The notes beneath the pieces were generated by a model. That model did no database searches. It worked only from the letters and a program-made list of their open reading frames with translations, and was not told where the DNA came from. From Parapedobacter soli (lineage in GTDB: Bacteria > Bacteroidota > Bacteroidia > Sphingobacteriales > Sphingobacteriaceae), in NCBI RefSeq assembly GCF_025460835.1, contig NZ_JAMXAY010000040.1, positions 1 through 45,891 of the forward strand: a stretch of DNA of 45,891 nucleotides, given 5' to 3'. Shown piece by piece: positions 1-45,891 of this stretch (position 1 is the stretch's first letter; every line of letters starts with the position of its first letter). The translations under genes were made by a program, and so were the position numbers.

Positions 1-44
1 AATACCGTGAAAAGGTGCTAAAACTTTAAAAGCGAAATCCCTGA

Positions 45-75
45 CACTATGGGTGAGGCAACCTCACCCATAGTG
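45..75. repeat. 14-bp perfect inverted repeat with 3-nt loop
   Basis: Positions 45-58 (CACTATGGGTGAGG) are repeated as the exact reverse complement at 62-75, separated by CAA. A transcript in either direction could form a strong hairpin. No run of T follows directly on either strand, so it is not a textbook intrinsic terminator. It lies 44 bp before the nucleotidyltransferase remnant and could be the terminator of a gene left of the window or a small palindromic repeat. Confidence 0.6.
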
Positions 76-119
76 CATAATCGGTACGATAGTTGTATTT
101 TTGTTTCAAGCGGTTAAGG

Positions 120-420
120 ATGAATTTTCTCACAAAACATATCGACGCCATTCGGAAATTATGCAGCAAGCATTACGTCAAACAACTGTATGCCTTTGGG
201 TCTGTACTTACCCACAGATTCGATACGGATAGCGATGTGGCCCTTATCGTCGATTTTGATTCAGTAACGGTGGAAGACTACGCCGAACAACTACTACGAC
301 CTCAAGTTCTCCCTTGAGAATATTTTAAATCGTCCGGTTGACCTATTGGAATCCAAGGCAATCAAAAACCCCTTTTTCAAACAATCTATTGCTCAAAGTC
401 AACAATTGGTCTATGGATGA
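120..420 (+). pseudogene. MNT-type nucleotidyltransferase antitoxin, frameshifted
   Basis: The ATG at 120 follows AAGG and opens a protein of the minimal nucleotidyltransferase (MntA-like) family. The GS motif is visible ('YAFGSVL'), and the DxD metal-binding step reads 'SDVAL' where the family normally has 'SDIDL', so the second catalytic aspartate is alanine. The frame breaks near 293: one extra base in GAACAACTAC leads to a stop at 315-317. Removing that base restores the usual family tail ('YYDLKFSLENIL', 'RPVDLLE', 'KAIKNPFF', 'QLVYG') up to TGA at 418-420. It overlaps the following HEPN fragment by 8 nt, the normal arrangement for MNT/HEPN pairs. Family members AMPylate and silence their HEPN toxin; this copy is almost certainly inactive. 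Confidence 0.8.
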
Positions 421-616
421 TGCTGTAAAAGCTTGGCTTTTTGATATTTCCAATGCCATCGAAGAGATTGATAGTTTTTTTGTCGGCATTCCTAAAGATT
501 TTTATCAGTATCAACAGGATCTCAAAACCAAGCGGGCAGTAGAGCGGAAGTCCAGTATAACAAATTGCGCATCATCCTTCCGATATATAAGCCAATGCTC
601 ATTAATTCGGTGCTAA
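413..616 (+). pseudogene. HEPN (HepT/DUF86-like) toxin fragment, 3' truncated
   Basis: ATG at 413 starts a recognisable HEPN N-terminus: 'MDDAVKAWLFDISNAIEE', 'FFVGIPKDFYQYQQDLK' and 'TKRAVER'. After about 46 residues (near 550) family similarity stops and unrelated sequence runs to a stop at 616. The C-terminal half that carries the R-x4-6-H ribonuclease motif is absent, so this cannot be an active toxin. It overlaps the nucleotidyltransferase remnant by 8 nt. Loss of the toxin's active half together with a frameshift in the antitoxin suggests the pair has decayed, probably by a deletion joining unrelated sequence at about 550. Confidence 0.75.
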
Positions 617-730
617 AATGCCTAAAAACCCAACATTCGGCAACCCTAAGCCGCAAAAACACTAAATCGTTAAATCATACTGACTATCAACCAGACAATC
701 ACAATACACTCGCGCCTGTTAGCGCACCTA

Positions 731-3700
731 CTATTCGATTACCAACACTAAATCATCGGTATTTACCAACGTCCCGGCACCCAACACAATCTCCTTCACG
801 GTACCCGCTACCGCTGCGGTGACGGTCGTTTCCATCTTCATGGCTTCGATGATGAAGAGCGGTTCATTCACCTTTATGGCGTCCCCTTCCCGCACAAACA
901 CCGTGGATAACAGCCCTTGCAACGGCGACCCCACCTGACGGGAATTGCTCAAGTCGGCCTTTTTATTCTCCTTACGCGTAGCGTTGGCCCCGGTGTCGTG
1001 TATTTCAAGGTTCCGTGTCTGTCCGTTCAATTTGAAGAAAACAATCCGTTTACCGTTGGCATCCGGCGGACCGATAGACACCAACTTCACTAGCAGTGTT
1101 TTACCACGGGCAATTTCTATAGTAGTCTCTTCCCCCGGCTCCATCCCGTACAGGAAATACTGTGTGGGAACGACAGATACATCCCCATACTTCCGGTAGG
1201 CTTGTAAATAATCTGTAAATACTTTTGGATAAAACTTGTAACTCAAATAATCGGTGAACGTAAGGTCCGCGCCAAATTCGTACTGAAAATCGTTAAAGTC
1301 TGCTTCTATATCCAATGGTGGGAGATGCATATTGGGCCGCTCGGTATACGCCCGCTGTCCCTTTAGTACCATCTGCTGCAATTTCGTGGGAAACCCTCCC
1401 TCCGGTTGGCCGATGTCACCTTTGAAAAACGAAACCACAGAATCCGGGAACGACAGGGATGCCCCCTTAGCCATCACGTCGTCGGCAGTGAGGTTATTGG
1501 CCGCCATATATTGAGCCATGTCGCCCACCACCTTTGAACTGGGCGTCACCTTCACGATGTCGCCAAACAACTCATTGGCTTCGCGGTAGCTCCGTTTGAC
1601 ATCGACTAAGCGATCGCCCAAGCCCAATGCCGAGGCTTGCTGACGCAGGTTGGAGTATTGCCCTCCGGGTATTTCATGCCGGAATACCTCGGCCGAGCCG
1701 GCCTTCATCCCCGATTCGAACGGTGCATAATAAGTGCGTATGGTCTCCCAATAATCACTATAGGCGTTCAGGCTATCCATATCAAACGTATTTTCTCGTT
1801 CGTGGAAGCGCATCATCTCGACCACTGCATTGAGGTTCGGCTGCGACGTGAGGCCCGATAGCGATCCCAAGGCACAATCCACCACGTCTACGCCCGCTTC
1901 GATTGCTTTGAGGTAGGTCGCCGTCTGCAAGGAAGACGTATCGTGCGTATGTAAGTGGATGGGGATCTTCACCGTATCCTTCAGCGCCGCAATCAGTTCC
2001 TGTGCAGCGTAGGGCTTCAATAAGCCAGACATATCCTTCAGTCCCAAGATGTGGGCGCCCGCATTTTCCAGGTCCTTCGCCTTGCGCTGGTAATAGTTCA
2101 GGTCGTATTTGGTGCGCGACGGGTCGAGGATATCGCCCGTGTAGCACAGCGTTCCCTCCGCAATGCCGTCGGTTCGTTTCCGTACCATGTCAATGCAGGG
2201 GGTGACATTTTCCATCCAGTTGAGCGAATCGAAAATCCGGAAGATGTCCACGCCGGTTTCCCAGCTTTTTTCCACGAATGCGTCGATTAGGTTATCCGGA
2301 TAGGCCGCATACCCTACCCCATTGCATCCACGGATCAGCATCTGCAGCAAAACATTGGGCACGGCCTTCCGCAATTTCACCAGCCGCTGCCACGGATCTT
2401 CCATTTGGAAGCGCAGGCACACGTCAAACGTGGCACCGCCCCAAACCTCCATGCTGAATATCTGCGGGTGCGCTTTCGCAAAGCCTGCCGCTACTTTCAG
2501 CATGTCGTAGGTACGCATGCGGGTAGCCAGTAGCGACTGATGGGCATCGCGCAAGGTGGTATCGGTATAATGTATCCGCCTCTCCTTAGCCAGCCATTCG
2601 CAAAAACCCTCAGGCCCCAGTTCGGTGAGGCGGTCTTTGGTTCCTTTGGGATAGGCCGCATGCAGATCCACCGGAGGTACCCGCGGCACTTCCAATTGCG
2701 GCGGCCGCGATGCCCCTTTCACATCCGGGTTGCCATTTACTGAGATATCGCCCAGGAACTCGAGCAATTTGGTACCACGGTCTAGCCGCCCCGCAGGCTT
2801 GAACAGTTCGGGGTGGGCCGCGATGAAGCCTACGGTGGCCTCGCCGGCCAGGAAAACTGGGTGGGTCACGAGGTTTTCCAGAAACCCGATATTGTTTTTC
2901 ACCCCCCGTATCCGAAATTCGCGGAGGGCACGGTCCATCCGTTTGGCTGCTTCGGCCAAGGTATTGCCATGGGTGCTTAGTTTAACCAACATGGAGTCAA
3001 AAAACGGGCTCACCTTCATCCCCGGATAGGCGCTTCCCTCGTCGAGTCGCACACCGAAACCGGCTGCATTACGGTACGTGATGATGGTCCCATAGTCGGG
3101 CTTGAAATCCGAGGCGGGGTCTTCCGTGGTAATCCGGCATTGGATAGCGTAGCCATTCAGCGGAATGGCTTGCTGATTGCCAAGTCCAACGCGCGGATCG
3201 CTGAGCTGGTCGCCAGAAGCGATATACAGCTGGGTTTTTATCAAATCGATTCCCGTCACCAATTCGGTTACGGTGTGCTCCACCTGGATGCGCGGGTTTA
3301 CTTCGATGAAATAGACATCGCCATTAGCATCCACTAAAAACTCGACAGTCCCTACATTGTCGTAGCCCGCATGTTTTGCGATGTCCGTCGCATAGCCGTG
3401 TAGCTTACTTCGAGTCCCGTCGGCTAGGTTTGCCGCGGGGGCTACCTCCACCACTTTCTGGAACCGCCGCTGTACCGAGCAATCGCGTTCATAGAGATGG
3501 GCCACGTTGCCGTGGCGGTCTCCCACCACTTGCACTTCGATATGACGGGGATTTTCGATGTACCGTTCCAGGAATACGGTTCCATCGCCGAAGGCCTTGA
3601 ATGCCTCATTTCGGGCACTACTGAATGCAGTTTCCAGATCCGCATCGCTCCGTACTACGCGCATGCCGCGGCCGCCGCCGCCAGCCGCGGCCTTCAGCAT

Positions 3701-4171
3701 CAACGGGAAGCCGATTCGCCCGGCTTCAGCAAGTGCCTCCGTTATATCATCCAACCCTTTCCTGCTGCTTTCTATAATTGGCACGCCGGCTTGCTGGGCA
3801 ACCGCCTTTGCTTTCACCTTATCGCCCAGCATGTCCATTACAGTTGGCGAGGGTCCAACGAATACAATGCCTTCTTCGGCACACCGTCGGGCAAATACCG
3901 CATTCTCGGAGAGAAACCCGTAGCCAGGGTGTATCGCGTCAGCACCGCTTTCTTTGGCTACATTGATAATGGCTTCAATATCGAGGTAAGGTTTTAACGG
4001 CTCTCGGTCATCACCCACTTGATATGCTTCATCCGACTTGTACCGGTGCAGCGAATACCGGTCTTCAAACGTATAGACGGCCACCGTACCGATGCCCAAT
4101 TCATTACATGCTCGGCTGATTCGAATCGCAATCTCACCACGGTTTGCGATCAATACTTTTTTGATGTTCAT
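731..4171 (-). CDS. pyc: Pyruvate carboxylase
   Basis: Biotin-dependent cytoplasmic enzyme that carboxylates pyruvate to oxaloacetate with ATP and bicarbonate (anaplerosis). The 1146-aa product from the ATG at 4171 has the full family length. Domain order: biotin carboxylase (about 1-450; 'LIANRGEIAIRI', the ATP-grasp glycine loop 'GGGGRGMR', 'NPRIQVEHTVTE'), carboxyltransferase TIM barrel (about 530-1040; 'TLRDAHQSLLATR', metal site 'HLHTHD', carboxylated-lysine region 'LGLKDMSG'), and C-terminal biotinyl domain with 'EAMKMET', the biotin lysine being about K1112. An earlier in-frame ATG at 4219 adds 16 unlike residues; 4171 is preferred because homologues start at 'MNIKKVLIANRG' and GGAAGGAA lies just upstream. 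It is separated from the next operon by about 420 bp and is probably transcribed alone. A housekeeping gene, possibly favoured by a pathway yielding pyruvate. Confidence 0.97.
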   Translation of the reverse strand: MNIKKVLIANRGEIAIRISRACNELGIGTVAVYTFEDRYSLHRYKSDEAYQVGDDREPLKPYLDIEAIINVAKESGADAIHPGYGFLSENAVFARRCAEEGIVFVGPSPTVMDMLGDKVKAKAVAQQAGVPIIESSRKGLDDITEALAEAGRIGFPLMLKAAAGGGGRGMRVVRSDADLETAFSSARNEAFKAFGDGTVFLERYIENPRHIEVQVVGDRHGNVAHLYERDCSVQRRFQKVVEVAPAANLADGTRSKLHGYATDIAKHAGYDNVGTVEFLVDANGDVYFIEVNPRIQVEHTVTELVTGIDLIKTQLYIASGDQLSDPRVGLGNQQAIPLNGYAIQCRITTEDPASDFKPDYGTIITYRNAAGFGVRLDEGSAYPGMKVSPFFDSMLVKLSTHGNTLAEAAKRMDRALREFRIRGVKNNIGFLENLVTHPVFLAGEATVGFIAAHPELFKPAGRLDRGTKLLEFLGDISVNGNPDVKGASRPPQLEVPRVPPVDLHAAYPKGTKDRLTELGPEGFCEWLAKERRIHYTDTTLRDAHQSLLATRMRTYDMLKVAAGFAKAHPQIFSMEVWGGATFDVCLRFQMEDPWQRLVKLRKAVPNVLLQMLIRGCNGVGYAAYPDNLIDAFVEKSWETGVDIFRIFDSLNWMENVTPCIDMVRKRTDGIAEGTLCYTGDILDPSRTKYDLNYYQRKAKDLENAGAHILGLKDMSGLLKPYAAQELIAALKDTVKIPIHLHTHDTSSLQTATYLKAIEAGVDVVDCALGSLSGLTSQPNLNAVVEMMRFHERENTFDMDSLNAYSDYWETIRTYYAPFESGMKAGSAEVFRHEIPGGQYSNLRQQASALGLGDRLVDVKRSYREANELFGDIVKVTPSSKVVGDMAQYMAANNLTADDVMAKGASLSFPDSVVSFFKGDIGQPEGGFPTKLQQMVLKGQRAYTERPNMHLPPLDIEADFNDFQYEFGADLTFTDYLSYKFYPKVFTDYLQAYRKYGDVSVVPTQYFLYGMEPGEETTIEIARGKTLLVKLVSIGPPDANGKRIVFFKLNGQTRNLEIHDTGANATRKENKKADLSNSRQVGSPLQGLLSTVFVREGDAIKVNEPLFIIEAMKMETTVTAAVAGTVKEIVLGAGTLVNTDDLVLVIE

Positions 4172-4594
4172 AATGTTCCTTCCCTGTTTATGCCAGCTCA
4201 CAAACCTGCCGTTGTTCACCCACTCCGCCCACCGCCGGGAGCCTCGAGTGGATCGACAGGTTCTCCCCCACGCGATTCAGTCCACACCCATTGAAAAAGT
4301 CGCGGTCCCAATCATGGAACCGATTGGAAATAGCCCTTCTTACGCCATACTCATCCAAAACACCCGGGCATTCTGCCTCGGGGCTACCGAAACGGATTAA
4401 TCTCATAATGGTTGTAAAAATTTATACCGATATTAGAATGTTAATTATTCGACGCCCGAACCCTGATAACCAATCGCCCCATGACAAGCACCTCGCCCTA
4501 AATTACAACCACATACCCCTATTGGTAATCATGGAAAAATAACCATTTTGATAAGATTGCACACATCCCAAGCAGAGGTCCATAGCTACTGTTA
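4172..4594. other. Intergenic region upstream of pyc
   Basis: This 423-bp gap separates pyc from the end of the sugar operon. No protein in either strand resembles a known family, and I see no tRNA or hairpin terminator. It should hold the pyc promoter (minus strand), but I did not find a clear TAnnTTTG element with a spaced TTTG. Its right part (about 4400-4570) is AT-richer than the flanks. Confidence 0.5.
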
Positions 4595-5527
4595 TTATGG
4601 TTCGTGGGTATCACTAAAAGTAGTTAACGCCTCTTTATCCCCGAGCTTCGTCAAGATTTTTTGCAGACCTTCCATCTCCTGTCGTAGCCCGATTTTAGCA
4701 TCGCGTTCACGATCGTGATTCAAAATTCCTATCGGGCCTTCATAGCCGCTGTTCGCCACAATTTCAATCATCGATTCTTCCACATCGCCTTCACCGATAC
4801 CATAAAATGATTCTGTGTCCCCAGCCTTTAAACCAGCCAAGTTCACAGCGTATAGGTAAGGGACGATTTTAGGGAAAAACTCAGCAAAACGAACATGGTG
4901 GAACCGGGCGTGGTGAAAATTGTAAACCAGCCCAATGTTTGGCAGATTGATATGTTTAAGCAACGCCAATTGATTCTCCGGTTCGCCATACCAACCTCCG
5001 TGGTTATACAAACCTACTTTACAACCTAAAGACGCAGCGCGTTCTGCCACATAACGAATAGGTATGGACATCTCCGCTATTTTTCGGGCCTGGCTTAACG
5101 AATCAAACCCTTCGCCCTCGTCGATATATAACCAAATTTCGGTTTCCACTTCATTACGTTCCAGAAAATCGAAAATGGCCTGAACAAATGTATCTTTCTG
5201 GGGTTCTTTGCCTGTCATCATCCAAAACGCTTGCAGCCGAATACCGTGATGAGTCAATGCTTTCCATTCCTCGTCAAACGTCGGCACATGTTGTGCACGC
5301 CAGTCATACGCCAGCATCTTAATACCAAGCTCATTAAGCATTTCAGCTCGCTCCCACGGGCCACGGAGTTCTGCATCATAAGGCACGATACACCACGCCA
5401 ATAAGTTATCTTTGGCAAAAACCGACGGCTTCTTCTCGGGTTCGCACGAAATAAAAAGCATCGCGAGGGATGCGAAAATGAGGAGTTGACAAATAGGCAA
5501 CCCCATTTTTGTAGGTAACTTCGTCAT
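4595..5527 (-). CDS. Xylose-isomerase-like TIM-barrel lipoprotein (sugar phosphate isomerase/epimerase family)
   Basis: 310-aa protein with a lipoprotein signal: hydrophobic segment about residues 13-27 and a lipobox ending 'LFISC' (C28). The mature part resembles AP-endonuclease-family-2/xylose-isomerase-like TIM barrels: 'WCIVPYDAELRGPWERAEMLNELGI', 'WLYIDEGEG', 'KVGLYNHGGW', a His-rich strand 'YNFHHARFHH' and a C-terminal 'GPIGILNHDRERD'. Such proteins bind a divalent metal and act on sugars or keto-sugars, but many periplasmic Bacteroidota members have no assigned reaction. It is the last gene of the operon running from 12328, 3 nt after the PQQ dehydrogenase. Being a lipoprotein, it would act in the periplasm with that dehydrogenase, not on cytoplasmic sugar phosphates. 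Exact substrate unknown. Confidence 0.75.
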   Translation of the reverse strand: MTKLPTKMGLPICQLLIFASLAMLFISCEPEKKPSVFAKDNLLAWCIVPYDAELRGPWERAEMLNELGIKMLAYDWRAQHVPTFDEEWKALTHHGIRLQAFWMMTGKEPQKDTFVQAIFDFLERNEVETEIWLYIDEGEGFDSLSQARKIAEMSIPIRYVAERAASLGCKVGLYNHGGWYGEPENQLALLKHINLPNIGLVYNFHHARFHHVRFAEFFPKIVPYLYAVNLAGLKAGDTESFYGIGEGDVEESMIEIVANSGYEGPIGILNHDRERDAKIGLRQEMEGLQKILTKLGDKEALTTFSDTHEP

Positions 5528-5530
5528 AGT

Positions 5531-7642
5531 CTATTGAATTAAATTATCAGGTAGTGCAAATGCAATGTATTCATCTCCCGTTGGTGTACCCAATTTCCCT
5601 CCGCCCGTTGCGGGAATAATCACATACTGTCTTCCATTTGCCATGTATGTACTGGGCACTGCAAAACCTCCAAAAGGCAGTTGTACTTCCCAAAGTATTT
5701 TGCCTGAATCCTGATCGAAAGCACGAAAGCGCTCGTCACGTGTTGCACCGACAAATACCAATCCCCCTGCCGTGGCGATGCTACCGCCGAAATTCTCCGT
5801 ACCGGTAATATCTATGCCCCTTGCGGTTAACTCAGGGTATTCGCCGAGCGGCACTTTCCACTTTATCTTGCCCGTCGTTAAATCAATCGCGTTTAATGTC
5901 CCCCAAGGCGGCGCCGTAGCCGGATACCCCTGATCATCGAGAAACTTGATGTAATTGATGGCGCGATAATACGGACTTCGAACGGCGGCATCCGCTTCGA
6001 ACGACGCCTTTTCATCTAGCAGGTAAGCGGCAATCTGCTGTACTTCATCTTCTGGGATATGTGAAAAAGGAGGCATCGCACCTTTACCTGTTTTGATGAT
6101 GTTTACCACTTGATGCGGGGTGTATTTATCATGCAATCCACTTAGTGAGGGCACACCTCCCCTACCTTTCCGGTCTGCACCGTGACAGGACACACAGTTA
6201 CTCTTCAAAAACAGTGCCCGCCCGGGATGTTCTTGGATTGATTCGTTGTCTTTCTCCTCGTAAATATTTCGCATGGTTATGTGCCAAGCCACGTCGTTCG
6301 AGTTTACAAACAACGTGTTTGACACGGGATTATAAGATCCACCTCCCCATTCCGCTCCACCATGGATTCCGTAATAGATAATTCCTTTCGTAGACGGCGG
6401 AACAAACCATCCGGCATCCGCACTGTCGAATATTTTAGTTGCGTATGCATTTGCTTCAGAAGTAAGCTGCGTCAGGTCCTCGTGCGTGACAACCTGCTTT
6501 GCAAAGGGCTCCGGCCAACTGATATAAGGTTGGGTAGGCCAGGCCACCTCCGCATACAGCGGGCTTTCCGGTACGGCGCGCTCCTCTACTTCGGATAGTA
6601 CCTCCCCAGTTACTCGATTAAAAAGCAATACATGCCCTGTCTTCGTTAACTGGGCTACACCAGGCACCTTCTTTCCATGATAGTCAAGCTCAGTAAGTAT
6701 GGGGGCACAAGGCAAATCCAAGTCCCATAGATCATGGTGGATTGCTTGGAAGTGCCACTCCAGGTGTCCGTTGGCTGCATCCAATGCGACGATGCAGTTC
6801 CCAAATAAGTGCTCCCCCTCATTGTCAGGCCGATAAAAATCATCTTTAGGCTGCCCCGTAGCAAAATAAACCATACCCAGTTGGCTGTCCACACTCAACC
6901 CACCCCAAACGTTAACTCCAGCACCTGTTTTCCAGAAATTGGGGTCACCCCAGGTTTCATAACCGTATTCTCCTGGTTGTGGAATCGTATGGAATATCCA
7001 TTTACGCTCCCCCGTATGCACATTGAAAGCACTCACGTTGGCCGGTCCGCTCCATGTCATGGCACCCACAATGACCAGATCATCGAAAATAACCGGCGCG
7101 GCCGGCGCGGTGATGCCCATTTGGTCGGCCGGTTTAACCAGTCCCTGATTTAGGTTGATTCTTCCGCGATCGCCGAACCCCTCCACGGATTCTCCGGTAT
7201 GGGCATCCACGGCGTTGAGGTACCCGCCGCTGGTAAAGAAAATCCGGGCGTTGCTTCCAGACGCCCAATAAGCGATTCCCCTATTCACGCCACCAAATTG
7301 CTCGTCATCACGGGCGGGATTAAAACGCCATCGTTCGTGCCCGTTCGCTCCATCCACCGCTACGAGTTCCTGAGCAGGAGTGGTTAAAAAAACGGTACCA
7401 GCCACGATTAATGGATTCATTTGTATATTTCCTGCCTTATTGCCAGACCGGTATATCCACGCAACCGCTAGATGTGAGACATTCGCTTTATTAATCTGCG
7501 CGAGTTGTGAGTATTTCTGTTGCCCCTCGCTGCCGCCGGTATGGGCCCAGTCTTGTTGAGCATAGTCTGTTTGTACGGAGCCGCATGCCGACACGAAACA
7601 GGAAAACACCGCCACCTTCAGCAAATTTCTTACGACCGCCAT
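5531..7642 (-). CDS. PQQ-dependent dehydrogenase with internal cytochrome c domain (lipoprotein)
   Basis: Quinohaemoprotein alcohol/sugar dehydrogenase type: an eight-bladed PQQ propeller ('VAWIYRSG', 'AVDGANGHERW', 'ALDAANGHLEWHFQ', 'IDLTTGKIKWKVPLGE') interrupted by a haem c domain with 'CVSCH' (about 483-487) and a likely axial Met in 'MPPF' (about 523). The start at 7642 gives a 703-aa protein with a short lipoprotein signal ending 'FVSAC' (C20) and lies 2 nt after the amidohydrolase stop; longer in-frame starts (7681, 7738) would run into that gene and spoil the signal peptide. Known relatives oxidise aldose C1 or alcohols in the periplasm and pass electrons to the respiratory chain. In this operon it may make the lactone that the fuconolactonase-like enzyme opens. 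PQQ synthesis genes are not in the window. Confidence 0.88.
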   Translation of the reverse strand: MAVVRNLLKVAVFSCFVSACGSVQTDYAQQDWAHTGGSEGQQKYSQLAQINKANVSHLAVAWIYRSGNKAGNIQMNPLIVAGTVFLTTPAQELVAVDGANGHERWRFNPARDDEQFGGVNRGIAYWASGSNARIFFTSGGYLNAVDAHTGESVEGFGDRGRINLNQGLVKPADQMGITAPAAPVIFDDLVIVGAMTWSGPANVSAFNVHTGERKWIFHTIPQPGEYGYETWGDPNFWKTGAGVNVWGGLSVDSQLGMVYFATGQPKDDFYRPDNEGEHLFGNCIVALDAANGHLEWHFQAIHHDLWDLDLPCAPILTELDYHGKKVPGVAQLTKTGHVLLFNRVTGEVLSEVEERAVPESPLYAEVAWPTQPYISWPEPFAKQVVTHEDLTQLTSEANAYATKIFDSADAGWFVPPSTKGIIYYGIHGGAEWGGGSYNPVSNTLFVNSNDVAWHITMRNIYEEKDNESIQEHPGRALFLKSNCVSCHGADRKGRGGVPSLSGLHDKYTPHQVVNIIKTGKGAMPPFSHIPEDEVQQIAAYLLDEKASFEADAAVRSPYYRAINYIKFLDDQGYPATAPPWGTLNAIDLTTGKIKWKVPLGEYPELTARGIDITGTENFGGSIATAGGLVFVGATRDERFRAFDQDSGKILWEVQLPFGGFAVPSTYMANGRQYVIIPATGGGKLGTPTGDEYIAFALPDNLIQ

Positions 7643-7644
7643 CG

Positions 7645-8472
7645 CTATAAATTGTAGAAAACTTGACAATTTCCGCCCCATAGCTTTCGTTTTTCTCCAT
7701 CGGTCAATCCACGTGTACTTTCTTCGACGATCTCGCATACTTCATCATAGGATGCTCCCAAAAGGCAAACGGGCCAGTCACTACCAAAAATCAATCGGTC
7801 GACACCAAATAATTCCAACACTTCCATGATGTAAATCTCAAAGTCTTTCACTTGCCACTTCAACCAATCGGCTTCGGTAACAAGCCCTGCTAGTTTGCAG
7901 CTTACGTTCTCAAAGCTTGCGAGGACAGCTAAGTCCTTTTTCCATTCGGTGAATTTCCGATCTTTTATAAACGGTTTCGCCAAGTGATCGACAACGAATT
8001 TTTGATCAGGAAAGCGCTTCACGAATGCCGCCGCATAAGGAAGGTGTTTTGGATAGATGAGTATATCGTATGTATACCCAAACTTATTCAGCATCGAGAT
8101 GCCCCGGCAGAAATCGTCCCGTAAGAGAAAATCTACTTGAGGTTCTGATTGCACGATATGCCGAAACCCTTTAACGCGCCTGAATTGCGAGAAATATGCG
8201 AGTCGCTCTTCGATGTCGGCACGGCACAAATCGACCCAACCCACTACGCCTTTTATGAAGTCGAACTCATCCGCAAGCTCCAATAAATAGTGGGTCTCCA
8301 GCTCGCTCTGGTCGGCCTGTACTGCAATGCATCCTTCAATTTGGTTCTGCTGCATAAGCGGCCATACGTCGGGCGGAAAGTAATCGTTCTTGATTTTGGC
8401 ACGGGCGTCGTCGATCCATGCATCCTTAATCGGGTCGTATCTCCAAAAGTGTTGGTGGCTGTCAATTCGCAT
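7645..8472 (-). CDS. Amidohydrolase, L-fuconolactonase-like (COG3618)
   Basis: 275-aa cytoplasmic TIM-barrel hydrolase of the amidohydrolase_2 family. Visible ligand motifs are the N-terminal 'MRIDSHQHFW' (H6, H8), 'FVVDHLAKP' and 'LIFGSDWPV', which hold the catalytic metal and base. Characterised COG3618 members hydrolyse sugar lactones such as L-fucono- and L-rhamnono-lactone, giving aldonates. The start at 8472 is preferred over 8499: it begins directly at the conserved motif and falls 11 nt after the stop of the upstream UxaA gene, while 8499 overlaps it. Placed between a UxaA-type dehydratase and a PQQ dehydrogenase, it fits lactone to aldonate in an oxidative 6-deoxy-sugar pathway. Which sugar (L-rhamnose, L-fucose or other) cannot be read from sequence. 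Confidence 0.88.
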   Translation of the reverse strand: MRIDSHQHFWRYDPIKDAWIDDARAKIKNDYFPPDVWPLMQQNQIEGCIAVQADQSELETHYLLELADEFDFIKGVVGWVDLCRADIEERLAYFSQFRRVKGFRHIVQSEPQVDFLLRDDFCRGISMLNKFGYTYDILIYPKHLPYAAAFVKRFPDQKFVVDHLAKPFIKDRKFTEWKKDLAVLASFENVSCKLAGLVTEADWLKWQVKDFEIYIMEVLELFGVDRLIFGSDWPVCLLGASYDEVCEIVEESTRGLTDGEKRKLWGGNCQVFYNL

Positions 8473-8483
8473 TATTGTATTCG

Positions 8484-9695
8484 CTAACTTGGTAAACAAG
8501 AAGGGCCAATCGGTTCGAAAGATTTATACCCTAGCACAAATTCCTGGTGGCCGAGTGCCTCCGAGCAAGTCGGTATCCCACCCACCGTGTTGATTAATTT
8601 ATTTAAAATCTCCGAAGCTAACTCATCAACCGTTACGCCCGCTGTCAGTATCTTACCGGCATTTATATCCATGTCTTCTTGCATTCTTCGATAGGTATCT
8701 GCATTCGCACAGATTTTTATCACGGGTGCAATAGCCGAGCCCACAACCGACCCTCTTCCTGTAGTAAAAAATATGCAATGTGCGCCTGAAGCAATTAGTT
8801 CAGCAATTTCCGAGCTATCGTTTGGGTTGGGGAAGCCAAATCGGGGCTCGCCGTCGGGCACAATATCCATCAAATACAGTCCCGCCACCGGCGGCCGGTC
8901 GCCAGGCTTGATTAATCCGGAGATCGGAGCGGTGCCACTTTTCACGTAAGCCCCCATCGACTTCTCTTCGATGGTACTCAAGCCGCCTTCGGCGTTACCG
9001 GGTGCGAAGCTTCCGTGCCCCATTACTGTATAATATCGCATCGCTTTTTCCACCGCCCGTTTCAGCTCGATCTGCAGCGCCGGCGTTACTCCTCGCCGGC
9101 TCATGGTTGCTTCCAAGCCCACCATCTCTCCTGTGTTTTCAAAAATTGCGGTACTTCCTAGGCGAATCAGCGCGTCATAGGTCTTTCCTACAGCCGGGTT
9201 GGCCGTGACACCGCTCGTGGCATCACTCCCACCCGATACGGTACCCACGATTAAATCGGCAAACCCCATGGTTACCCGCGGTACATGTCGGACGGCCTCC
9301 AACAAGGAGGCCACATATGCACGGCCCGTTTCAATGGCCGCGCGCGTTCCACCAATGTCTTGAATAACCACCTGTTCAACCGGACGCCCGCTTTCACGAA
9401 TGGTATCAAATAACCGCTGGCGGTTAAAACTTTCGCACCCCAGCGACACGAGCAACACGCCGCCTACGTTGGTATGGGTGCAAAGCATTCGCATCATCCG
9501 GTCGGCATAGGCGTTCGGATAGCATCCGCCGAATCCAATTACATGTATGGCCTCATCCCGGTACGGAAGCGTAATTTCGCGAGCTACGTGGTGCGCACAT
9601 TCAACGAGATACACAACCACCACCACATTCCGTATTCCTTTCGTCCCGTCGGGCCGCAAATACCCCTGCCACGTACTATTTTTCTGTAAATTCAT
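8484..9695 (-). CDS. UxaA-family dehydratase, large (C-terminal) subunit
   Basis: 403-aa protein matching the C-terminal catalytic part of altronate/galactarate dehydratases (UxaA/GarD superfamily): 'GYLRPDGTKGIRN', 'GCYPNAYAD', 'LVSLGCES', 'VGTVSGGSDATSG', 'IFENTGEM', and the C-terminal 'FTTGRGSVVGSAIAPVIKICAN'. Family members use a metal to remove water from aldonates or aldarates, giving 2-keto-3-deoxy acids; sulfolactate sulfo-lyase (SuyB) is another member. The small SAF-domain subunit is encoded just upstream as a separate gene and overlaps it by 20 nt, so the two surely form one enzyme. With the lactonase next door, the probable reaction is dehydration of a 6-deoxy-aldonate such as L-fuconate or L-rhamnonate. 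That substrate is inferred; fuconate dehydratases of the enolase family are the better-known enzymes. Confidence 0.87.
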   Translation of the reverse strand: MNLQKNSTWQGYLRPDGTKGIRNVVVVVYLVECAHHVAREITLPYRDEAIHVIGFGGCYPNAYADRMMRMLCTHTNVGGVLLVSLGCESFNRQRLFDTIRESGRPVEQVVIQDIGGTRAAIETGRAYVASLLEAVRHVPRVTMGFADLIVGTVSGGSDATSGVTANPAVGKTYDALIRLGSTAIFENTGEMVGLEATMSRRGVTPALQIELKRAVEKAMRYYTVMGHGSFAPGNAEGGLSTIEEKSMGAYVKSGTAPISGLIKPGDRPPVAGLYLMDIVPDGEPRFGFPNPNDSSEIAELIASGAHCIFFTTGRGSVVGSAIAPVIKICANADTYRRMQEDMDINAGKILTAGVTVDELASEILNKLINTVGGIPTCSEALGHQEFVLGYKSFEPIGPSCLPS

Positions 9696-9996
9696 GAGTA
9701 TGGGTGTAAGTAACCAAGTAATTGCTTTCTATGTTATGGAGGTGCACATGCTCGCCCACACGAATATCTGCTGTAGCCGAACCAATGGGCACGCCAAATT
9801 TGATAATTTGTTCCCCTTTGGCGATGGGGCGGATTGCAATTTTGTGACCGAATCCCAGCGCATGTGCAAACGTCACCGGATGCCCGTCAATCACGATTAC
9901 GTCCAGCTGTTCGATGGGTTCACGAACAATTGCTACAGAATCCAGCGGATGTAAGTGCATTAGTTTTTCCATAATTGCATAAATGGTTTTTGCCAT
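9676..9996 (-). CDS. UxaA-family dehydratase, small (SAF-domain) subunit
   Basis: 106-aa protein equivalent to the N-terminal SAF domain of altronate dehydratase: 'LHPLDSVAIV', 'FAHALGFGHKIAIRPIAKGEQIIKFG' cut here into the pieces 'GFGHKIAIRPI' and 'KGEQIIKFGVPIG', then 'TADIRVGEHVHLHNIES'. The start at 9996 gives a TAATG overlap with the stop of the upstream transporter, typical of translational coupling; 9972 is a possible second ATG. It overlaps the large subunit by 20 nt. Together they encode a split version of an enzyme that is one chain of about 500 aa in E. coli UxaA. SAF domains cap the active site and help bind the acid substrate. Confidence 0.87.
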   Translation of the reverse strand: MAKTIYAIMEKLMHLHPLDSVAIVREPIEQLDVIVIDGHPVTFAHALGFGHKIAIRPIAKGEQIIKFGVPIGSATADIRVGEHVHLHNIESNYLVTYTHTHEFTEK

Positions 9997-11039
9997 TATC
10001 CACCGGCTAGGTGGTTGCCAATGCCAATAACGATGACCGATACGATGAGCATGGCTATGCCGAACCATAGGTACGCCATGGTCTTTTTGTCGACCAGCTT
10101 CCACTCTTTCAGCCGCAGCCCCCATAGATTGCTAAAAATGATGATGGTGGCCATATGTAAGCTCCAACTCGCAAAGTCATAATCGCCCATTTTGGTCGCA
10201 CCCATCCCATAGAAGAAATATTGGCCATACCACATCACTCCGCTCAGAATCGCCAAAAGGTAATTTCGATACCTAACCGACGCAGGGGTCAAACCAAAAT
10301 CACCGAAAGAGCGGTTTTTATAGCTTAATACCATGGAATAGATGAAGTTGGTGGTAAACCCGCCGGCCAGAGCGAGGACAAATATCGGGATATTAACAAA
10401 TACTGCAGCTGTACCGGTGTTTGCCGCTTCCGCTGCGATGGGGGCTCCTGCGTTGATGGCCAGTGCCATAAACGAACTCATGATCCCACCAAGAACTGCC
10501 ATGGAAATGCCTTTAACAGCAGAAAATTCTTTTACCGACTGCTCCTTTTCAGCCCCGGTTAGCCGCCTATCTTTCAAAACACCGGCATAGCCACAAAGCG
10601 CAATACCTGCGATGGTCAATATAAACCCGATTAAAATGACCAATCCCGGCCCCGTGGTAACCAGTATGCCCAGCTTATCCGTCAGATAGGCCGGCACCAA
10701 CGTGCCGAATATCGCACACACACCCAACGAGATCGATTGCCCCAGCGAGAGCCCAAGGTACCGCAGCCCCAGACCGGCCATTAGTCCGCCGAATCCCCAA
10801 AGCACCCCAAAGATATACGTCCACAGCTTGCTGCTAAAAGAGCTGCTGCTTAGAATCCCAAACAGATCCGACGAGACGAGCCACCCACCGATGGTGGGCA
10901 TAACCATCCAGGCTACAAACCCTAACGTAATCCAATATGTACTCCAAGCCCACTTTTTCACCTGGTTGTACGGCACATAAAAGCTCGCCGAGGAAAAGCC
11001 GCCAATCGAATGCAAAATGATACCCAGTAGCTGTCCCAT
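9996..11039 (-). CDS. rhaT: RhaT-family sugar:proton symporter
   Basis: 347-aa integral membrane protein with about ten predicted helices, of the L-rhamnose/proton symporter family (drug/metabolite transporter superfamily). Recognisable segments are 'GIILHSIGGFSSASFYVPY', 'WAWSTYWITLGFVAWMVMP', 'LGLRYLGLSLGQSISLG', 'FGTLVPAYLTDK' and 'GVMWYGQYFFYGMGATKMGDY'. Length matches E. coli RhaT (344 aa). It follows the mutarotase by 2 nt and is coupled to the UxaA small subunit by TAATG. It imports L-rhamnose or a similar 6-deoxy sugar (L-fucose, L-lyxose) across the inner membrane. If sugar oxidation happens first in the periplasm, it might instead carry the oxidised product; the sequence does not decide this. 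Confidence 0.9.
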   Translation of the reverse strand: MGQLLGIILHSIGGFSSASFYVPYNQVKKWAWSTYWITLGFVAWMVMPTIGGWLVSSDLFGILSSSSFSSKLWTYIFGVLWGFGGLMAGLGLRYLGLSLGQSISLGVCAIFGTLVPAYLTDKLGILVTTGPGLVILIGFILTIAGIALCGYAGVLKDRRLTGAEKEQSVKEFSAVKGISMAVLGGIMSSFMALAINAGAPIAAEAANTGTAAVFVNIPIFVLALAGGFTTNFIYSMVLSYKNRSFGDFGLTPASVRYRNYLLAILSGVMWYGQYFFYGMGATKMGDYDFASWSLHMATIIIFSNLWGLRLKEWKLVDKKTMAYLWFGIAMLIVSVIVIGIGNHLAGG

Positions 11040-11041
11040 AC

Positions 11042-11362
11042 CTACACCATGTGAAATACTTCCGCCAATATGTCTTCACGCCCTTTCTCGCTATCGGGCG
11101 AGTCGCAGACCAGTATTTCTGCCATATGCTTCCACCATCGCTTACACACATCATTATTGCCCATTTGTTGATACCGATCTTCATCTTCGATCTCGAGGTA
11201 GCCAAATAGATAATTGGTTTCTTCATGAAGGAAAATGGAGAAATTATGCACGCCATGGTCTTTCATCACTTGCTGCAACTCGGGCCAAATTGGATTGTGT
11301 CTTCTCTCATACTCGGCAGCCTTTCCTGGCCTGGCCCGGATCAAAAACGATTTTCTTATCAT
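11042..11362 (-). CDS. rhaM: L-rhamnose mutarotase
   Basis: 106-aa dimeric ferredoxin-fold enzyme that interconverts alpha and beta anomers of L-rhamnose. Family signatures are clear: 'YERRHNPIWPEL' (catalytic His about residue 22), 'VHNFSIFLHEETNYLFGYL' split as 'NFSIFLHEE' and 'LFGYLEIED', and 'WWKHMAEIL'. Length equals E. coli RhaM (104 aa). It sits second in the operon, 18 nt after the deacetylase gene and 2 nt before rhaT. Family members in Bacteroidota also accompany L-fucose and other pyranose pathways, so the anomer served may not be rhamnose. An anomer-converting enzyme beside a C1 dehydrogenase makes sense because dehydrogenases are usually anomer-specific. Confidence 0.92.
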   Translation of the reverse strand: MIRKSFLIRARPGKAAEYERRHNPIWPELQQVMKDHGVHNFSIFLHEETNYLFGYLEIEDEDRYQQMGNNDVCKRWWKHMAEILVCDSPDSEKGREDILAEVFHMV

Positions 11363-11380
11363 ATCAAACAGTTTATCTTG

Positions 11381-12328
11381 TTAATCGGTTACGGCAGATT
11401 GTGCCTTATACACACGCGCCAAGTCTCCAGCAGTAAGAAAGCGCGCTCCGCCCTTTAACAGTAAGTGACATAAGTCATCAAACTCCTTCAACGCCTTTTC
11501 GCCGCAGTTCTCCACAATAAATGGAAGCGGCGTTACGCTGCATTCGCCGAAGTCGATGGCACCTTGGGGCATATCGTAAAACTCCCAGGGATGGAAATAA
11601 AAACACAAAACCGGCCGCTCGCCTTGATTTCTGATATAGGAAATAAAGCCCTCGGCTTTTTCCATCAACGCGTGTGCAGACTTGGTGCGAAATAGCGGCC
11701 ACTGATCCCGGTCGCGCTGATAAGGGTCGTTGCTCTCCATCGTCAGGTCGCAAAAGTTCGGGATTTCCACGAGCTGCATATTTCCCGGCTTCGTCCAGTC
11801 TTCAGCCGAAGGATGGTACGGCCCGATAGGCGATTGATAGAAATACAATGGGAACGAGGCGTCTGAGGTATAACCGAGGTCTTCTAACACGTTCACAACA
11901 CGCGTACTCCCCCACAATCGAGGGCATCGAAAACTCGTCGGCCGCTCCCCGCTCACTTCTTCGACAATACGGGTAGCCTCCGTCAACCGCCCCTCCACTT
12001 CCGCCGGTAGTATAGGCCAGTTATTGGGCAACGGAAATATGGGATCCCCTAGCGTTTCATGCAGTAATCCATGGCACCCCGTCTCATGACCTCGCGCAGC
12101 TACGTTGCGAACGATCTCGGGATTGTGCTCCGCCGCGTGACCGGTCCAATAAAACGTCGCTGGGATACGGTGTTTTGTTAAAATGTCCAACAAAGGAGCC
12201 GTTCCTTTTTGAACCCCTTCGTAAAACGGCGTAAATGACCCGATATCGGTCTCCATGTCGAATCCAAACACCACATCAAACCCATCCGATGCGTGTGGTT
12301 GATATTTTATCCTACTTTCCATAAACAT
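11381..12328 (-). CDS. Polysaccharide deacetylase (NodB-homology) family protein
   Basis: 315-aa protein without signal peptide, with the NodB-homology fold: motif 1 around 'FGFDMETDIG' (D24/D28), motif 2 'GHETGCHGLLHE' (metal ligands likely H86 and H90), and 'RCPRLWGST' as the arginine motif. Members remove acyl groups from amides or open ring amides; this subgroup resembles cytoplasmic PuuE/HpPgdA-like proteins more than secreted chitin deacetylases. It is the first gene of the operon, with its promoter in the divergent gap to the GntR gene. Starts at 12328 (MFMES) and 12322 (MES) are both possible. In this operon it may deacylate an imported sugar or amide, but the substrate is unknown. 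Confidence 0.82.
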   Translation of the reverse strand: MFMESRIKYQPHASDGFDVVFGFDMETDIGSFTPFYEGVQKGTAPLLDILTKHRIPATFYWTGHAAEHNPEIVRNVAARGHETGCHGLLHETLGDPIFPLPNNWPILPAEVEGRLTEATRIVEEVSGERPTSFRCPRLWGSTRVVNVLEDLGYTSDASFPLYFYQSPIGPYHPSAEDWTKPGNMQLVEIPNFCDLTMESNDPYQRDRDQWPLFRTKSAHALMEKAEGFISYIRNQGERPVLCFYFHPWEFYDMPQGAIDFGECSVTPLPFIVENCGEKALKEFDDLCHLLLKGGARFLTAGDLARVYKAQSAVTD

Positions 12329-12480
12329 TTATATATCTTTGCATTAAGAGATCACTTCAAATTAAATTACCGATAAATAATACACTTAGGAGGAGAACTG
12401 AAAAGTGAAAATCACAATATCTCGCTTTTTGATTGTATATTTGTCCGGCATATAATTGGAAAATGTTAATATGTCTTATT

Positions 12481-12492
12481 TATTTACAAATA
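12481..12492. promoter_or_regulatory. Candidate operator: TATTT-AC-AAATA inverted repeat
   Basis: Two 5-bp half sites in inverted orientation around AC at 12481-12492. They overlap the -7 element of the minus-strand promoter, where a repressor would block transcription. FadR-type GntR proteins bind short palindromes near their own genes, and this one is encoded 90 bp away. The region is very AT-rich, so chance is a real possibility. Confidence 0.3.
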
Positions 12493-12517
12493 TAATTATT
12501 GCTCCTTATAATCCAAA
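12487..12517 (-). promoter_or_regulatory. Promoter of the 12.3-4.6 kb operon (Bacteroidota type)
   Basis: Read on the minus strand: TTTG at 12517-12514, 19 nt, then TATATTTG at 12494-12487. This fits the Bacteroidota housekeeping consensus (TTTG about -33, TAnnTTTG about -7). Transcription would start near 12480, giving a leader of about 150 nt before the deacetylase ATG at 12328. A second TTTG at 12521-12518 gives a 23-nt spacer. The same layout occurs before the large operon. Confidence 0.6.
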
Positions 12518-12581
12518 CAAAGCAGATTGAAAAGCCGTTTTTCGACTTAAAAATAATAAGTAATACATAATAGCAAACAAA

Positions 12582-13286
12582 TTGAATACATTATCAAAAC
12601 TCAAGCCCATTGAGAATCTTTCTCAAGTCGATAAAATCGAAATCACGTTACAGGAATATTTTCGAAACGAGAACTTTATGCCCGGCGATTCTATTCCCAA
12701 AGAAGTTGAACTCGCCGATGCCATGGGGGTAAGCCGAACGGCAATACGCGAAGCGCTCACGCGTTTCAAGCTTCTCGGAATTATTGAATCCAAGAAAAAC
12801 AGAGGAATGATCATCACCCAACCCGACATTTTGGGTAATATGCAGCGGGTATTGAACTCACGTCTGTTAGATAGCGAGACCATGAACGAAATATTTGAAA
12901 TGCGCTTGGTACTCGAAATGGGCATCTGTGAACTATTATTCCTTAAGAAAAACCCCGGCAATCTTGATGTCCTAGAGCAAATTGTTCTAACCGAAGAAAA
13001 ATCAACCAGCAAACAAGAAAAGCTGAAATGTGACGTGGATTTTCACTCCACACTTTACAAGATATCAGGAAACAAAACCATCCAACGGTTTCAGCGGATG
13101 TTACTTCCCATTTTTGATTATGTGGATAACCGTCTCCAGGTTTCCAAGCAACAAGAGAATGCAAGCTTCGTTTCCCATCGCGTACTCCTAAACACGTTAA
13201 GGGATGGAGATGTGCATGATTTCAGAAATAAAATGCACCATCACTTGATGAGTTACTTTGAAAAAATCAAAATGATGAACACCTGA
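12582..13286 (+). CDS. GntR family transcriptional regulator (FadR subfamily)
   Basis: 234-aa DNA-binding regulator. The N-terminal winged helix (about 15-85) shows the GntR signature 'FMPGDSIPKEVELADAMGVSRTAIREALTRFKLLGIIE'-like pattern in the pieces 'PGDSIPKEVELAD', 'MGVSRTAIREAL' and 'GIIESKKNRGM'. The C-terminal helical FCD domain (about 95-230) has 'EIFEMRLVLEMGICELL', 'DVDFHSTLYKISGN' and 'LLNTLRDGD', where a metal and a sugar acid are usually bound. The start is TTG at 12582: no ATG or GTG lies in frame between it and the upstream stop at 12561, and the next ATG would remove part of the DNA-binding domain. The gene is divergent from the sugar operon and ends 9 bp from the convergent end of the large operon. 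Members sense acids such as uronates or aldonates, fitting a repressor of one or both operons. Confidence 0.9.
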   Translation: MNTLSKLKPIENLSQVDKIEITLQEYFRNENFMPGDSIPKEVELADAMGVSRTAIREALTRFKLLGIIESKKNRGMIITQPDILGNMQRVLNSRLLDSETMNEIFEMRLVLEMGICELLFLKKNPGNLDVLEQIVLTEEKSTSKQEKLKCDVDFHSTLYKISGNKTIQRFQRMLLPIFDYVDNRLQVSKQQENASFVSHRVLLNTLRDGDVHDFRNKMHHHLMSYFEKIKMMNT

Positions 13287-13295
13287 CAGTTGACT

Positions 13296-14903
13296 TTACT
13301 TTTGATTGTCTCGCACTTCGTTCCTATCAAATTTAAAGGAGTAGAGGTCGGCATCTGCTAAAATAAAGCGAACCTGTACGACTTTACCAATCAACGGTGT
13401 AAGATCGGCGCTCCCCCGCCAACGGGCGATTCGGCAAATGGTATCGCCGAAAATAGGATCACTATCTGCTTGGCTGTATCCCGGGATCGGGTTGCCGTCT
13501 TCATCCAACAGCTCAACAAGGATTCCACCAGCGGCGGCGCTCGAGTAATTCAGTTGCAACTCGTCCCCGCCAAAGACCATGGGCTTGGTTAGCAATTCCC
13601 CTCCAGACAGCGGCGCATTAATGGATACAAAGCCGTCCAAGCGAAGTGTGTATCTTCTCAACGAGGTGCTATGACCTGTCCAGTTTCCCTCCACTGCGTA
13701 AAAAGATAATTCATTAAGTTCGTTGTATAGGGCAGACGTTGTTTCTACCATCGTCCAACCAATGAACTGATGACCGTAGTTCCACGTACCGGGTCGCTCA
13801 ATCCCCGGCGGCAAAAACGCCTCATTCCACCGGTTGAACGTGACGCCATCGCGACTGGTCATAAACAACCCTTCTGTCAGCGCCGTACCGAAACGCTCAA
13901 CAGACGATGACCGTAACCGACGATGGTCGAGCTCCGGCAATGCCTCCATAGCAACTGACCATGGACGTTCAATGTACCGAATAGGAAATCCAACAATTAC
14001 ATCCGGTGCACGGTAGTAAGATTTAATCACGTTGTTATAAAGATGCTCTTCCGGAGAGTTCACATAGCGCAGGTCGTGGTAATTATCCCAGTTTACAAAG
14101 TCGGGTGATGTAGCGGTCCGTATCGACCGAATTTTGTCTTCACCTGCCATATAGCGCCAATATGCCCGATAAAGCTGACTTCCGGCATCCCAAAAACCAA
14201 CGTTTTGCGAATCAAAGGAGCCGCCACTGAATACGGGCGACTTACTCATTGGAAACCAATGAATAGCGTCGGCCGATTTAAATACCATCGCCCCTCGCGG
14301 CACCCCCCCAATCTCCGTATAGGAGGCAATCACCGCCTTATACTTTGCATCAGCCGTTGCATCCGGATTCTCGTCGATAAAAACTGCTGCCGAACTGGCC
14401 GCAACCCGAACCCCTGAGGTCTCATCCTCCGTAAGAACGATGTTATTGTTCTTAGAACCTTCAAACTCAAAAAGACCTAAATGGGGCTTTCGCCAGTGTA
14501 TGCCATCGTCACTTTCGGCGTAGCAAAGAAAAAAACCGTGTTCATCATCAATCACCTTCCCTTCTTGTACATTATAGTGTACCGATGCATAATACATCCG
14601 GTACATGTTACCATCCTTAAAAATACTATGATTATTGCAGTAACTACCTTCCCATGGCTCGTCGTGCTCAATCACTATTTCTTGAGGAACCGGCCGATGC
14701 AGCCGTCTTTCCGCACCACCGGACAACCGTTCAACCAGGTAGTCGTCGACCAATAATTGCCGCTTGGTATCGACATCAATTACATTGACAGATGTATCCC
14801 GATGCAACAATCCATCCTTAGGGAACGAGGCACCTGCCCAAGCGACACTAAAAACCACCGAAAAACAAACAATTAATTGGGTTATTTTCTTTTTACGCAT
14901 CAT
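13296..14903 (-). CDS. Secreted five-bladed beta-propeller glycosidase-like protein (paralogue A)
   Basis: 535 aa with a signal peptide (about 1-24). The body resembles GH32/GH43-type five-bladed propellers: 'LLVDDYLVERL' (D53/D54), 'HDEPWEG' (about 80-86), 'YRMYYAS', 'LCYAESDDGIHW', 'GSKNNNIVL', 'FKSADAIHW', 'FDSQNVGFWD', 'YRAYWRYM', 'RSIRTATS', 'FGTALTEGLFMTSRDGVTF'. A C-terminal beta domain follows ('LRRYTLRLDGFVSINAP', 'SGGELLTKP', 'DADLYSFKF'). Two close paralogues occur in this window: the C-terminal part of the protein at 26746-30072, and the protein at 35707-37287. I do not recognise a characterised family; glycoside hydrolase activity is inferred from fold-type motifs and locus. Last gene of the large operon, 71 nt after the symporter fusion. 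Confidence 0.72.
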   Translation of the reverse strand: MMRKKKITQLIVCFSVVFSVAWAGASFPKDGLLHRDTSVNVIDVDTKRQLLVDDYLVERLSGGAERRLHRPVPQEIVIEHDEPWEGSYCNNHSIFKDGNMYRMYYASVHYNVQEGKVIDDEHGFFLCYAESDDGIHWRKPHLGLFEFEGSKNNNIVLTEDETSGVRVAASSAAVFIDENPDATADAKYKAVIASYTEIGGVPRGAMVFKSADAIHWFPMSKSPVFSGGSFDSQNVGFWDAGSQLYRAYWRYMAGEDKIRSIRTATSPDFVNWDNYHDLRYVNSPEEHLYNNVIKSYYRAPDVIVGFPIRYIERPWSVAMEALPELDHRRLRSSSVERFGTALTEGLFMTSRDGVTFNRWNEAFLPPGIERPGTWNYGHQFIGWTMVETTSALYNELNELSFYAVEGNWTGHSTSLRRYTLRLDGFVSINAPLSGGELLTKPMVFGGDELQLNYSSAAAGGILVELLDEDGNPIPGYSQADSDPIFGDTICRIARWRGSADLTPLIGKVVQVRFILADADLYSFKFDRNEVRDNQK

Positions 14904-14974
14904 TTCCGATCGATTTTATTTTATTTCTAACGATTTTCGCCCATCTGAAATTGAAACAGTTGTTGCTCAACGCC

Positions 14975-17428
14975 CTACGATTTAAAGTAGCTACACAGAT
15001 ATCCACCTATTACGCACGAAACCACACTGATAGCACCATATAAATAAACGCTGATATCGGTATAGGATTTCGTCAGCCACACCGCAAGCACGCCGATAAT
15101 TAAACCCGTTATCGCACCCACCGTATTGGCTCGCTTCGTAAAAATACCCAAGATAAATACACCGGCAAGGCTACCGCCCAACACGCCCAAAACCTCTTGG
15201 AACAAATCAAAAATAAACTGGACATCCAATAATGCGATAAACATCGCGCTTACAGTACCAAACACCCCTGCACCAATTGTTGCCCATCGCGCAGCGGCCA
15301 AACTGGATCGATCACTGGCTTGCTGCGAAAGCGCCTGAAAAATATCTGAGGTGAAACTAGCTGCTATGCTATTCATGCTACTGCTCATGGTCGATTGGCT
15401 TGCTGCAAATATCCCGGCAATCACCAAACCTGCAATACCGGCAGGCAGTTGTTGTACAACAAAATAGGGCAAGATTTCGTCCACCTTATCTGCAGCGACC
15501 ACATCCGGGTTGTTTGTATAAAACACGTAAAGGACGGTACCCAATCCAAAAAAAAACACCGTCCCCGGAAGGGTGATCCATGAATTGACCCATAGACTTT
15601 TCGCCGCGCTCTTCTCGTCTTTAACGGTTAGGTAACGCTGGACAATTGTCTGATCTGAGGTATACGGAATGATATTCAGAAAGAAGAAGCCGACGATGCA
15701 GACCCAAAGCACCAAACGCGACGGGTCCCAACCCAAGTGATACCAAGTAAACTTCCCTTCAGCAAGCCCCTGAGAAATCACCGCGTCCAATCCCCCATCC
15801 ACATGCATGATCCCAACAATCAGGCACACGATGGCACCTCCCATAAGCACCACTACCTGCGCAAAATCCGTCCAGATAACGGCCTCGATTCCACCCATTA
15901 CCGTGTAGATAATACAGATGAAGCCCATGATGGCAATAATACCGTAGATATTGCTTCCCGTTACAGAAGCTATGGCTACCGCGGGCAGATACAATACGAT
16001 ACCCGTGCGACCCAGTTGAAACAAAATAAAGGAAACACTTCCCAGAAGGCGGACACTTTTGTGGAAACGATGCTCAAGGTATTCATATGCAGAAGTAATA
16101 CTTAACCGTCGAAAAAACGGGATATAATAACGCACTACAATGGGTACCGTGGCAAGAATCAACACCGATCCGATTGCCAGAGACCAGTCGGTCGCAAATA
16201 CAATCGCCGGAATGGCCATAAACGTAATTGCACTTATTTGCGTACCGTAAATGCTAATCCCCGCCGCCCACCATGGGATACGGCCTCCTGCCGTGAAAAA
16301 ATTTGACGTCGTCTGCTCTTCTTTTTTATCGTAGATGAATCCAATCCAGAGCATAAACCCTAAATACACCACCAACGTCAACCAATTGACCCACCCAAAT
16401 TCCTTCTTTTTGGAAAGCTCCATTAAAACGGTCGATTCCCCGACATCCATCGTTGCCAGCCAATCTTGCTCCCACTTGATCAATGTACCGCCCCAAGCGC
16501 CTTGTTCGCCAGGAAGTGTACCGAAATCCATCCAAGCATCCGTTCCAACATGATAAGCAAGCAGCAACGACTCTCCCGGTTGTTCGTGATCCTGTTGAGC
16601 TGGATATAGCAAATGGTCTAGGCCAAACGCCGCTGCAGGGCCCGGGCCATCTGCCAGGTCGGCCGGTAAGTCTGCCAAGCGTTGCCATTCCCCGCTCACC
16701 ACCCTTCCGTCTTGGTACATGGGAACAAATCGGTATGCATCGCGTAATGACTCAGCTTGCGTACCCAAGGAGTCCCGTCCGCCAAAAAGAAAGAACTCGC
16801 TTTTAAAAGTTGCCGAAACCGCCTGCACCCGCTCGGGGCCGTTCCACGATGGAAGTTCTACCCAAGCGGCCTGGTGAACCTCTTGATTTAAATTCAACGC
16901 ATAAAAATGTTGCTTTCCACTTCCGGAAAGATCGGATCGGCCGCCCGCTAGAAGTACCGTCTGGTCCACCAACGTTCCCGTCATATAGGCCAGCGGAACG
17001 GGAAGTTGTGTAAGGCTATCCAGCCGAAGCTTACCCCCATGGGTAGAAATTACGTATACGCTAGACGAAACTACTTGCCCATCCGTACCGCCAAACAGCA
17101 AAACCTCATCTCTGAAGCCAATAGCCACTCCGTGTGCCAAACGTTTGGGAAGCCGGATATCGGCACGCTCCCATCGTCCTTTCCGCAACAACCAAATTTC
17201 ATCGAATGCCTCTCCAACCTCATCCAAGCCCCCAGCGAAAATCAGCGTATTTCCGCTCGTAGCCATAAACGCGCCCGTCCGTTGTGCCGGCAAGTCGATG
17301 TATTCGTTTAATCGAACCTGGTCGTGCAACTGCGCTTGTACAGATGGAGCATAAAAAAAACTAAGGCCTAGTAAGAGAGCGGCAATAACCCGAGTGCAAG
17401 CTCCCTGTTTTATCTCATTGAATACCAT
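14975..17428 (-). CDS. Fusion of Kelch/NanM-like propeller and sodium:solute symporter
   Basis: 817 aa. Signal segment about 13-32, then a Kelch-repeat propeller (about 45-330: 'TLIFAGGLDE', 'VLLFGGTDG', 'VLLAGGRSD', 'FFLFGGRDS') that would face the periplasm. From about 345 to the end follows a complete SSS-family sodium symporter with some 13 helices ('WLTLVVYLGFMLWIGFIYD', 'TSNFFTAGGRIPWWAAGIS', 'SAYEYLEHRFHKSVR', 'TVMGGIEAVIWTDFAQ', 'IPYTSDQTIVQRYLTVKDE', 'GIFAASQSTMSSSMNS'). NanM-type Kelch proteins mutarotate or epimerise sialic acid; related SSS proteins import sialic acid and other sugars. The fusion suggests anomer conversion at the mouth of the transporter. It lies 2 nt after an SDR gene. 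Substrate likely the amino sugar or acid released by the locus; not decided by sequence. Confidence 0.9.
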   Translation of the reverse strand: MVFNEIKQGACTRVIAALLLGLSFFYAPSVQAQLHDQVRLNEYIDLPAQRTGAFMATSGNTLIFAGGLDEVGEAFDEIWLLRKGRWERADIRLPKRLAHGVAIGFRDEVLLFGGTDGQVVSSSVYVISTHGGKLRLDSLTQLPVPLAYMTGTLVDQTVLLAGGRSDLSGSGKQHFYALNLNQEVHQAAWVELPSWNGPERVQAVSATFKSEFFLFGGRDSLGTQAESLRDAYRFVPMYQDGRVVSGEWQRLADLPADLADGPGPAAAFGLDHLLYPAQQDHEQPGESLLLAYHVGTDAWMDFGTLPGEQGAWGGTLIKWEQDWLATMDVGESTVLMELSKKKEFGWVNWLTLVVYLGFMLWIGFIYDKKEEQTTSNFFTAGGRIPWWAAGISIYGTQISAITFMAIPAIVFATDWSLAIGSVLILATVPIVVRYYIPFFRRLSITSAYEYLEHRFHKSVRLLGSVSFILFQLGRTGIVLYLPAVAIASVTGSNIYGIIAIMGFICIIYTVMGGIEAVIWTDFAQVVVLMGGAIVCLIVGIMHVDGGLDAVISQGLAEGKFTWYHLGWDPSRLVLWVCIVGFFFLNIIPYTSDQTIVQRYLTVKDEKSAAKSLWVNSWITLPGTVFFFGLGTVLYVFYTNNPDVVAADKVDEILPYFVVQQLPAGIAGLVIAGIFAASQSTMSSSMNSIAASFTSDIFQALSQQASDRSSLAAARWATIGAGVFGTVSAMFIALLDVQFIFDLFQEVLGVLGGSLAGVFILGIFTKRANTVGAITGLIIGVLAVWLTKSYTDISVYLYGAISVVSCVIGGYLCSYFKS

Positions 17429-17430
17429 CT

Positions 17431-18222
17431 TTACCAGCTACTCCATCCACCATCTACAATCAAATTATGCCCCGTTACATAGGCTGCTGCAGTGGACGCC
17501 AAGAACACCACGGGCCCCTTAATGTCCTTATCGTCTGCAAACCGACCCAGGGGAGTTAAGCGCTTGTAATTTTCGACAAATTCGTTATCTCCAAAATCCA
17601 GCTCCACACCCGGCCCATACCCGCCGGGACTGATGCAATTGGCCCGTATGTTGTACTTGCCATAAAAAGTGGCGAGCCACTTGGTGAAACCCACAATTGC
17701 CCATTTGTCATAGGTGTAATTTACTGGGCTTGTCATCCCCGTATGTCCGTAAACCGGGAAGTGCGGCCCTTGCACCCCTTGTATAGACCCGATATTGATA
17801 ATATTGCCTGATCCTTGTTTACGCATGACCTTGATTACAGCTTGTGTAATCAACATCAATCCAGTAGAATTTACCGCTTGGGCACGGTTCCAGTCGGCCT
17901 CCGTAAGGTCTTCTAGATCCTTGTAACCGTCTCTCGATACCGCATTATTTACCAGCGTATCAATGCGGCCGAAACGATCAAACACGCGATCGACGAACTG
18001 CTGAATCGAACGACCATCACTCAGGTCAAGCCCCATGCCTTCTGCATGCAACCCCCGGTTCCGCAGCGTCGCGGCGGCCGCCTCACATTTGCTTTCATTT
18101 CGTGAGGCTAAAACCACCGTCGCGCCTGCTTCCGCAAGTGCCTCACAGATCGGCATGCCAAAGTAACCAGCACCTCCCGTTACAATGACTACGTTATCAG
18201 TTAAGCTGAAAAGTTTTTCCAT
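17431..18222 (-). CDS. SDR family oxidoreductase (1)
   Basis: 263-aa classical short-chain dehydrogenase. Rossmann glycine motif 'VTGGAGYFGMPI' (about 14-25), 'DLS' cofactor contact, 'NNA' (92-94), catalytic S146 ('INIGSIQG') and the Y169-x3-K173 pair in 'YTYDKWAIVG', and a C-terminal 'GHNLIVDGGWSSW'. An insertion of about ten residues before the active Tyr ('GHTGMTSPVN') departs from the usual spacing and probably shapes the substrate pocket. These enzymes oxidise or reduce hydroxyls with NAD(P). It is 2 nt upstream of the symporter fusion and 16 nt after the aldo/keto reductase. It could be the C1 sugar dehydrogenase of the proposed oxidative route, or act later on a keto acid or aldehyde. 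Confidence 0.88.
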   Translation of the reverse strand: MEKLFSLTDNVVIVTGGAGYFGMPICEALAEAGATVVLASRNESKCEAAAATLRNRGLHAEGMGLDLSDGRSIQQFVDRVFDRFGRIDTLVNNAVSRDGYKDLEDLTEADWNRAQAVNSTGLMLITQAVIKVMRKQGSGNIINIGSIQGVQGPHFPVYGHTGMTSPVNYTYDKWAIVGFTKWLATFYGKYNIRANCISPGGYGPGVELDFGDNEFVENYKRLTPLGRFADDKDIKGPVVFLASTAAAYVTGHNLIVDGGWSSW

Positions 18223-18238
18223 TTTTTCTCATTCGTTA

Positions 18239-19174
18239 TTAATTCGTCCACATGGCCGGAGTAATCACCTCTTCTGGCATCGCGGCATAAAGCGTCCGAA
18301 GTCTATCTCGGCCTTCGTCGCTAATCGCCTTTCCTGCATAAAGCCCCATGGTATCGTTCACTTGGCTCGATCGCTCGGCTCCGAAAATAATACTGGAAAT
18401 TCCCGGAAGATCCCTAACAAATGAAAATGCCAATTGAGCTACACTCACGCTTTCCCCCCGGGCAATTTCGCCTAATTGACGCAAAGGCTCGGCCGCCTGT
18501 TGAAGATTCCCAGCCAAATGATCTGGATTCACAAAAAAAAGACCTTGCAAAAATACGCTACGGGCAAACACGAGCTTTCCAGCACGCTCCATTTGGGCCA
18601 ATGCACCGCTTTGAATCAGCCGCTGATCAAAGATATTGATTGGTACTTGCATGGCGTCAATGACCGGCTCATCCGCGAAATACACTGCCTCATCCGGATG
18701 GTCGACCGAGATACCGCCCCGCATAATCAATCCCATCTGCTTTAGTTCGTTGAGGATAAGCAACAGTAATTTACGTACGCGTACTATAGGCAGGTGGCGT
18801 TCCATGTGCAACAGCGCAAGGGGAACCGATGGCACGCGCAATGCTTTTAACGAGGCACGGACACTACACACAGCGGCATCGATCGCAACCTTCGAATCGT
18901 CTAGGGACTCACTACCTATTTTAAATTTTGTCACCAATGTAACTGGGGCGGTGCGCGACTGTAAAAATTCGCCAATTAACTCCTCCGCATCTCCATAAGT
19001 ACGCGCAGTATCCCAACAGGAAATGCCTGCATCAAGCGCAGTAGCAAGAACAGCGAATGCTTCCTCCTTACCGGGCCGACCGGCCGGATTAGCAATGCCG
19101 TAATCAAGCCCAAGCGCTACGGTGCCTAAGCTGAGCCTGGGTATCGAGTATCCAAAGTATTCTAAATAATCCAT
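18239..19174 (-). CDS. Aldo/keto reductase family oxidoreductase
   Basis: 311-aa cytoplasmic NAD(P)-dependent TIM barrel. Visible motifs: N-terminal 'RLSLGTVALGLDYGIANPAGRPGKEEA' in pieces, the Asp-Tyr catalytic strand 'ISCWDTARTYGDAEELIGEFL', the lysine strand 'VTLVTKFKIG', 'LALLHMERH', and a C-terminal cofactor loop 'ISSIIFGAERSSQVND'. Related Bacteroidota proteins include L-fucose or galactose dehydrogenase-type AKRs (Asp-Tyr-Lys triad). It abuts the SMP-30 gene with no gap (start 19174, upstream stop 19175). An aldose C1 oxidation paired with the adjacent lactonase would be a natural two-step unit, so this is an alternative to the SDRs as the first oxidation enzyme. Direction and substrate unproven. 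Confidence 0.87.
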   Translation of the reverse strand: MDYLEYFGYSIPRLSLGTVALGLDYGIANPAGRPGKEEAFAVLATALDAGISCWDTARTYGDAEELIGEFLQSRTAPVTLVTKFKIGSESLDDSKVAIDAAVCSVRASLKALRVPSVPLALLHMERHLPIVRVRKLLLLILNELKQMGLIMRGGISVDHPDEAVYFADEPVIDAMQVPINIFDQRLIQSGALAQMERAGKLVFARSVFLQGLFFVNPDHLAGNLQQAAEPLRQLGEIARGESVSVAQLAFSFVRDLPGISSIIFGAERSSQVNDTMGLYAGKAISDEGRDRLRTLYAAMPEEVITPAMWTN

Positions 19175-19969
19175 TTACATTTCAATTAGTATCACTCGCC
19201 CCGGGCCGGGCTCGCCGAAGCCTCCGGTTACCAACAACCTCTGTTTCGTTAACCAACTTACATTACTCGTTAACGGGATTCCCGTGTCGACCGTATCTAC
19301 AAGGGCCCCTTCAGGCGAAATAACCTGCAAAGCCTGCATACCATAATGTGCTATCCACAGGTTGCCATCTTCTCCCATACTCAATCCATCAGGAAGGTTA
19401 CCCTCCGGTATTCCCGAAGGATGTACTGGCAGGTCTGCGAAAACTTCAAGTCCACCCTCCCCCCCTACGTCTATCTTTACAATACGATTACGATAACTCT
19501 CCGCTACATATAACCAATTTCCGCACGGAGAAAACACTAAGCCATTGGGATAGTCCAAGTTCGCTGCCAACACACCCTGTTGACCATTGGCTCTCACATA
19601 AAAAACGCGGCCCGCATGGCGTATCGAATCCGTGAAGAACAACGTACCATCATCAGCCATGATTAAATCATTCGGCACCTGGACCGGTTCACCCGCGCAG
19701 TAGCCTGCCAGTTCGTCGCTGAGCAACCGCCCACTGGGAGAAAACCGTCTGATTGCGGCCAGTTTGCTATCACAAACCAAGTGATCTCCATTCGGCAATA
19801 TGATTTGGCCATTCGGACAGTCGGAGAATGCCCATTGCGTTAGACAACCCTGTTGATCAAATCGCCAAATCACTCCACCGCTCAACGTAGTGAAAAATAA
19901 GTTTCCGTCACCGTCGCTTATCGGTCCTTCGGTGTAAAAGGGCAAATCAGCTATAATCGTCCGTCTCAT
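19175..19969 (-). CDS. SMP-30/gluconolactonase family lactonase
   Basis: 264-aa six-bladed propeller without signal peptide. The family's metal site is visible: Glu in 'YTEGPISDGDG' (E14), Asn in 'VPNDLIMADDGTLFFTDS' and Asp in 'NLPDGLSMGEDGNLWIAHYG', plus an inner Asn in 'DYPNGLVFSPCG'. Members hydrolyse aldonolactones (gluconolactone, xylonolactone) with Ca or Zn. It lies between the aldo/keto reductase (no gap) and the M81 gene (7 nt). A lactonase right beside a sugar dehydrogenase strongly suggests oxidation of an aldose at C1 followed by ring opening to the aldonate. Which sugar is open; in context an N-acetylhexosamine is the leading guess. Confidence 0.9.
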   Translation of the reverse strand: MRRTIIADLPFYTEGPISDGDGNLFFTTLSGGVIWRFDQQGCLTQWAFSDCPNGQIILPNGDHLVCDSKLAAIRRFSPSGRLLSDELAGYCAGEPVQVPNDLIMADDGTLFFTDSIRHAGRVFYVRANGQQGVLAANLDYPNGLVFSPCGNWLYVAESYRNRIVKIDVGGEGGLEVFADLPVHPSGIPEGNLPDGLSMGEDGNLWIAHYGMQALQVISPEGALVDTVDTGIPLTSNVSWLTKQRLLVTGGFGEPGPGRVILIEM

Positions 19970-19976
19970 ATTCTAT

Positions 19977-21443
19977 TCAGCTATCCTCGAACGGATACAA
20001 AGGCACCTTTCTGTGAATATATGTAAATCGGGTCATGTCGGCTTGCGTCGGGCCCTCGGTATCCACCTGGCATATTGTCTTACAAACGGGCCCATAGGCC
20101 GCTATAGGCGCGTTCACACCTTTGGCCACAATCATCCGGAAGGCCTGAGGAACCATGTCAAATGCCAACAGCTGTTGCAGGCTAAACGGTGGAACACGCT
20201 GGGAAGTGAGCATGATGGTATTGCCGTGATCCGTAATAACCAGCGCGGTCAAGCCCATTTCAAATTTCGTGTACCCACCGTGCCGGGCATGCTGTTCGTG
20301 GAATGAACCATTTTTTATCCATTGTAACTCCACGTTGCATCGATATCCCCCCGGCTGTTTGTACCGCAACCCCAGTTCCAGCGTAAATCGGTCACGCGGT
20401 GTATAAGCGCACGCACGCGCGACCGCTTCGGGATCGAAAATAGAGATAAAGAAAGGGCCCTTCCCGTGTTGCTCGAAGGCCTCCAGCAGGCCTACTAAAT
20501 TGCCTGGGGCACCACCTCCGATATTATCGCCCATATCCAGAAAAAGAATCGGGGTTTCCCACACATCCATCTCAGATATAACGGTAACGACATCTTTTTT
20601 TAAACCGTTGAATCTCGATTTATCCGACAGAATGAACTTCCGCAACCGCTCCGCTACGAGGGGGCCAGCGCCGGTTCCTCTTTCTTCTATAACCAGCACT
20701 GACGTGCCCATCTCTGGAACGTCTGAATAGGGGAACCCGATACATACACTCACCGAAAGCACCCCTACTAAAGACTCGAGTTCAGCGGCATACGCAAAAA
20801 GGCTTTTACAGGGTTCAACAGCCGTATGCTGCTGTTCGATGCTGATGGCGAGGGGCAACTCCACGAAGTGAGCTACGGGCTTTACTTCGTTACGAAGCAT
20901 TCTCGCTATTAACAGAGCCGCTTCGCGGCCTACGTCCCGCTGGTCTGTGTGCGGGTTCGTTTTATATGCAATCATCGCATCGGTGGCTGCCACCATCCTT
21001 TTACTCAGGTTGGCGTGGGGATCGAGGGTACCAACAACCGGCACATGCGGCCCGATCTTATTTCGAAGTGCTGTGAGCCAATGCCCGTCCATATCCAGGA
21101 AAAACTCACTCACAGCGGCTCCGTGTGGCGCTACCAAAAAGCCATCGAGCGGACCAGCAGCATCGATTGCAACACCCATCCGACTAATGAATGTTGACAA
21201 AACACTACCCGATACTACCCCCGATGGCAGGGCTTCGGCATAGATAAGCGGAACGGCAACAATGCCTTCTTCCTCCAAAGCCTCAAACATACCCCCCAGC
21301 TCATGATAGGCGTTCCGAAACACGCCGACAACATCGTCGCCTTCGAGCCAATAATGCTGTTTGAAATCCGCCAACGTGGTAAGCCCGTCGACGAATGTAT
21401 TTGACTCGTGATGGATGCCGATCACCCCCACCCGCTTTACCAT
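19977..21443 (-). CDS. M81 family metallopeptidase-like protein (MlrC/DUF1485)
   Basis: 488-aa cytoplasmic protein. The N-terminal MlrC domain has 'GIHHESNTF', 'LVAPHGAAV', 'VVGTLDPHANLS' (metal-binding H/D residues) and 'AYKTNPHTDQRDVG'; the C-terminal domain begins near 'LFLDMGDNIGGGAPGN'. MlrC from Sphingomonas cleaves linear microcystin, but most family members sit in catabolic clusters and have no known substrate. The 'DPHANLS' and 'YKTNPHTD' motifs agree with an intact metal site. It lies 5 nt after ridA-like and 7 nt before the lactonase gene. Likely an amide- or ester-cleaving metal hydrolase for a pathway intermediate; an alternative to the AstE-like protein as N-deacylase. Confidence 0.88.
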   Translation of the reverse strand: MVKRVGVIGIHHESNTFVDGLTTLADFKQHYWLEGDDVVGVFRNAYHELGGMFEALEEEGIVAVPLIYAEALPSGVVSGSVLSTFISRMGVAIDAAGPLDGFLVAPHGAAVSEFFLDMDGHWLTALRNKIGPHVPVVGTLDPHANLSKRMVAATDAMIAYKTNPHTDQRDVGREAALLIARMLRNEVKPVAHFVELPLAISIEQQHTAVEPCKSLFAYAAELESLVGVLSVSVCIGFPYSDVPEMGTSVLVIEERGTGAGPLVAERLRKFILSDKSRFNGLKKDVVTVISEMDVWETPILFLDMGDNIGGGAPGNLVGLLEAFEQHGKGPFFISIFDPEAVARACAYTPRDRFTLELGLRYKQPGGYRCNVELQWIKNGSFHEQHARHGGYTKFEMGLTALVITDHGNTIMLTSQRVPPFSLQQLLAFDMVPQAFRMIVAKGVNAPIAAYGPVCKTICQVDTEGPTQADMTRFTYIHRKVPLYPFEDS

Positions 21444-21448
21444 CCGTG

Positions 21449-21832
21449 CTATCCTTTTATACGGGCCATCACATCCACTTCAAACTTCAGGAGGTCGCCT
21501 AAACATCCCATCAGCGTGCTTCTAGCGGGATATGGCTCACTGAAGTATTCCTTATAAATCGCATTGAACTCCGGGAGGTCAGCCTGGTTTGCCACGTATG
21601 CCCGAACCTGAACGACGTCTTCAAAACCGAGACCTGCTGCCTTGAGCACGGCTCGTATGTTTTCAAATGAACGCCGGCATTCCTCTTCGAAACTCGCTTT
21701 GACAATATTCCCATCAAGGTCTACTGACGCTTGTCCAGACACGAACACGAAATCGCCAGACCGAATGGCGGGCGAAAAGGGCAACGCAATATTGGGGATA
21801 CCTGGGCCTGTAATCTTTGTTTTTCTTTCCAT
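21449..21832 (-). CDS. RidA family protein (enamine/imine deaminase)
   Basis: 127-aa YjgF/YER057c/UK114 protein. The trimer active-site arginine is kept in 'YPARSTL' (R104), along with 'FVFVSGQASVD', 'SFENIRAVLKAAG' and 'VVQVRAYVAN'. RidA hydrolyses reactive enamines or imines released by PLP-dependent lyases to keto acids and ammonia. Its place in the same operon as a fold-type II PLP enzyme argues for a dedicated role finishing that enzyme's reaction. It sits 22 nt after the aldolase gene and 5 nt before the M81 gene. Paralogues with changed specificity exist, so the substrate is inferred. Confidence 0.92.
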   Translation of the reverse strand: MERKTKITGPGIPNIALPFSPAIRSGDFVFVSGQASVDLDGNIVKASFEEECRRSFENIRAVLKAAGLGFEDVVQVRAYVANQADLPEFNAIYKEYFSEPYPARSTLMGCLGDLLKFEVDVMARIKG

Positions 21833-21854
21833 TTTTCTTATTTATAAAGTGAAG

Positions 21855-22763
21855 CTAATGAGGTAATTCTGCAGACACTAATGCGTCTATTCGATCGGTT
21901 ATAGAAATAACATCTTCCGGTTTCCAAACCTTATTTGCATTTCCCAACGGGGCTACTGTAGGACCTATATCAATCTGATGTTTAAGCAGCATTGCACTCC
22001 TCAAAAAAGTCCAGACATCAGGCAATATTGTAAAAATGGTTTCTTGGAATGCAAGCATGAAGTCTCGTGCAAAATTGTAATTTCCATTCTTAAACTCTTG
22101 CAGCGCGAACTTACACTGTGCCCCCCATAGATTGTAGGTAGATCCAATTGCCCCAACCGTTCCACATAACGACGCGTGGCAGATGAGTTCGTCTGCGCCG
22201 CTGAACAACTTCAGCCGATCGCCCGCATAGTTGTGGATTACACTAATTTCCAGCAACTCGGTAGTCGTAAGCTTCATCCCCGCCACATTCGGTATTTCCA
22301 CCAATTGCCCGATAAATGAAGTAATATCGCCCGGGATAGAATTTTTCCCCAATTGGTACGGAAAAAAGGGGAGCGAAGTTGCTTGAGCGATGGAGCGGTA
22401 ATGTTCGAGCGCCATTTCAGCCGATGACGCATAATAAATCGGCCCCACCGAGGAAATCCCCGAGGCGCCATGGTGCTCAGCATCCCGCGCTAGTCGGATG
22501 GATTCGGCTGTGGTCAATGCACCTACTTGCACCATAACCGGGATTCGCCCCCTAACCTGATCGCAGACGTTTTTGGCTATTTCCTTTCTTTGTTGCTCGG
22601 TAAACAATACGCCCTGACCCGAGGAGCCCAAAATATACAAGCCATCTAAACCTTGGGAAATCAGTAGTTCAACGAGCTTATGTAATTCTTCGTAGTTTGG
22701 GGTTCCGTCGCTTTTTACAGGAGTAAACAATGCAGGCCATAACCCTTCAAAACCTTCTTTCAT
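21855..22763 (-). CDS. DHDPS/N-acetylneuraminate lyase family aldolase
   Basis: 302-aa class I aldolase TIM barrel. Schiff-base lysine K164 ('VAGMKLTT') and the helper tyrosine Y136 ('FFPYQLGK') are at the family positions; the keto-acid carboxylate loop reads 'LGSSGQG' rather than GSTGE of NAL or GTTGE of DHDPS. It makes or cleaves a pyruvate-derived 2-keto acid. A biosynthetic DapA is unlikely in this catabolic setting. Candidate reactions are 2-keto-3-deoxy-aldonate to pyruvate and an aldehyde, or N-acetylneuraminate to pyruvate and ManNAc. The neighbouring dehydrogenases, lactonase and PLP enzyme favour the former. It begins 6 nt after the threonine-synthase-like gene. Confidence 0.9.
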   Translation of the reverse strand: MKEGFEGLWPALFTPVKSDGTPNYEELHKLVELLISQGLDGLYILGSSGQGVLFTEQQRKEIAKNVCDQVRGRIPVMVQVGALTTAESIRLARDAEHHGASGISSVGPIYYASSAEMALEHYRSIAQATSLPFFPYQLGKNSIPGDITSFIGQLVEIPNVAGMKLTTTELLEISVIHNYAGDRLKLFSGADELICHASLCGTVGAIGSTYNLWGAQCKFALQEFKNGNYNFARDFMLAFQETIFTILPDVWTFLRSAMLLKHQIDIGPTVAPLGNANKVWKPEDVISITDRIDALVSAELPH

Positions 22764-22769
22764 GTATTT

Positions 22770-23900
22770 TTAATTTTTATCGTATTTATTTTTAACATCG
22801 TTCAGCTTGCTCTCTATGTAGCTAAACGTCTCTTTTGTACTTTCAAAATAAGAGCGGCCACCAAAGTTCGCCAACCGGCTAGCACTGGCTGGATCTTTGA
22901 AACCATGGCCGGTGACCAGGCATACAATCGTTTCCTTGCTACCCACGTTGACGGCGCTGGCTGCCAGCGCGCTTTTCAACCCTGCCAGCGCCACCGCGCC
23001 CGCAGGTTCACAATAGATGCCTTCATTGGCTGCCAGTTCTTGCTGGCTTGCGTACACTGCATCGTCCGTAATAAGGTGTCCGGTGCCTCCAGACAGTCGG
23101 CAACCGGCTATAACGGCATCGCCATCAAGTATGTTTGGTACCTGCAGGCCACTTATCCGTGTCGTGCTTTCCGCAATTTCCGTCGCAGCGTCCGCCCCTG
23201 CTTCCAAAGCGCCCGCAATGGTGTTGTTTCCCACCGGCTGGACACAATGAATCGCCGGCAGACCAAACCCGGTGTTTTCAGACTTCCAAATTCGGAATCC
23301 TTCTACAATGGATAGCGCAAGCCCTCCACCGCCAGACGGCACGAAAACATGTTGTGGGCGCAGGCTTTCGGCCAATTCATAGGCGATGGTCTGCACCCCG
23401 ACCATCGCCGTTGGGCTTTCCGAATAGGCACTGATCTGCACCGAAGAGCGGTGTCGCGCAGCCACCTGCCGCAACATCCTCATCACATCAGCGCTCACTT
23501 CCGGGTCGATTCCGAAGCCTTTCACCATCAATGTATCTGCACCATAAACGCGCATCTGCGTCATTTTCCCTTCGGGCGCGCCGTCAACAATCACGAGAAA
23601 ACACCTCAAGCCCGCCGCCGCACTATAAGCAGCCAGCGCGGCGCCGGTATTACCGCTGGAAGTGGCAAAGCACGTTGTAGCCCCGCGGCTCAACAAGTCG
23701 GCTAGTGCAACAGCAGCAAAGCGATCTTTGTAGGAACCGGTCGGATTGACATTTTCCAGTTTAAAATAGAGGTTATCCAATCCCAACGCCGGGCCGATAT
23801 ACCGGGAACGTATCAATGGCGTATTGCCCTCGCCTAAGCTGATGCGATGCTTTTCTGCGATCTGAGGCAAAAACTGGCTATATTTCCAAATCCCTTTCAA
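22770..23900 (-). CDS. PLP-dependent fold-type II lyase, threonine synthase-like
   Basis: 376 aa. PLP lysine K58 lies in 'NPTGSYKDRFA', the phosphate-binding glycine loop is 'SGGGGLALS', and substrate-binding 'SSGNTGAALAAYSAAAG' is present. Overall pattern 'LGEGNTPLI', 'YFKLENVNPTGSYKD' is that of threonine synthase/threonine dehydratase relatives, but at 376 aa it lacks the long N-terminal part of ThrC from most Bacteroidota. These enzymes do beta- or gamma-elimination on 2-amino acids bearing a hydroxyl. In this operon it may be a 2-amino-aldonate (glucosaminate-type) ammonia-lyase giving a 2-keto-3-deoxy acid, with RidA clearing the imine. It overlaps the SDR gene upstream by 4 nt (ATGA). 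A housekeeping ThrC role is the alternative. Confidence 0.85.
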   Translation of the reverse strand: MKGIWKYSQFLPQIAEKHRISLGEGNTPLIRSRYIGPALGLDNLYFKLENVNPTGSYKDRFAAVALADLLSRGATTCFATSSGNTGAALAAYSAAAGLRCFLVIVDGAPEGKMTQMRVYGADTLMVKGFGIDPEVSADVMRMLRQVAARHRSSVQISAYSESPTAMVGVQTIAYELAESLRPQHVFVPSGGGGLALSIVEGFRIWKSENTGFGLPAIHCVQPVGNNTIAGALEAGADAATEIAESTTRISGLQVPNILDGDAVIAGCRLSGGTGHLITDDAVYASQQELAANEGIYCEPAGAVALAGLKSALAASAVNVGSKETIVCLVTGHGFKDPASASRLANFGGRSYFESTKETFSYIESKLNDVKNKYDKN

Positions 23901-24706
23901 AATTCGTTCGGTAACTGTAGTTTTTTCATTTCATAGGCGCTGAAGTTGGCTACGAATCCGCCATCGGCTATCAGGGTAGTGCCATTCACAAAGGAAGCCT
24001 CTTCCGACGCAAGCCAGTAAACGGCGTTGGCAATTTCCTGCGGGGTTCCACCGCGCCGCAGAGGCGTATTTGCATTCATATTTTCCGATAAAACCCGGCT
24101 TATATTGGTCTGCTTTCCGTCGGTGTAATCGTTACTCATAGCCGTGTCGACCTGACCAGGACTCAGTGCCAACACCCGAATTCCCCGCGGCCCGTACAAT
24201 ACCGCAAGCTCACGGGTCAGGCCTTCCATTGCTCCTTTGCAAGCCACGTAAGCAGGCGAATTTCCCGCGGCACGCACTGCCATCACGCTCGAAATATTGA
24301 TAATCGAACCTTGGATTCCGCGCTTCTCCATCGCTTCTGCCGCATATCTAGACAGAAAAGCAGGGGCCGTTAGACAAACACGTATCGTTTTTTCCCAATC
24401 CGCAAGACTTATGGTACGCATACTCTCCAACGTCCGCCATGCGGCATTATTCACTAGCACGTCCAACCGGCCCCATCGATCCACCGTTTTGGCAACCACG
24501 CCCGAAACGAAATCGAAGTCCGTTAAATCCCCTTGGAAGACGGTGTAATCTGACGTAATTTGATCGAGCTCAGCTTTTAATAAGTCGGCTCCGTTCGAAC
24601 GGGTCACCAAGGCCAATGCGTACCCCTTTTCGGCAAACTTTAAAGCAACTGCTTTACCGATTCCCCCAGCTGCGCCCGTTATCAATACCGTTCGTTTCTT
24701 GTTCAT
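23897..24706 (-). CDS. SDR family oxidoreductase (2)
   Basis: 269-aa classical SDR. Cofactor motif 'ITGAAGGIGKAVAL' (about 9-22), 'VNNAAW' (about 85-90), catalytic S139/S140 ('INISSVMA'), Y153 and K157 in 'PAYVACKGAM', and C-terminal 'GTTLIADGGF'. It overlaps both neighbours by 4 nt (24703-24706 with the deacylase, 23897-23900 with the PLP enzyme), which couples the three products in translation and suggests consecutive steps. It may oxidise the aldose or N-acyl-aldonate, or reduce the aldehyde from the aldolase step. NAD(P) preference cannot be judged safely. Confidence 0.9.
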   Translation of the reverse strand: MNKKRTVLITGAAGGIGKAVALKFAEKGYALALVTRSNGADLLKAELDQITSDYTVFQGDLTDFDFVSGVVAKTVDRWGRLDVLVNNAAWRTLESMRTISLADWEKTIRVCLTAPAFLSRYAAEAMEKRGIQGSIINISSVMAVRAAGNSPAYVACKGAMEGLTRELAVLYGPRGIRVLALSPGQVDTAMSNDYTDGKQTNISRVLSENMNANTPLRRGGTPQEIANAVYWLASEEASFVNGTTLIADGGFVANFSAYEMKKLQLPNEF

Positions 24707-25611
24707 CCTTTAATCCGATATTCTTCTACTGATATAATACCTCCCAATGTTTCTCCTTCTTTAACCCGAGCGGATGCTCGCACAAAAAGGGCAAAACCAT
24801 CGCGATCTGCCTCGATTTCAACCGAATCCCCTGTTAATACCCGAACAATCGTACCCCAGGTCTGACCTTTTGATACGTGCGCGCCCACAGCAACTATCGG
24901 TATAAATACCCCCTCGCAAGGCGCTGGCATTCGCGATTGCAAGTGGCCGCTGTTGGGTCGCGGATCTTCTATCCAATACCGTATCTCAGACGGGTCGGCC
25001 TGGGAGGGGACAAGCATTCCCAACGCCCCCATTACACGCATACAGCCATTGACATACGATGAGACCACCGGTTGCGATACGTTATCACCTCCGCCATATT
25101 CTACATAAATGGCCGGTATACCCCTATCGCGTGCCACGGACAGCGTCCGCCCTTTGGGCGAATTATCCGTTCCCCATACCAGTGGAAGGTTAAACGCACG
25201 GGCCATCAAACGTTGGGCCGTTAACACATCTGGTGTGGAATGAATCATATAGCCTGCTAGCGGAAAAATCTCCATGGCTCTCCCTCCGGTATGAAGGTCG
25301 ATTAAATGGGTCGCCCGCATAATTTCTTTGCTTATTAATGCCGCAGCCACCTCCGTCGGCGAGCCGTTTTCTCTCCCCGGGCAACTCCGCGCCAAGTCCA
25401 ATCCATCGATTCCTTCGCGTGTGCCTCTTTCGTAGGCACTCGAATTGACAACCGGCACCAAAACCACTTTTCCCGATTTCAGCTGTCCGGGCAGTCGTTT
25501 TGCCAGTATATCTACTGCTAACATGGGCTCATACTCATCGCCATGAACACCCGCAGTAATCAACAAGTGCGGTCCCTCCTCCCCAGATTCGATTTCGTAT
25601 ATTGGCTTCAT
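24703..25611 (-). CDS. Succinylglutamate desuccinylase/aspartoacylase (AstE/AspA) family deacylase
   Basis: 302-aa zinc hydrolase. The carboxypeptidase-like zinc site is visible: H23 and E26 in 'TAGVHGDEYEP', H107 in 'HLIDLHTGG', and the general-base Glu strand 'IYVEYGGG'. The C-terminal beta domain (about 215-300, 'PCEGVFIPIVAVGAHVSKGQTWG') is typical of this family. Starting at 25611 ('MKPIYEIESG') avoids overlap with the sialidase-fold gene ending at 25625; a start at 25671 would overlap it. Family members cleave N-acyl groups from amino acids that keep a free carboxylate. An N-acetyl-2-amino-aldonate is just such a molecule, so this is my best candidate for the deacetylation step. Overlaps the SDR gene by 4 nt. 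Confidence 0.88.
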   Translation of the reverse strand: MKPIYEIESGEEGPHLLITAGVHGDEYEPMLAVDILAKRLPGQLKSGKVVLVPVVNSSAYERGTREGIDGLDLARSCPGRENGSPTEVAAALISKEIMRATHLIDLHTGGRAMEIFPLAGYMIHSTPDVLTAQRLMARAFNLPLVWGTDNSPKGRTLSVARDRGIPAIYVEYGGGDNVSQPVVSSYVNGCMRVMGALGMLVPSQADPSEIRYWIEDPRPNSGHLQSRMPAPCEGVFIPIVAVGAHVSKGQTWGTIVRVLTGDSVEIEADRDGFALFVRASARVKEGETLGGIISVEEYRIKG

Positions 25612-25624
25612 CGTTTTCGCAGTA

Positions 25625-26743
25625 TCATATTCTAAATTTGACCCAGCGGATGTTGGATACCATCTGCTCATAACACCAGAATACCACCAATACGGACTGA
25701 TCAGGCAATAACGTCAAGTACGGTGCGCCGAATTTCAGTTCGTTAAAATCACGGACCATATCCCCGGTGCGGGCATTCAATTCTGCCTTGGTTCCGCCCC
25801 ATAGGCAAGCTTCCTGTACATTGACCCATTTTTCGCCTGCTAATTCGGCTATGTTGAACCAAAGCCCCGGTTCATCCATGCGCCGGTACACGCCTGCAAT
25901 ACGGCCATCGGGCAACTGAATGATGGCCATAGTCTGCCCGTGCAAACCAGTAGAGGTGGGGGTTGTCCAACTATGCCCACCGTCGGTGCTTATTGCATAC
26001 TGATTTTGCCTATCAATGCTATTTTTCTCGTCGTATGCCCAGGAGACTGCAAGCAGCCTTCCGTCGGTCAATTCAACTATTTTTCCTTCCCAATTGATAA
26101 CGCCTTCATCTGTATTATCCATCACGTCCAAATAGGTCGGCCAGCTCGCTCCTTCATCGTTTGACACCAACGCAATCATTTTCATTCCGTTCGGCTCCCT
26201 GTTATCCCACGATCTCCAAGTAGATGTCGGCCAAAGCCAGCGACCATCGCTTAGTTTGACGATGGCACTGCATGCTTCAAACGATGGACCATCCAAGGGC
26301 GGCTTTACTTCTACGGGTGGCAACCAAGTATTGCCTTTATCGACGGATTTTACCACAAATAAATCCGTAGGAACAAACCCCATATTTTCAGGATTCGCTA
26401 AACCGGCATCGGGGTGACGTTCGCGACGGCTTTTTACGACCATGCTCACTACTTCGGTTTCGGAAACCGCCAACAGCCTTCCACAGTTGGATGCCAATTG
26501 TTTCTGTTCGGCGGGCATAATCGGCTGCGGTTCGGACCAAGTGCGACCGCCGTCGGCCGAGCGGACGACGTGAGTATCCAAGTTTACAGCCTCAAACGCT
26601 TCGCCAGTAACCAGCGACACCAAGATTTCGTCATTTCCCACCGTCACAACGGATGGAAAATAAGCGTGGATACTCCGCACATGCGGTTTGGGATTGCGAT
26701 ATACAATCCCCGTTTCTATTTTAGTAATGACTTTATTGGCCAC
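25625..26743 (-). CDS. Sialidase-fold (BNR/Asp-box) protein without signal peptide
   Basis: 372 aa forming a six-bladed propeller with four clear Asp-boxes: 'SADGGRTW', 'SVDKGNTW', 'SNDEGASW' and 'STDGGHSW'. The N-terminus 'MANKVITKIETGIVY' carries no signal peptide, so the protein appears cytoplasmic, unlike typical secreted sialidases. The FRIP motif of true sialidases is not seen ('YRNPKPHVRSI' is the corresponding region). Many such proteins are labelled exo-alpha-sialidase without proof. It may hydrolyse or isomerise a glycoside after import. It begins 2 nt after the triple-domain gene and ends 13 nt before the deacylase start. Confidence 0.8.
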   Translation of the reverse strand: MANKVITKIETGIVYRNPKPHVRSIHAYFPSVVTVGNDEILVSLVTGEAFEAVNLDTHVVRSADGGRTWSEPQPIMPAEQKQLASNCGRLLAVSETEVVSMVVKSRRERHPDAGLANPENMGFVPTDLFVVKSVDKGNTWLPPVEVKPPLDGPSFEACSAIVKLSDGRWLWPTSTWRSWDNREPNGMKMIALVSNDEGASWPTYLDVMDNTDEGVINWEGKIVELTDGRLLAVSWAYDEKNSIDRQNQYAISTDGGHSWTTPTSTGLHGQTMAIIQLPDGRIAGVYRRMDEPGLWFNIAELAGEKWVNVQEACLWGGTKAELNARTGDMVRDFNELKFGAPYLTLLPDQSVLVVFWCYEQMVSNIRWVKFRI

Positions 26744-26745
26744 GT

Positions 26746-29700
26746 CTATTTAAATTTAAGCGAATACAAATCGGCATCATGAAGCACAAACCGCAGCTTG
26801 ATCGGCTGGTTCTGCAAATGCGAGAGATCGGCGCCCTGTTTCCAGCTCACGGTCTTCTCCAGTGAATCACCAAACAGGGGGAAGCAATCGTCAAGCCCAA
26901 AACCAGGCAGCACATTGCCGGCCGAATCCTGAATTTCTACACGGATTTCTCCCGCCGCACTGGTGGCACAATTCAGCAAGAGCCGACTGCCCGCCATATA
27001 CACCGCCCGTGTCACTAACTCCCCGCCCGACATCGGTGCGTTAACGGAAACAAAACCATCCACGCGGAGCGTGTATCGACGCAGTGCACTGCCGGCCTGC
27101 CCTGTCCAGTATTGCTCAGACGCATAGAGCGACAACTCCGGCGGGGCACCCTCCAGCGCCGATTTGGTTTCTACAATTTGCCAAGCTATATATTGCTGTC
27201 CATAGCTCCATGTACCTGGGCGCTCCGGACCTGGCCGGAGAAATGCCTCATGCCAACGGTCGAAATGCACGCCGTCGCGGCTGCTTATCAGCAAGGATTC
27301 GGTTAAAGCCGTTCCCAACCGCTCCTCTGTTTCTGCTCGCCATCTCCTATGTGCAAGGTCCGGCAAGTCGCGCATGGTCGATGACCAACCATGGTTCAAA
27401 TACCGTACAGGAAAACCGATGAAAATATGCGGTGCCCGGCTATACGGCTTAATCTGGTTCGTATAGAATTCCTCTCCCGGAACCGGATCAACCATGCTTA
27501 CATTCTGTTCACCCTTCCAAGTGATAAAATCGTCAGATGTCGCTGTACGGATAGACCGGACACCATCCGCAGTCATAAATCGCCAGTATGCCCTGTATTC
27601 TTTCCTCACCGGGTCCCAAAAGGCCAAGTTCTGGGAATCGAAAGCACCATTGGTGATAACCGGATGATCAGCCATCAGCGTCCAGCGGATACCATCGGGC
27701 GATTTGAAAGCCAACAACCCTTTCAACCCGCTCGCTGCCGACCAATCACGGATAATCGCCTTATATTTCGCATCTGCTGTGGCGTTCGGATTCTGGTCTA
27801 GGAACACCGCCGGATGGCCGGGGTCCGGAAAGACCCCACCCATTTTTCTCTGCCCCAAAACGATATTATTATTGGCCGAACCGGCATAATCCACTAAACC
27901 CAATGAAGGTTTTTCCCAATTAACTCCGTCCTTGCTCGACGCGTAGCCTAAATAAAATGCCTCCTGTGGCTGTTCTGACCCGGGCCCTTGCGGTCGGTTC
28001 CAAGCCTTGTAATACATCTTATAACCTTCGTCGTCGCTAAAAACGCTATGGTAACCACTCCCCGGGCCTTCCCAAGGCTCATCGTGGACAATCACCAACT
28101 CTTTAGGTTGTGGATGATGCATTCGGCGCTTCGCACTTCCTTTTAACGAGTCAATCAGGAAGTTGTCGATAAAAAGTTCCAACCGCGAACCGATATTTAC
28201 CGGCTCGCCGCCCGATTGATCTGGAAGATGGGCAAGTATGAAATCCACAATGGGTGCTGGATCTTCTAAGCTATGCGGATGATGCCCCACCCCAGGCTTA
28301 ACGATTACCTGCATATCGCATCCCAAGTGCTCATACCGCTTTTGCAGCAGGTAGCTATTCTCGTGAATCGGCACAAGCGGGTCGGTATCCCCGCAGACGC
28401 TAAGAATGGGAATGCAGTAATCCGCAAGGGGTTTGAGGTGGTCTATCGGATTAAATGGATACCGCAGTGCCTGCCGATCGCTTTTAAAGCCATACACGTC
28501 TTTCAGTTTCTGCCAGTCCGCTGCCGAACCCGGTCCACTGCCCCATTTGCCTGGCCAGCTTTTGAAATCACATACCGGCGCATCCAAATAAATTGATGCC
28601 ACCTGCTCAGGCCGCCTCGCTGCCCAGTTCAACGCAAACAATCCCCCCCTACTGAATCCCTCCAACACGACCTGTTTGCTCAACCCCACACGATCAACCA
28701 AAAAGCGGTAGTACTCGTCCATCAAATCGAGTGCCGCCGGAGCTCCATACATATCGGTTAAATCCATGTAAACCAAGTGAAACCCTTTTGCCACCAGCGC
28801 GCTATCCACTTGCGGCTCATGCCCAAAAAATTCTGTACGCCAAATCCACGGACGCCCGGGTGCTGCATTTTTCGGTGCCACGAACGTACATCGACGCCCA
28901 CTGTATTCGAAATCTGCCCGATTAAAGCCTAACCACGTTGAAACGGAAATACCCTCCTGTGGTAACTGGGGATAATTTTTCTCCATCATTACCTTCCGGA
29001 TCAGCGATGCATACGCATTGGCATAGCGCTGCATACCGATGTCATTTGGGTGTTGGCCATCTACTGTGCATTCATTATCCAAACCTACTGCTGCCGCCGA
29101 CAGCAAATAGATTCCCTTCCGACCGGCGGCTTCTAATTCCGCAAACACTTCACGCATTAATGCGTTCACTTCTTCAAAACGCTTCTGAAGCCCCGTATCC
29201 AGTAACCCAATCCCGGCATCCGCATGTTCGGCCATCACAATCGGAACATCGGGGCGTTTCTCTTGAAGAAAGCTTACAGCGTAGCGTAACCGATGCCGAA
29301 TTTCCGGGTTCGCAAGCGTAATTAAGTTAGGTAAGCAATCCAATATGAAAACTTCTGCCGGGTTACGCGCCATCAATTCAAGCAATGGCTTTTCTAACAT
29401 ACCATTACTTGAGAACCCCAAATTGACTAGCGGGATGTCAAGCATACGGCCCAACTGGGCTGTCCACGCCATCCCGGGCCTGGATGCACACCCCCCCTGT
29501 GCGATCGACGTGCCGTAAACCACTACGCGCTTTTGCGTGCGCGCCGGCAAGAATTCAAATGAAACGCCGCTGGGCACGCCGATTGATAACCCCTCTACAT
29601 TGTTATATAAAGGCAGATACAATTGGTACACTCGGCTCGTTGCATCCAGATTCGGATAACGGTAGTGAATCGTATCTTCAAACCGATATTCTCCACCGGT

Positions 29701-30072
29701 CCAGTTCCACCCGCCGCTCTCGTCCACAGCGTATAAATCAAGGCCGCTTACGCCCGTCGCAGGCATGTGCTCAAATGCATGTACCCCATCCACATTGTAG
29801 TTTACCCGGATTTCCGGCGCATCCGTGCGAAACCTGATCAAAAGCCCTGTGGTTTCGCGGGATTTTCTCCATACAACGTCCCTAACTTCCTTCTCCATCT
29901 CTTTCGGGATACGATCAAATGGTCGTTCCAATCCGTCCGTCTGTGCGTGCCCCTCAACTACTTGGAAGCCCGCGCCAGTTGGGTCCATCCAAATAAATCC
30001 ACTGCCATTCTGGGCTACCAATGGCAACGTAAAAATACTTAACAAGAAAAGCACACTCCATCTCATCGCCAT
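26746..30072 (-). CDS. Three-module protein: SGNH esterase + alpha/beta hydrolase + propeller glycosidase-like (paralogue B)
   Basis: 1108 aa with a signal peptide (about 1-20). Module 1: N-terminal beta-sandwich (25-175) and SGNH hydrolase (180-365) with Ser189 in 'YGTSIAQGG' and the D338/H341 pair in 'DGQHPND'. Module 2: alpha/beta hydrolase (about 375-620) with nucleophile S474 in 'GFSRGG', acid near D562/D564 ('GDTDPLVP') and His in 'GVGHHPHS' (about 597). Module 3: propeller plus C-terminal beta domain (630-1108), closely similar to the proteins at 13296-14903 and 35707-37287 ('HDEPWEG', 'FDSQNLAFWD', 'RSIRTATS'). Two esterases joined to a glycosidase-like domain suggest removal of acyl decorations together with chain cleavage. 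The ATG at 30072 overlaps the previous gene by 10 nt; 30066 is also possible. No frameshift is seen at the module borders. Confidence 0.88.
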   Translation of the reverse strand: MAMRWSVLFLLSIFTLPLVAQNGSGFIWMDPTGAGFQVVEGHAQTDGLERPFDRIPKEMEKEVRDVVWRKSRETTGLLIRFRTDAPEIRVNYNVDGVHAFEHMPATGVSGLDLYAVDESGGWNWTGGEYRFEDTIHYRYPNLDATSRVYQLYLPLYNNVEGLSIGVPSGVSFEFLPARTQKRVVVYGTSIAQGGCASRPGMAWTAQLGRMLDIPLVNLGFSSNGMLEKPLLELMARNPAEVFILDCLPNLITLANPEIRHRLRYAVSFLQEKRPDVPIVMAEHADAGIGLLDTGLQKRFEEVNALMREVFAELEAAGRKGIYLLSAAAVGLDNECTVDGQHPNDIGMQRYANAYASLIRKVMMEKNYPQLPQEGISVSTWLGFNRADFEYSGRRCTFVAPKNAAPGRPWIWRTEFFGHEPQVDSALVAKGFHLVYMDLTDMYGAPAALDLMDEYYRFLVDRVGLSKQVVLEGFSRGGLFALNWAARRPEQVASIYLDAPVCDFKSWPGKWGSGPGSAADWQKLKDVYGFKSDRQALRYPFNPIDHLKPLADYCIPILSVCGDTDPLVPIHENSYLLQKRYEHLGCDMQVIVKPGVGHHPHSLEDPAPIVDFILAHLPDQSGGEPVNIGSRLELFIDNFLIDSLKGSAKRRMHHPQPKELVIVHDEPWEGPGSGYHSVFSDDEGYKMYYKAWNRPQGPGSEQPQEAFYLGYASSKDGVNWEKPSLGLVDYAGSANNNIVLGQRKMGGVFPDPGHPAVFLDQNPNATADAKYKAIIRDWSAASGLKGLLAFKSPDGIRWTLMADHPVITNGAFDSQNLAFWDPVRKEYRAYWRFMTADGVRSIRTATSDDFITWKGEQNVSMVDPVPGEEFYTNQIKPYSRAPHIFIGFPVRYLNHGWSSTMRDLPDLAHRRWRAETEERLGTALTESLLISSRDGVHFDRWHEAFLRPGPERPGTWSYGQQYIAWQIVETKSALEGAPPELSLYASEQYWTGQAGSALRRYTLRVDGFVSVNAPMSGGELVTRAVYMAGSRLLLNCATSAAGEIRVEIQDSAGNVLPGFGLDDCFPLFGDSLEKTVSWKQGADLSHLQNQPIKLRFVLHDADLYSLKFK

Positions 30073-33032
30073 ATTTCGTTTTCCGTCCGTTGGTTATCTT
30101 TATTCATAATCGGTTCTCCGTAGCTAATGAAGGTCGCTTGCACACGGGGCTGCGCACCGGCACGTTGTTCGCATCGAACCTTCACCTCGTTTACGCCCTG
30201 TTCGAGTTGTGGCACCTCGCCCACCACCGTTACCTGGCCCAGCAGTTCACCTTTATTGCTGTACAATTGGCAATCGGACTCCGAGAAAAACTCGAGGTAC
30301 ATGCCCGATTCCATATTCACCTGAAAGGTAAGTTTTTTATTTCCTATCGTGATTGATGGATTCTGCAGCACGGCGGGCCTCAACGGAAGCGCCTTAACCA
30401 CGCTGACATGACATTCAGCCGGTTTCCCTGCCGGCAAATTATTATACCACAACTGAATTTTATTGATGTTCTTGAAGTCGACCGAGTGGCGGTACGAATC
30501 GTAGACATAAAAGTCAGAGTTGGGCCACTGGTAATTAGAAAATTCCGTCGACTCAATCTCCACCAGGTCGAAGTACCTCCATCCCTTAAAATCGATTTTC
30601 ACGAAGTGGTCGCCCCGGGCACCGTGGGAGATGTGTATGGGGCTTTCCAGTCGGATATTGAGGATTTGTCCATTTCCATCGCCTTTGATCCAGACGCCCA
30701 ACCCCTGCTGGTCCTGGATGTTCAGCGCAGGTTCGAATACCTTCTCCATATTGATCCAGGCGCCACGTTGCACGACTTTTCCTTCGCTATTTGCGGTAAA
30801 GCGAAACGTTTCACTACCATCGGGGGCACGCTGGTTTGATGCAATCAGCTCGCCGGAGACGCCCTCGGCCTGGTCGGCAAGCACAAAGCCGTCCTGCGCA
30901 CCCGCTACCAAGACTGTATTTTCTGGATTGTCAAATCCTTCTGCTCCCAATAGCGCTTCCAGGCGAAGTTTCACGGGCTGAGCGGCAAAATCATTGGTTA
31001 CCGTTAGCCGTTGGTCCGATTCATTGAAGCGGGCCACCTTGTGCAGGTCGTATTTCGCCGGACGGAAGTTCCATCCACCGTCCTGCTCTTGAATAAGTTG
31101 AAACTCCTTGCCCGGTTGCCGAAGCATGGCTTTGACCGAATCAGGGAAATAGTTTTGATGGCGCAGCAACTCGTATTGCCTGATTATCGAATCCAACCGA
31201 CCGAATAACGGAATCTGCGCCCGGGTTCCCGGGTCGAAACCTGACAATATTGCTGTCCCTGCATCATTTCCGAGCATTTTACCCGCTAGATACTCTGCCA
31301 CATCCGTAAAGGTTGTTTCGGATTGAGGCGACTCTCCAATTTGGTGCCCCCACCATCCGAGTGTCAGCGGCAGCATCAATGCGCCGTTATCCAGCGGTGC
31401 GTATTTATTAATCAATGCCGTATCGCCCTGCCATACGCCGTGTTCAAAATCGTTGTGCTTAATTTGTTGTCCGAGAAACTCGTTCGGCGATTTTATCGCA
31501 GCCAGATGAATATCGATAAAGCGTTTGTACCCCCTGAACGGAGTATCCCACGCCTGCCAGCGCGACCGGTAATGCCACCAGAAATGCGACATAGAAGCCA
31601 TTTCCATGCCTACCGGTTTGTCCAGGTGCTTTGCGATTTCAAAAATAAAAGCCGACGGATAGTACCAGAAATTCTCGCTGCCACCGAGCACATTACCCCC
31701 GTCGGCCGCATCGAGGTAAATCCCATTAAAACCGGCTTCGTTGACAATCTCTGCCGTCCGTTTGCCCATTTCTTTAAACAGCTCGGATTCGGGGTCGGCA
31801 GTAAATCGGCCATACACCTCTTTGAGGTGATAAGCCACCTCCCCTTTGTCGTACGCCGTTGCCTGCGTACCGTGGACACCGCGCTTGCAGCCCGTAAACA
31901 TGTAAGGGGGACTATCCGTTACACCGGTAAACTCAATGATCTCCCCACCAATGCGCAGCGACACACTGTTACGCACGAAAAAACCGATAATGGTCGAAAC
32001 GTCCGCGGTAGATTCGTTAACAACGATGATTGAATCTTGCGGACCGATGGGCTGGGCAAGTGTAAATTCCCGGAAGTAACCCAGGTCGGGATGAGCTTCG
32101 GGCGTCACATATTTCGAATTCTTGTCGATAAAATACGCATAGGTATGGAAGATCGACGAAATGCCCGCTTCGTTCAACCGTTTGTTAATCCGGGCGAAAC
32201 TACTCCAGCCCCCCGGGAACCGACTTTCATCGATTTTAAGTTCACCGAAATTGAAAAATCCACCGCCATGATTATCGATCTGGTTAAAACCCAAGTTCCT
32301 GCACATTTCAATCCACTCATCAACGGTTTCTTCGGTTAGACTCCCAAAATTCATAAGATACGATCCATACCCTTCTTTATTGCCCAATGCCCACGCCCCG
32401 CCACCTTTCGAGATGGGCATTGCCGCCTCACCTTCCATGATGCTGCGTATGTTCGGCAACATCTCTGACGGCGGCAACCCTAAAACAGCTACCTGTGCGC
32501 CTGCCAAACCAAACCGTTGATAAGCGGTTGCCCACAGATAAGTCTGCAGCGCCGGCAATTGCCTAACGTGGGTATAAGGTGTAAGGGAAAGTGCACATAA
32601 GCCGGTCGGCTCGTCTGGCATTCCTTTCACGCGCAGCGGAACGTTCAGGAACGTGATAGATTCAATGTCGCCTTCCACGTGTTCAAGTTCCCATACCAAG
32701 TACCTATTCTTCTGCGTTACCCGTATCGTAGCGGTTACACCGGCTGTTCCAAACCCGATTCGTAAACGGCCCTTTTTCCACTCCACAGTTTGGGCGGCAA
32801 TGCGGTTGCCATTATGGATTGCGTATGCGCAATGTGAGACACTATCTTTCTCCAGGTAATCGACTCCATCGCTATGGGTGATAAAATGGATATTCTCTCC
32901 GTTACGGCCAATAGCATAACTGATGTCATCGTTTGCAATAACGATCGGCGACTCCACAGCCTGGGTGTGTGATGAAACGATAAGCGCGCCCAACCAAACA
33001 ACCGTCGCCAAAACAAAACGTATCATATACAT
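30063..33032 (-). CDS. Large secreted glycosidase-like protein (GH36/melibiase-like layout, family unassigned)
   Basis: 989 aa, signal peptide about 1-25. Layout as I read it: N-terminal beta-supersandwich (about 28-220), a TIM-barrel-like region (about 225-640) and C-terminal beta domains (about 660-975), one of which ('LGVWIKGDGNGQ', 'GWRYFDLVEIES') resembles carbohydrate-binding domains of the CBM11/CIA30 kind. In the barrel, 'NGIYLDAADGG' (D441, D444) and 'PVGMEMAS' (E477) are the acidic strand-end residues that could be nucleophile and acid/base. I cannot assign it to a named GH family. It follows the GH20 gene by 10 nt. Probably an exo- or endo-glycosidase acting in the periplasm or at the surface. 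Confidence 0.65.
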   Translation of the reverse strand: MYMIRFVLATVVWLGALIVSSHTQAVESPIVIANDDISYAIGRNGENIHFITHSDGVDYLEKDSVSHCAYAIHNGNRIAAQTVEWKKGRLRIGFGTAGVTATIRVTQKNRYLVWELEHVEGDIESITFLNVPLRVKGMPDEPTGLCALSLTPYTHVRQLPALQTYLWATAYQRFGLAGAQVAVLGLPPSEMLPNIRSIMEGEAAMPISKGGGAWALGNKEGYGSYLMNFGSLTEETVDEWIEMCRNLGFNQIDNHGGGFFNFGELKIDESRFPGGWSSFARINKRLNEAGISSIFHTYAYFIDKNSKYVTPEAHPDLGYFREFTLAQPIGPQDSIIVVNESTADVSTIIGFFVRNSVSLRIGGEIIEFTGVTDSPPYMFTGCKRGVHGTQATAYDKGEVAYHLKEVYGRFTADPESELFKEMGKRTAEIVNEAGFNGIYLDAADGGNVLGGSENFWYYPSAFIFEIAKHLDKPVGMEMASMSHFWWHYRSRWQAWDTPFRGYKRFIDIHLAAIKSPNEFLGQQIKHNDFEHGVWQGDTALINKYAPLDNGALMLPLTLGWWGHQIGESPQSETTFTDVAEYLAGKMLGNDAGTAILSGFDPGTRAQIPLFGRLDSIIRQYELLRHQNYFPDSVKAMLRQPGKEFQLIQEQDGGWNFRPAKYDLHKVARFNESDQRLTVTNDFAAQPVKLRLEALLGAEGFDNPENTVLVAGAQDGFVLADQAEGVSGELIASNQRAPDGSETFRFTANSEGKVVQRGAWINMEKVFEPALNIQDQQGLGVWIKGDGNGQILNIRLESPIHISHGARGDHFVKIDFKGWRYFDLVEIESTEFSNYQWPNSDFYVYDSYRHSVDFKNINKIQLWYNNLPAGKPAECHVSVVKALPLRPAVLQNPSITIGNKKLTFQVNMESGMYLEFFSESDCQLYSNKGELLGQVTVVGEVPQLEQGVNEVKVRCEQRAGAQPRVQATFISYGEPIMNKDNQRTENEIWR

Positions 33033-33042
33033 AGACTTTCCG

Positions 33043-34950
33043 TTATATCATCGAGCCAATCCGACCTTCCAACTCCTTCACCGGGCAATTAATTTGTCTG
33101 CCTATCGGTTTTCCATTGCGAAATGTACGGACCTTTATCTGTGAGGCTCCCGACGGAACCTCCAAGAGTTGCCCATTGTATTTCGGGCTGTACGTACCCG
33201 GGTCCGTCTCGTCAAATGTATAATGGATATCGAGGCCCTCAATTTCGGTAGTCAGTTCAACGAGAATCGAATCTTGCTCATTCTTAACCCCCATAATAAT
33301 CGCGTCATACATGCTCCGTGCGTAATGCACATCTGCTTCTTCAAAGTAGGCAAAATGATGCTCCACCCGCTCTACAAACCCGTTCCAATCTCGTCGGTCT
33401 TTCGGCGACCACAGTGCTTCAGCCACTGCCAATCCCCGGGGCCAAGTCATGTATTCAGCATGCTTTTCTGTTGGTACAGATTCAGCCCATAGGTTGCCCT
33501 GTCCGCCTAAAATCAACTTGGGGTCAATGCCTTCCGGCACCGGCTCAAAATCGTACACTTGGGTTAGCCGCAGCATACTGTAAGTCTCCGGTTCAATTAA
33601 GGGGTCGCCTTGGTATAAGTCGAGGTAGGCATGGCGGTTTGGCGTCATGATGACCTGATGGCCCATTTTGGCAGCTTCGATGCCACCGGCCATCCCCCGC
33701 CACGACATCACCGTCGCATCGGGCGCCAAGCCCCCTTCCAGGATCTCGTCCCAGCCGATTAATCGCTTTCCTTTGTCGTGCAAGATTTTCTCCAGCCGTT
33801 TGATAAAGTAGCTCTGTAATTCCTCTACATTTTTCAACCCATGTTCTTCCATTCGTTTTTGACATTTTGGACATTCCTGCCAATAACCCCGGAACGCCTC
33901 GTCGCCACCCACATGGATATATTCGCTGGGGAAAAGTTCAGCGATTTCAGTGAACACGCCGTCTAGAAACTCAAATGTTTTTTCGTTACCGGCACACAGC
34001 GCGTTGCAGACCTGGCCATAAAACCGGCTCCCGGGGTTTACATGGTAATCATCTTCGACGCAGGCGAGCTCGGGATAAGCCGTAATTGCTGCGAGGCTAT
34101 GCCCGGGCGAATTAATTTCAGGCACAATGGTAACGAAGCGCTCGGTTGCATATTGGATAATCTCCCGCATATCTTCCTTCGTATAATATCCACCGTAGGT
34201 AGCCGCTTCACCCGGCTGTGGGGGTTGAAATGACCACCATTTGCCCTGTCTGGGCACCCGCCAAGCCCCCTTTTCGGTCAACTCCGGATAGCGGTCTAAT
34301 GCAATGCGCCACCCTTGGTCGTCAGTAAGGTGAATATGGAAGACATTAAACTTGTATCGGACCATTTGATCGATATATCGTTTCAAAAAATCCTTTGAGA
34401 AGAAATGACGACTTACATCAAGCATCAACCCCCTCCATCCAAATCGGGCATAGTCGGTAATATCAACGCCGGGCACCGTCCATGCACTATTCGTAACCGG
34501 TTGTGTGCCTTCAATTGTGGGCGGCAACAACTGCATCAGCGTTTGCACGCCGTAAAAAAGCCCTGGGCCGCTGCTTGCTGTTATTTTAATGGATTTGCCA
34601 TCCACCTGTAGCCGGTAAGCGTCCTCGCCATGACTAACCTGGTATGTGGGGTCAACGACTAAAGCAATTGAATTACGTGTGTTACGGCCCGATTGTGCTT
34701 TAACTGGCATGGGATACCCCGTAGGTGCCTGCAAATAAGCTGCGAGCATGTCCCCGATGGCCGTCGCTTCGGCCCCTTGTGTGCGTATGGATGTTTTGCT
34801 ATTGATGGTAAAGGCTTTGTTTCCCTGCTCTACCTGTACCGGCACCGGTATGATACTAATCTCTTGTTTCTGTGCAAATAGATCGCGGTTAACAAAAAAT
34901 GTTAAAACCAACATACAAGCGCAGTACACTACACGACTATTCATCATCAT
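33043..34950 (-). CDS. Beta-N-acetylhexosaminidase, GH20
   Basis: 635 aa, signal peptide about 1-26 ('VNRDLFAQ'). GH20b N-terminal domain (about 30-160), then the GH20 barrel (about 165-510): 'GWRGLMLDVSRHF', 'FHIHLTDDQGWR', 'IVPEINSPGHS', and the catalytic pair D350-E351 in 'YIHVGGDEAF'; 'LIGWDEILEGG', 'GGQGNLWAE' and 'RGLAVAEALWS' complete the family. A C-terminal beta domain (about 545-630) resembles chitobiase_C/Fn3. It removes terminal GlcNAc or GalNAc by substrate-assisted catalysis and thus requires an N-acetyl group, the best direct evidence that the target glycan holds an N-acetylhexosamine. The start at 34950 has alternative ATGs at 34947 and 34944. Confidence 0.96.
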   Translation of the reverse strand: MMMNSRVVYCACMLVLTFFVNRDLFAQKQEISIIPVPVQVEQGNKAFTINSKTSIRTQGAEATAIGDMLAAYLQAPTGYPMPVKAQSGRNTRNSIALVVDPTYQVSHGEDAYRLQVDGKSIKITASSGPGLFYGVQTLMQLLPPTIEGTQPVTNSAWTVPGVDITDYARFGWRGLMLDVSRHFFSKDFLKRYIDQMVRYKFNVFHIHLTDDQGWRIALDRYPELTEKGAWRVPRQGKWWSFQPPQPGEAATYGGYYTKEDMREIIQYATERFVTIVPEINSPGHSLAAITAYPELACVEDDYHVNPGSRFYGQVCNALCAGNEKTFEFLDGVFTEIAELFPSEYIHVGGDEAFRGYWQECPKCQKRMEEHGLKNVEELQSYFIKRLEKILHDKGKRLIGWDEILEGGLAPDATVMSWRGMAGGIEAAKMGHQVIMTPNRHAYLDLYQGDPLIEPETYSMLRLTQVYDFEPVPEGIDPKLILGGQGNLWAESVPTEKHAEYMTWPRGLAVAEALWSPKDRRDWNGFVERVEHHFAYFEEADVHYARSMYDAIIMGVKNEQDSILVELTTEIEGLDIHYTFDETDPGTYSPKYNGQLLEVPSGASQIKVRTFRNGKPIGRQINCPVKELEGRIGSMI

Positions 34951-34975
34951 TTCTTTTTCATTAACTGGGCTACCT

Positions 34976-35707
34976 CTAGTTTTGGCCCGCCATTTTCAAT
35001 TTGTTGATAATCCGATTAGCTAGTTGGGTGTGACCTTCGGCCGACGGGTGTAAAGGGTCGTCTAACCATCCGTTCTGCATCTCGTGGAGATGTTTACCCC
35101 AATACCGGAAGTGGTCAATTAATTGGACTGATTCTCGTTTCGCGACCGTACGTATCTTATCGACATAGATAGGAAGCCGGGCACGTGAGCCGGTTTTCAT
35201 TGCCTTCATCCCAAGGAAGTCTATTCCGTTTGGCGTCTGCAAAATCGGGATAGCGCCGATCGTACGCACGTTTTCTACCAACAGCTTTAACTCCTTACCG
35301 AAGTCCTCATCGGATTTACCGCTATCCACACAATCGTTTATCCCATACATGAGAAAAACCACGTCAGGTTGAAACCGGGTTACAAACCAATCGAATTGAC
35401 CCACCAGATAAGCTGCGGTCGTTCCGTTCACCCCTGAATTAATGACGATATCGTCATAGCGTTTCATTACCCAGCGGATATGTTCGGCAAACCGTTCGCT
35501 GTAGCTTCGGTGACCATAGGTATGCAAGGCCCCCTGCGTTACACTATCACCTGTAAACACCCAAGTCATGGGTCGGCGGTCTTGCAAGCGGTTAGTTACA
35601 TCCGTTACCCGTTCATGTTTCAGCGTAACTCCACCCGGCCCGGGAAAGGCAACCCAGGATGTAGAAGCCATTAGGAATTTCCTTCTTGACCAAGCTTTGA
35701 CAACCAT
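34976..35707 (-). CDS. SGNH/GDSL hydrolase with twin-arginine signal
   Basis: 243-aa esterase. Block I 'VFTGDSVTQG' holds the nucleophile S55, block III 'YGINDC' (G122-D125), and block V 'DPLHPSAEGH' gives D217 and H220. The N-terminus 'SRRKFLMAS' matches a Tat signal (SRRxFL), implying export in folded form. Relatives are carbohydrate esterases, for example sialate- or acetylxylan-type deacetylases. Its ATG at 35707 overlaps the stop of the propeller gene (TAATG), so the two are translated together and probably act on the same oligosaccharide. Start and substrate are otherwise uncertain. Confidence 0.88.
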   Translation of the reverse strand: MVVKAWSRRKFLMASTSWVAFPGPGGVTLKHERVTDVTNRLQDRRPMTWVFTGDSVTQGALHTYGHRSYSERFAEHIRWVMKRYDDIVINSGVNGTTAAYLVGQFDWFVTRFQPDVVFLMYGINDCVDSGKSDEDFGKELKLLVENVRTIGAIPILQTPNGIDFLGMKAMKTGSRARLPIYVDKIRTVAKRESVQLIDHFRYWGKHLHEMQNGWLDDPLHPSAEGHTQLANRIINKLKMAGQN

Positions 35708-37287
35708 TACTGGAATTTCAATGCATATAAATCAGCATCCTTCATCGCGAAACGCAAACGCACCGTTTTGCCTTGCAATGCACTTACATCCGAGCCACTC
35801 TTCCAATGCACCTTACGACCCACCGTATCACCGAAAAGCGGTTCACATGCATTTAAATCGTATCCCGGTATGGGGCGACCGTTTTCGTCCTGTATCTCTA
35901 CGCGGATTTCACCTGCAGCCGAGGTGGCAAAATTCAGTTCCAGTTCGCCACCTTGGAAGGTAAATGGCTTTGTGACCAATTCACCTCCCGTCATGGGCGC
36001 ATTGATTGATGCAAACCCATCGAGCCGTATGGTGTAACGCCGCAAAGCGTCCATGCCCTTTTTTATGGTACCCCAAAAGCCCTCAACAGCGTAGAGCGAT
36101 AGTTCGTTTGGCGCGCCTTCCAGCGCGGACTGTGTTTCTACCATCGACCAAGCAATGTACTGTTGTCCGTAATGCCACGTTCCGGTCCGTTCAATACCCG
36201 GGCGCAGGAACGCCTCTTCGAGCCGATGGAAATTCACCCGATCACGGCTTACCATAATGAGACTTTCCGTCAACGCGGTACCGAAGCGTGTCTCGCCCGT
36301 TGCTCTCAAGCGACGATTTTCAACGTCCGGAAGTGCCTCCATATTGGCAGACCATTCCCGATGGACGTACCGTACAGGGAATCCAATCAAAAGTTGCGGT
36401 GCACGATGGTAATTTTTAATTACGTTTGTGTAGAGCTGTATTTGGGGTGCATCGCCATACTGTAGGTCGGCCTGGTCCGTCCAGTTAATGAAGTCGTCGG
36501 ACCGGGCCGTGCGAATGGACCGAATCGCCTCCTTGCCCGCCATATAACGCCAGTAGGCCCGGTATTCGTTGCGAGCATCGTCCCAGAATGCCAAGTTTTG
36601 AGAATCGAAGGCACCGTCGGTAATAACCGATTCGGGGTGCATGAGCGTCCATTTGAATCCATCGGGCGATTTAAATGCCAATAACCCCTTAAGCCCACTT
36701 TCAACCGACCAATCCCGAATAATTGCCTTGTACTTAGCATCTGGTGTTACGTTCGGGTTTGAGTCTTTAAAAACCACCGGATGGCCGAGGTCTGGATAAA
36801 CATCGCCCAGCTTACCGCTGATCATTACAATGTTATTGTTTTTGGAGCCATTGAACTCAACCAAGCCAAGGTTCGGTTTTGTCCAATGGATGCCGTCGTC
36901 ACTCTCCGCATAACAAAGCTTATAGGGGTGTGAATCGTCGGTTACCTTACCTTCCACGATGGTGAAGTCCCAAGCGCTGTAATACATTTTGTATTTGTCG
37001 CCATCTTTAAACACGCTGTGGAAACTCGATCCACTGCCTTCCCAGGGTTCTTCATGCGTGATGGCAACCTCCATCGGCCGGGGATGATGGAGGAGCTTAT
37101 TCGCTCCTCCAGTCAACTTATTGATTAAATAGTCGTCAATGAATAACTGCCGATCGCTTCGGATCTGCAGTACGCCCTCCTTATCGTCTGCAACGGCAGC
37201 ACAGCCACCCATTGCAATGATCAACATGAGGAGCGTTAAGCGCCGTTTTCTCTTACCTATCGTCCCTTTACTTTTCTTCGACATCAT
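35707..37287 (-). CDS. Beta-propeller glycosidase-like lipoprotein (paralogue C)
   Basis: 526 aa. Long basic N-terminus then a hydrophobic stretch ending 'AMGGC' (C29), a likely lipobox, so probably anchored at the outer membrane. Same architecture as the proteins at 13296 and the end of 26746: 'LFIDDYLINKL', 'HEEPWEG' (the other copies have HDEPWEG), 'YKMYYSAWD', 'LCYAESDDGIHW', 'FDSQNLAFWD', 'YRAYWRYM', 'FGTALTESLIMVSRDRV', 'LRRYTIRLDGFASINAP', 'DADLYALKF'. It lies 29 nt after susD and is coupled to the SGNH gene. By position next to SusCD it is the best candidate for a surface enzyme that starts depolymerisation. No characterised family recognised. Confidence 0.72.
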   Translation of the reverse strand: MMSKKSKGTIGKRKRRLTLLMLIIAMGGCAAVADDKEGVLQIRSDRQLFIDDYLINKLTGGANKLLHHPRPMEVAITHEEPWEGSGSSFHSVFKDGDKYKMYYSAWDFTIVEGKVTDDSHPYKLCYAESDDGIHWTKPNLGLVEFNGSKNNNIVMISGKLGDVYPDLGHPVVFKDSNPNVTPDAKYKAIIRDWSVESGLKGLLAFKSPDGFKWTLMHPESVITDGAFDSQNLAFWDDARNEYRAYWRYMAGKEAIRSIRTARSDDFINWTDQADLQYGDAPQIQLYTNVIKNYHRAPQLLIGFPVRYVHREWSANMEALPDVENRRLRATGETRFGTALTESLIMVSRDRVNFHRLEEAFLRPGIERTGTWHYGQQYIAWSMVETQSALEGAPNELSLYAVEGFWGTIKKGMDALRRYTIRLDGFASINAPMTGGELVTKPFTFQGGELELNFATSAAGEIRVEIQDENGRPIPGYDLNACEPLFGDTVGRKVHWKSGSDVSALQGKTVRLRFAMKDADLYALKFQ

Positions 37288-37316
37288 TATTTTCTTTTTA
37301 AACCAAACACTAACAA

Positions 37317-38813
37317 CTAGTTAGGGTACCCTGGATTCTGTTTTACCAACGGTTCTAAAGACAAAGTAGGTGTAGCAATGGGGAACAGCAATAAATACCG
37401 ATCGTCTTGTCTACCCACGAGTGAAGGTACGCGTTCAAACGCTGCGTCAAATCGAACAAGGTCCCACCAACGTTTTCCTTCGAATAGAAATTCACGAAGG
37501 CGCTCGTCCAGTATGGCATTATCGTTATCTGTTTGCGAGCCTGAAACAAACACATGGGAGGAAAAGTCTTCGCCGTAGGCTCGTTGCCTAATGCGGTTTA
37601 TTTCTGCCGATGGATCTTGATTCAATGCGTTCTTTGCTTCTGCCCGCAAAAGCAATACATCGGCATACCTATAGATAATATAATCATCAATAAAGTATCG
37701 CTGTCCTGCCACCAGTGTTCCATTAAACTTTTTTTGAATGGCCGAATGGAACACCGGTCCCGATCCGTCATTACCATAGATTTCGATAATCGAGTGTTCT
37801 TTCCGCTGGTCGCCGTCGAGGAACTTATTACGTGCGATATCAGAAGGCCCCCAGAACGGCACCCCTGCGTAGGGAATGATCTCGTTTATGGTTTCTGCTG
37901 GTACGCCGCCGGGCATGAAGACATCGGAAGCATACATCCATGCATAAATGGTATTTACCGGTGACTCTTCATAATTGAACGTAACCGCCATTAATATTTC
38001 CTTATTCCGTTTATTGCTGTAGTCGAAAACACTGCCAAAATCGGGAAGCAAATCCGTATCCGCCTGTTCGACCTCATTCAGTGCCGAAAGTGCCACATTG
38101 AAATCCGGGTCTCCACCGCCCAATCTTTTACCCGTCCATAGGTATACATCGGCTTTCAAGACAAGTAGCGATGGAAGCGACCACATATCTCGCCCATCCT
38201 GAAATACCATACCGCTAAATCGTGTTTCGGCCTGCTCAATATCCGACTTAATCAATGCGAAGACATCTTCGACAGACGATCTTTCCCGCTGGATACTTGA
38301 CAAATCGGATGTCGGTTCGGTAACCAAAGGTAACTCGCCCCACGTTTTGCTCATCGTAAAATATGCAAATGCCCGCATGGTGTACGCATGGGCCAAGATG
38401 TTGTTTTTCGTCTCTTCTGAGTTAAATTTGATTCCCGGGACGTATTTCAGCAACAAATTCGCATGATGCACCAAATTATACATCCCGCCCCACGTAGTCG
38501 GTGCCCCAGAAAATAAATTCCCGGAATTATCCGGAGTGAGCAAATTCTCATACCAATTCTGAAATACTGCGGCTCCGGCATTTTGACCCATGGTCTCGCT
38601 CCTGGCCTCGCCCCAAATAAATAAATTGTCGACAGCTTGGCCACGTAAGATGGTATACATACCGTTCGCGGCTCCTTGTGCGTCTGACTCCGTCTTCCAA
38701 AAAGACGCATTGGAGATTTCACTCACCGGTGCCAGATTCAGCTCGCTTTCACATGAGCTATTGAAAAGTGTAATTGCAGTTACAATCACCGATATCATTA
38801 AATACTTTCTCAT
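37317..38813 (-). CDS. SusD/RagB family glycan-binding lipoprotein
   Basis: 498 aa. Lipoprotein signal ending 'LFNSSC' (C21), then the SusD N-terminal TPR-like pattern ('LAPVSEISNASFWKTESDAQGAANGMY', shown in shorter form as 'FWKTESDAQ'), 'NNILAHAYTMRAFAYFTMSKTWGELPL' (here 'RAFAYFTM', 'WGELPLV'), and the C-terminal 'INRIRQRAYG', 'LDERLREFLFEGKRWWDLVRF', ending in 'QNPGYPN'. SusD proteins sit on the cell surface, cap the SusC barrel and bind oligosaccharides. The pair with susC, 17 nt apart, marks a polysaccharide utilisation locus. The ligand cannot be read from sequence. Confidence 0.96.
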   Translation of the reverse strand: MRKYLMISVIVTAITLFNSSCESELNLAPVSEISNASFWKTESDAQGAANGMYTILRGQAVDNLFIWGEARSETMGQNAGAAVFQNWYENLLTPDNSGNLFSGAPTTWGGMYNLVHHANLLLKYVPGIKFNSEETKNNILAHAYTMRAFAYFTMSKTWGELPLVTEPTSDLSSIQRERSSVEDVFALIKSDIEQAETRFSGMVFQDGRDMWSLPSLLVLKADVYLWTGKRLGGGDPDFNVALSALNEVEQADTDLLPDFGSVFDYSNKRNKEILMAVTFNYEESPVNTIYAWMYASDVFMPGGVPAETINEIIPYAGVPFWGPSDIARNKFLDGDQRKEHSIIEIYGNDGSGPVFHSAIQKKFNGTLVAGQRYFIDDYIIYRYADVLLLRAEAKNALNQDPSAEINRIRQRAYGEDFSSHVFVSGSQTDNDNAILDERLREFLFEGKRWWDLVRFDAAFERVPSLVGRQDDRYLLLFPIATPTLSLEPLVKQNPGYPN

Positions 38814-38830
38814 AACTAGTTTTTTATCGA

Positions 38831-41800
38831 TTACAAGGTTAAAGCAATGCCGATTAAGAAATTTCGGGATATGGGGTAGGACCCATTGTCCGTCCCTCCG
38901 TTTTCGGGATTGATTCCCTTATAATTGGTGAAGTAATATAGGTTTTGTCCTGACACATTAAATCGGACACCCTTCATCCGAAGCCGCTGAAGCATTTCTT
39001 CAGGCAGTTCATAAGACAACGTAACTTCTCGTAGCGCGAGATAGTCTCCTTTCTCATACATCGTCGAAACGCCCCGCCCGATATTGTATTGCCAGTCGCC
39101 GTAATAAAGCTTTGGAATATCCGTCACGTCTCCTTGTTTCATCCACGATTGCGCGACATATGAGGAAAGTCCTAAATCGCCCGCAAGCTGTGCTGAAGTT
39201 GTCGCCCTGACATAATTATAGATGGTATGGCCGGTCATATAGTCCATCCTCACTGTAAAACCGATACGCTTATAATTTACCGTATTGGTAATACCACCCG
39301 TCCATTTGGGGTAGTAGTTCCCCATGTACACTCTATCTCGATTATCGATGGTATCATTCCGGTCGTGGTCGAGGAATATGGCATCTCCAGCATACTTGGT
39401 TTTGTCTGTTCCTTCGGGCAGGATATCATAGGGAGCATTAGCCGCTTCTTGATCCGTCTGGTATATACCGATGTGTTTAAAAGCATATGCTTCTCCCATT
39501 GTGCCGCCCTCTTGCAGCCCGCCCATCCATTCATAGCTATTCGTCTTATTATTCCAGAGGTATTCGCCTCCGATTCGGTTTCTATCTGTTCCGTTTTCAG
39601 GAAGCTTAACAATAGTATTCTTCACGTAAGCACCGTTGACTGAAAGCACCCACTGGAGGTCTTTTTTCGGCTTTACGGGCTGAGCAGTCATCGCAACTTC
39701 GACACCCCGGTTCTGAACCGTTCCGAGGTTCGTCAATACACTTCCAAAGCCAGTCGATTGCGGTAGCACGCGGCTACTTAACAGGTTACTTGTAACCCGG
39801 TTAAAATAATCGGCCGTCAGCGATACGCGATTAGCAAAAAGTCCGATGTCCGCACCAATGTCGAACGTAGCCGTTTGTTCCCATTGCAGTTCATCGTTGC
39901 TGAGCACGGTATTGAGAATGCCGGCGCGCCCACCATATACGGCGCCCCCACTATAGGAGCCCTGTGCTTGGTAAGGGCCAAGCGCATTCACGTTACCGTT
40001 AATACCGTAACTGGCTCTGACCTTAAACTGATTGAAGGCATTGCTCAACGGTGTCCAAAAATCTTCGTTATGCAGATTCCAACCAGCAGAAATTCCCGGG
40101 AACAGCCCCCACTTGAATTTCGTTCCCAGGTTCGAAGCCGCATCGTACCGTGAATTGATGGACACTAGGTACTTTTCTTTATAATTATAATTGACACGCG
40201 CAAAGTATCCCATATAGGTATAATTAGCTCTCGAACTGTTTACTCCCACGGGTATCGCCGATGCGTTTAATGTGGGAATAAGATCTGTCGCTGCGCCTCG
40301 GCCGGACGCGCTGAAAGCAGACTCTTCCGTCTTGATAAAGGAGTAACCCGCTGTGGCGTCTAAGTTGTGATTGTCAAAAAAAGTTTTTGTGTATGCGAAG
40401 ACGGCGTCCGCAGCTTGTTGTTGATACCCCCTTCTGGATTCGGACGCTGTTCGGGTCTCATCATAATTCGGGCCGTCCCAATTCGACTTAATGAATTGCC
40501 TGTTTATCGAAGTCCTGCTCAGCAGTGATACTTGCGGTGAAAAGCTGAGGCCGGGTAAAATATCCCATTTCCCGCCCACTGAGTACGCGGTATTAGCAGC
40601 TTGCGAATCGCCGACAAAAAGATTCGTGCGGTAGAGCGGGTTGCCCTTCCCGCCGTTCTGCCCTTGCGAAAGCGTTCCGTCCTCGAACGTGAGCTTTACT
40701 GTGGGAGCCACCTGGAGCATCCGTCCGAATATATTTGACTCATCAGACACTTTATCCGAGACGTCGCCCGAATGGCGGATACTGGAGAAAATCATAAGAT
40801 TATCACGCAACTTTAACTCCCCGCGGGCATTCAATGACAGTCTCTTATATCCCGTTTGAATGGCGACACCCTTAGTGTCCATATAACCTACAGATACGCT
40901 GTAATTCGCTTTTTCGGTTCCGCCCATTGCAGAGAGGTTGTGGTTGTGCGTCTGTCCAGTTCTGAACATCACGTCCCGCCAATCCGTACCTTTGAATATT
41001 ATAGTCTTGGAGGGATCCAACGGGTCCGGCATACTTTCCCAACCCTCTGCGAGTTTGTGCTCGTTTTCGGGCGTGAGGTACTGGGTGGTATAAAACGTAT
41101 TATTGGTCAGATCGTTGCCTGTCCCTGCACTTAACGGGCTCGTAAGAATAGCTTCAAAAAAAGGCCATTTCTTCGCCGCAGTCTCAATGCCCAACCGATT
41201 GTAGTAGATAAAATCACGGGCTCCCAGCATCTTCAGCTTGGATGTATAGTTGGACAATCCGAAGTTGTAATTGTAACTGATTTGTGTTCTGCCCGAACTT
41301 CCCGATTTGGTGGTTACAATGATAACGCCGTTTGAACCGCGTGCACCATAAATGGCTGTCGATGCCGCATCCTTCAGTACTTGGAGAGACTCAATGTCTG
41401 CCGAATTGATCCCAGCCAAATCGGGAGAGATCACACCATCGATGACATACAAAGGATAAGACGTGTTTGGGTCAAGCGCGGTACCACCTCTGAGTACAAT
41501 CAAAGGTGATGCGCCCGGCTGGCCTGAAGTAGAAGTTACCCTTACGCCCGGCAATGTGCCTTGTAACGCATAGCCGGCATTGCTAAAAGGAACGTTTTTC
41601 AACACGTTTGAATCGAGTTTTGATATGGCGGTAGTAAGCAGCTCCCTGGATTGTTTGCCGTATCCAACCACTACTACTTCATCCAACTGTCCTTCTTCCG
41701 GCGTTAGTTGTACATTGAGTAATGTTCTTCCCCCTATTGGAACTTCGCTTCGGACAAAACCTAGACTGCTGAAGACGAGAGTTCCATTAATATCGGGCAC

Positions 41801-42052
41801 AGACACACTATACCGGCCATCTTGGTCTGTGGTTGTGCCAGTCTGATGCCCTTTAACAGTTATGGTTATCCCATCCAAGGGCGTTCCATTCACATCGGTC
41901 ACGACACCCGTTACAGGCGTCTGGGAAAAAGCATTCAACCCTACCATGATAAAAAGTAACACGAAAGGGACAATTTTATTTCCCTTGGACATCACGTGCC
42001 GAGCAATCGGGGTGGTTCGCCATCTTCGCATCATAATTATAAGAATGTTCAT
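38831..42052 (-). CDS. SusC/RagA family TonB-dependent outer-membrane transporter
   Basis: 1073 aa. Signal peptide, carboxypeptidase-regulatory-like domain ('VTGVVTDVNGTPLDGI', 'GTTTDQDGRYSV'), TonB-box region 'LDEVVVVGYGKQ', plug domain ('GVRVTSTSGQPGA', 'DIESLQVLKDAASTAIYGARGSNGVIIVTTK'; the SusC signature), then a 22-strand barrel ending 'RNFLIGIALTL'. It imports oligosaccharides through the outer membrane using TonB energy. The ATG at 42052 puts about 20 polar residues before the hydrophobic core; ATG at 41992 ('MSKGNKIVPFVLL') would give a cleaner signal peptide and may be the true start. No extra N-terminal STN domain, so no direct anti-sigma signalling is expected. It lies 62 nt after the aminotransferase gene. 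Confidence 0.96.
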   Translation of the reverse strand: MNILIIMMRRWRTTPIARHVMSKGNKIVPFVLLFIMVGLNAFSQTPVTGVVTDVNGTPLDGITITVKGHQTGTTTDQDGRYSVSVPDINGTLVFSSLGFVRSEVPIGGRTLLNVQLTPEEGQLDEVVVVGYGKQSRELLTTAISKLDSNVLKNVPFSNAGYALQGTLPGVRVTSTSGQPGASPLIVLRGGTALDPNTSYPLYVIDGVISPDLAGINSADIESLQVLKDAASTAIYGARGSNGVIIVTTKSGSSGRTQISYNYNFGLSNYTSKLKMLGARDFIYYNRLGIETAAKKWPFFEAILTSPLSAGTGNDLTNNTFYTTQYLTPENEHKLAEGWESMPDPLDPSKTIIFKGTDWRDVMFRTGQTHNHNLSAMGGTEKANYSVSVGYMDTKGVAIQTGYKRLSLNARGELKLRDNLMIFSSIRHSGDVSDKVSDESNIFGRMLQVAPTVKLTFEDGTLSQGQNGGKGNPLYRTNLFVGDSQAANTAYSVGGKWDILPGLSFSPQVSLLSRTSINRQFIKSNWDGPNYDETRTASESRRGYQQQAADAVFAYTKTFFDNHNLDATAGYSFIKTEESAFSASGRGAATDLIPTLNASAIPVGVNSSRANYTYMGYFARVNYNYKEKYLVSINSRYDAASNLGTKFKWGLFPGISAGWNLHNEDFWTPLSNAFNQFKVRASYGINGNVNALGPYQAQGSYSGGAVYGGRAGILNTVLSNDELQWEQTATFDIGADIGLFANRVSLTADYFNRVTSNLLSSRVLPQSTGFGSVLTNLGTVQNRGVEVAMTAQPVKPKKDLQWVLSVNGAYVKNTIVKLPENGTDRNRIGGEYLWNNKTNSYEWMGGLQEGGTMGEAYAFKHIGIYQTDQEAANAPYDILPEGTDKTKYAGDAIFLDHDRNDTIDNRDRVYMGNYYPKWTGGITNTVNYKRIGFTVRMDYMTGHTIYNYVRATTSAQLAGDLGLSSYVAQSWMKQGDVTDIPKLYYGDWQYNIGRGVSTMYEKGDYLALREVTLSYELPEEMLQRLRMKGVRFNVSGQNLYYFTNYKGINPENGGTDNGSYPISRNFLIGIALTL

Positions 42053-42114
42053 AATGTTAATTGGTTTTTTAAAATGTATTACATATAATCAAAATTAATT
42101 CATTTAACCTAATT

Positions 42115-43425
42115 TCAGAGTTCATCGAACACCTTGGCAGCCGCGTCCAACGCGAATCCAATGTCGTCTTCCGTATGTGCCGTACTGATATACCACAATC
42201 CTCTTCCGATGATTCGAACTCGTTGGTTATGCATTCCCGCTATGAATCGACCTAGTTTGCTTTTGTCAGAAGCCAGCGTGTCGCGATAATCTCTCAACTC
42301 GTTCAAATCGGTAAATGCAATGTGAAACATTGGCCCGGGGCCATCGACCAATACATCCAGGCTTTTTGCCTTGGCCAATTTACGAAGCCCCTCCATCAAC
42401 CGTTTACCCAATGCGAACATACGCTCATACGGTTGTTCTCGATCGAGTTCGTTGATAGTAGCAAGTGCAGCAGCCACGCTTGGGTTCCCCGAGTTCATCG
42501 TGCCCGCATGGATCACCACCCCGTCTTCAATCAACTTCATCCAGCTTCTCTTTCCCACCACGGCGCTTATCGGGTAACCACTTCCCATTGCCTTCGCGAA
42601 TATTGAAAGATCGGGCGTAACCCCATAAAACCCCTGTGCTCCACCTAGGCCGAGCCTGAAGCCGGTAATCACCTCATCGAAGATCAAGGCGATGCCATAC
42701 TGGTCGCACAATTCGCGGAGACCGCGGAGAAAACCTTTTTGCGGCATGATACAGCCGCTATTACACATTACCGGCTCCGTGATAATTGCTGCTATATCGT
42801 TATGTTCCTTTTCAAGAACCTCACCAAGCAGCTCCAGGTCATTCCATGGTAGCACACGAAACTCCCCCCTCGTATTTGCCGGCAGTCCTTCGCTCCACGG
42901 ATAAACTTCCGGCCTCTTCCGATCGCCAAGCGCTGCCTCGGAAGGCGCCGAGATCGCCCACGCCACATTATCCAACCAACCGTGATAGTGCCCTTCAAAT
43001 CTCAGAAATCTCTGCCTGCCCGTCTTCGCCCGCGCAACCCGAAGAGCTGTTTGGACGGCTTCAGATCCATCCAAGCAAAAGCGCATCAACTCGGCAGAAG
43101 GTATCAATTGGTTGAGTTTCTCGGCCAGTTCGATTTCCTGAATGTGCTGCCCGGCAAATAGCTGCCCTTCCTGCGAATACGCGTTGACAGCCTGCAGCAC
43201 GGCTGGGTGCGAATGCCCGAGGATCAACGGACCCTGACTGAGGGTAAAGTCTAGGTATTGGTTTCCATCAACATCGGTTATTCGGCTTCCGTTGCCCTCT
43301 TTATAAAATAGCGCGTGAGGAAAGCTGAATTTCCGGAATTCAGAAGAAACACCGCCGGCGAGAACTTTTCTTGCTCGCTCAAGCAACGCGGCTGACTGTT
43401 TATAACTCGGTCTATCAATCATCAA
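42115..43425 (-). CDS. Class III aminotransferase, glutamate-1-semialdehyde aminomutase-like
   Basis: 436-aa fold-type I PLP enzyme. 'GHYHGWLDN' (PLP stacking), 'LIFDEVITGFRLG' (Asp that contacts the PLP ring), and the lysine in 'IFAKAMGSGYPISAVVG' form the active site; the N-terminal pattern 'VLAGGVSSEFRKF' and 'LDFTLSQGPLILGHSHP' are as in GSA aminomutase (HemL) relatives. It is unlikely to be HemL itself: its place at the head of a glycan operon suggests a catabolic amino-transfer or amino-migration, perhaps on an amino sugar acid or amino aldehyde. Promoter about 20-30 bp upstream. ATGs at 43425 and 43422 are equally possible. Confidence 0.88.
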   Translation of the reverse strand: MMIDRPSYKQSAALLERARKVLAGGVSSEFRKFSFPHALFYKEGNGSRITDVDGNQYLDFTLSQGPLILGHSHPAVLQAVNAYSQEGQLFAGQHIQEIELAEKLNQLIPSAELMRFCLDGSEAVQTALRVARAKTGRQRFLRFEGHYHGWLDNVAWAISAPSEAALGDRKRPEVYPWSEGLPANTRGEFRVLPWNDLELLGEVLEKEHNDIAAIITEPVMCNSGCIMPQKGFLRGLRELCDQYGIALIFDEVITGFRLGLGGAQGFYGVTPDLSIFAKAMGSGYPISAVVGKRSWMKLIEDGVVIHAGTMNSGNPSVAAALATINELDREQPYERMFALGKRLMEGLRKLAKAKSLDVLVDGPGPMFHIAFTDLNELRDYRDTLASDKSKLGRFIAGMHNQRVRIIGRGLWYISTAHTEDDIGFALDAAAKVFDEL

Positions 43426-44208
43426 ATAAATATGTATGACTTAACTATCAACAAATGTACAACATTATTGTATCCAACCAAATATATTTATTATATTTTT
43501 TTACTCAATCGCCAAATTATGGCTTTAAGTCGATGTTTGCGTAACTATACTTATGTAAGACAAAAAAGGAGAACTCAACCGACGCGGCCTTGAAAAGTTC
43601 CCTTTCCTTGGTCTGTTTTATTCGGCGACAATATTATCGGATTAGATAGCATGTTGCGATACTAAGCCTAATTATGCCATTACTAACTCGATTTCCGCTT
43701 AGGCTAGCTGTGTCTTACTAGACTCATTGCATTTTGTATTCTGTCTGGACGTGGTGACCCAATCAAATGTCGGGTAGCTTTAATTGACTTAACGCATATT
43801 AAAATGAAAACGCAATTCAGTATACCGCCGCTAATCAGCCAGATTTTTAACAGTCTAGGAGTATATTTATGTTGGTATGCCTAACAGCTTGTTCAAAAAA
43901 ACGAAAACAACGAATTGGATCTTGATTTCGGTAACGTGACATTACAGTATCTGGTGGTATCAACGCAACTTTCGAAGAAATGGCTGGCTTTCATCATTTA
44001 GGTCATACCACTATGGATCATGGGAAAGTGCTATGCATGACATAGGTCCCCAAACATTTTGGGCTAGTGTTTCAATCGGCAATTTAGGGAAATTACTGGG
44101 CAAAGCCCTAAAGAATAACGGAAATCGTTTCAAGGCAGTGATCATTCACTCGTGATGGATGACCAAGCGGATTGAAGATACTGCAATTATTTACCCAAGA
44201 TTTAATAG
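43426..44208. other. Intergenic stretch with no recognisable gene
   Basis: About 780 bp. The left 60 bp hold the operon promoter. The rest has short broken reading frames on both strands; none gives a protein I recognise. Two stretches, about 43860-44040 and 44040-44155, read like decayed coding sequence (for instance short frames around 43955-44045 and 44040-44155 on the plus strand interrupted by stops), but I cannot name a parent family. No tRNA or insertion-sequence ends were seen. Confidence 0.5.
43452..43482 (-). promoter_or_regulatory. Promoter of the large PUL operon (Bacteroidota type)
   Basis: On the minus strand: TTTG at 43482-43479, 19 nt, then TACATTTG at 43459-43452, the Bacteroidota -33/-7 consensus with the same spacer length as the promoter at 12487-12517. 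Transcription would start near 43445, about 20 nt before the aminotransferase ATG. A second -7-like match (TATATTTG on the minus strand, 43486-43479) overlaps the -33 box. Confidence 0.6.
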
Positions 44209-44232
44209 GCAGGGCACCCTTCCGTGCCCTGC
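44209..44232. terminator. Hairpin terminator after the GC-rich cassette
   Basis: GCAGGGCAC at 44209-44217 pairs perfectly with GTGCCCTGC at 44224-44232 around a 6-nt loop (CCTTCC). It lies 18 nt downstream of the stop codon of the last minus-strand cassette gene. On the plus strand it is followed by a T-rich run (TTCCTTTTGTTCTTTTCC); on the minus strand the following sequence is only moderately T-rich, so it may act in both directions or mainly as an mRNA end stabiliser. Confidence 0.7.
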
Positions 44233-44250
44233 TTCCTTTTGTTCTTTTCC

Positions 44251-44421
44251 CTACCCTTTCTTCTTCACCCCCTTTTGCAACACCCAGCTCACCGCAAAAC
44301 TTACCGCCGCACCGATGGCGGCCAGCACGGCGGTTTTAACCATGTCGTGCATACCCAAGTGGGCCGCCATGCTGAGCAACGTGCCGCTACCCGTCCCGAT
44401 ACCCAGCCGAAGGTTACTCAT
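44251..44421 (-). CDS. Small hydrophobic protein (56 aa), function unknown
   Basis: ATG at 44421 overlaps the stop of the upstream gene by 8 nt (ATGAGTAA). The product is 56 aa: a glycine-rich N-terminus, then a hydrophobic helix ('TAVLAAIGAAVSFAVSWVLQ', about 31-50) and a basic tail ('KGVKKKG'). One membrane span with a charged C-terminus is compatible with a holin-like or small membrane peptide. Overlap with the gene before it and the hairpin 18 nt after it support a real last gene of the cassette. No family recognised. Confidence 0.55.
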   Translation of the reverse strand: MSNLRLGIGTGSGTLLSMAAHLGMHDMVKTAVLAAIGAAVSFAVSWVLQKGVKKKG

Positions 44422-44644
44422 TTTCATCGTCCTCTCCTTCCTCGTTGCGCACGCCGCTTTCCACGGCTTCTAGCACCCCCAGCGCCAGGGCGAGGTACCG
44501 TGCCACGGCCACCACCTTAGGGGGCAGCGTCACCGGCGAGGCGATGACGAGCTGGCTGGCCACCGCCAACGTTTCCTTGATCCTGTCGTAAAGTGTCGCC
44601 TTGTCCGTTTCGGGCAGGCCGACTGTTTTCGTTGTTTTGTTCAT
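44414..44644 (-). CDS. Small protein of the DUF5675/DUF6266 cassette, function unknown
   Basis: From the ATG at 44644 the product is 76 aa: 'MNKTTKTVGLPETDKATLYD' start, an amphipathic middle ('KETLAVASQLVIASP', 'KVVAVARYLALALGVLEAVE') and a strongly acidic tail ('NEEGEDDENE'). In-frame ATGs at 44704 and 44728 exist, but the extra residues are low-complexity and preceded by repeated CAAA-like sequence, so 44644 is preferred. It shares 8 nt with the 56-aa gene downstream. No family recognised; small helical partner of the membrane peptide is a guess. Confidence 0.55.
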   Translation of the reverse strand: MNKTTKTVGLPETDKATLYDRIKETLAVASQLVIASPVTLPPKVVAVARYLALALGVLEAVESGVRNEEGEDDENE

Positions 44645-44746
44645 TGCTTTTTTGCTATTTGCTTTCCCGATGCGCTTTGCTTTCGGGATGTCACTTCGTT
44701 CCATTTGCTGTTTGTTGTTTGCTCCCAAAACACCCCTTCCTTCGGC

Positions 44747-45223
44747 CTAGGGTGCTTGCACCCAGTCGTCGTGGGGCAATCTATTCTCAACCACCAACCT
44801 GTCGTTCCCATGATTAATCTCCTGTAAAAGCAGCGGGTACACATGCCTATACGCCACCTCCGACCCCATCACCCGGTAATCACCGTTCACCAGCTCCCAA
44901 TACGACCCCGTCAGCGGGCAGCCACGCGTATCCGTATGGTCATTGCCCGTGTGGAAGAATACCAGCCGGTAGTTGGGAATCTCGATGATCTCCACCATGC
45001 CTTCGTGGAATGCGGGGTATCGTTTGGCGTACCGTTTGTTCATGTCCGCCCCGTGGTTGAGCAAGAGACCGTACTCACCGGGTGGGATCGCCGTCTCCCC
45101 CGGCACCTTGTGGTCGCGCACCGTATCTTCCAGCAGGTAGCAGCAAAACAGGCCGCCAATATAGAGGTGGCTGAGGGTACTGTTCTTCCCCTCGGCCACG
45201 CGGATGATTTTAATTGCCCTCAT
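44747..45223 (-). CDS. DUF5675 family protein
   Basis: 158 aa from the ATG at 45223, which overlaps the stop of the DUF6266 gene by 4 nt (ATGA). Family features: 'HLYIGGLFCCYLLEDTVRD', 'VPGETAIPPGEYGLLLNHG' (seen as 'GETAIPPGEYGLLL'), 'VEIIEIPNYRLVFFHTGNDHTDTRGCPLTG' (seen as 'VFFHTGNDHTDTRGCPL'). The His/Asp/Cys-rich 'FHTGNDHTDTRGC' block resembles L,D-transpeptidase or peptidase-like active sites, but no activity is established to my knowledge. Common in Bacteroidota genomes, often near phage-like genes. A longer in-frame start (45316) lies inside the upstream gene and is not preferred. Confidence 0.82.
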   Translation of the reverse strand: MRAIKIIRVAEGKNSTLSHLYIGGLFCCYLLEDTVRDHKVPGETAIPPGEYGLLLNHGADMNKRYAKRYPAFHEGMVEIIEIPNYRLVFFHTGNDHTDTRGCPLTGSYWELVNGDYRVMGSEVAYRHVYPLLLQEINHGNDRLVVENRLPHDDWVQAP

Positions 45224-45891
45224 AGCCGGTCTCCTTCCAACGCATCCGATGTGCTCGGCGCGGTATGCCCGTCCATTACCGGCAGGTCGCTCTCTTTCCG
45301 TTCCCCATCTATCCACGTACCCAGGAACACACTCCTCGATGCGGCCCGCCGCCGCCGATCCATCACGAAACCATACCCGTGCAGGCGTCCCCGCATGAGC
45401 CTCGGGGCCAATTGCAGGGAGAGCTCGCCATCACCGCGGCACGCCGTGCCGTCGCTCACCACCACGCGGCCCTGCGTCTCGTTGTAGACCAGCAGGAATG
45501 CCGGTGCATTGCCGTCGACGAACGGACTATCGCCGTGCCATTGAAGCGTGCAAAGTCCGTCGCCGCCAATCGCCAATACGGGTTTTTGTAAGGCGAGCTG
45601 TCCGCCCCAGCTCACCATCACCCGGCGGGGATCGATGGACAGGTGGGGGTAATCCCCGACCACGGCATCCTGCAGCACCTGCTTGGTGGCCCAGTTGAGG
45701 CCCGACTTCACCTGCCTGCTATCCGGTTTGAACGTTTCCTCCAGCACAGGTGCCAGGGGGGCGAGGAAACGCATGGTGAGTTTCATCCGCATCTGTTGCG
45801 CCAGCTGGGCCGGCGAGGGGGGCTTGGCGCTGGGCTTGGGCACCGACCGCGCACAGGGAACCCCGTTGCGCACGTAATAGATGAGGCCGCC
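45220..45891 (-). CDS. DUF6266 family protein, 5' end beyond the window
   Basis: The reading frame is open to the window edge at 45891 (first visible codons read 'GGLIYYVRNGVPCARS'), so the N-terminus is missing and 223 residues are seen. Typical features are 'RSVPKPSAKPPSPAQLAQQMRMKLTMRFLAPL' (seen in parts), 'NWATKQVLQDAVVGDYPHLSIDP', and 'VMVSWGGQLA'. DUF6266 proteins are found across Sphingobacteria and Flavobacteria, have no known function, and look like surface or phage structural-type beta proteins. The gene is coupled to DUF5675 by ATGA and is clearly GC-richer than the PUL to its left. Confidence 0.82.
   Translation of the reverse strand, partial: GGLIYYVRNGVPCARSVPKPSAKPPSPAQLAQQMRMKLTMRFLAPLAPVLEETFKPDSRQVKSGLNWATKQVLQDAVVGDYPHLSIDPRRVMVSWGGQLALQKPVLAIGGDGLCTLQWHGDSPFVDGNAPAFLLVYNETQGRVVVSDGTACRGDGELSLQLAPRLMRGRLHGYGFVMDRRRRAASRSVFLGTWIDGERKESDLPVMDGHTAPSTSDALEGDRL

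Follow-up and report, generated by a model that had tools for sequence, protein, structure and literature searches.

A Parapedobacter soli PUL with a candidate oxidative, non-phosphorylating amino-sugar pathway

In a 45,891-nucleotide window of the Parapedobacter soli genome (assembly GCF_025460835.1, contig NZ_JAMXAY010000040.1, positions 1 to 45,891 of the forward strand), we find a PUL packed together with enzyme families that could degrade amino sugars oxidatively, without phosphorylation. Judging from the sequences, the oxidative amino-sugar module itself is probable. That the cluster couples a PUL to this module with a lyase acting first, the order we prefer, we regard as an even call, and the feed from a sialic-acid-type sugar is tentative, a little short of even. 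We infer each reaction, their order and the substrate from gene content, protein families, conservation and association.

Outside the cell, esterases, GH20 and propeller proteins would trim a complex glycan and SusCD would import it; the product would be taken up by a kelch-SSS transporter, or often by an MFS transporter in relatives. A neuraminate-lyase-like aldolase would cleave pyruvate from a sialic-acid-type nonulosonate, leaving an N-acetylhexosamine, ManNAc for example. Its C1 would be oxidized by the core SDR (and an AKR where present) to a lactone, which the SMP-30 enzyme could open to the N-acetyl-aldonate. With the acyl group taken off by the AstE-type enzyme, the resulting 2-amino-3-hydroxy acid may lose first water and next ammonia through a threonine-synthase-like PLP enzyme, the imine being hydrolysed by RidA. 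For the last step, on the 2-keto-3-deoxy-aldonate, many relatives would rely on an RraA/HpaI-type aldolase and this genome on unlinked KDG-type enzymes.

Twenty ORFs occupy positions 13296-43425 of the minus strand with intergenic gaps of -47 to +71 bases, as expected from the packed, same-strand arrangement described in an earlier note on this DNA. Every enzyme family named there was found by Pfam, whose matches comprise SusC, SusD, GH20, two GDSL-type esterase genes, a BNR propeller and two SDRs, together with AKR, SMP-30/SGL, AstE/AspA, PALP (fold II), RidA and DHDPS. The SusC/SusD pair and the linked glycan-active enzymes mark the locus as a PUL. As the earlier note claimed, no sugar kinase, NagA/NagB or NanE was recognized in the set of 20, which includes three genes lacking a Pfam match. 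Missing from the earlier list were an M81/MlrC protein, a class-III aminotransferase, a kelch(NanM-like)-SSF transporter and a 989-aa protein. A GntR/FCD protein (12582-13286, plus strand; Pfam), which adjoins the cluster in several relatives, is its probable regulator. The neighbouring genes at 4595-11362 resemble a 6-deoxysugar (L-fucose-like) oxidative set.

An alignment-based PALP scan of named genomes gave at least 567 matches, of which the best 80 were kept; with one PALP sequence as the query, such a scan found no relative. One cultured strain that carries the cluster is Pedobacter gandavensis LMG 31462 (L070). Among Bacteroidota, 31 loci hold the PLP enzyme and extend over at least 17 kb, with about 10 kb seen on each side. 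All 31 carry SDR2, RidA and the SGL lactonase; AstE, M81 and kelch are each present in 30, M81 being absent from L033/G748, and this co-occurrence indicates that the gene set is not a chance assembly. Two planctomycete loci (L055 and L100) show the order RidA-M81-AstE-SDR2-PALP, and L092 has the same five genes rearranged. All 23 Verrucomicrobiota loci have an AstE homologue (at least 33% identity) close to PALP; the association is weaker in Planctomycetota, with AstE in 6 of 19. The search in other genomes that the earlier note had called for thus yields a core set recurring across genera and reordered subsets in these two phyla. Its stepwise oxidative pathway is strengthened by such co-conservation, and by the partial, reordered versions in other phyla, as regards the dehydrogenase, lactonase, N-deacylase and PLP ammonia-lyase plus RidA logic; that the pathway is complete is not established.

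SDR2 (23897-24706), glucose-1-dehydrogenase-like, is the candidate core sugar 1-dehydrogenase. It may be related to the N-acyl-D-mannosamine dehydrogenase of Flavobacterium, a link on which a literature search found nothing. SDR1 (17431-18222) is gluconate-5-dehydrogenase/KduD-like, scoring below curated cut-offs, and travels with the AKR (18239-19174; Pfam): 14 of the 31 Bacteroidota loci have both and 17 neither. The D, Y, K and H positions of the AKR, presumably its catalytic tetrad, are conserved in 15 sequences. The SMP-30/gluconolactonase-type lactonase (19175-19969; Pfam SGL) forms a single ORF with the AKR in two relatives.

The AstE/AspA-type N-deacylase (24703-25671; start codon uncertain, with a 47-base overlap) has DoeB as its nearest named enzyme. 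The M81/MlrC-type metallohydrolase (19977-21443; Pfam DUF1485 and MlrC_C) is proposed as a second N-deacylase; a literature search on M81 gave nothing useful. For the fold-II, threonine-synthase-like PALP enzyme (22770-23900) we propose the role of a 2-amino-aldonate ammonia-lyase, beside the enamine/imine hydrolase RidA (21449-21832; Pfam). The class-III aminotransferase (42115-43425), GSAM-like, is 68-72% identical in the relatives that retain it. Putative catalytic positions are conserved in the PALP, DHDPS and AKR families. Among the NCBIfam families shown (25 of 42 for PALP), DHDPS, PALP and AstE reached no cut-off, and we found no reported activity for any cluster protein.

The glycan-handling part of the cluster includes a SusC-like TonB-dependent transporter (38831-42052; Pfam CarbopepD_reg and Plug) and a SusD-like glycan-binding lipoprotein (37317-38813; Pfam), with homologues, at the thresholds used, in 13 and 19 of the 31 loci. 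A GH20 beta-hexosaminidase (33043-34950; Pfam) and a GDSL esterase (34976-35707; Pfam), the latter present in 16 of 31 relatives, lie close by. A secreted-looking GDSL_3 esterase with an alpha/beta-hydrolase-like segment (26746-30072) ends in a propeller domain; this C-terminal half, a 526-aa protein with a lipoprotein-like signal by eye (35707-37287) and its secreted-looking 535-aa paralogue (13296-14903; no Pfam match, 55% identical to P0006) bear related propeller-type domains, in line with the three propellers counted earlier. The predicted structure of the 526-aa protein, of mediocre confidence (pLDDT 62), resembles GH32/GH43 enzymes with low TM-scores, a low-confidence hint at fold class. 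The secreted-looking 989-aa protein (30063-33032) has no Pfam match and a structure model too poor for fold search (pLDDT 51); its homologue in one relative is located in a RhaT/rhaM/deacetylase PUL.

Sialidase-like and NanM-like propellers recur in these loci. The NanM-like kelch domain (Pfam NANM, 1.5e-17) is fused to a sodium:solute symporter (14975-17428; Pfam SSF), a probable inner-membrane importer, and the kelch of one relative matches the YjhT/NanM structure 2uvk (1.2e-15). Transporters in the 31 relatives are of MFS type in 21 and kelch-SSF fusions in eight, with neither in two and both in none. The BNR propeller of the window (25625-26743; N-terminus without signal peptide by eye) is weakly sialidase-like (Pfam BNR_2, 1.9e-11). 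A further sialidase-like propeller, BNRb, is absent from the window and present in 26 of 31 Bacteroidota loci; its profile matches a BNR/Asp-box protein (2.6e-19) and then sialidases from 3.5e-18. GH33 sialidases use a Glu base, an Arg triad and a Tyr nucleophile; in BNRb, E228, R244, R306 and a GWYCY motif line up with sialidase sequences, over a significant alignment that does not include the N-terminal Arg and Asp.

The DHDPS-superfamily aldolase (21855-22763) is present in 28 of the 31 loci, and missing from three. The best PDB matches of its profile are N-acetylneuraminate lyases (5e-54); against NCBIfam PRK04147 and nanA it scores 162.8 and 136.4 bits, below the cut-offs of 281 and 382. 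The N-acetylneuraminate lyase residues S47, Y136, K164 and D191 are invariant in 13 DHDPS sequences, and T48 and E192 nearly so, the window protein having Ser at 48. Presumably these provide the Schiff-base Lys, the catalytic Tyr, the GSTG carboxylate site and a D191/E192-type substrate pair. A DHDPS copy of at least 47% identity occurs in 0 of 42 non-Bacteroidota loci sharing the PLP enzyme, many of them short; some contain distant family members (22-28% identity). A second putative aldolase, of RraA or HpaI type, accompanies DHDPS in 19 of 28 Bacteroidota loci. This, the neuraminate-lyase-like DHDPS and the sialidase- and NanM-like propellers of relatives lead us to favour a sialic-acid-type feed. 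The co-occurrence of DHDPS with BNRb is not significant (Fisher p 0.06).

The earlier note had placed DHDPS last, as the aldolase acting on the 2-keto-3-deoxy-aldonate. The lyase-like character of the protein and the second aldolase leave that role not established, and we consider it unlikely that a free N-acetylhexosamine (GlcNAc, GalNAc or ManNAc via GH20) is oxidized, opened, deacetylated and deaminated for DHDPS to yield pyruvate and glyceraldehyde. GH20 does lie in the cluster, and the DHDPS gene adjoins PALP within the core block in many loci. Moreover, no RraA/HpaI protein is within reach in 11 of 31 loci (nine with DHDPS), including L033, L035, L037, L038 and L039, which are among the closest full-length relatives of the window; none was seen in the window itself, so there and in these nine of 28 loci DHDPS could be terminal. 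However, the GH20 homologue was counted in one of 31 relatives (about 10 kb covered per side), and NagB scores above cut-off outside the cluster, so GlcNAc may need no oxidative route and is less likely as the sole target.

Elsewhere in the genome, an N-acyl-glucosamine 2-epimerase (AGE) on another contig is above cut-off, which gives ManNAc a possible phosphorylating route as well. The NanE-family match is weak, 25.7 bits inside a 497-aa frame, passing its cut-off only together with frame neighbours. We dropped an argument for ManNAc alone from the lack of a good NanE, as the AGE match weakens it. Two KDPG-aldolase-family proteins, one RraA-like protein and two further DHDPS-family proteins are also encoded.

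It is improbable that the substrate is an amino sugar closed to C6 phosphorylation, such as a 6-deoxy-N-acetylhexosamine or the 2,4-diacetamido-2,4,6-trideoxyhexose from legionaminic or pseudaminic acid. The deacylases AstE and M81 and the nitrogen removers PALP plus RidA and aminotransferase would then serve two acylamino groups, consistent with the near-constant M81, with the aminotransferase in the window and with the 6-deoxysugar-like neighbours; but the aminotransferase was counted in only five of 31 relatives, L033/G748 does without M81, and the argument is one of stoichiometry only. We give similarly little credence to a dedicated route for legionaminic/pseudaminic-type nonulosonic acids, in which the diacetamido-trideoxyhexose, being closed to 6-phosphorylation, would be oxidized to an aldonate, doubly deacylated (AstE, M81) and twice deaminated; a literature search on such catabolism found nothing useful. 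Least probable is a substrate other than a sugar, namely an N-acyl-beta-hydroxy amino acid or a compound resembling a peptide, with lactonase and SDRs serving another branch: DoeB, the named enzyme most similar to AstE, belongs to ectoine breakdown and M81 is of MlrC type, but the constant SGL and SDR2, the kelch and BNRb proteins and, in about half of the loci or fewer, SusD and SusC speak against it.

Known systems resemble the proposed lyase-first, oxidative pathway in part. The oxidative L-fucose route of Campylobacter jejuni, with its fuconolactonase and UxaA-type dehydratase, follows the same non-phosphorylating logic, and L-fucose-like genes adjoin our cluster; unlike the cluster, it involves no amino group, deacylase or PLP enzyme. 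The Bacteroidetes sialic-acid pathway presumably shares SusCD import with the cluster. As outlined in the sections of PMC10017367 used here, it proceeds by NanL, NanE-II, RokA, NagA and NagB, and both have a neuraminate-lyase-type aldolase and NanM- and esterase-type proteins; the cluster differs in that no NanE/AGE epimerase or kinase is recognized among its 20 genes, an oxidative deaminating module being proposed instead.

The earlier note mentions oxidative GlcNAc/chitin routes in marine bacteria. The one clearly relevant match of a literature search for this gene set is the ong pathway for oxidized chitin (GlcNAc1A) of Pseudoalteromonas prydzensis, reported in marine Gammaproteobacteria and one Betaproteobacterium in the portions of PMC9537276 drawn on here. 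Both systems have GH20, an SSS transporter, TonB-dependent import, an N-deacetylase, a PLP deaminase and RidA, and the ong substrate, as proposed for the cluster, is an unphosphorylated N-acetyl-aldonate, deaminated to KDG and ammonia (PMC9537276). However, the deacetylase OngB is of D-aminoacylase type, of which Pfam revealed none among the 20 genes, whereas the cluster has an AstE/AspA-type deacylase; and OngC is a fold-III PLP enzyme, in contrast to the fold-II, ThrC-like PALP. The ong route begins with extracellular LPMO oxidation, where we propose a cytoplasmic dehydrogenase and lactonase; in the same portions of PMC9537276 no lactonase is named and KdgK is used.

If correct, our proposal would describe a second, independently assembled oxidative breakdown of amino sugars, with deacylase and deaminase families different from those of ong and a gene set found whole or in part across three phyla. 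Several enzyme groups annotated at superfamily level only (AstE-like, ThrC-like, M81 and RidA) would gain a function, and Bacteroidota would have a kinase-, NagA- and NagB-free route to N-acetylated sugars, whether of sialic-acid type or not.

The cluster (13296-43425, minus strand) comprises 20 genes with intergenic gaps of -47 to +71 bases, in a window that is one entire contig (45,891 bases) of a 5.17 Mb genome. Every enzyme family named in the earlier note is found among these genes, together with three members absent from its list: an M81/MlrC metallohydrolase, a class-III aminotransferase and a kelch-symporter fusion (14975-17428). Three propeller domains with ~55-60% mutual identity are also present (13296-14903, 35707-37287 and 26749-28200). 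One is fused to a GDSL_3 esterase, the two single-domain copies match no Pfam family, and a fourth copy lies on another contig (G000:C112). A secreted-looking protein of 989 residues (30063-33032), ~52-58% identical to homologues in a few relatives, is likewise without any Pfam match. Downstream of the cluster lies a pyruvate carboxylase gene (731-4219).

Homologues of the fold-II PLP enzyme (PALP, 22770-23900) are uncommon. At E ≤ 1e-40, 8 of 201 same-family genomes and 2 of 395 drawn from the class carry one, as do 2 of 296 drawn across the phylum at E ≤ 1e-50, with the own genome counted each time. A named-genome scan found at least 567 relatives; all locus counts below refer to the best 80 of these (38 Bacteroidota, 23 Verrucomicrobiota, 19 Planctomycetota). 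Neighbours were scored at identity thresholds of our choosing, within ~10 kb either side of PALP, so that distant genes are missed.

The earlier note had proposed seeking the gene set in other genomes, and PALP indeed comes with the same neighbours in Bacteroidota relatives. Across all 38 loci, the core short-chain dehydrogenase SDR2 is present in 37, the putative N-deacylase AstE in 35, and RidA, the SMP-30 lactonase, the DHDPS-family protein and M81 in 34 each. Seven loci shorter than 17 kb were set aside; one (L034) holds almost the entire core, and in another (L036) PALP adjoins a fuconolactonase and AstE is absent. The remaining 31, not independent events since some genera are represented more than once, all contain SDR2, RidA and the lactonase; AstE, M81 and kelch are each found in 30, DHDPS in 28 and BNRb, a sialidase-like BNR propeller, in 26. 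Within the ~10 kb flanks, SusD occurs in 19/31, SusC in 13/31, the aminotransferase in 5/31 and GH20 in 1/31. An MFS transporter (21/31) and the kelch-symporter fusion (8/31) were never counted in the same locus, and the AKR and the KduD-like SDR1 (14/31 each) are invariably counted together (Fisher p 6e-6 and 4e-9, respectively, both ignoring relatedness).

Joint action of these proteins is best supported by their conservation despite reordering. Two planctomycete loci (L055, L100) have the order RidA-M81-AstE-SDR2-PALP, and a third (L092) carries all five in a divergent arrangement. Across Planctomycetota the association is weaker (M81 8/19, AstE 6/19, SDR2 5/19, RidA 3/19; many contigs are short). 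Among the Verrucomicrobiota, PALP has an AstE homologue (≥33% identity) nearby in 23/23 loci, and 13/23 also hold an HpaI-like protein (25-31% identity, one Pfam-checked). Moreover, lactonase and AKR form a single reading frame in two relatives (G692, G784), as do M81 and lactonase in another (G736).

The earlier note had read the cluster as an oxidative amino-sugar pathway closed by the DHDPS-family protein as aldolase. The core of this idea stands as an inference with strong genomic support; for its closing step, we prefer a lyase-first order. A dehydrogenase and then the SMP-30 lactonase would act upstream of deacylation, yielding the aldonate. Among named enzymes, AstE comes closest to the N-acetyl-diaminobutyrate deacetylase DoeB. 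Serine/threonine dehydratases act on beta-hydroxy-alpha-amino acids, a class that includes 2-amino-aldonates, and the imines these enzymes release are hydrolysed by RidA; PALP is threonine-synthase-like. Putative catalytic positions are kept in AstE, SDR2, AKR, the lactonase, PALP and DHDPS. The oxidative GlcNAc pathway (ong), in which OngB is of D-aminoacylase type and OngC a fold-III enzyme, has been reported in Gammaproteobacteria and in one Betaproteobacterium (PMC9537276). The logic is shared, but the deacylase and the PLP enzyme here belong to other families (AstE type and fold II); the present set would thus work like ong without being ong. No description of this gene set was found in the open-licence literature searched.

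In the preferred order, the DHDPS-family protein would open the route as a lyase and a separate aldolase would close it. The top PDB matches of this protein and its relatives are N-acetylneuraminate lyases, which also rank first in NCBIfam, below the curated cut-off. The extracellular proteins adjoining AstE in relatives are BNR propellers; the BNRb profile retrieves sialidases from 3.5e-18 onwards, preceded by a BNR/Asp-box protein at 2.6e-19, and the kelch protein of relatives matches NanM. At ≥47% identity, DHDPS was found in 0/42 non-Bacteroidota loci; one distant verrucomicrobial family member scores highest against dapA. A second putative aldolase, of RraA or HpaI type, is also present in 19/28 DHDPS-bearing Bacteroidota loci. 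These features fit the lyase-first order. Against it, 11/31 loci have neither RraA- nor HpaI-type protein, including five near the window (L033, L035, L037, L038, L039; L034, equally near but short, has an RraA-like protein); DHDPS is absent from 3/31, BNRb is absent from the window, and DHDPS and BNRb are not significantly associated (p 0.06). Elsewhere, the genome encodes two KDPG-aldolase-family proteins and an RraA-like protein, so KDG could be consumed outside the cluster.

The RraA-like protein, a candidate sugar-acid aldolase, is a frequent cassette member (19/31; for example L042:12531-13175), as in Larkinella, Dyadobacter, Runella and several Cyclobacterium; some RraA-like proteins are not aldolases. 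The genome encodes three DHDPS-family proteins in total, and one of its other loci (G000:C106:10000-26000, L144) combines a distant member with an SDR and two BNR-like propellers.

NagB is present in the genome, as is an N-acyl-glucosamine 2-epimerase within a separate SusCD/MFS/ROK locus; together they imply a putative phosphorylating route for ordinary GlcNAc, perhaps ManNAc. This points to a role for the oxidative set on substrates beyond the reach of that route. On the same strand as the cluster, 4595-11362 holds an oxidative deoxysugar-type set of L-fucose-type appearance: a fuconolactonase-like amidohydrolase, a UxaA-type dehydratase (two genes), a RhaT permease, a rhaM mutarotase, a PQQ dehydrogenase with a cytochrome c domain and a xylose-isomerase-like protein. 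The 989-residue protein is possibly a new glycosidase family tied to deoxyhexose genes; its homologue in P. indicus (G718) lies among RhaT-, rhaM- and deacetylase-type genes. Both contexts hint that the target glycan bears deoxyhexose too.
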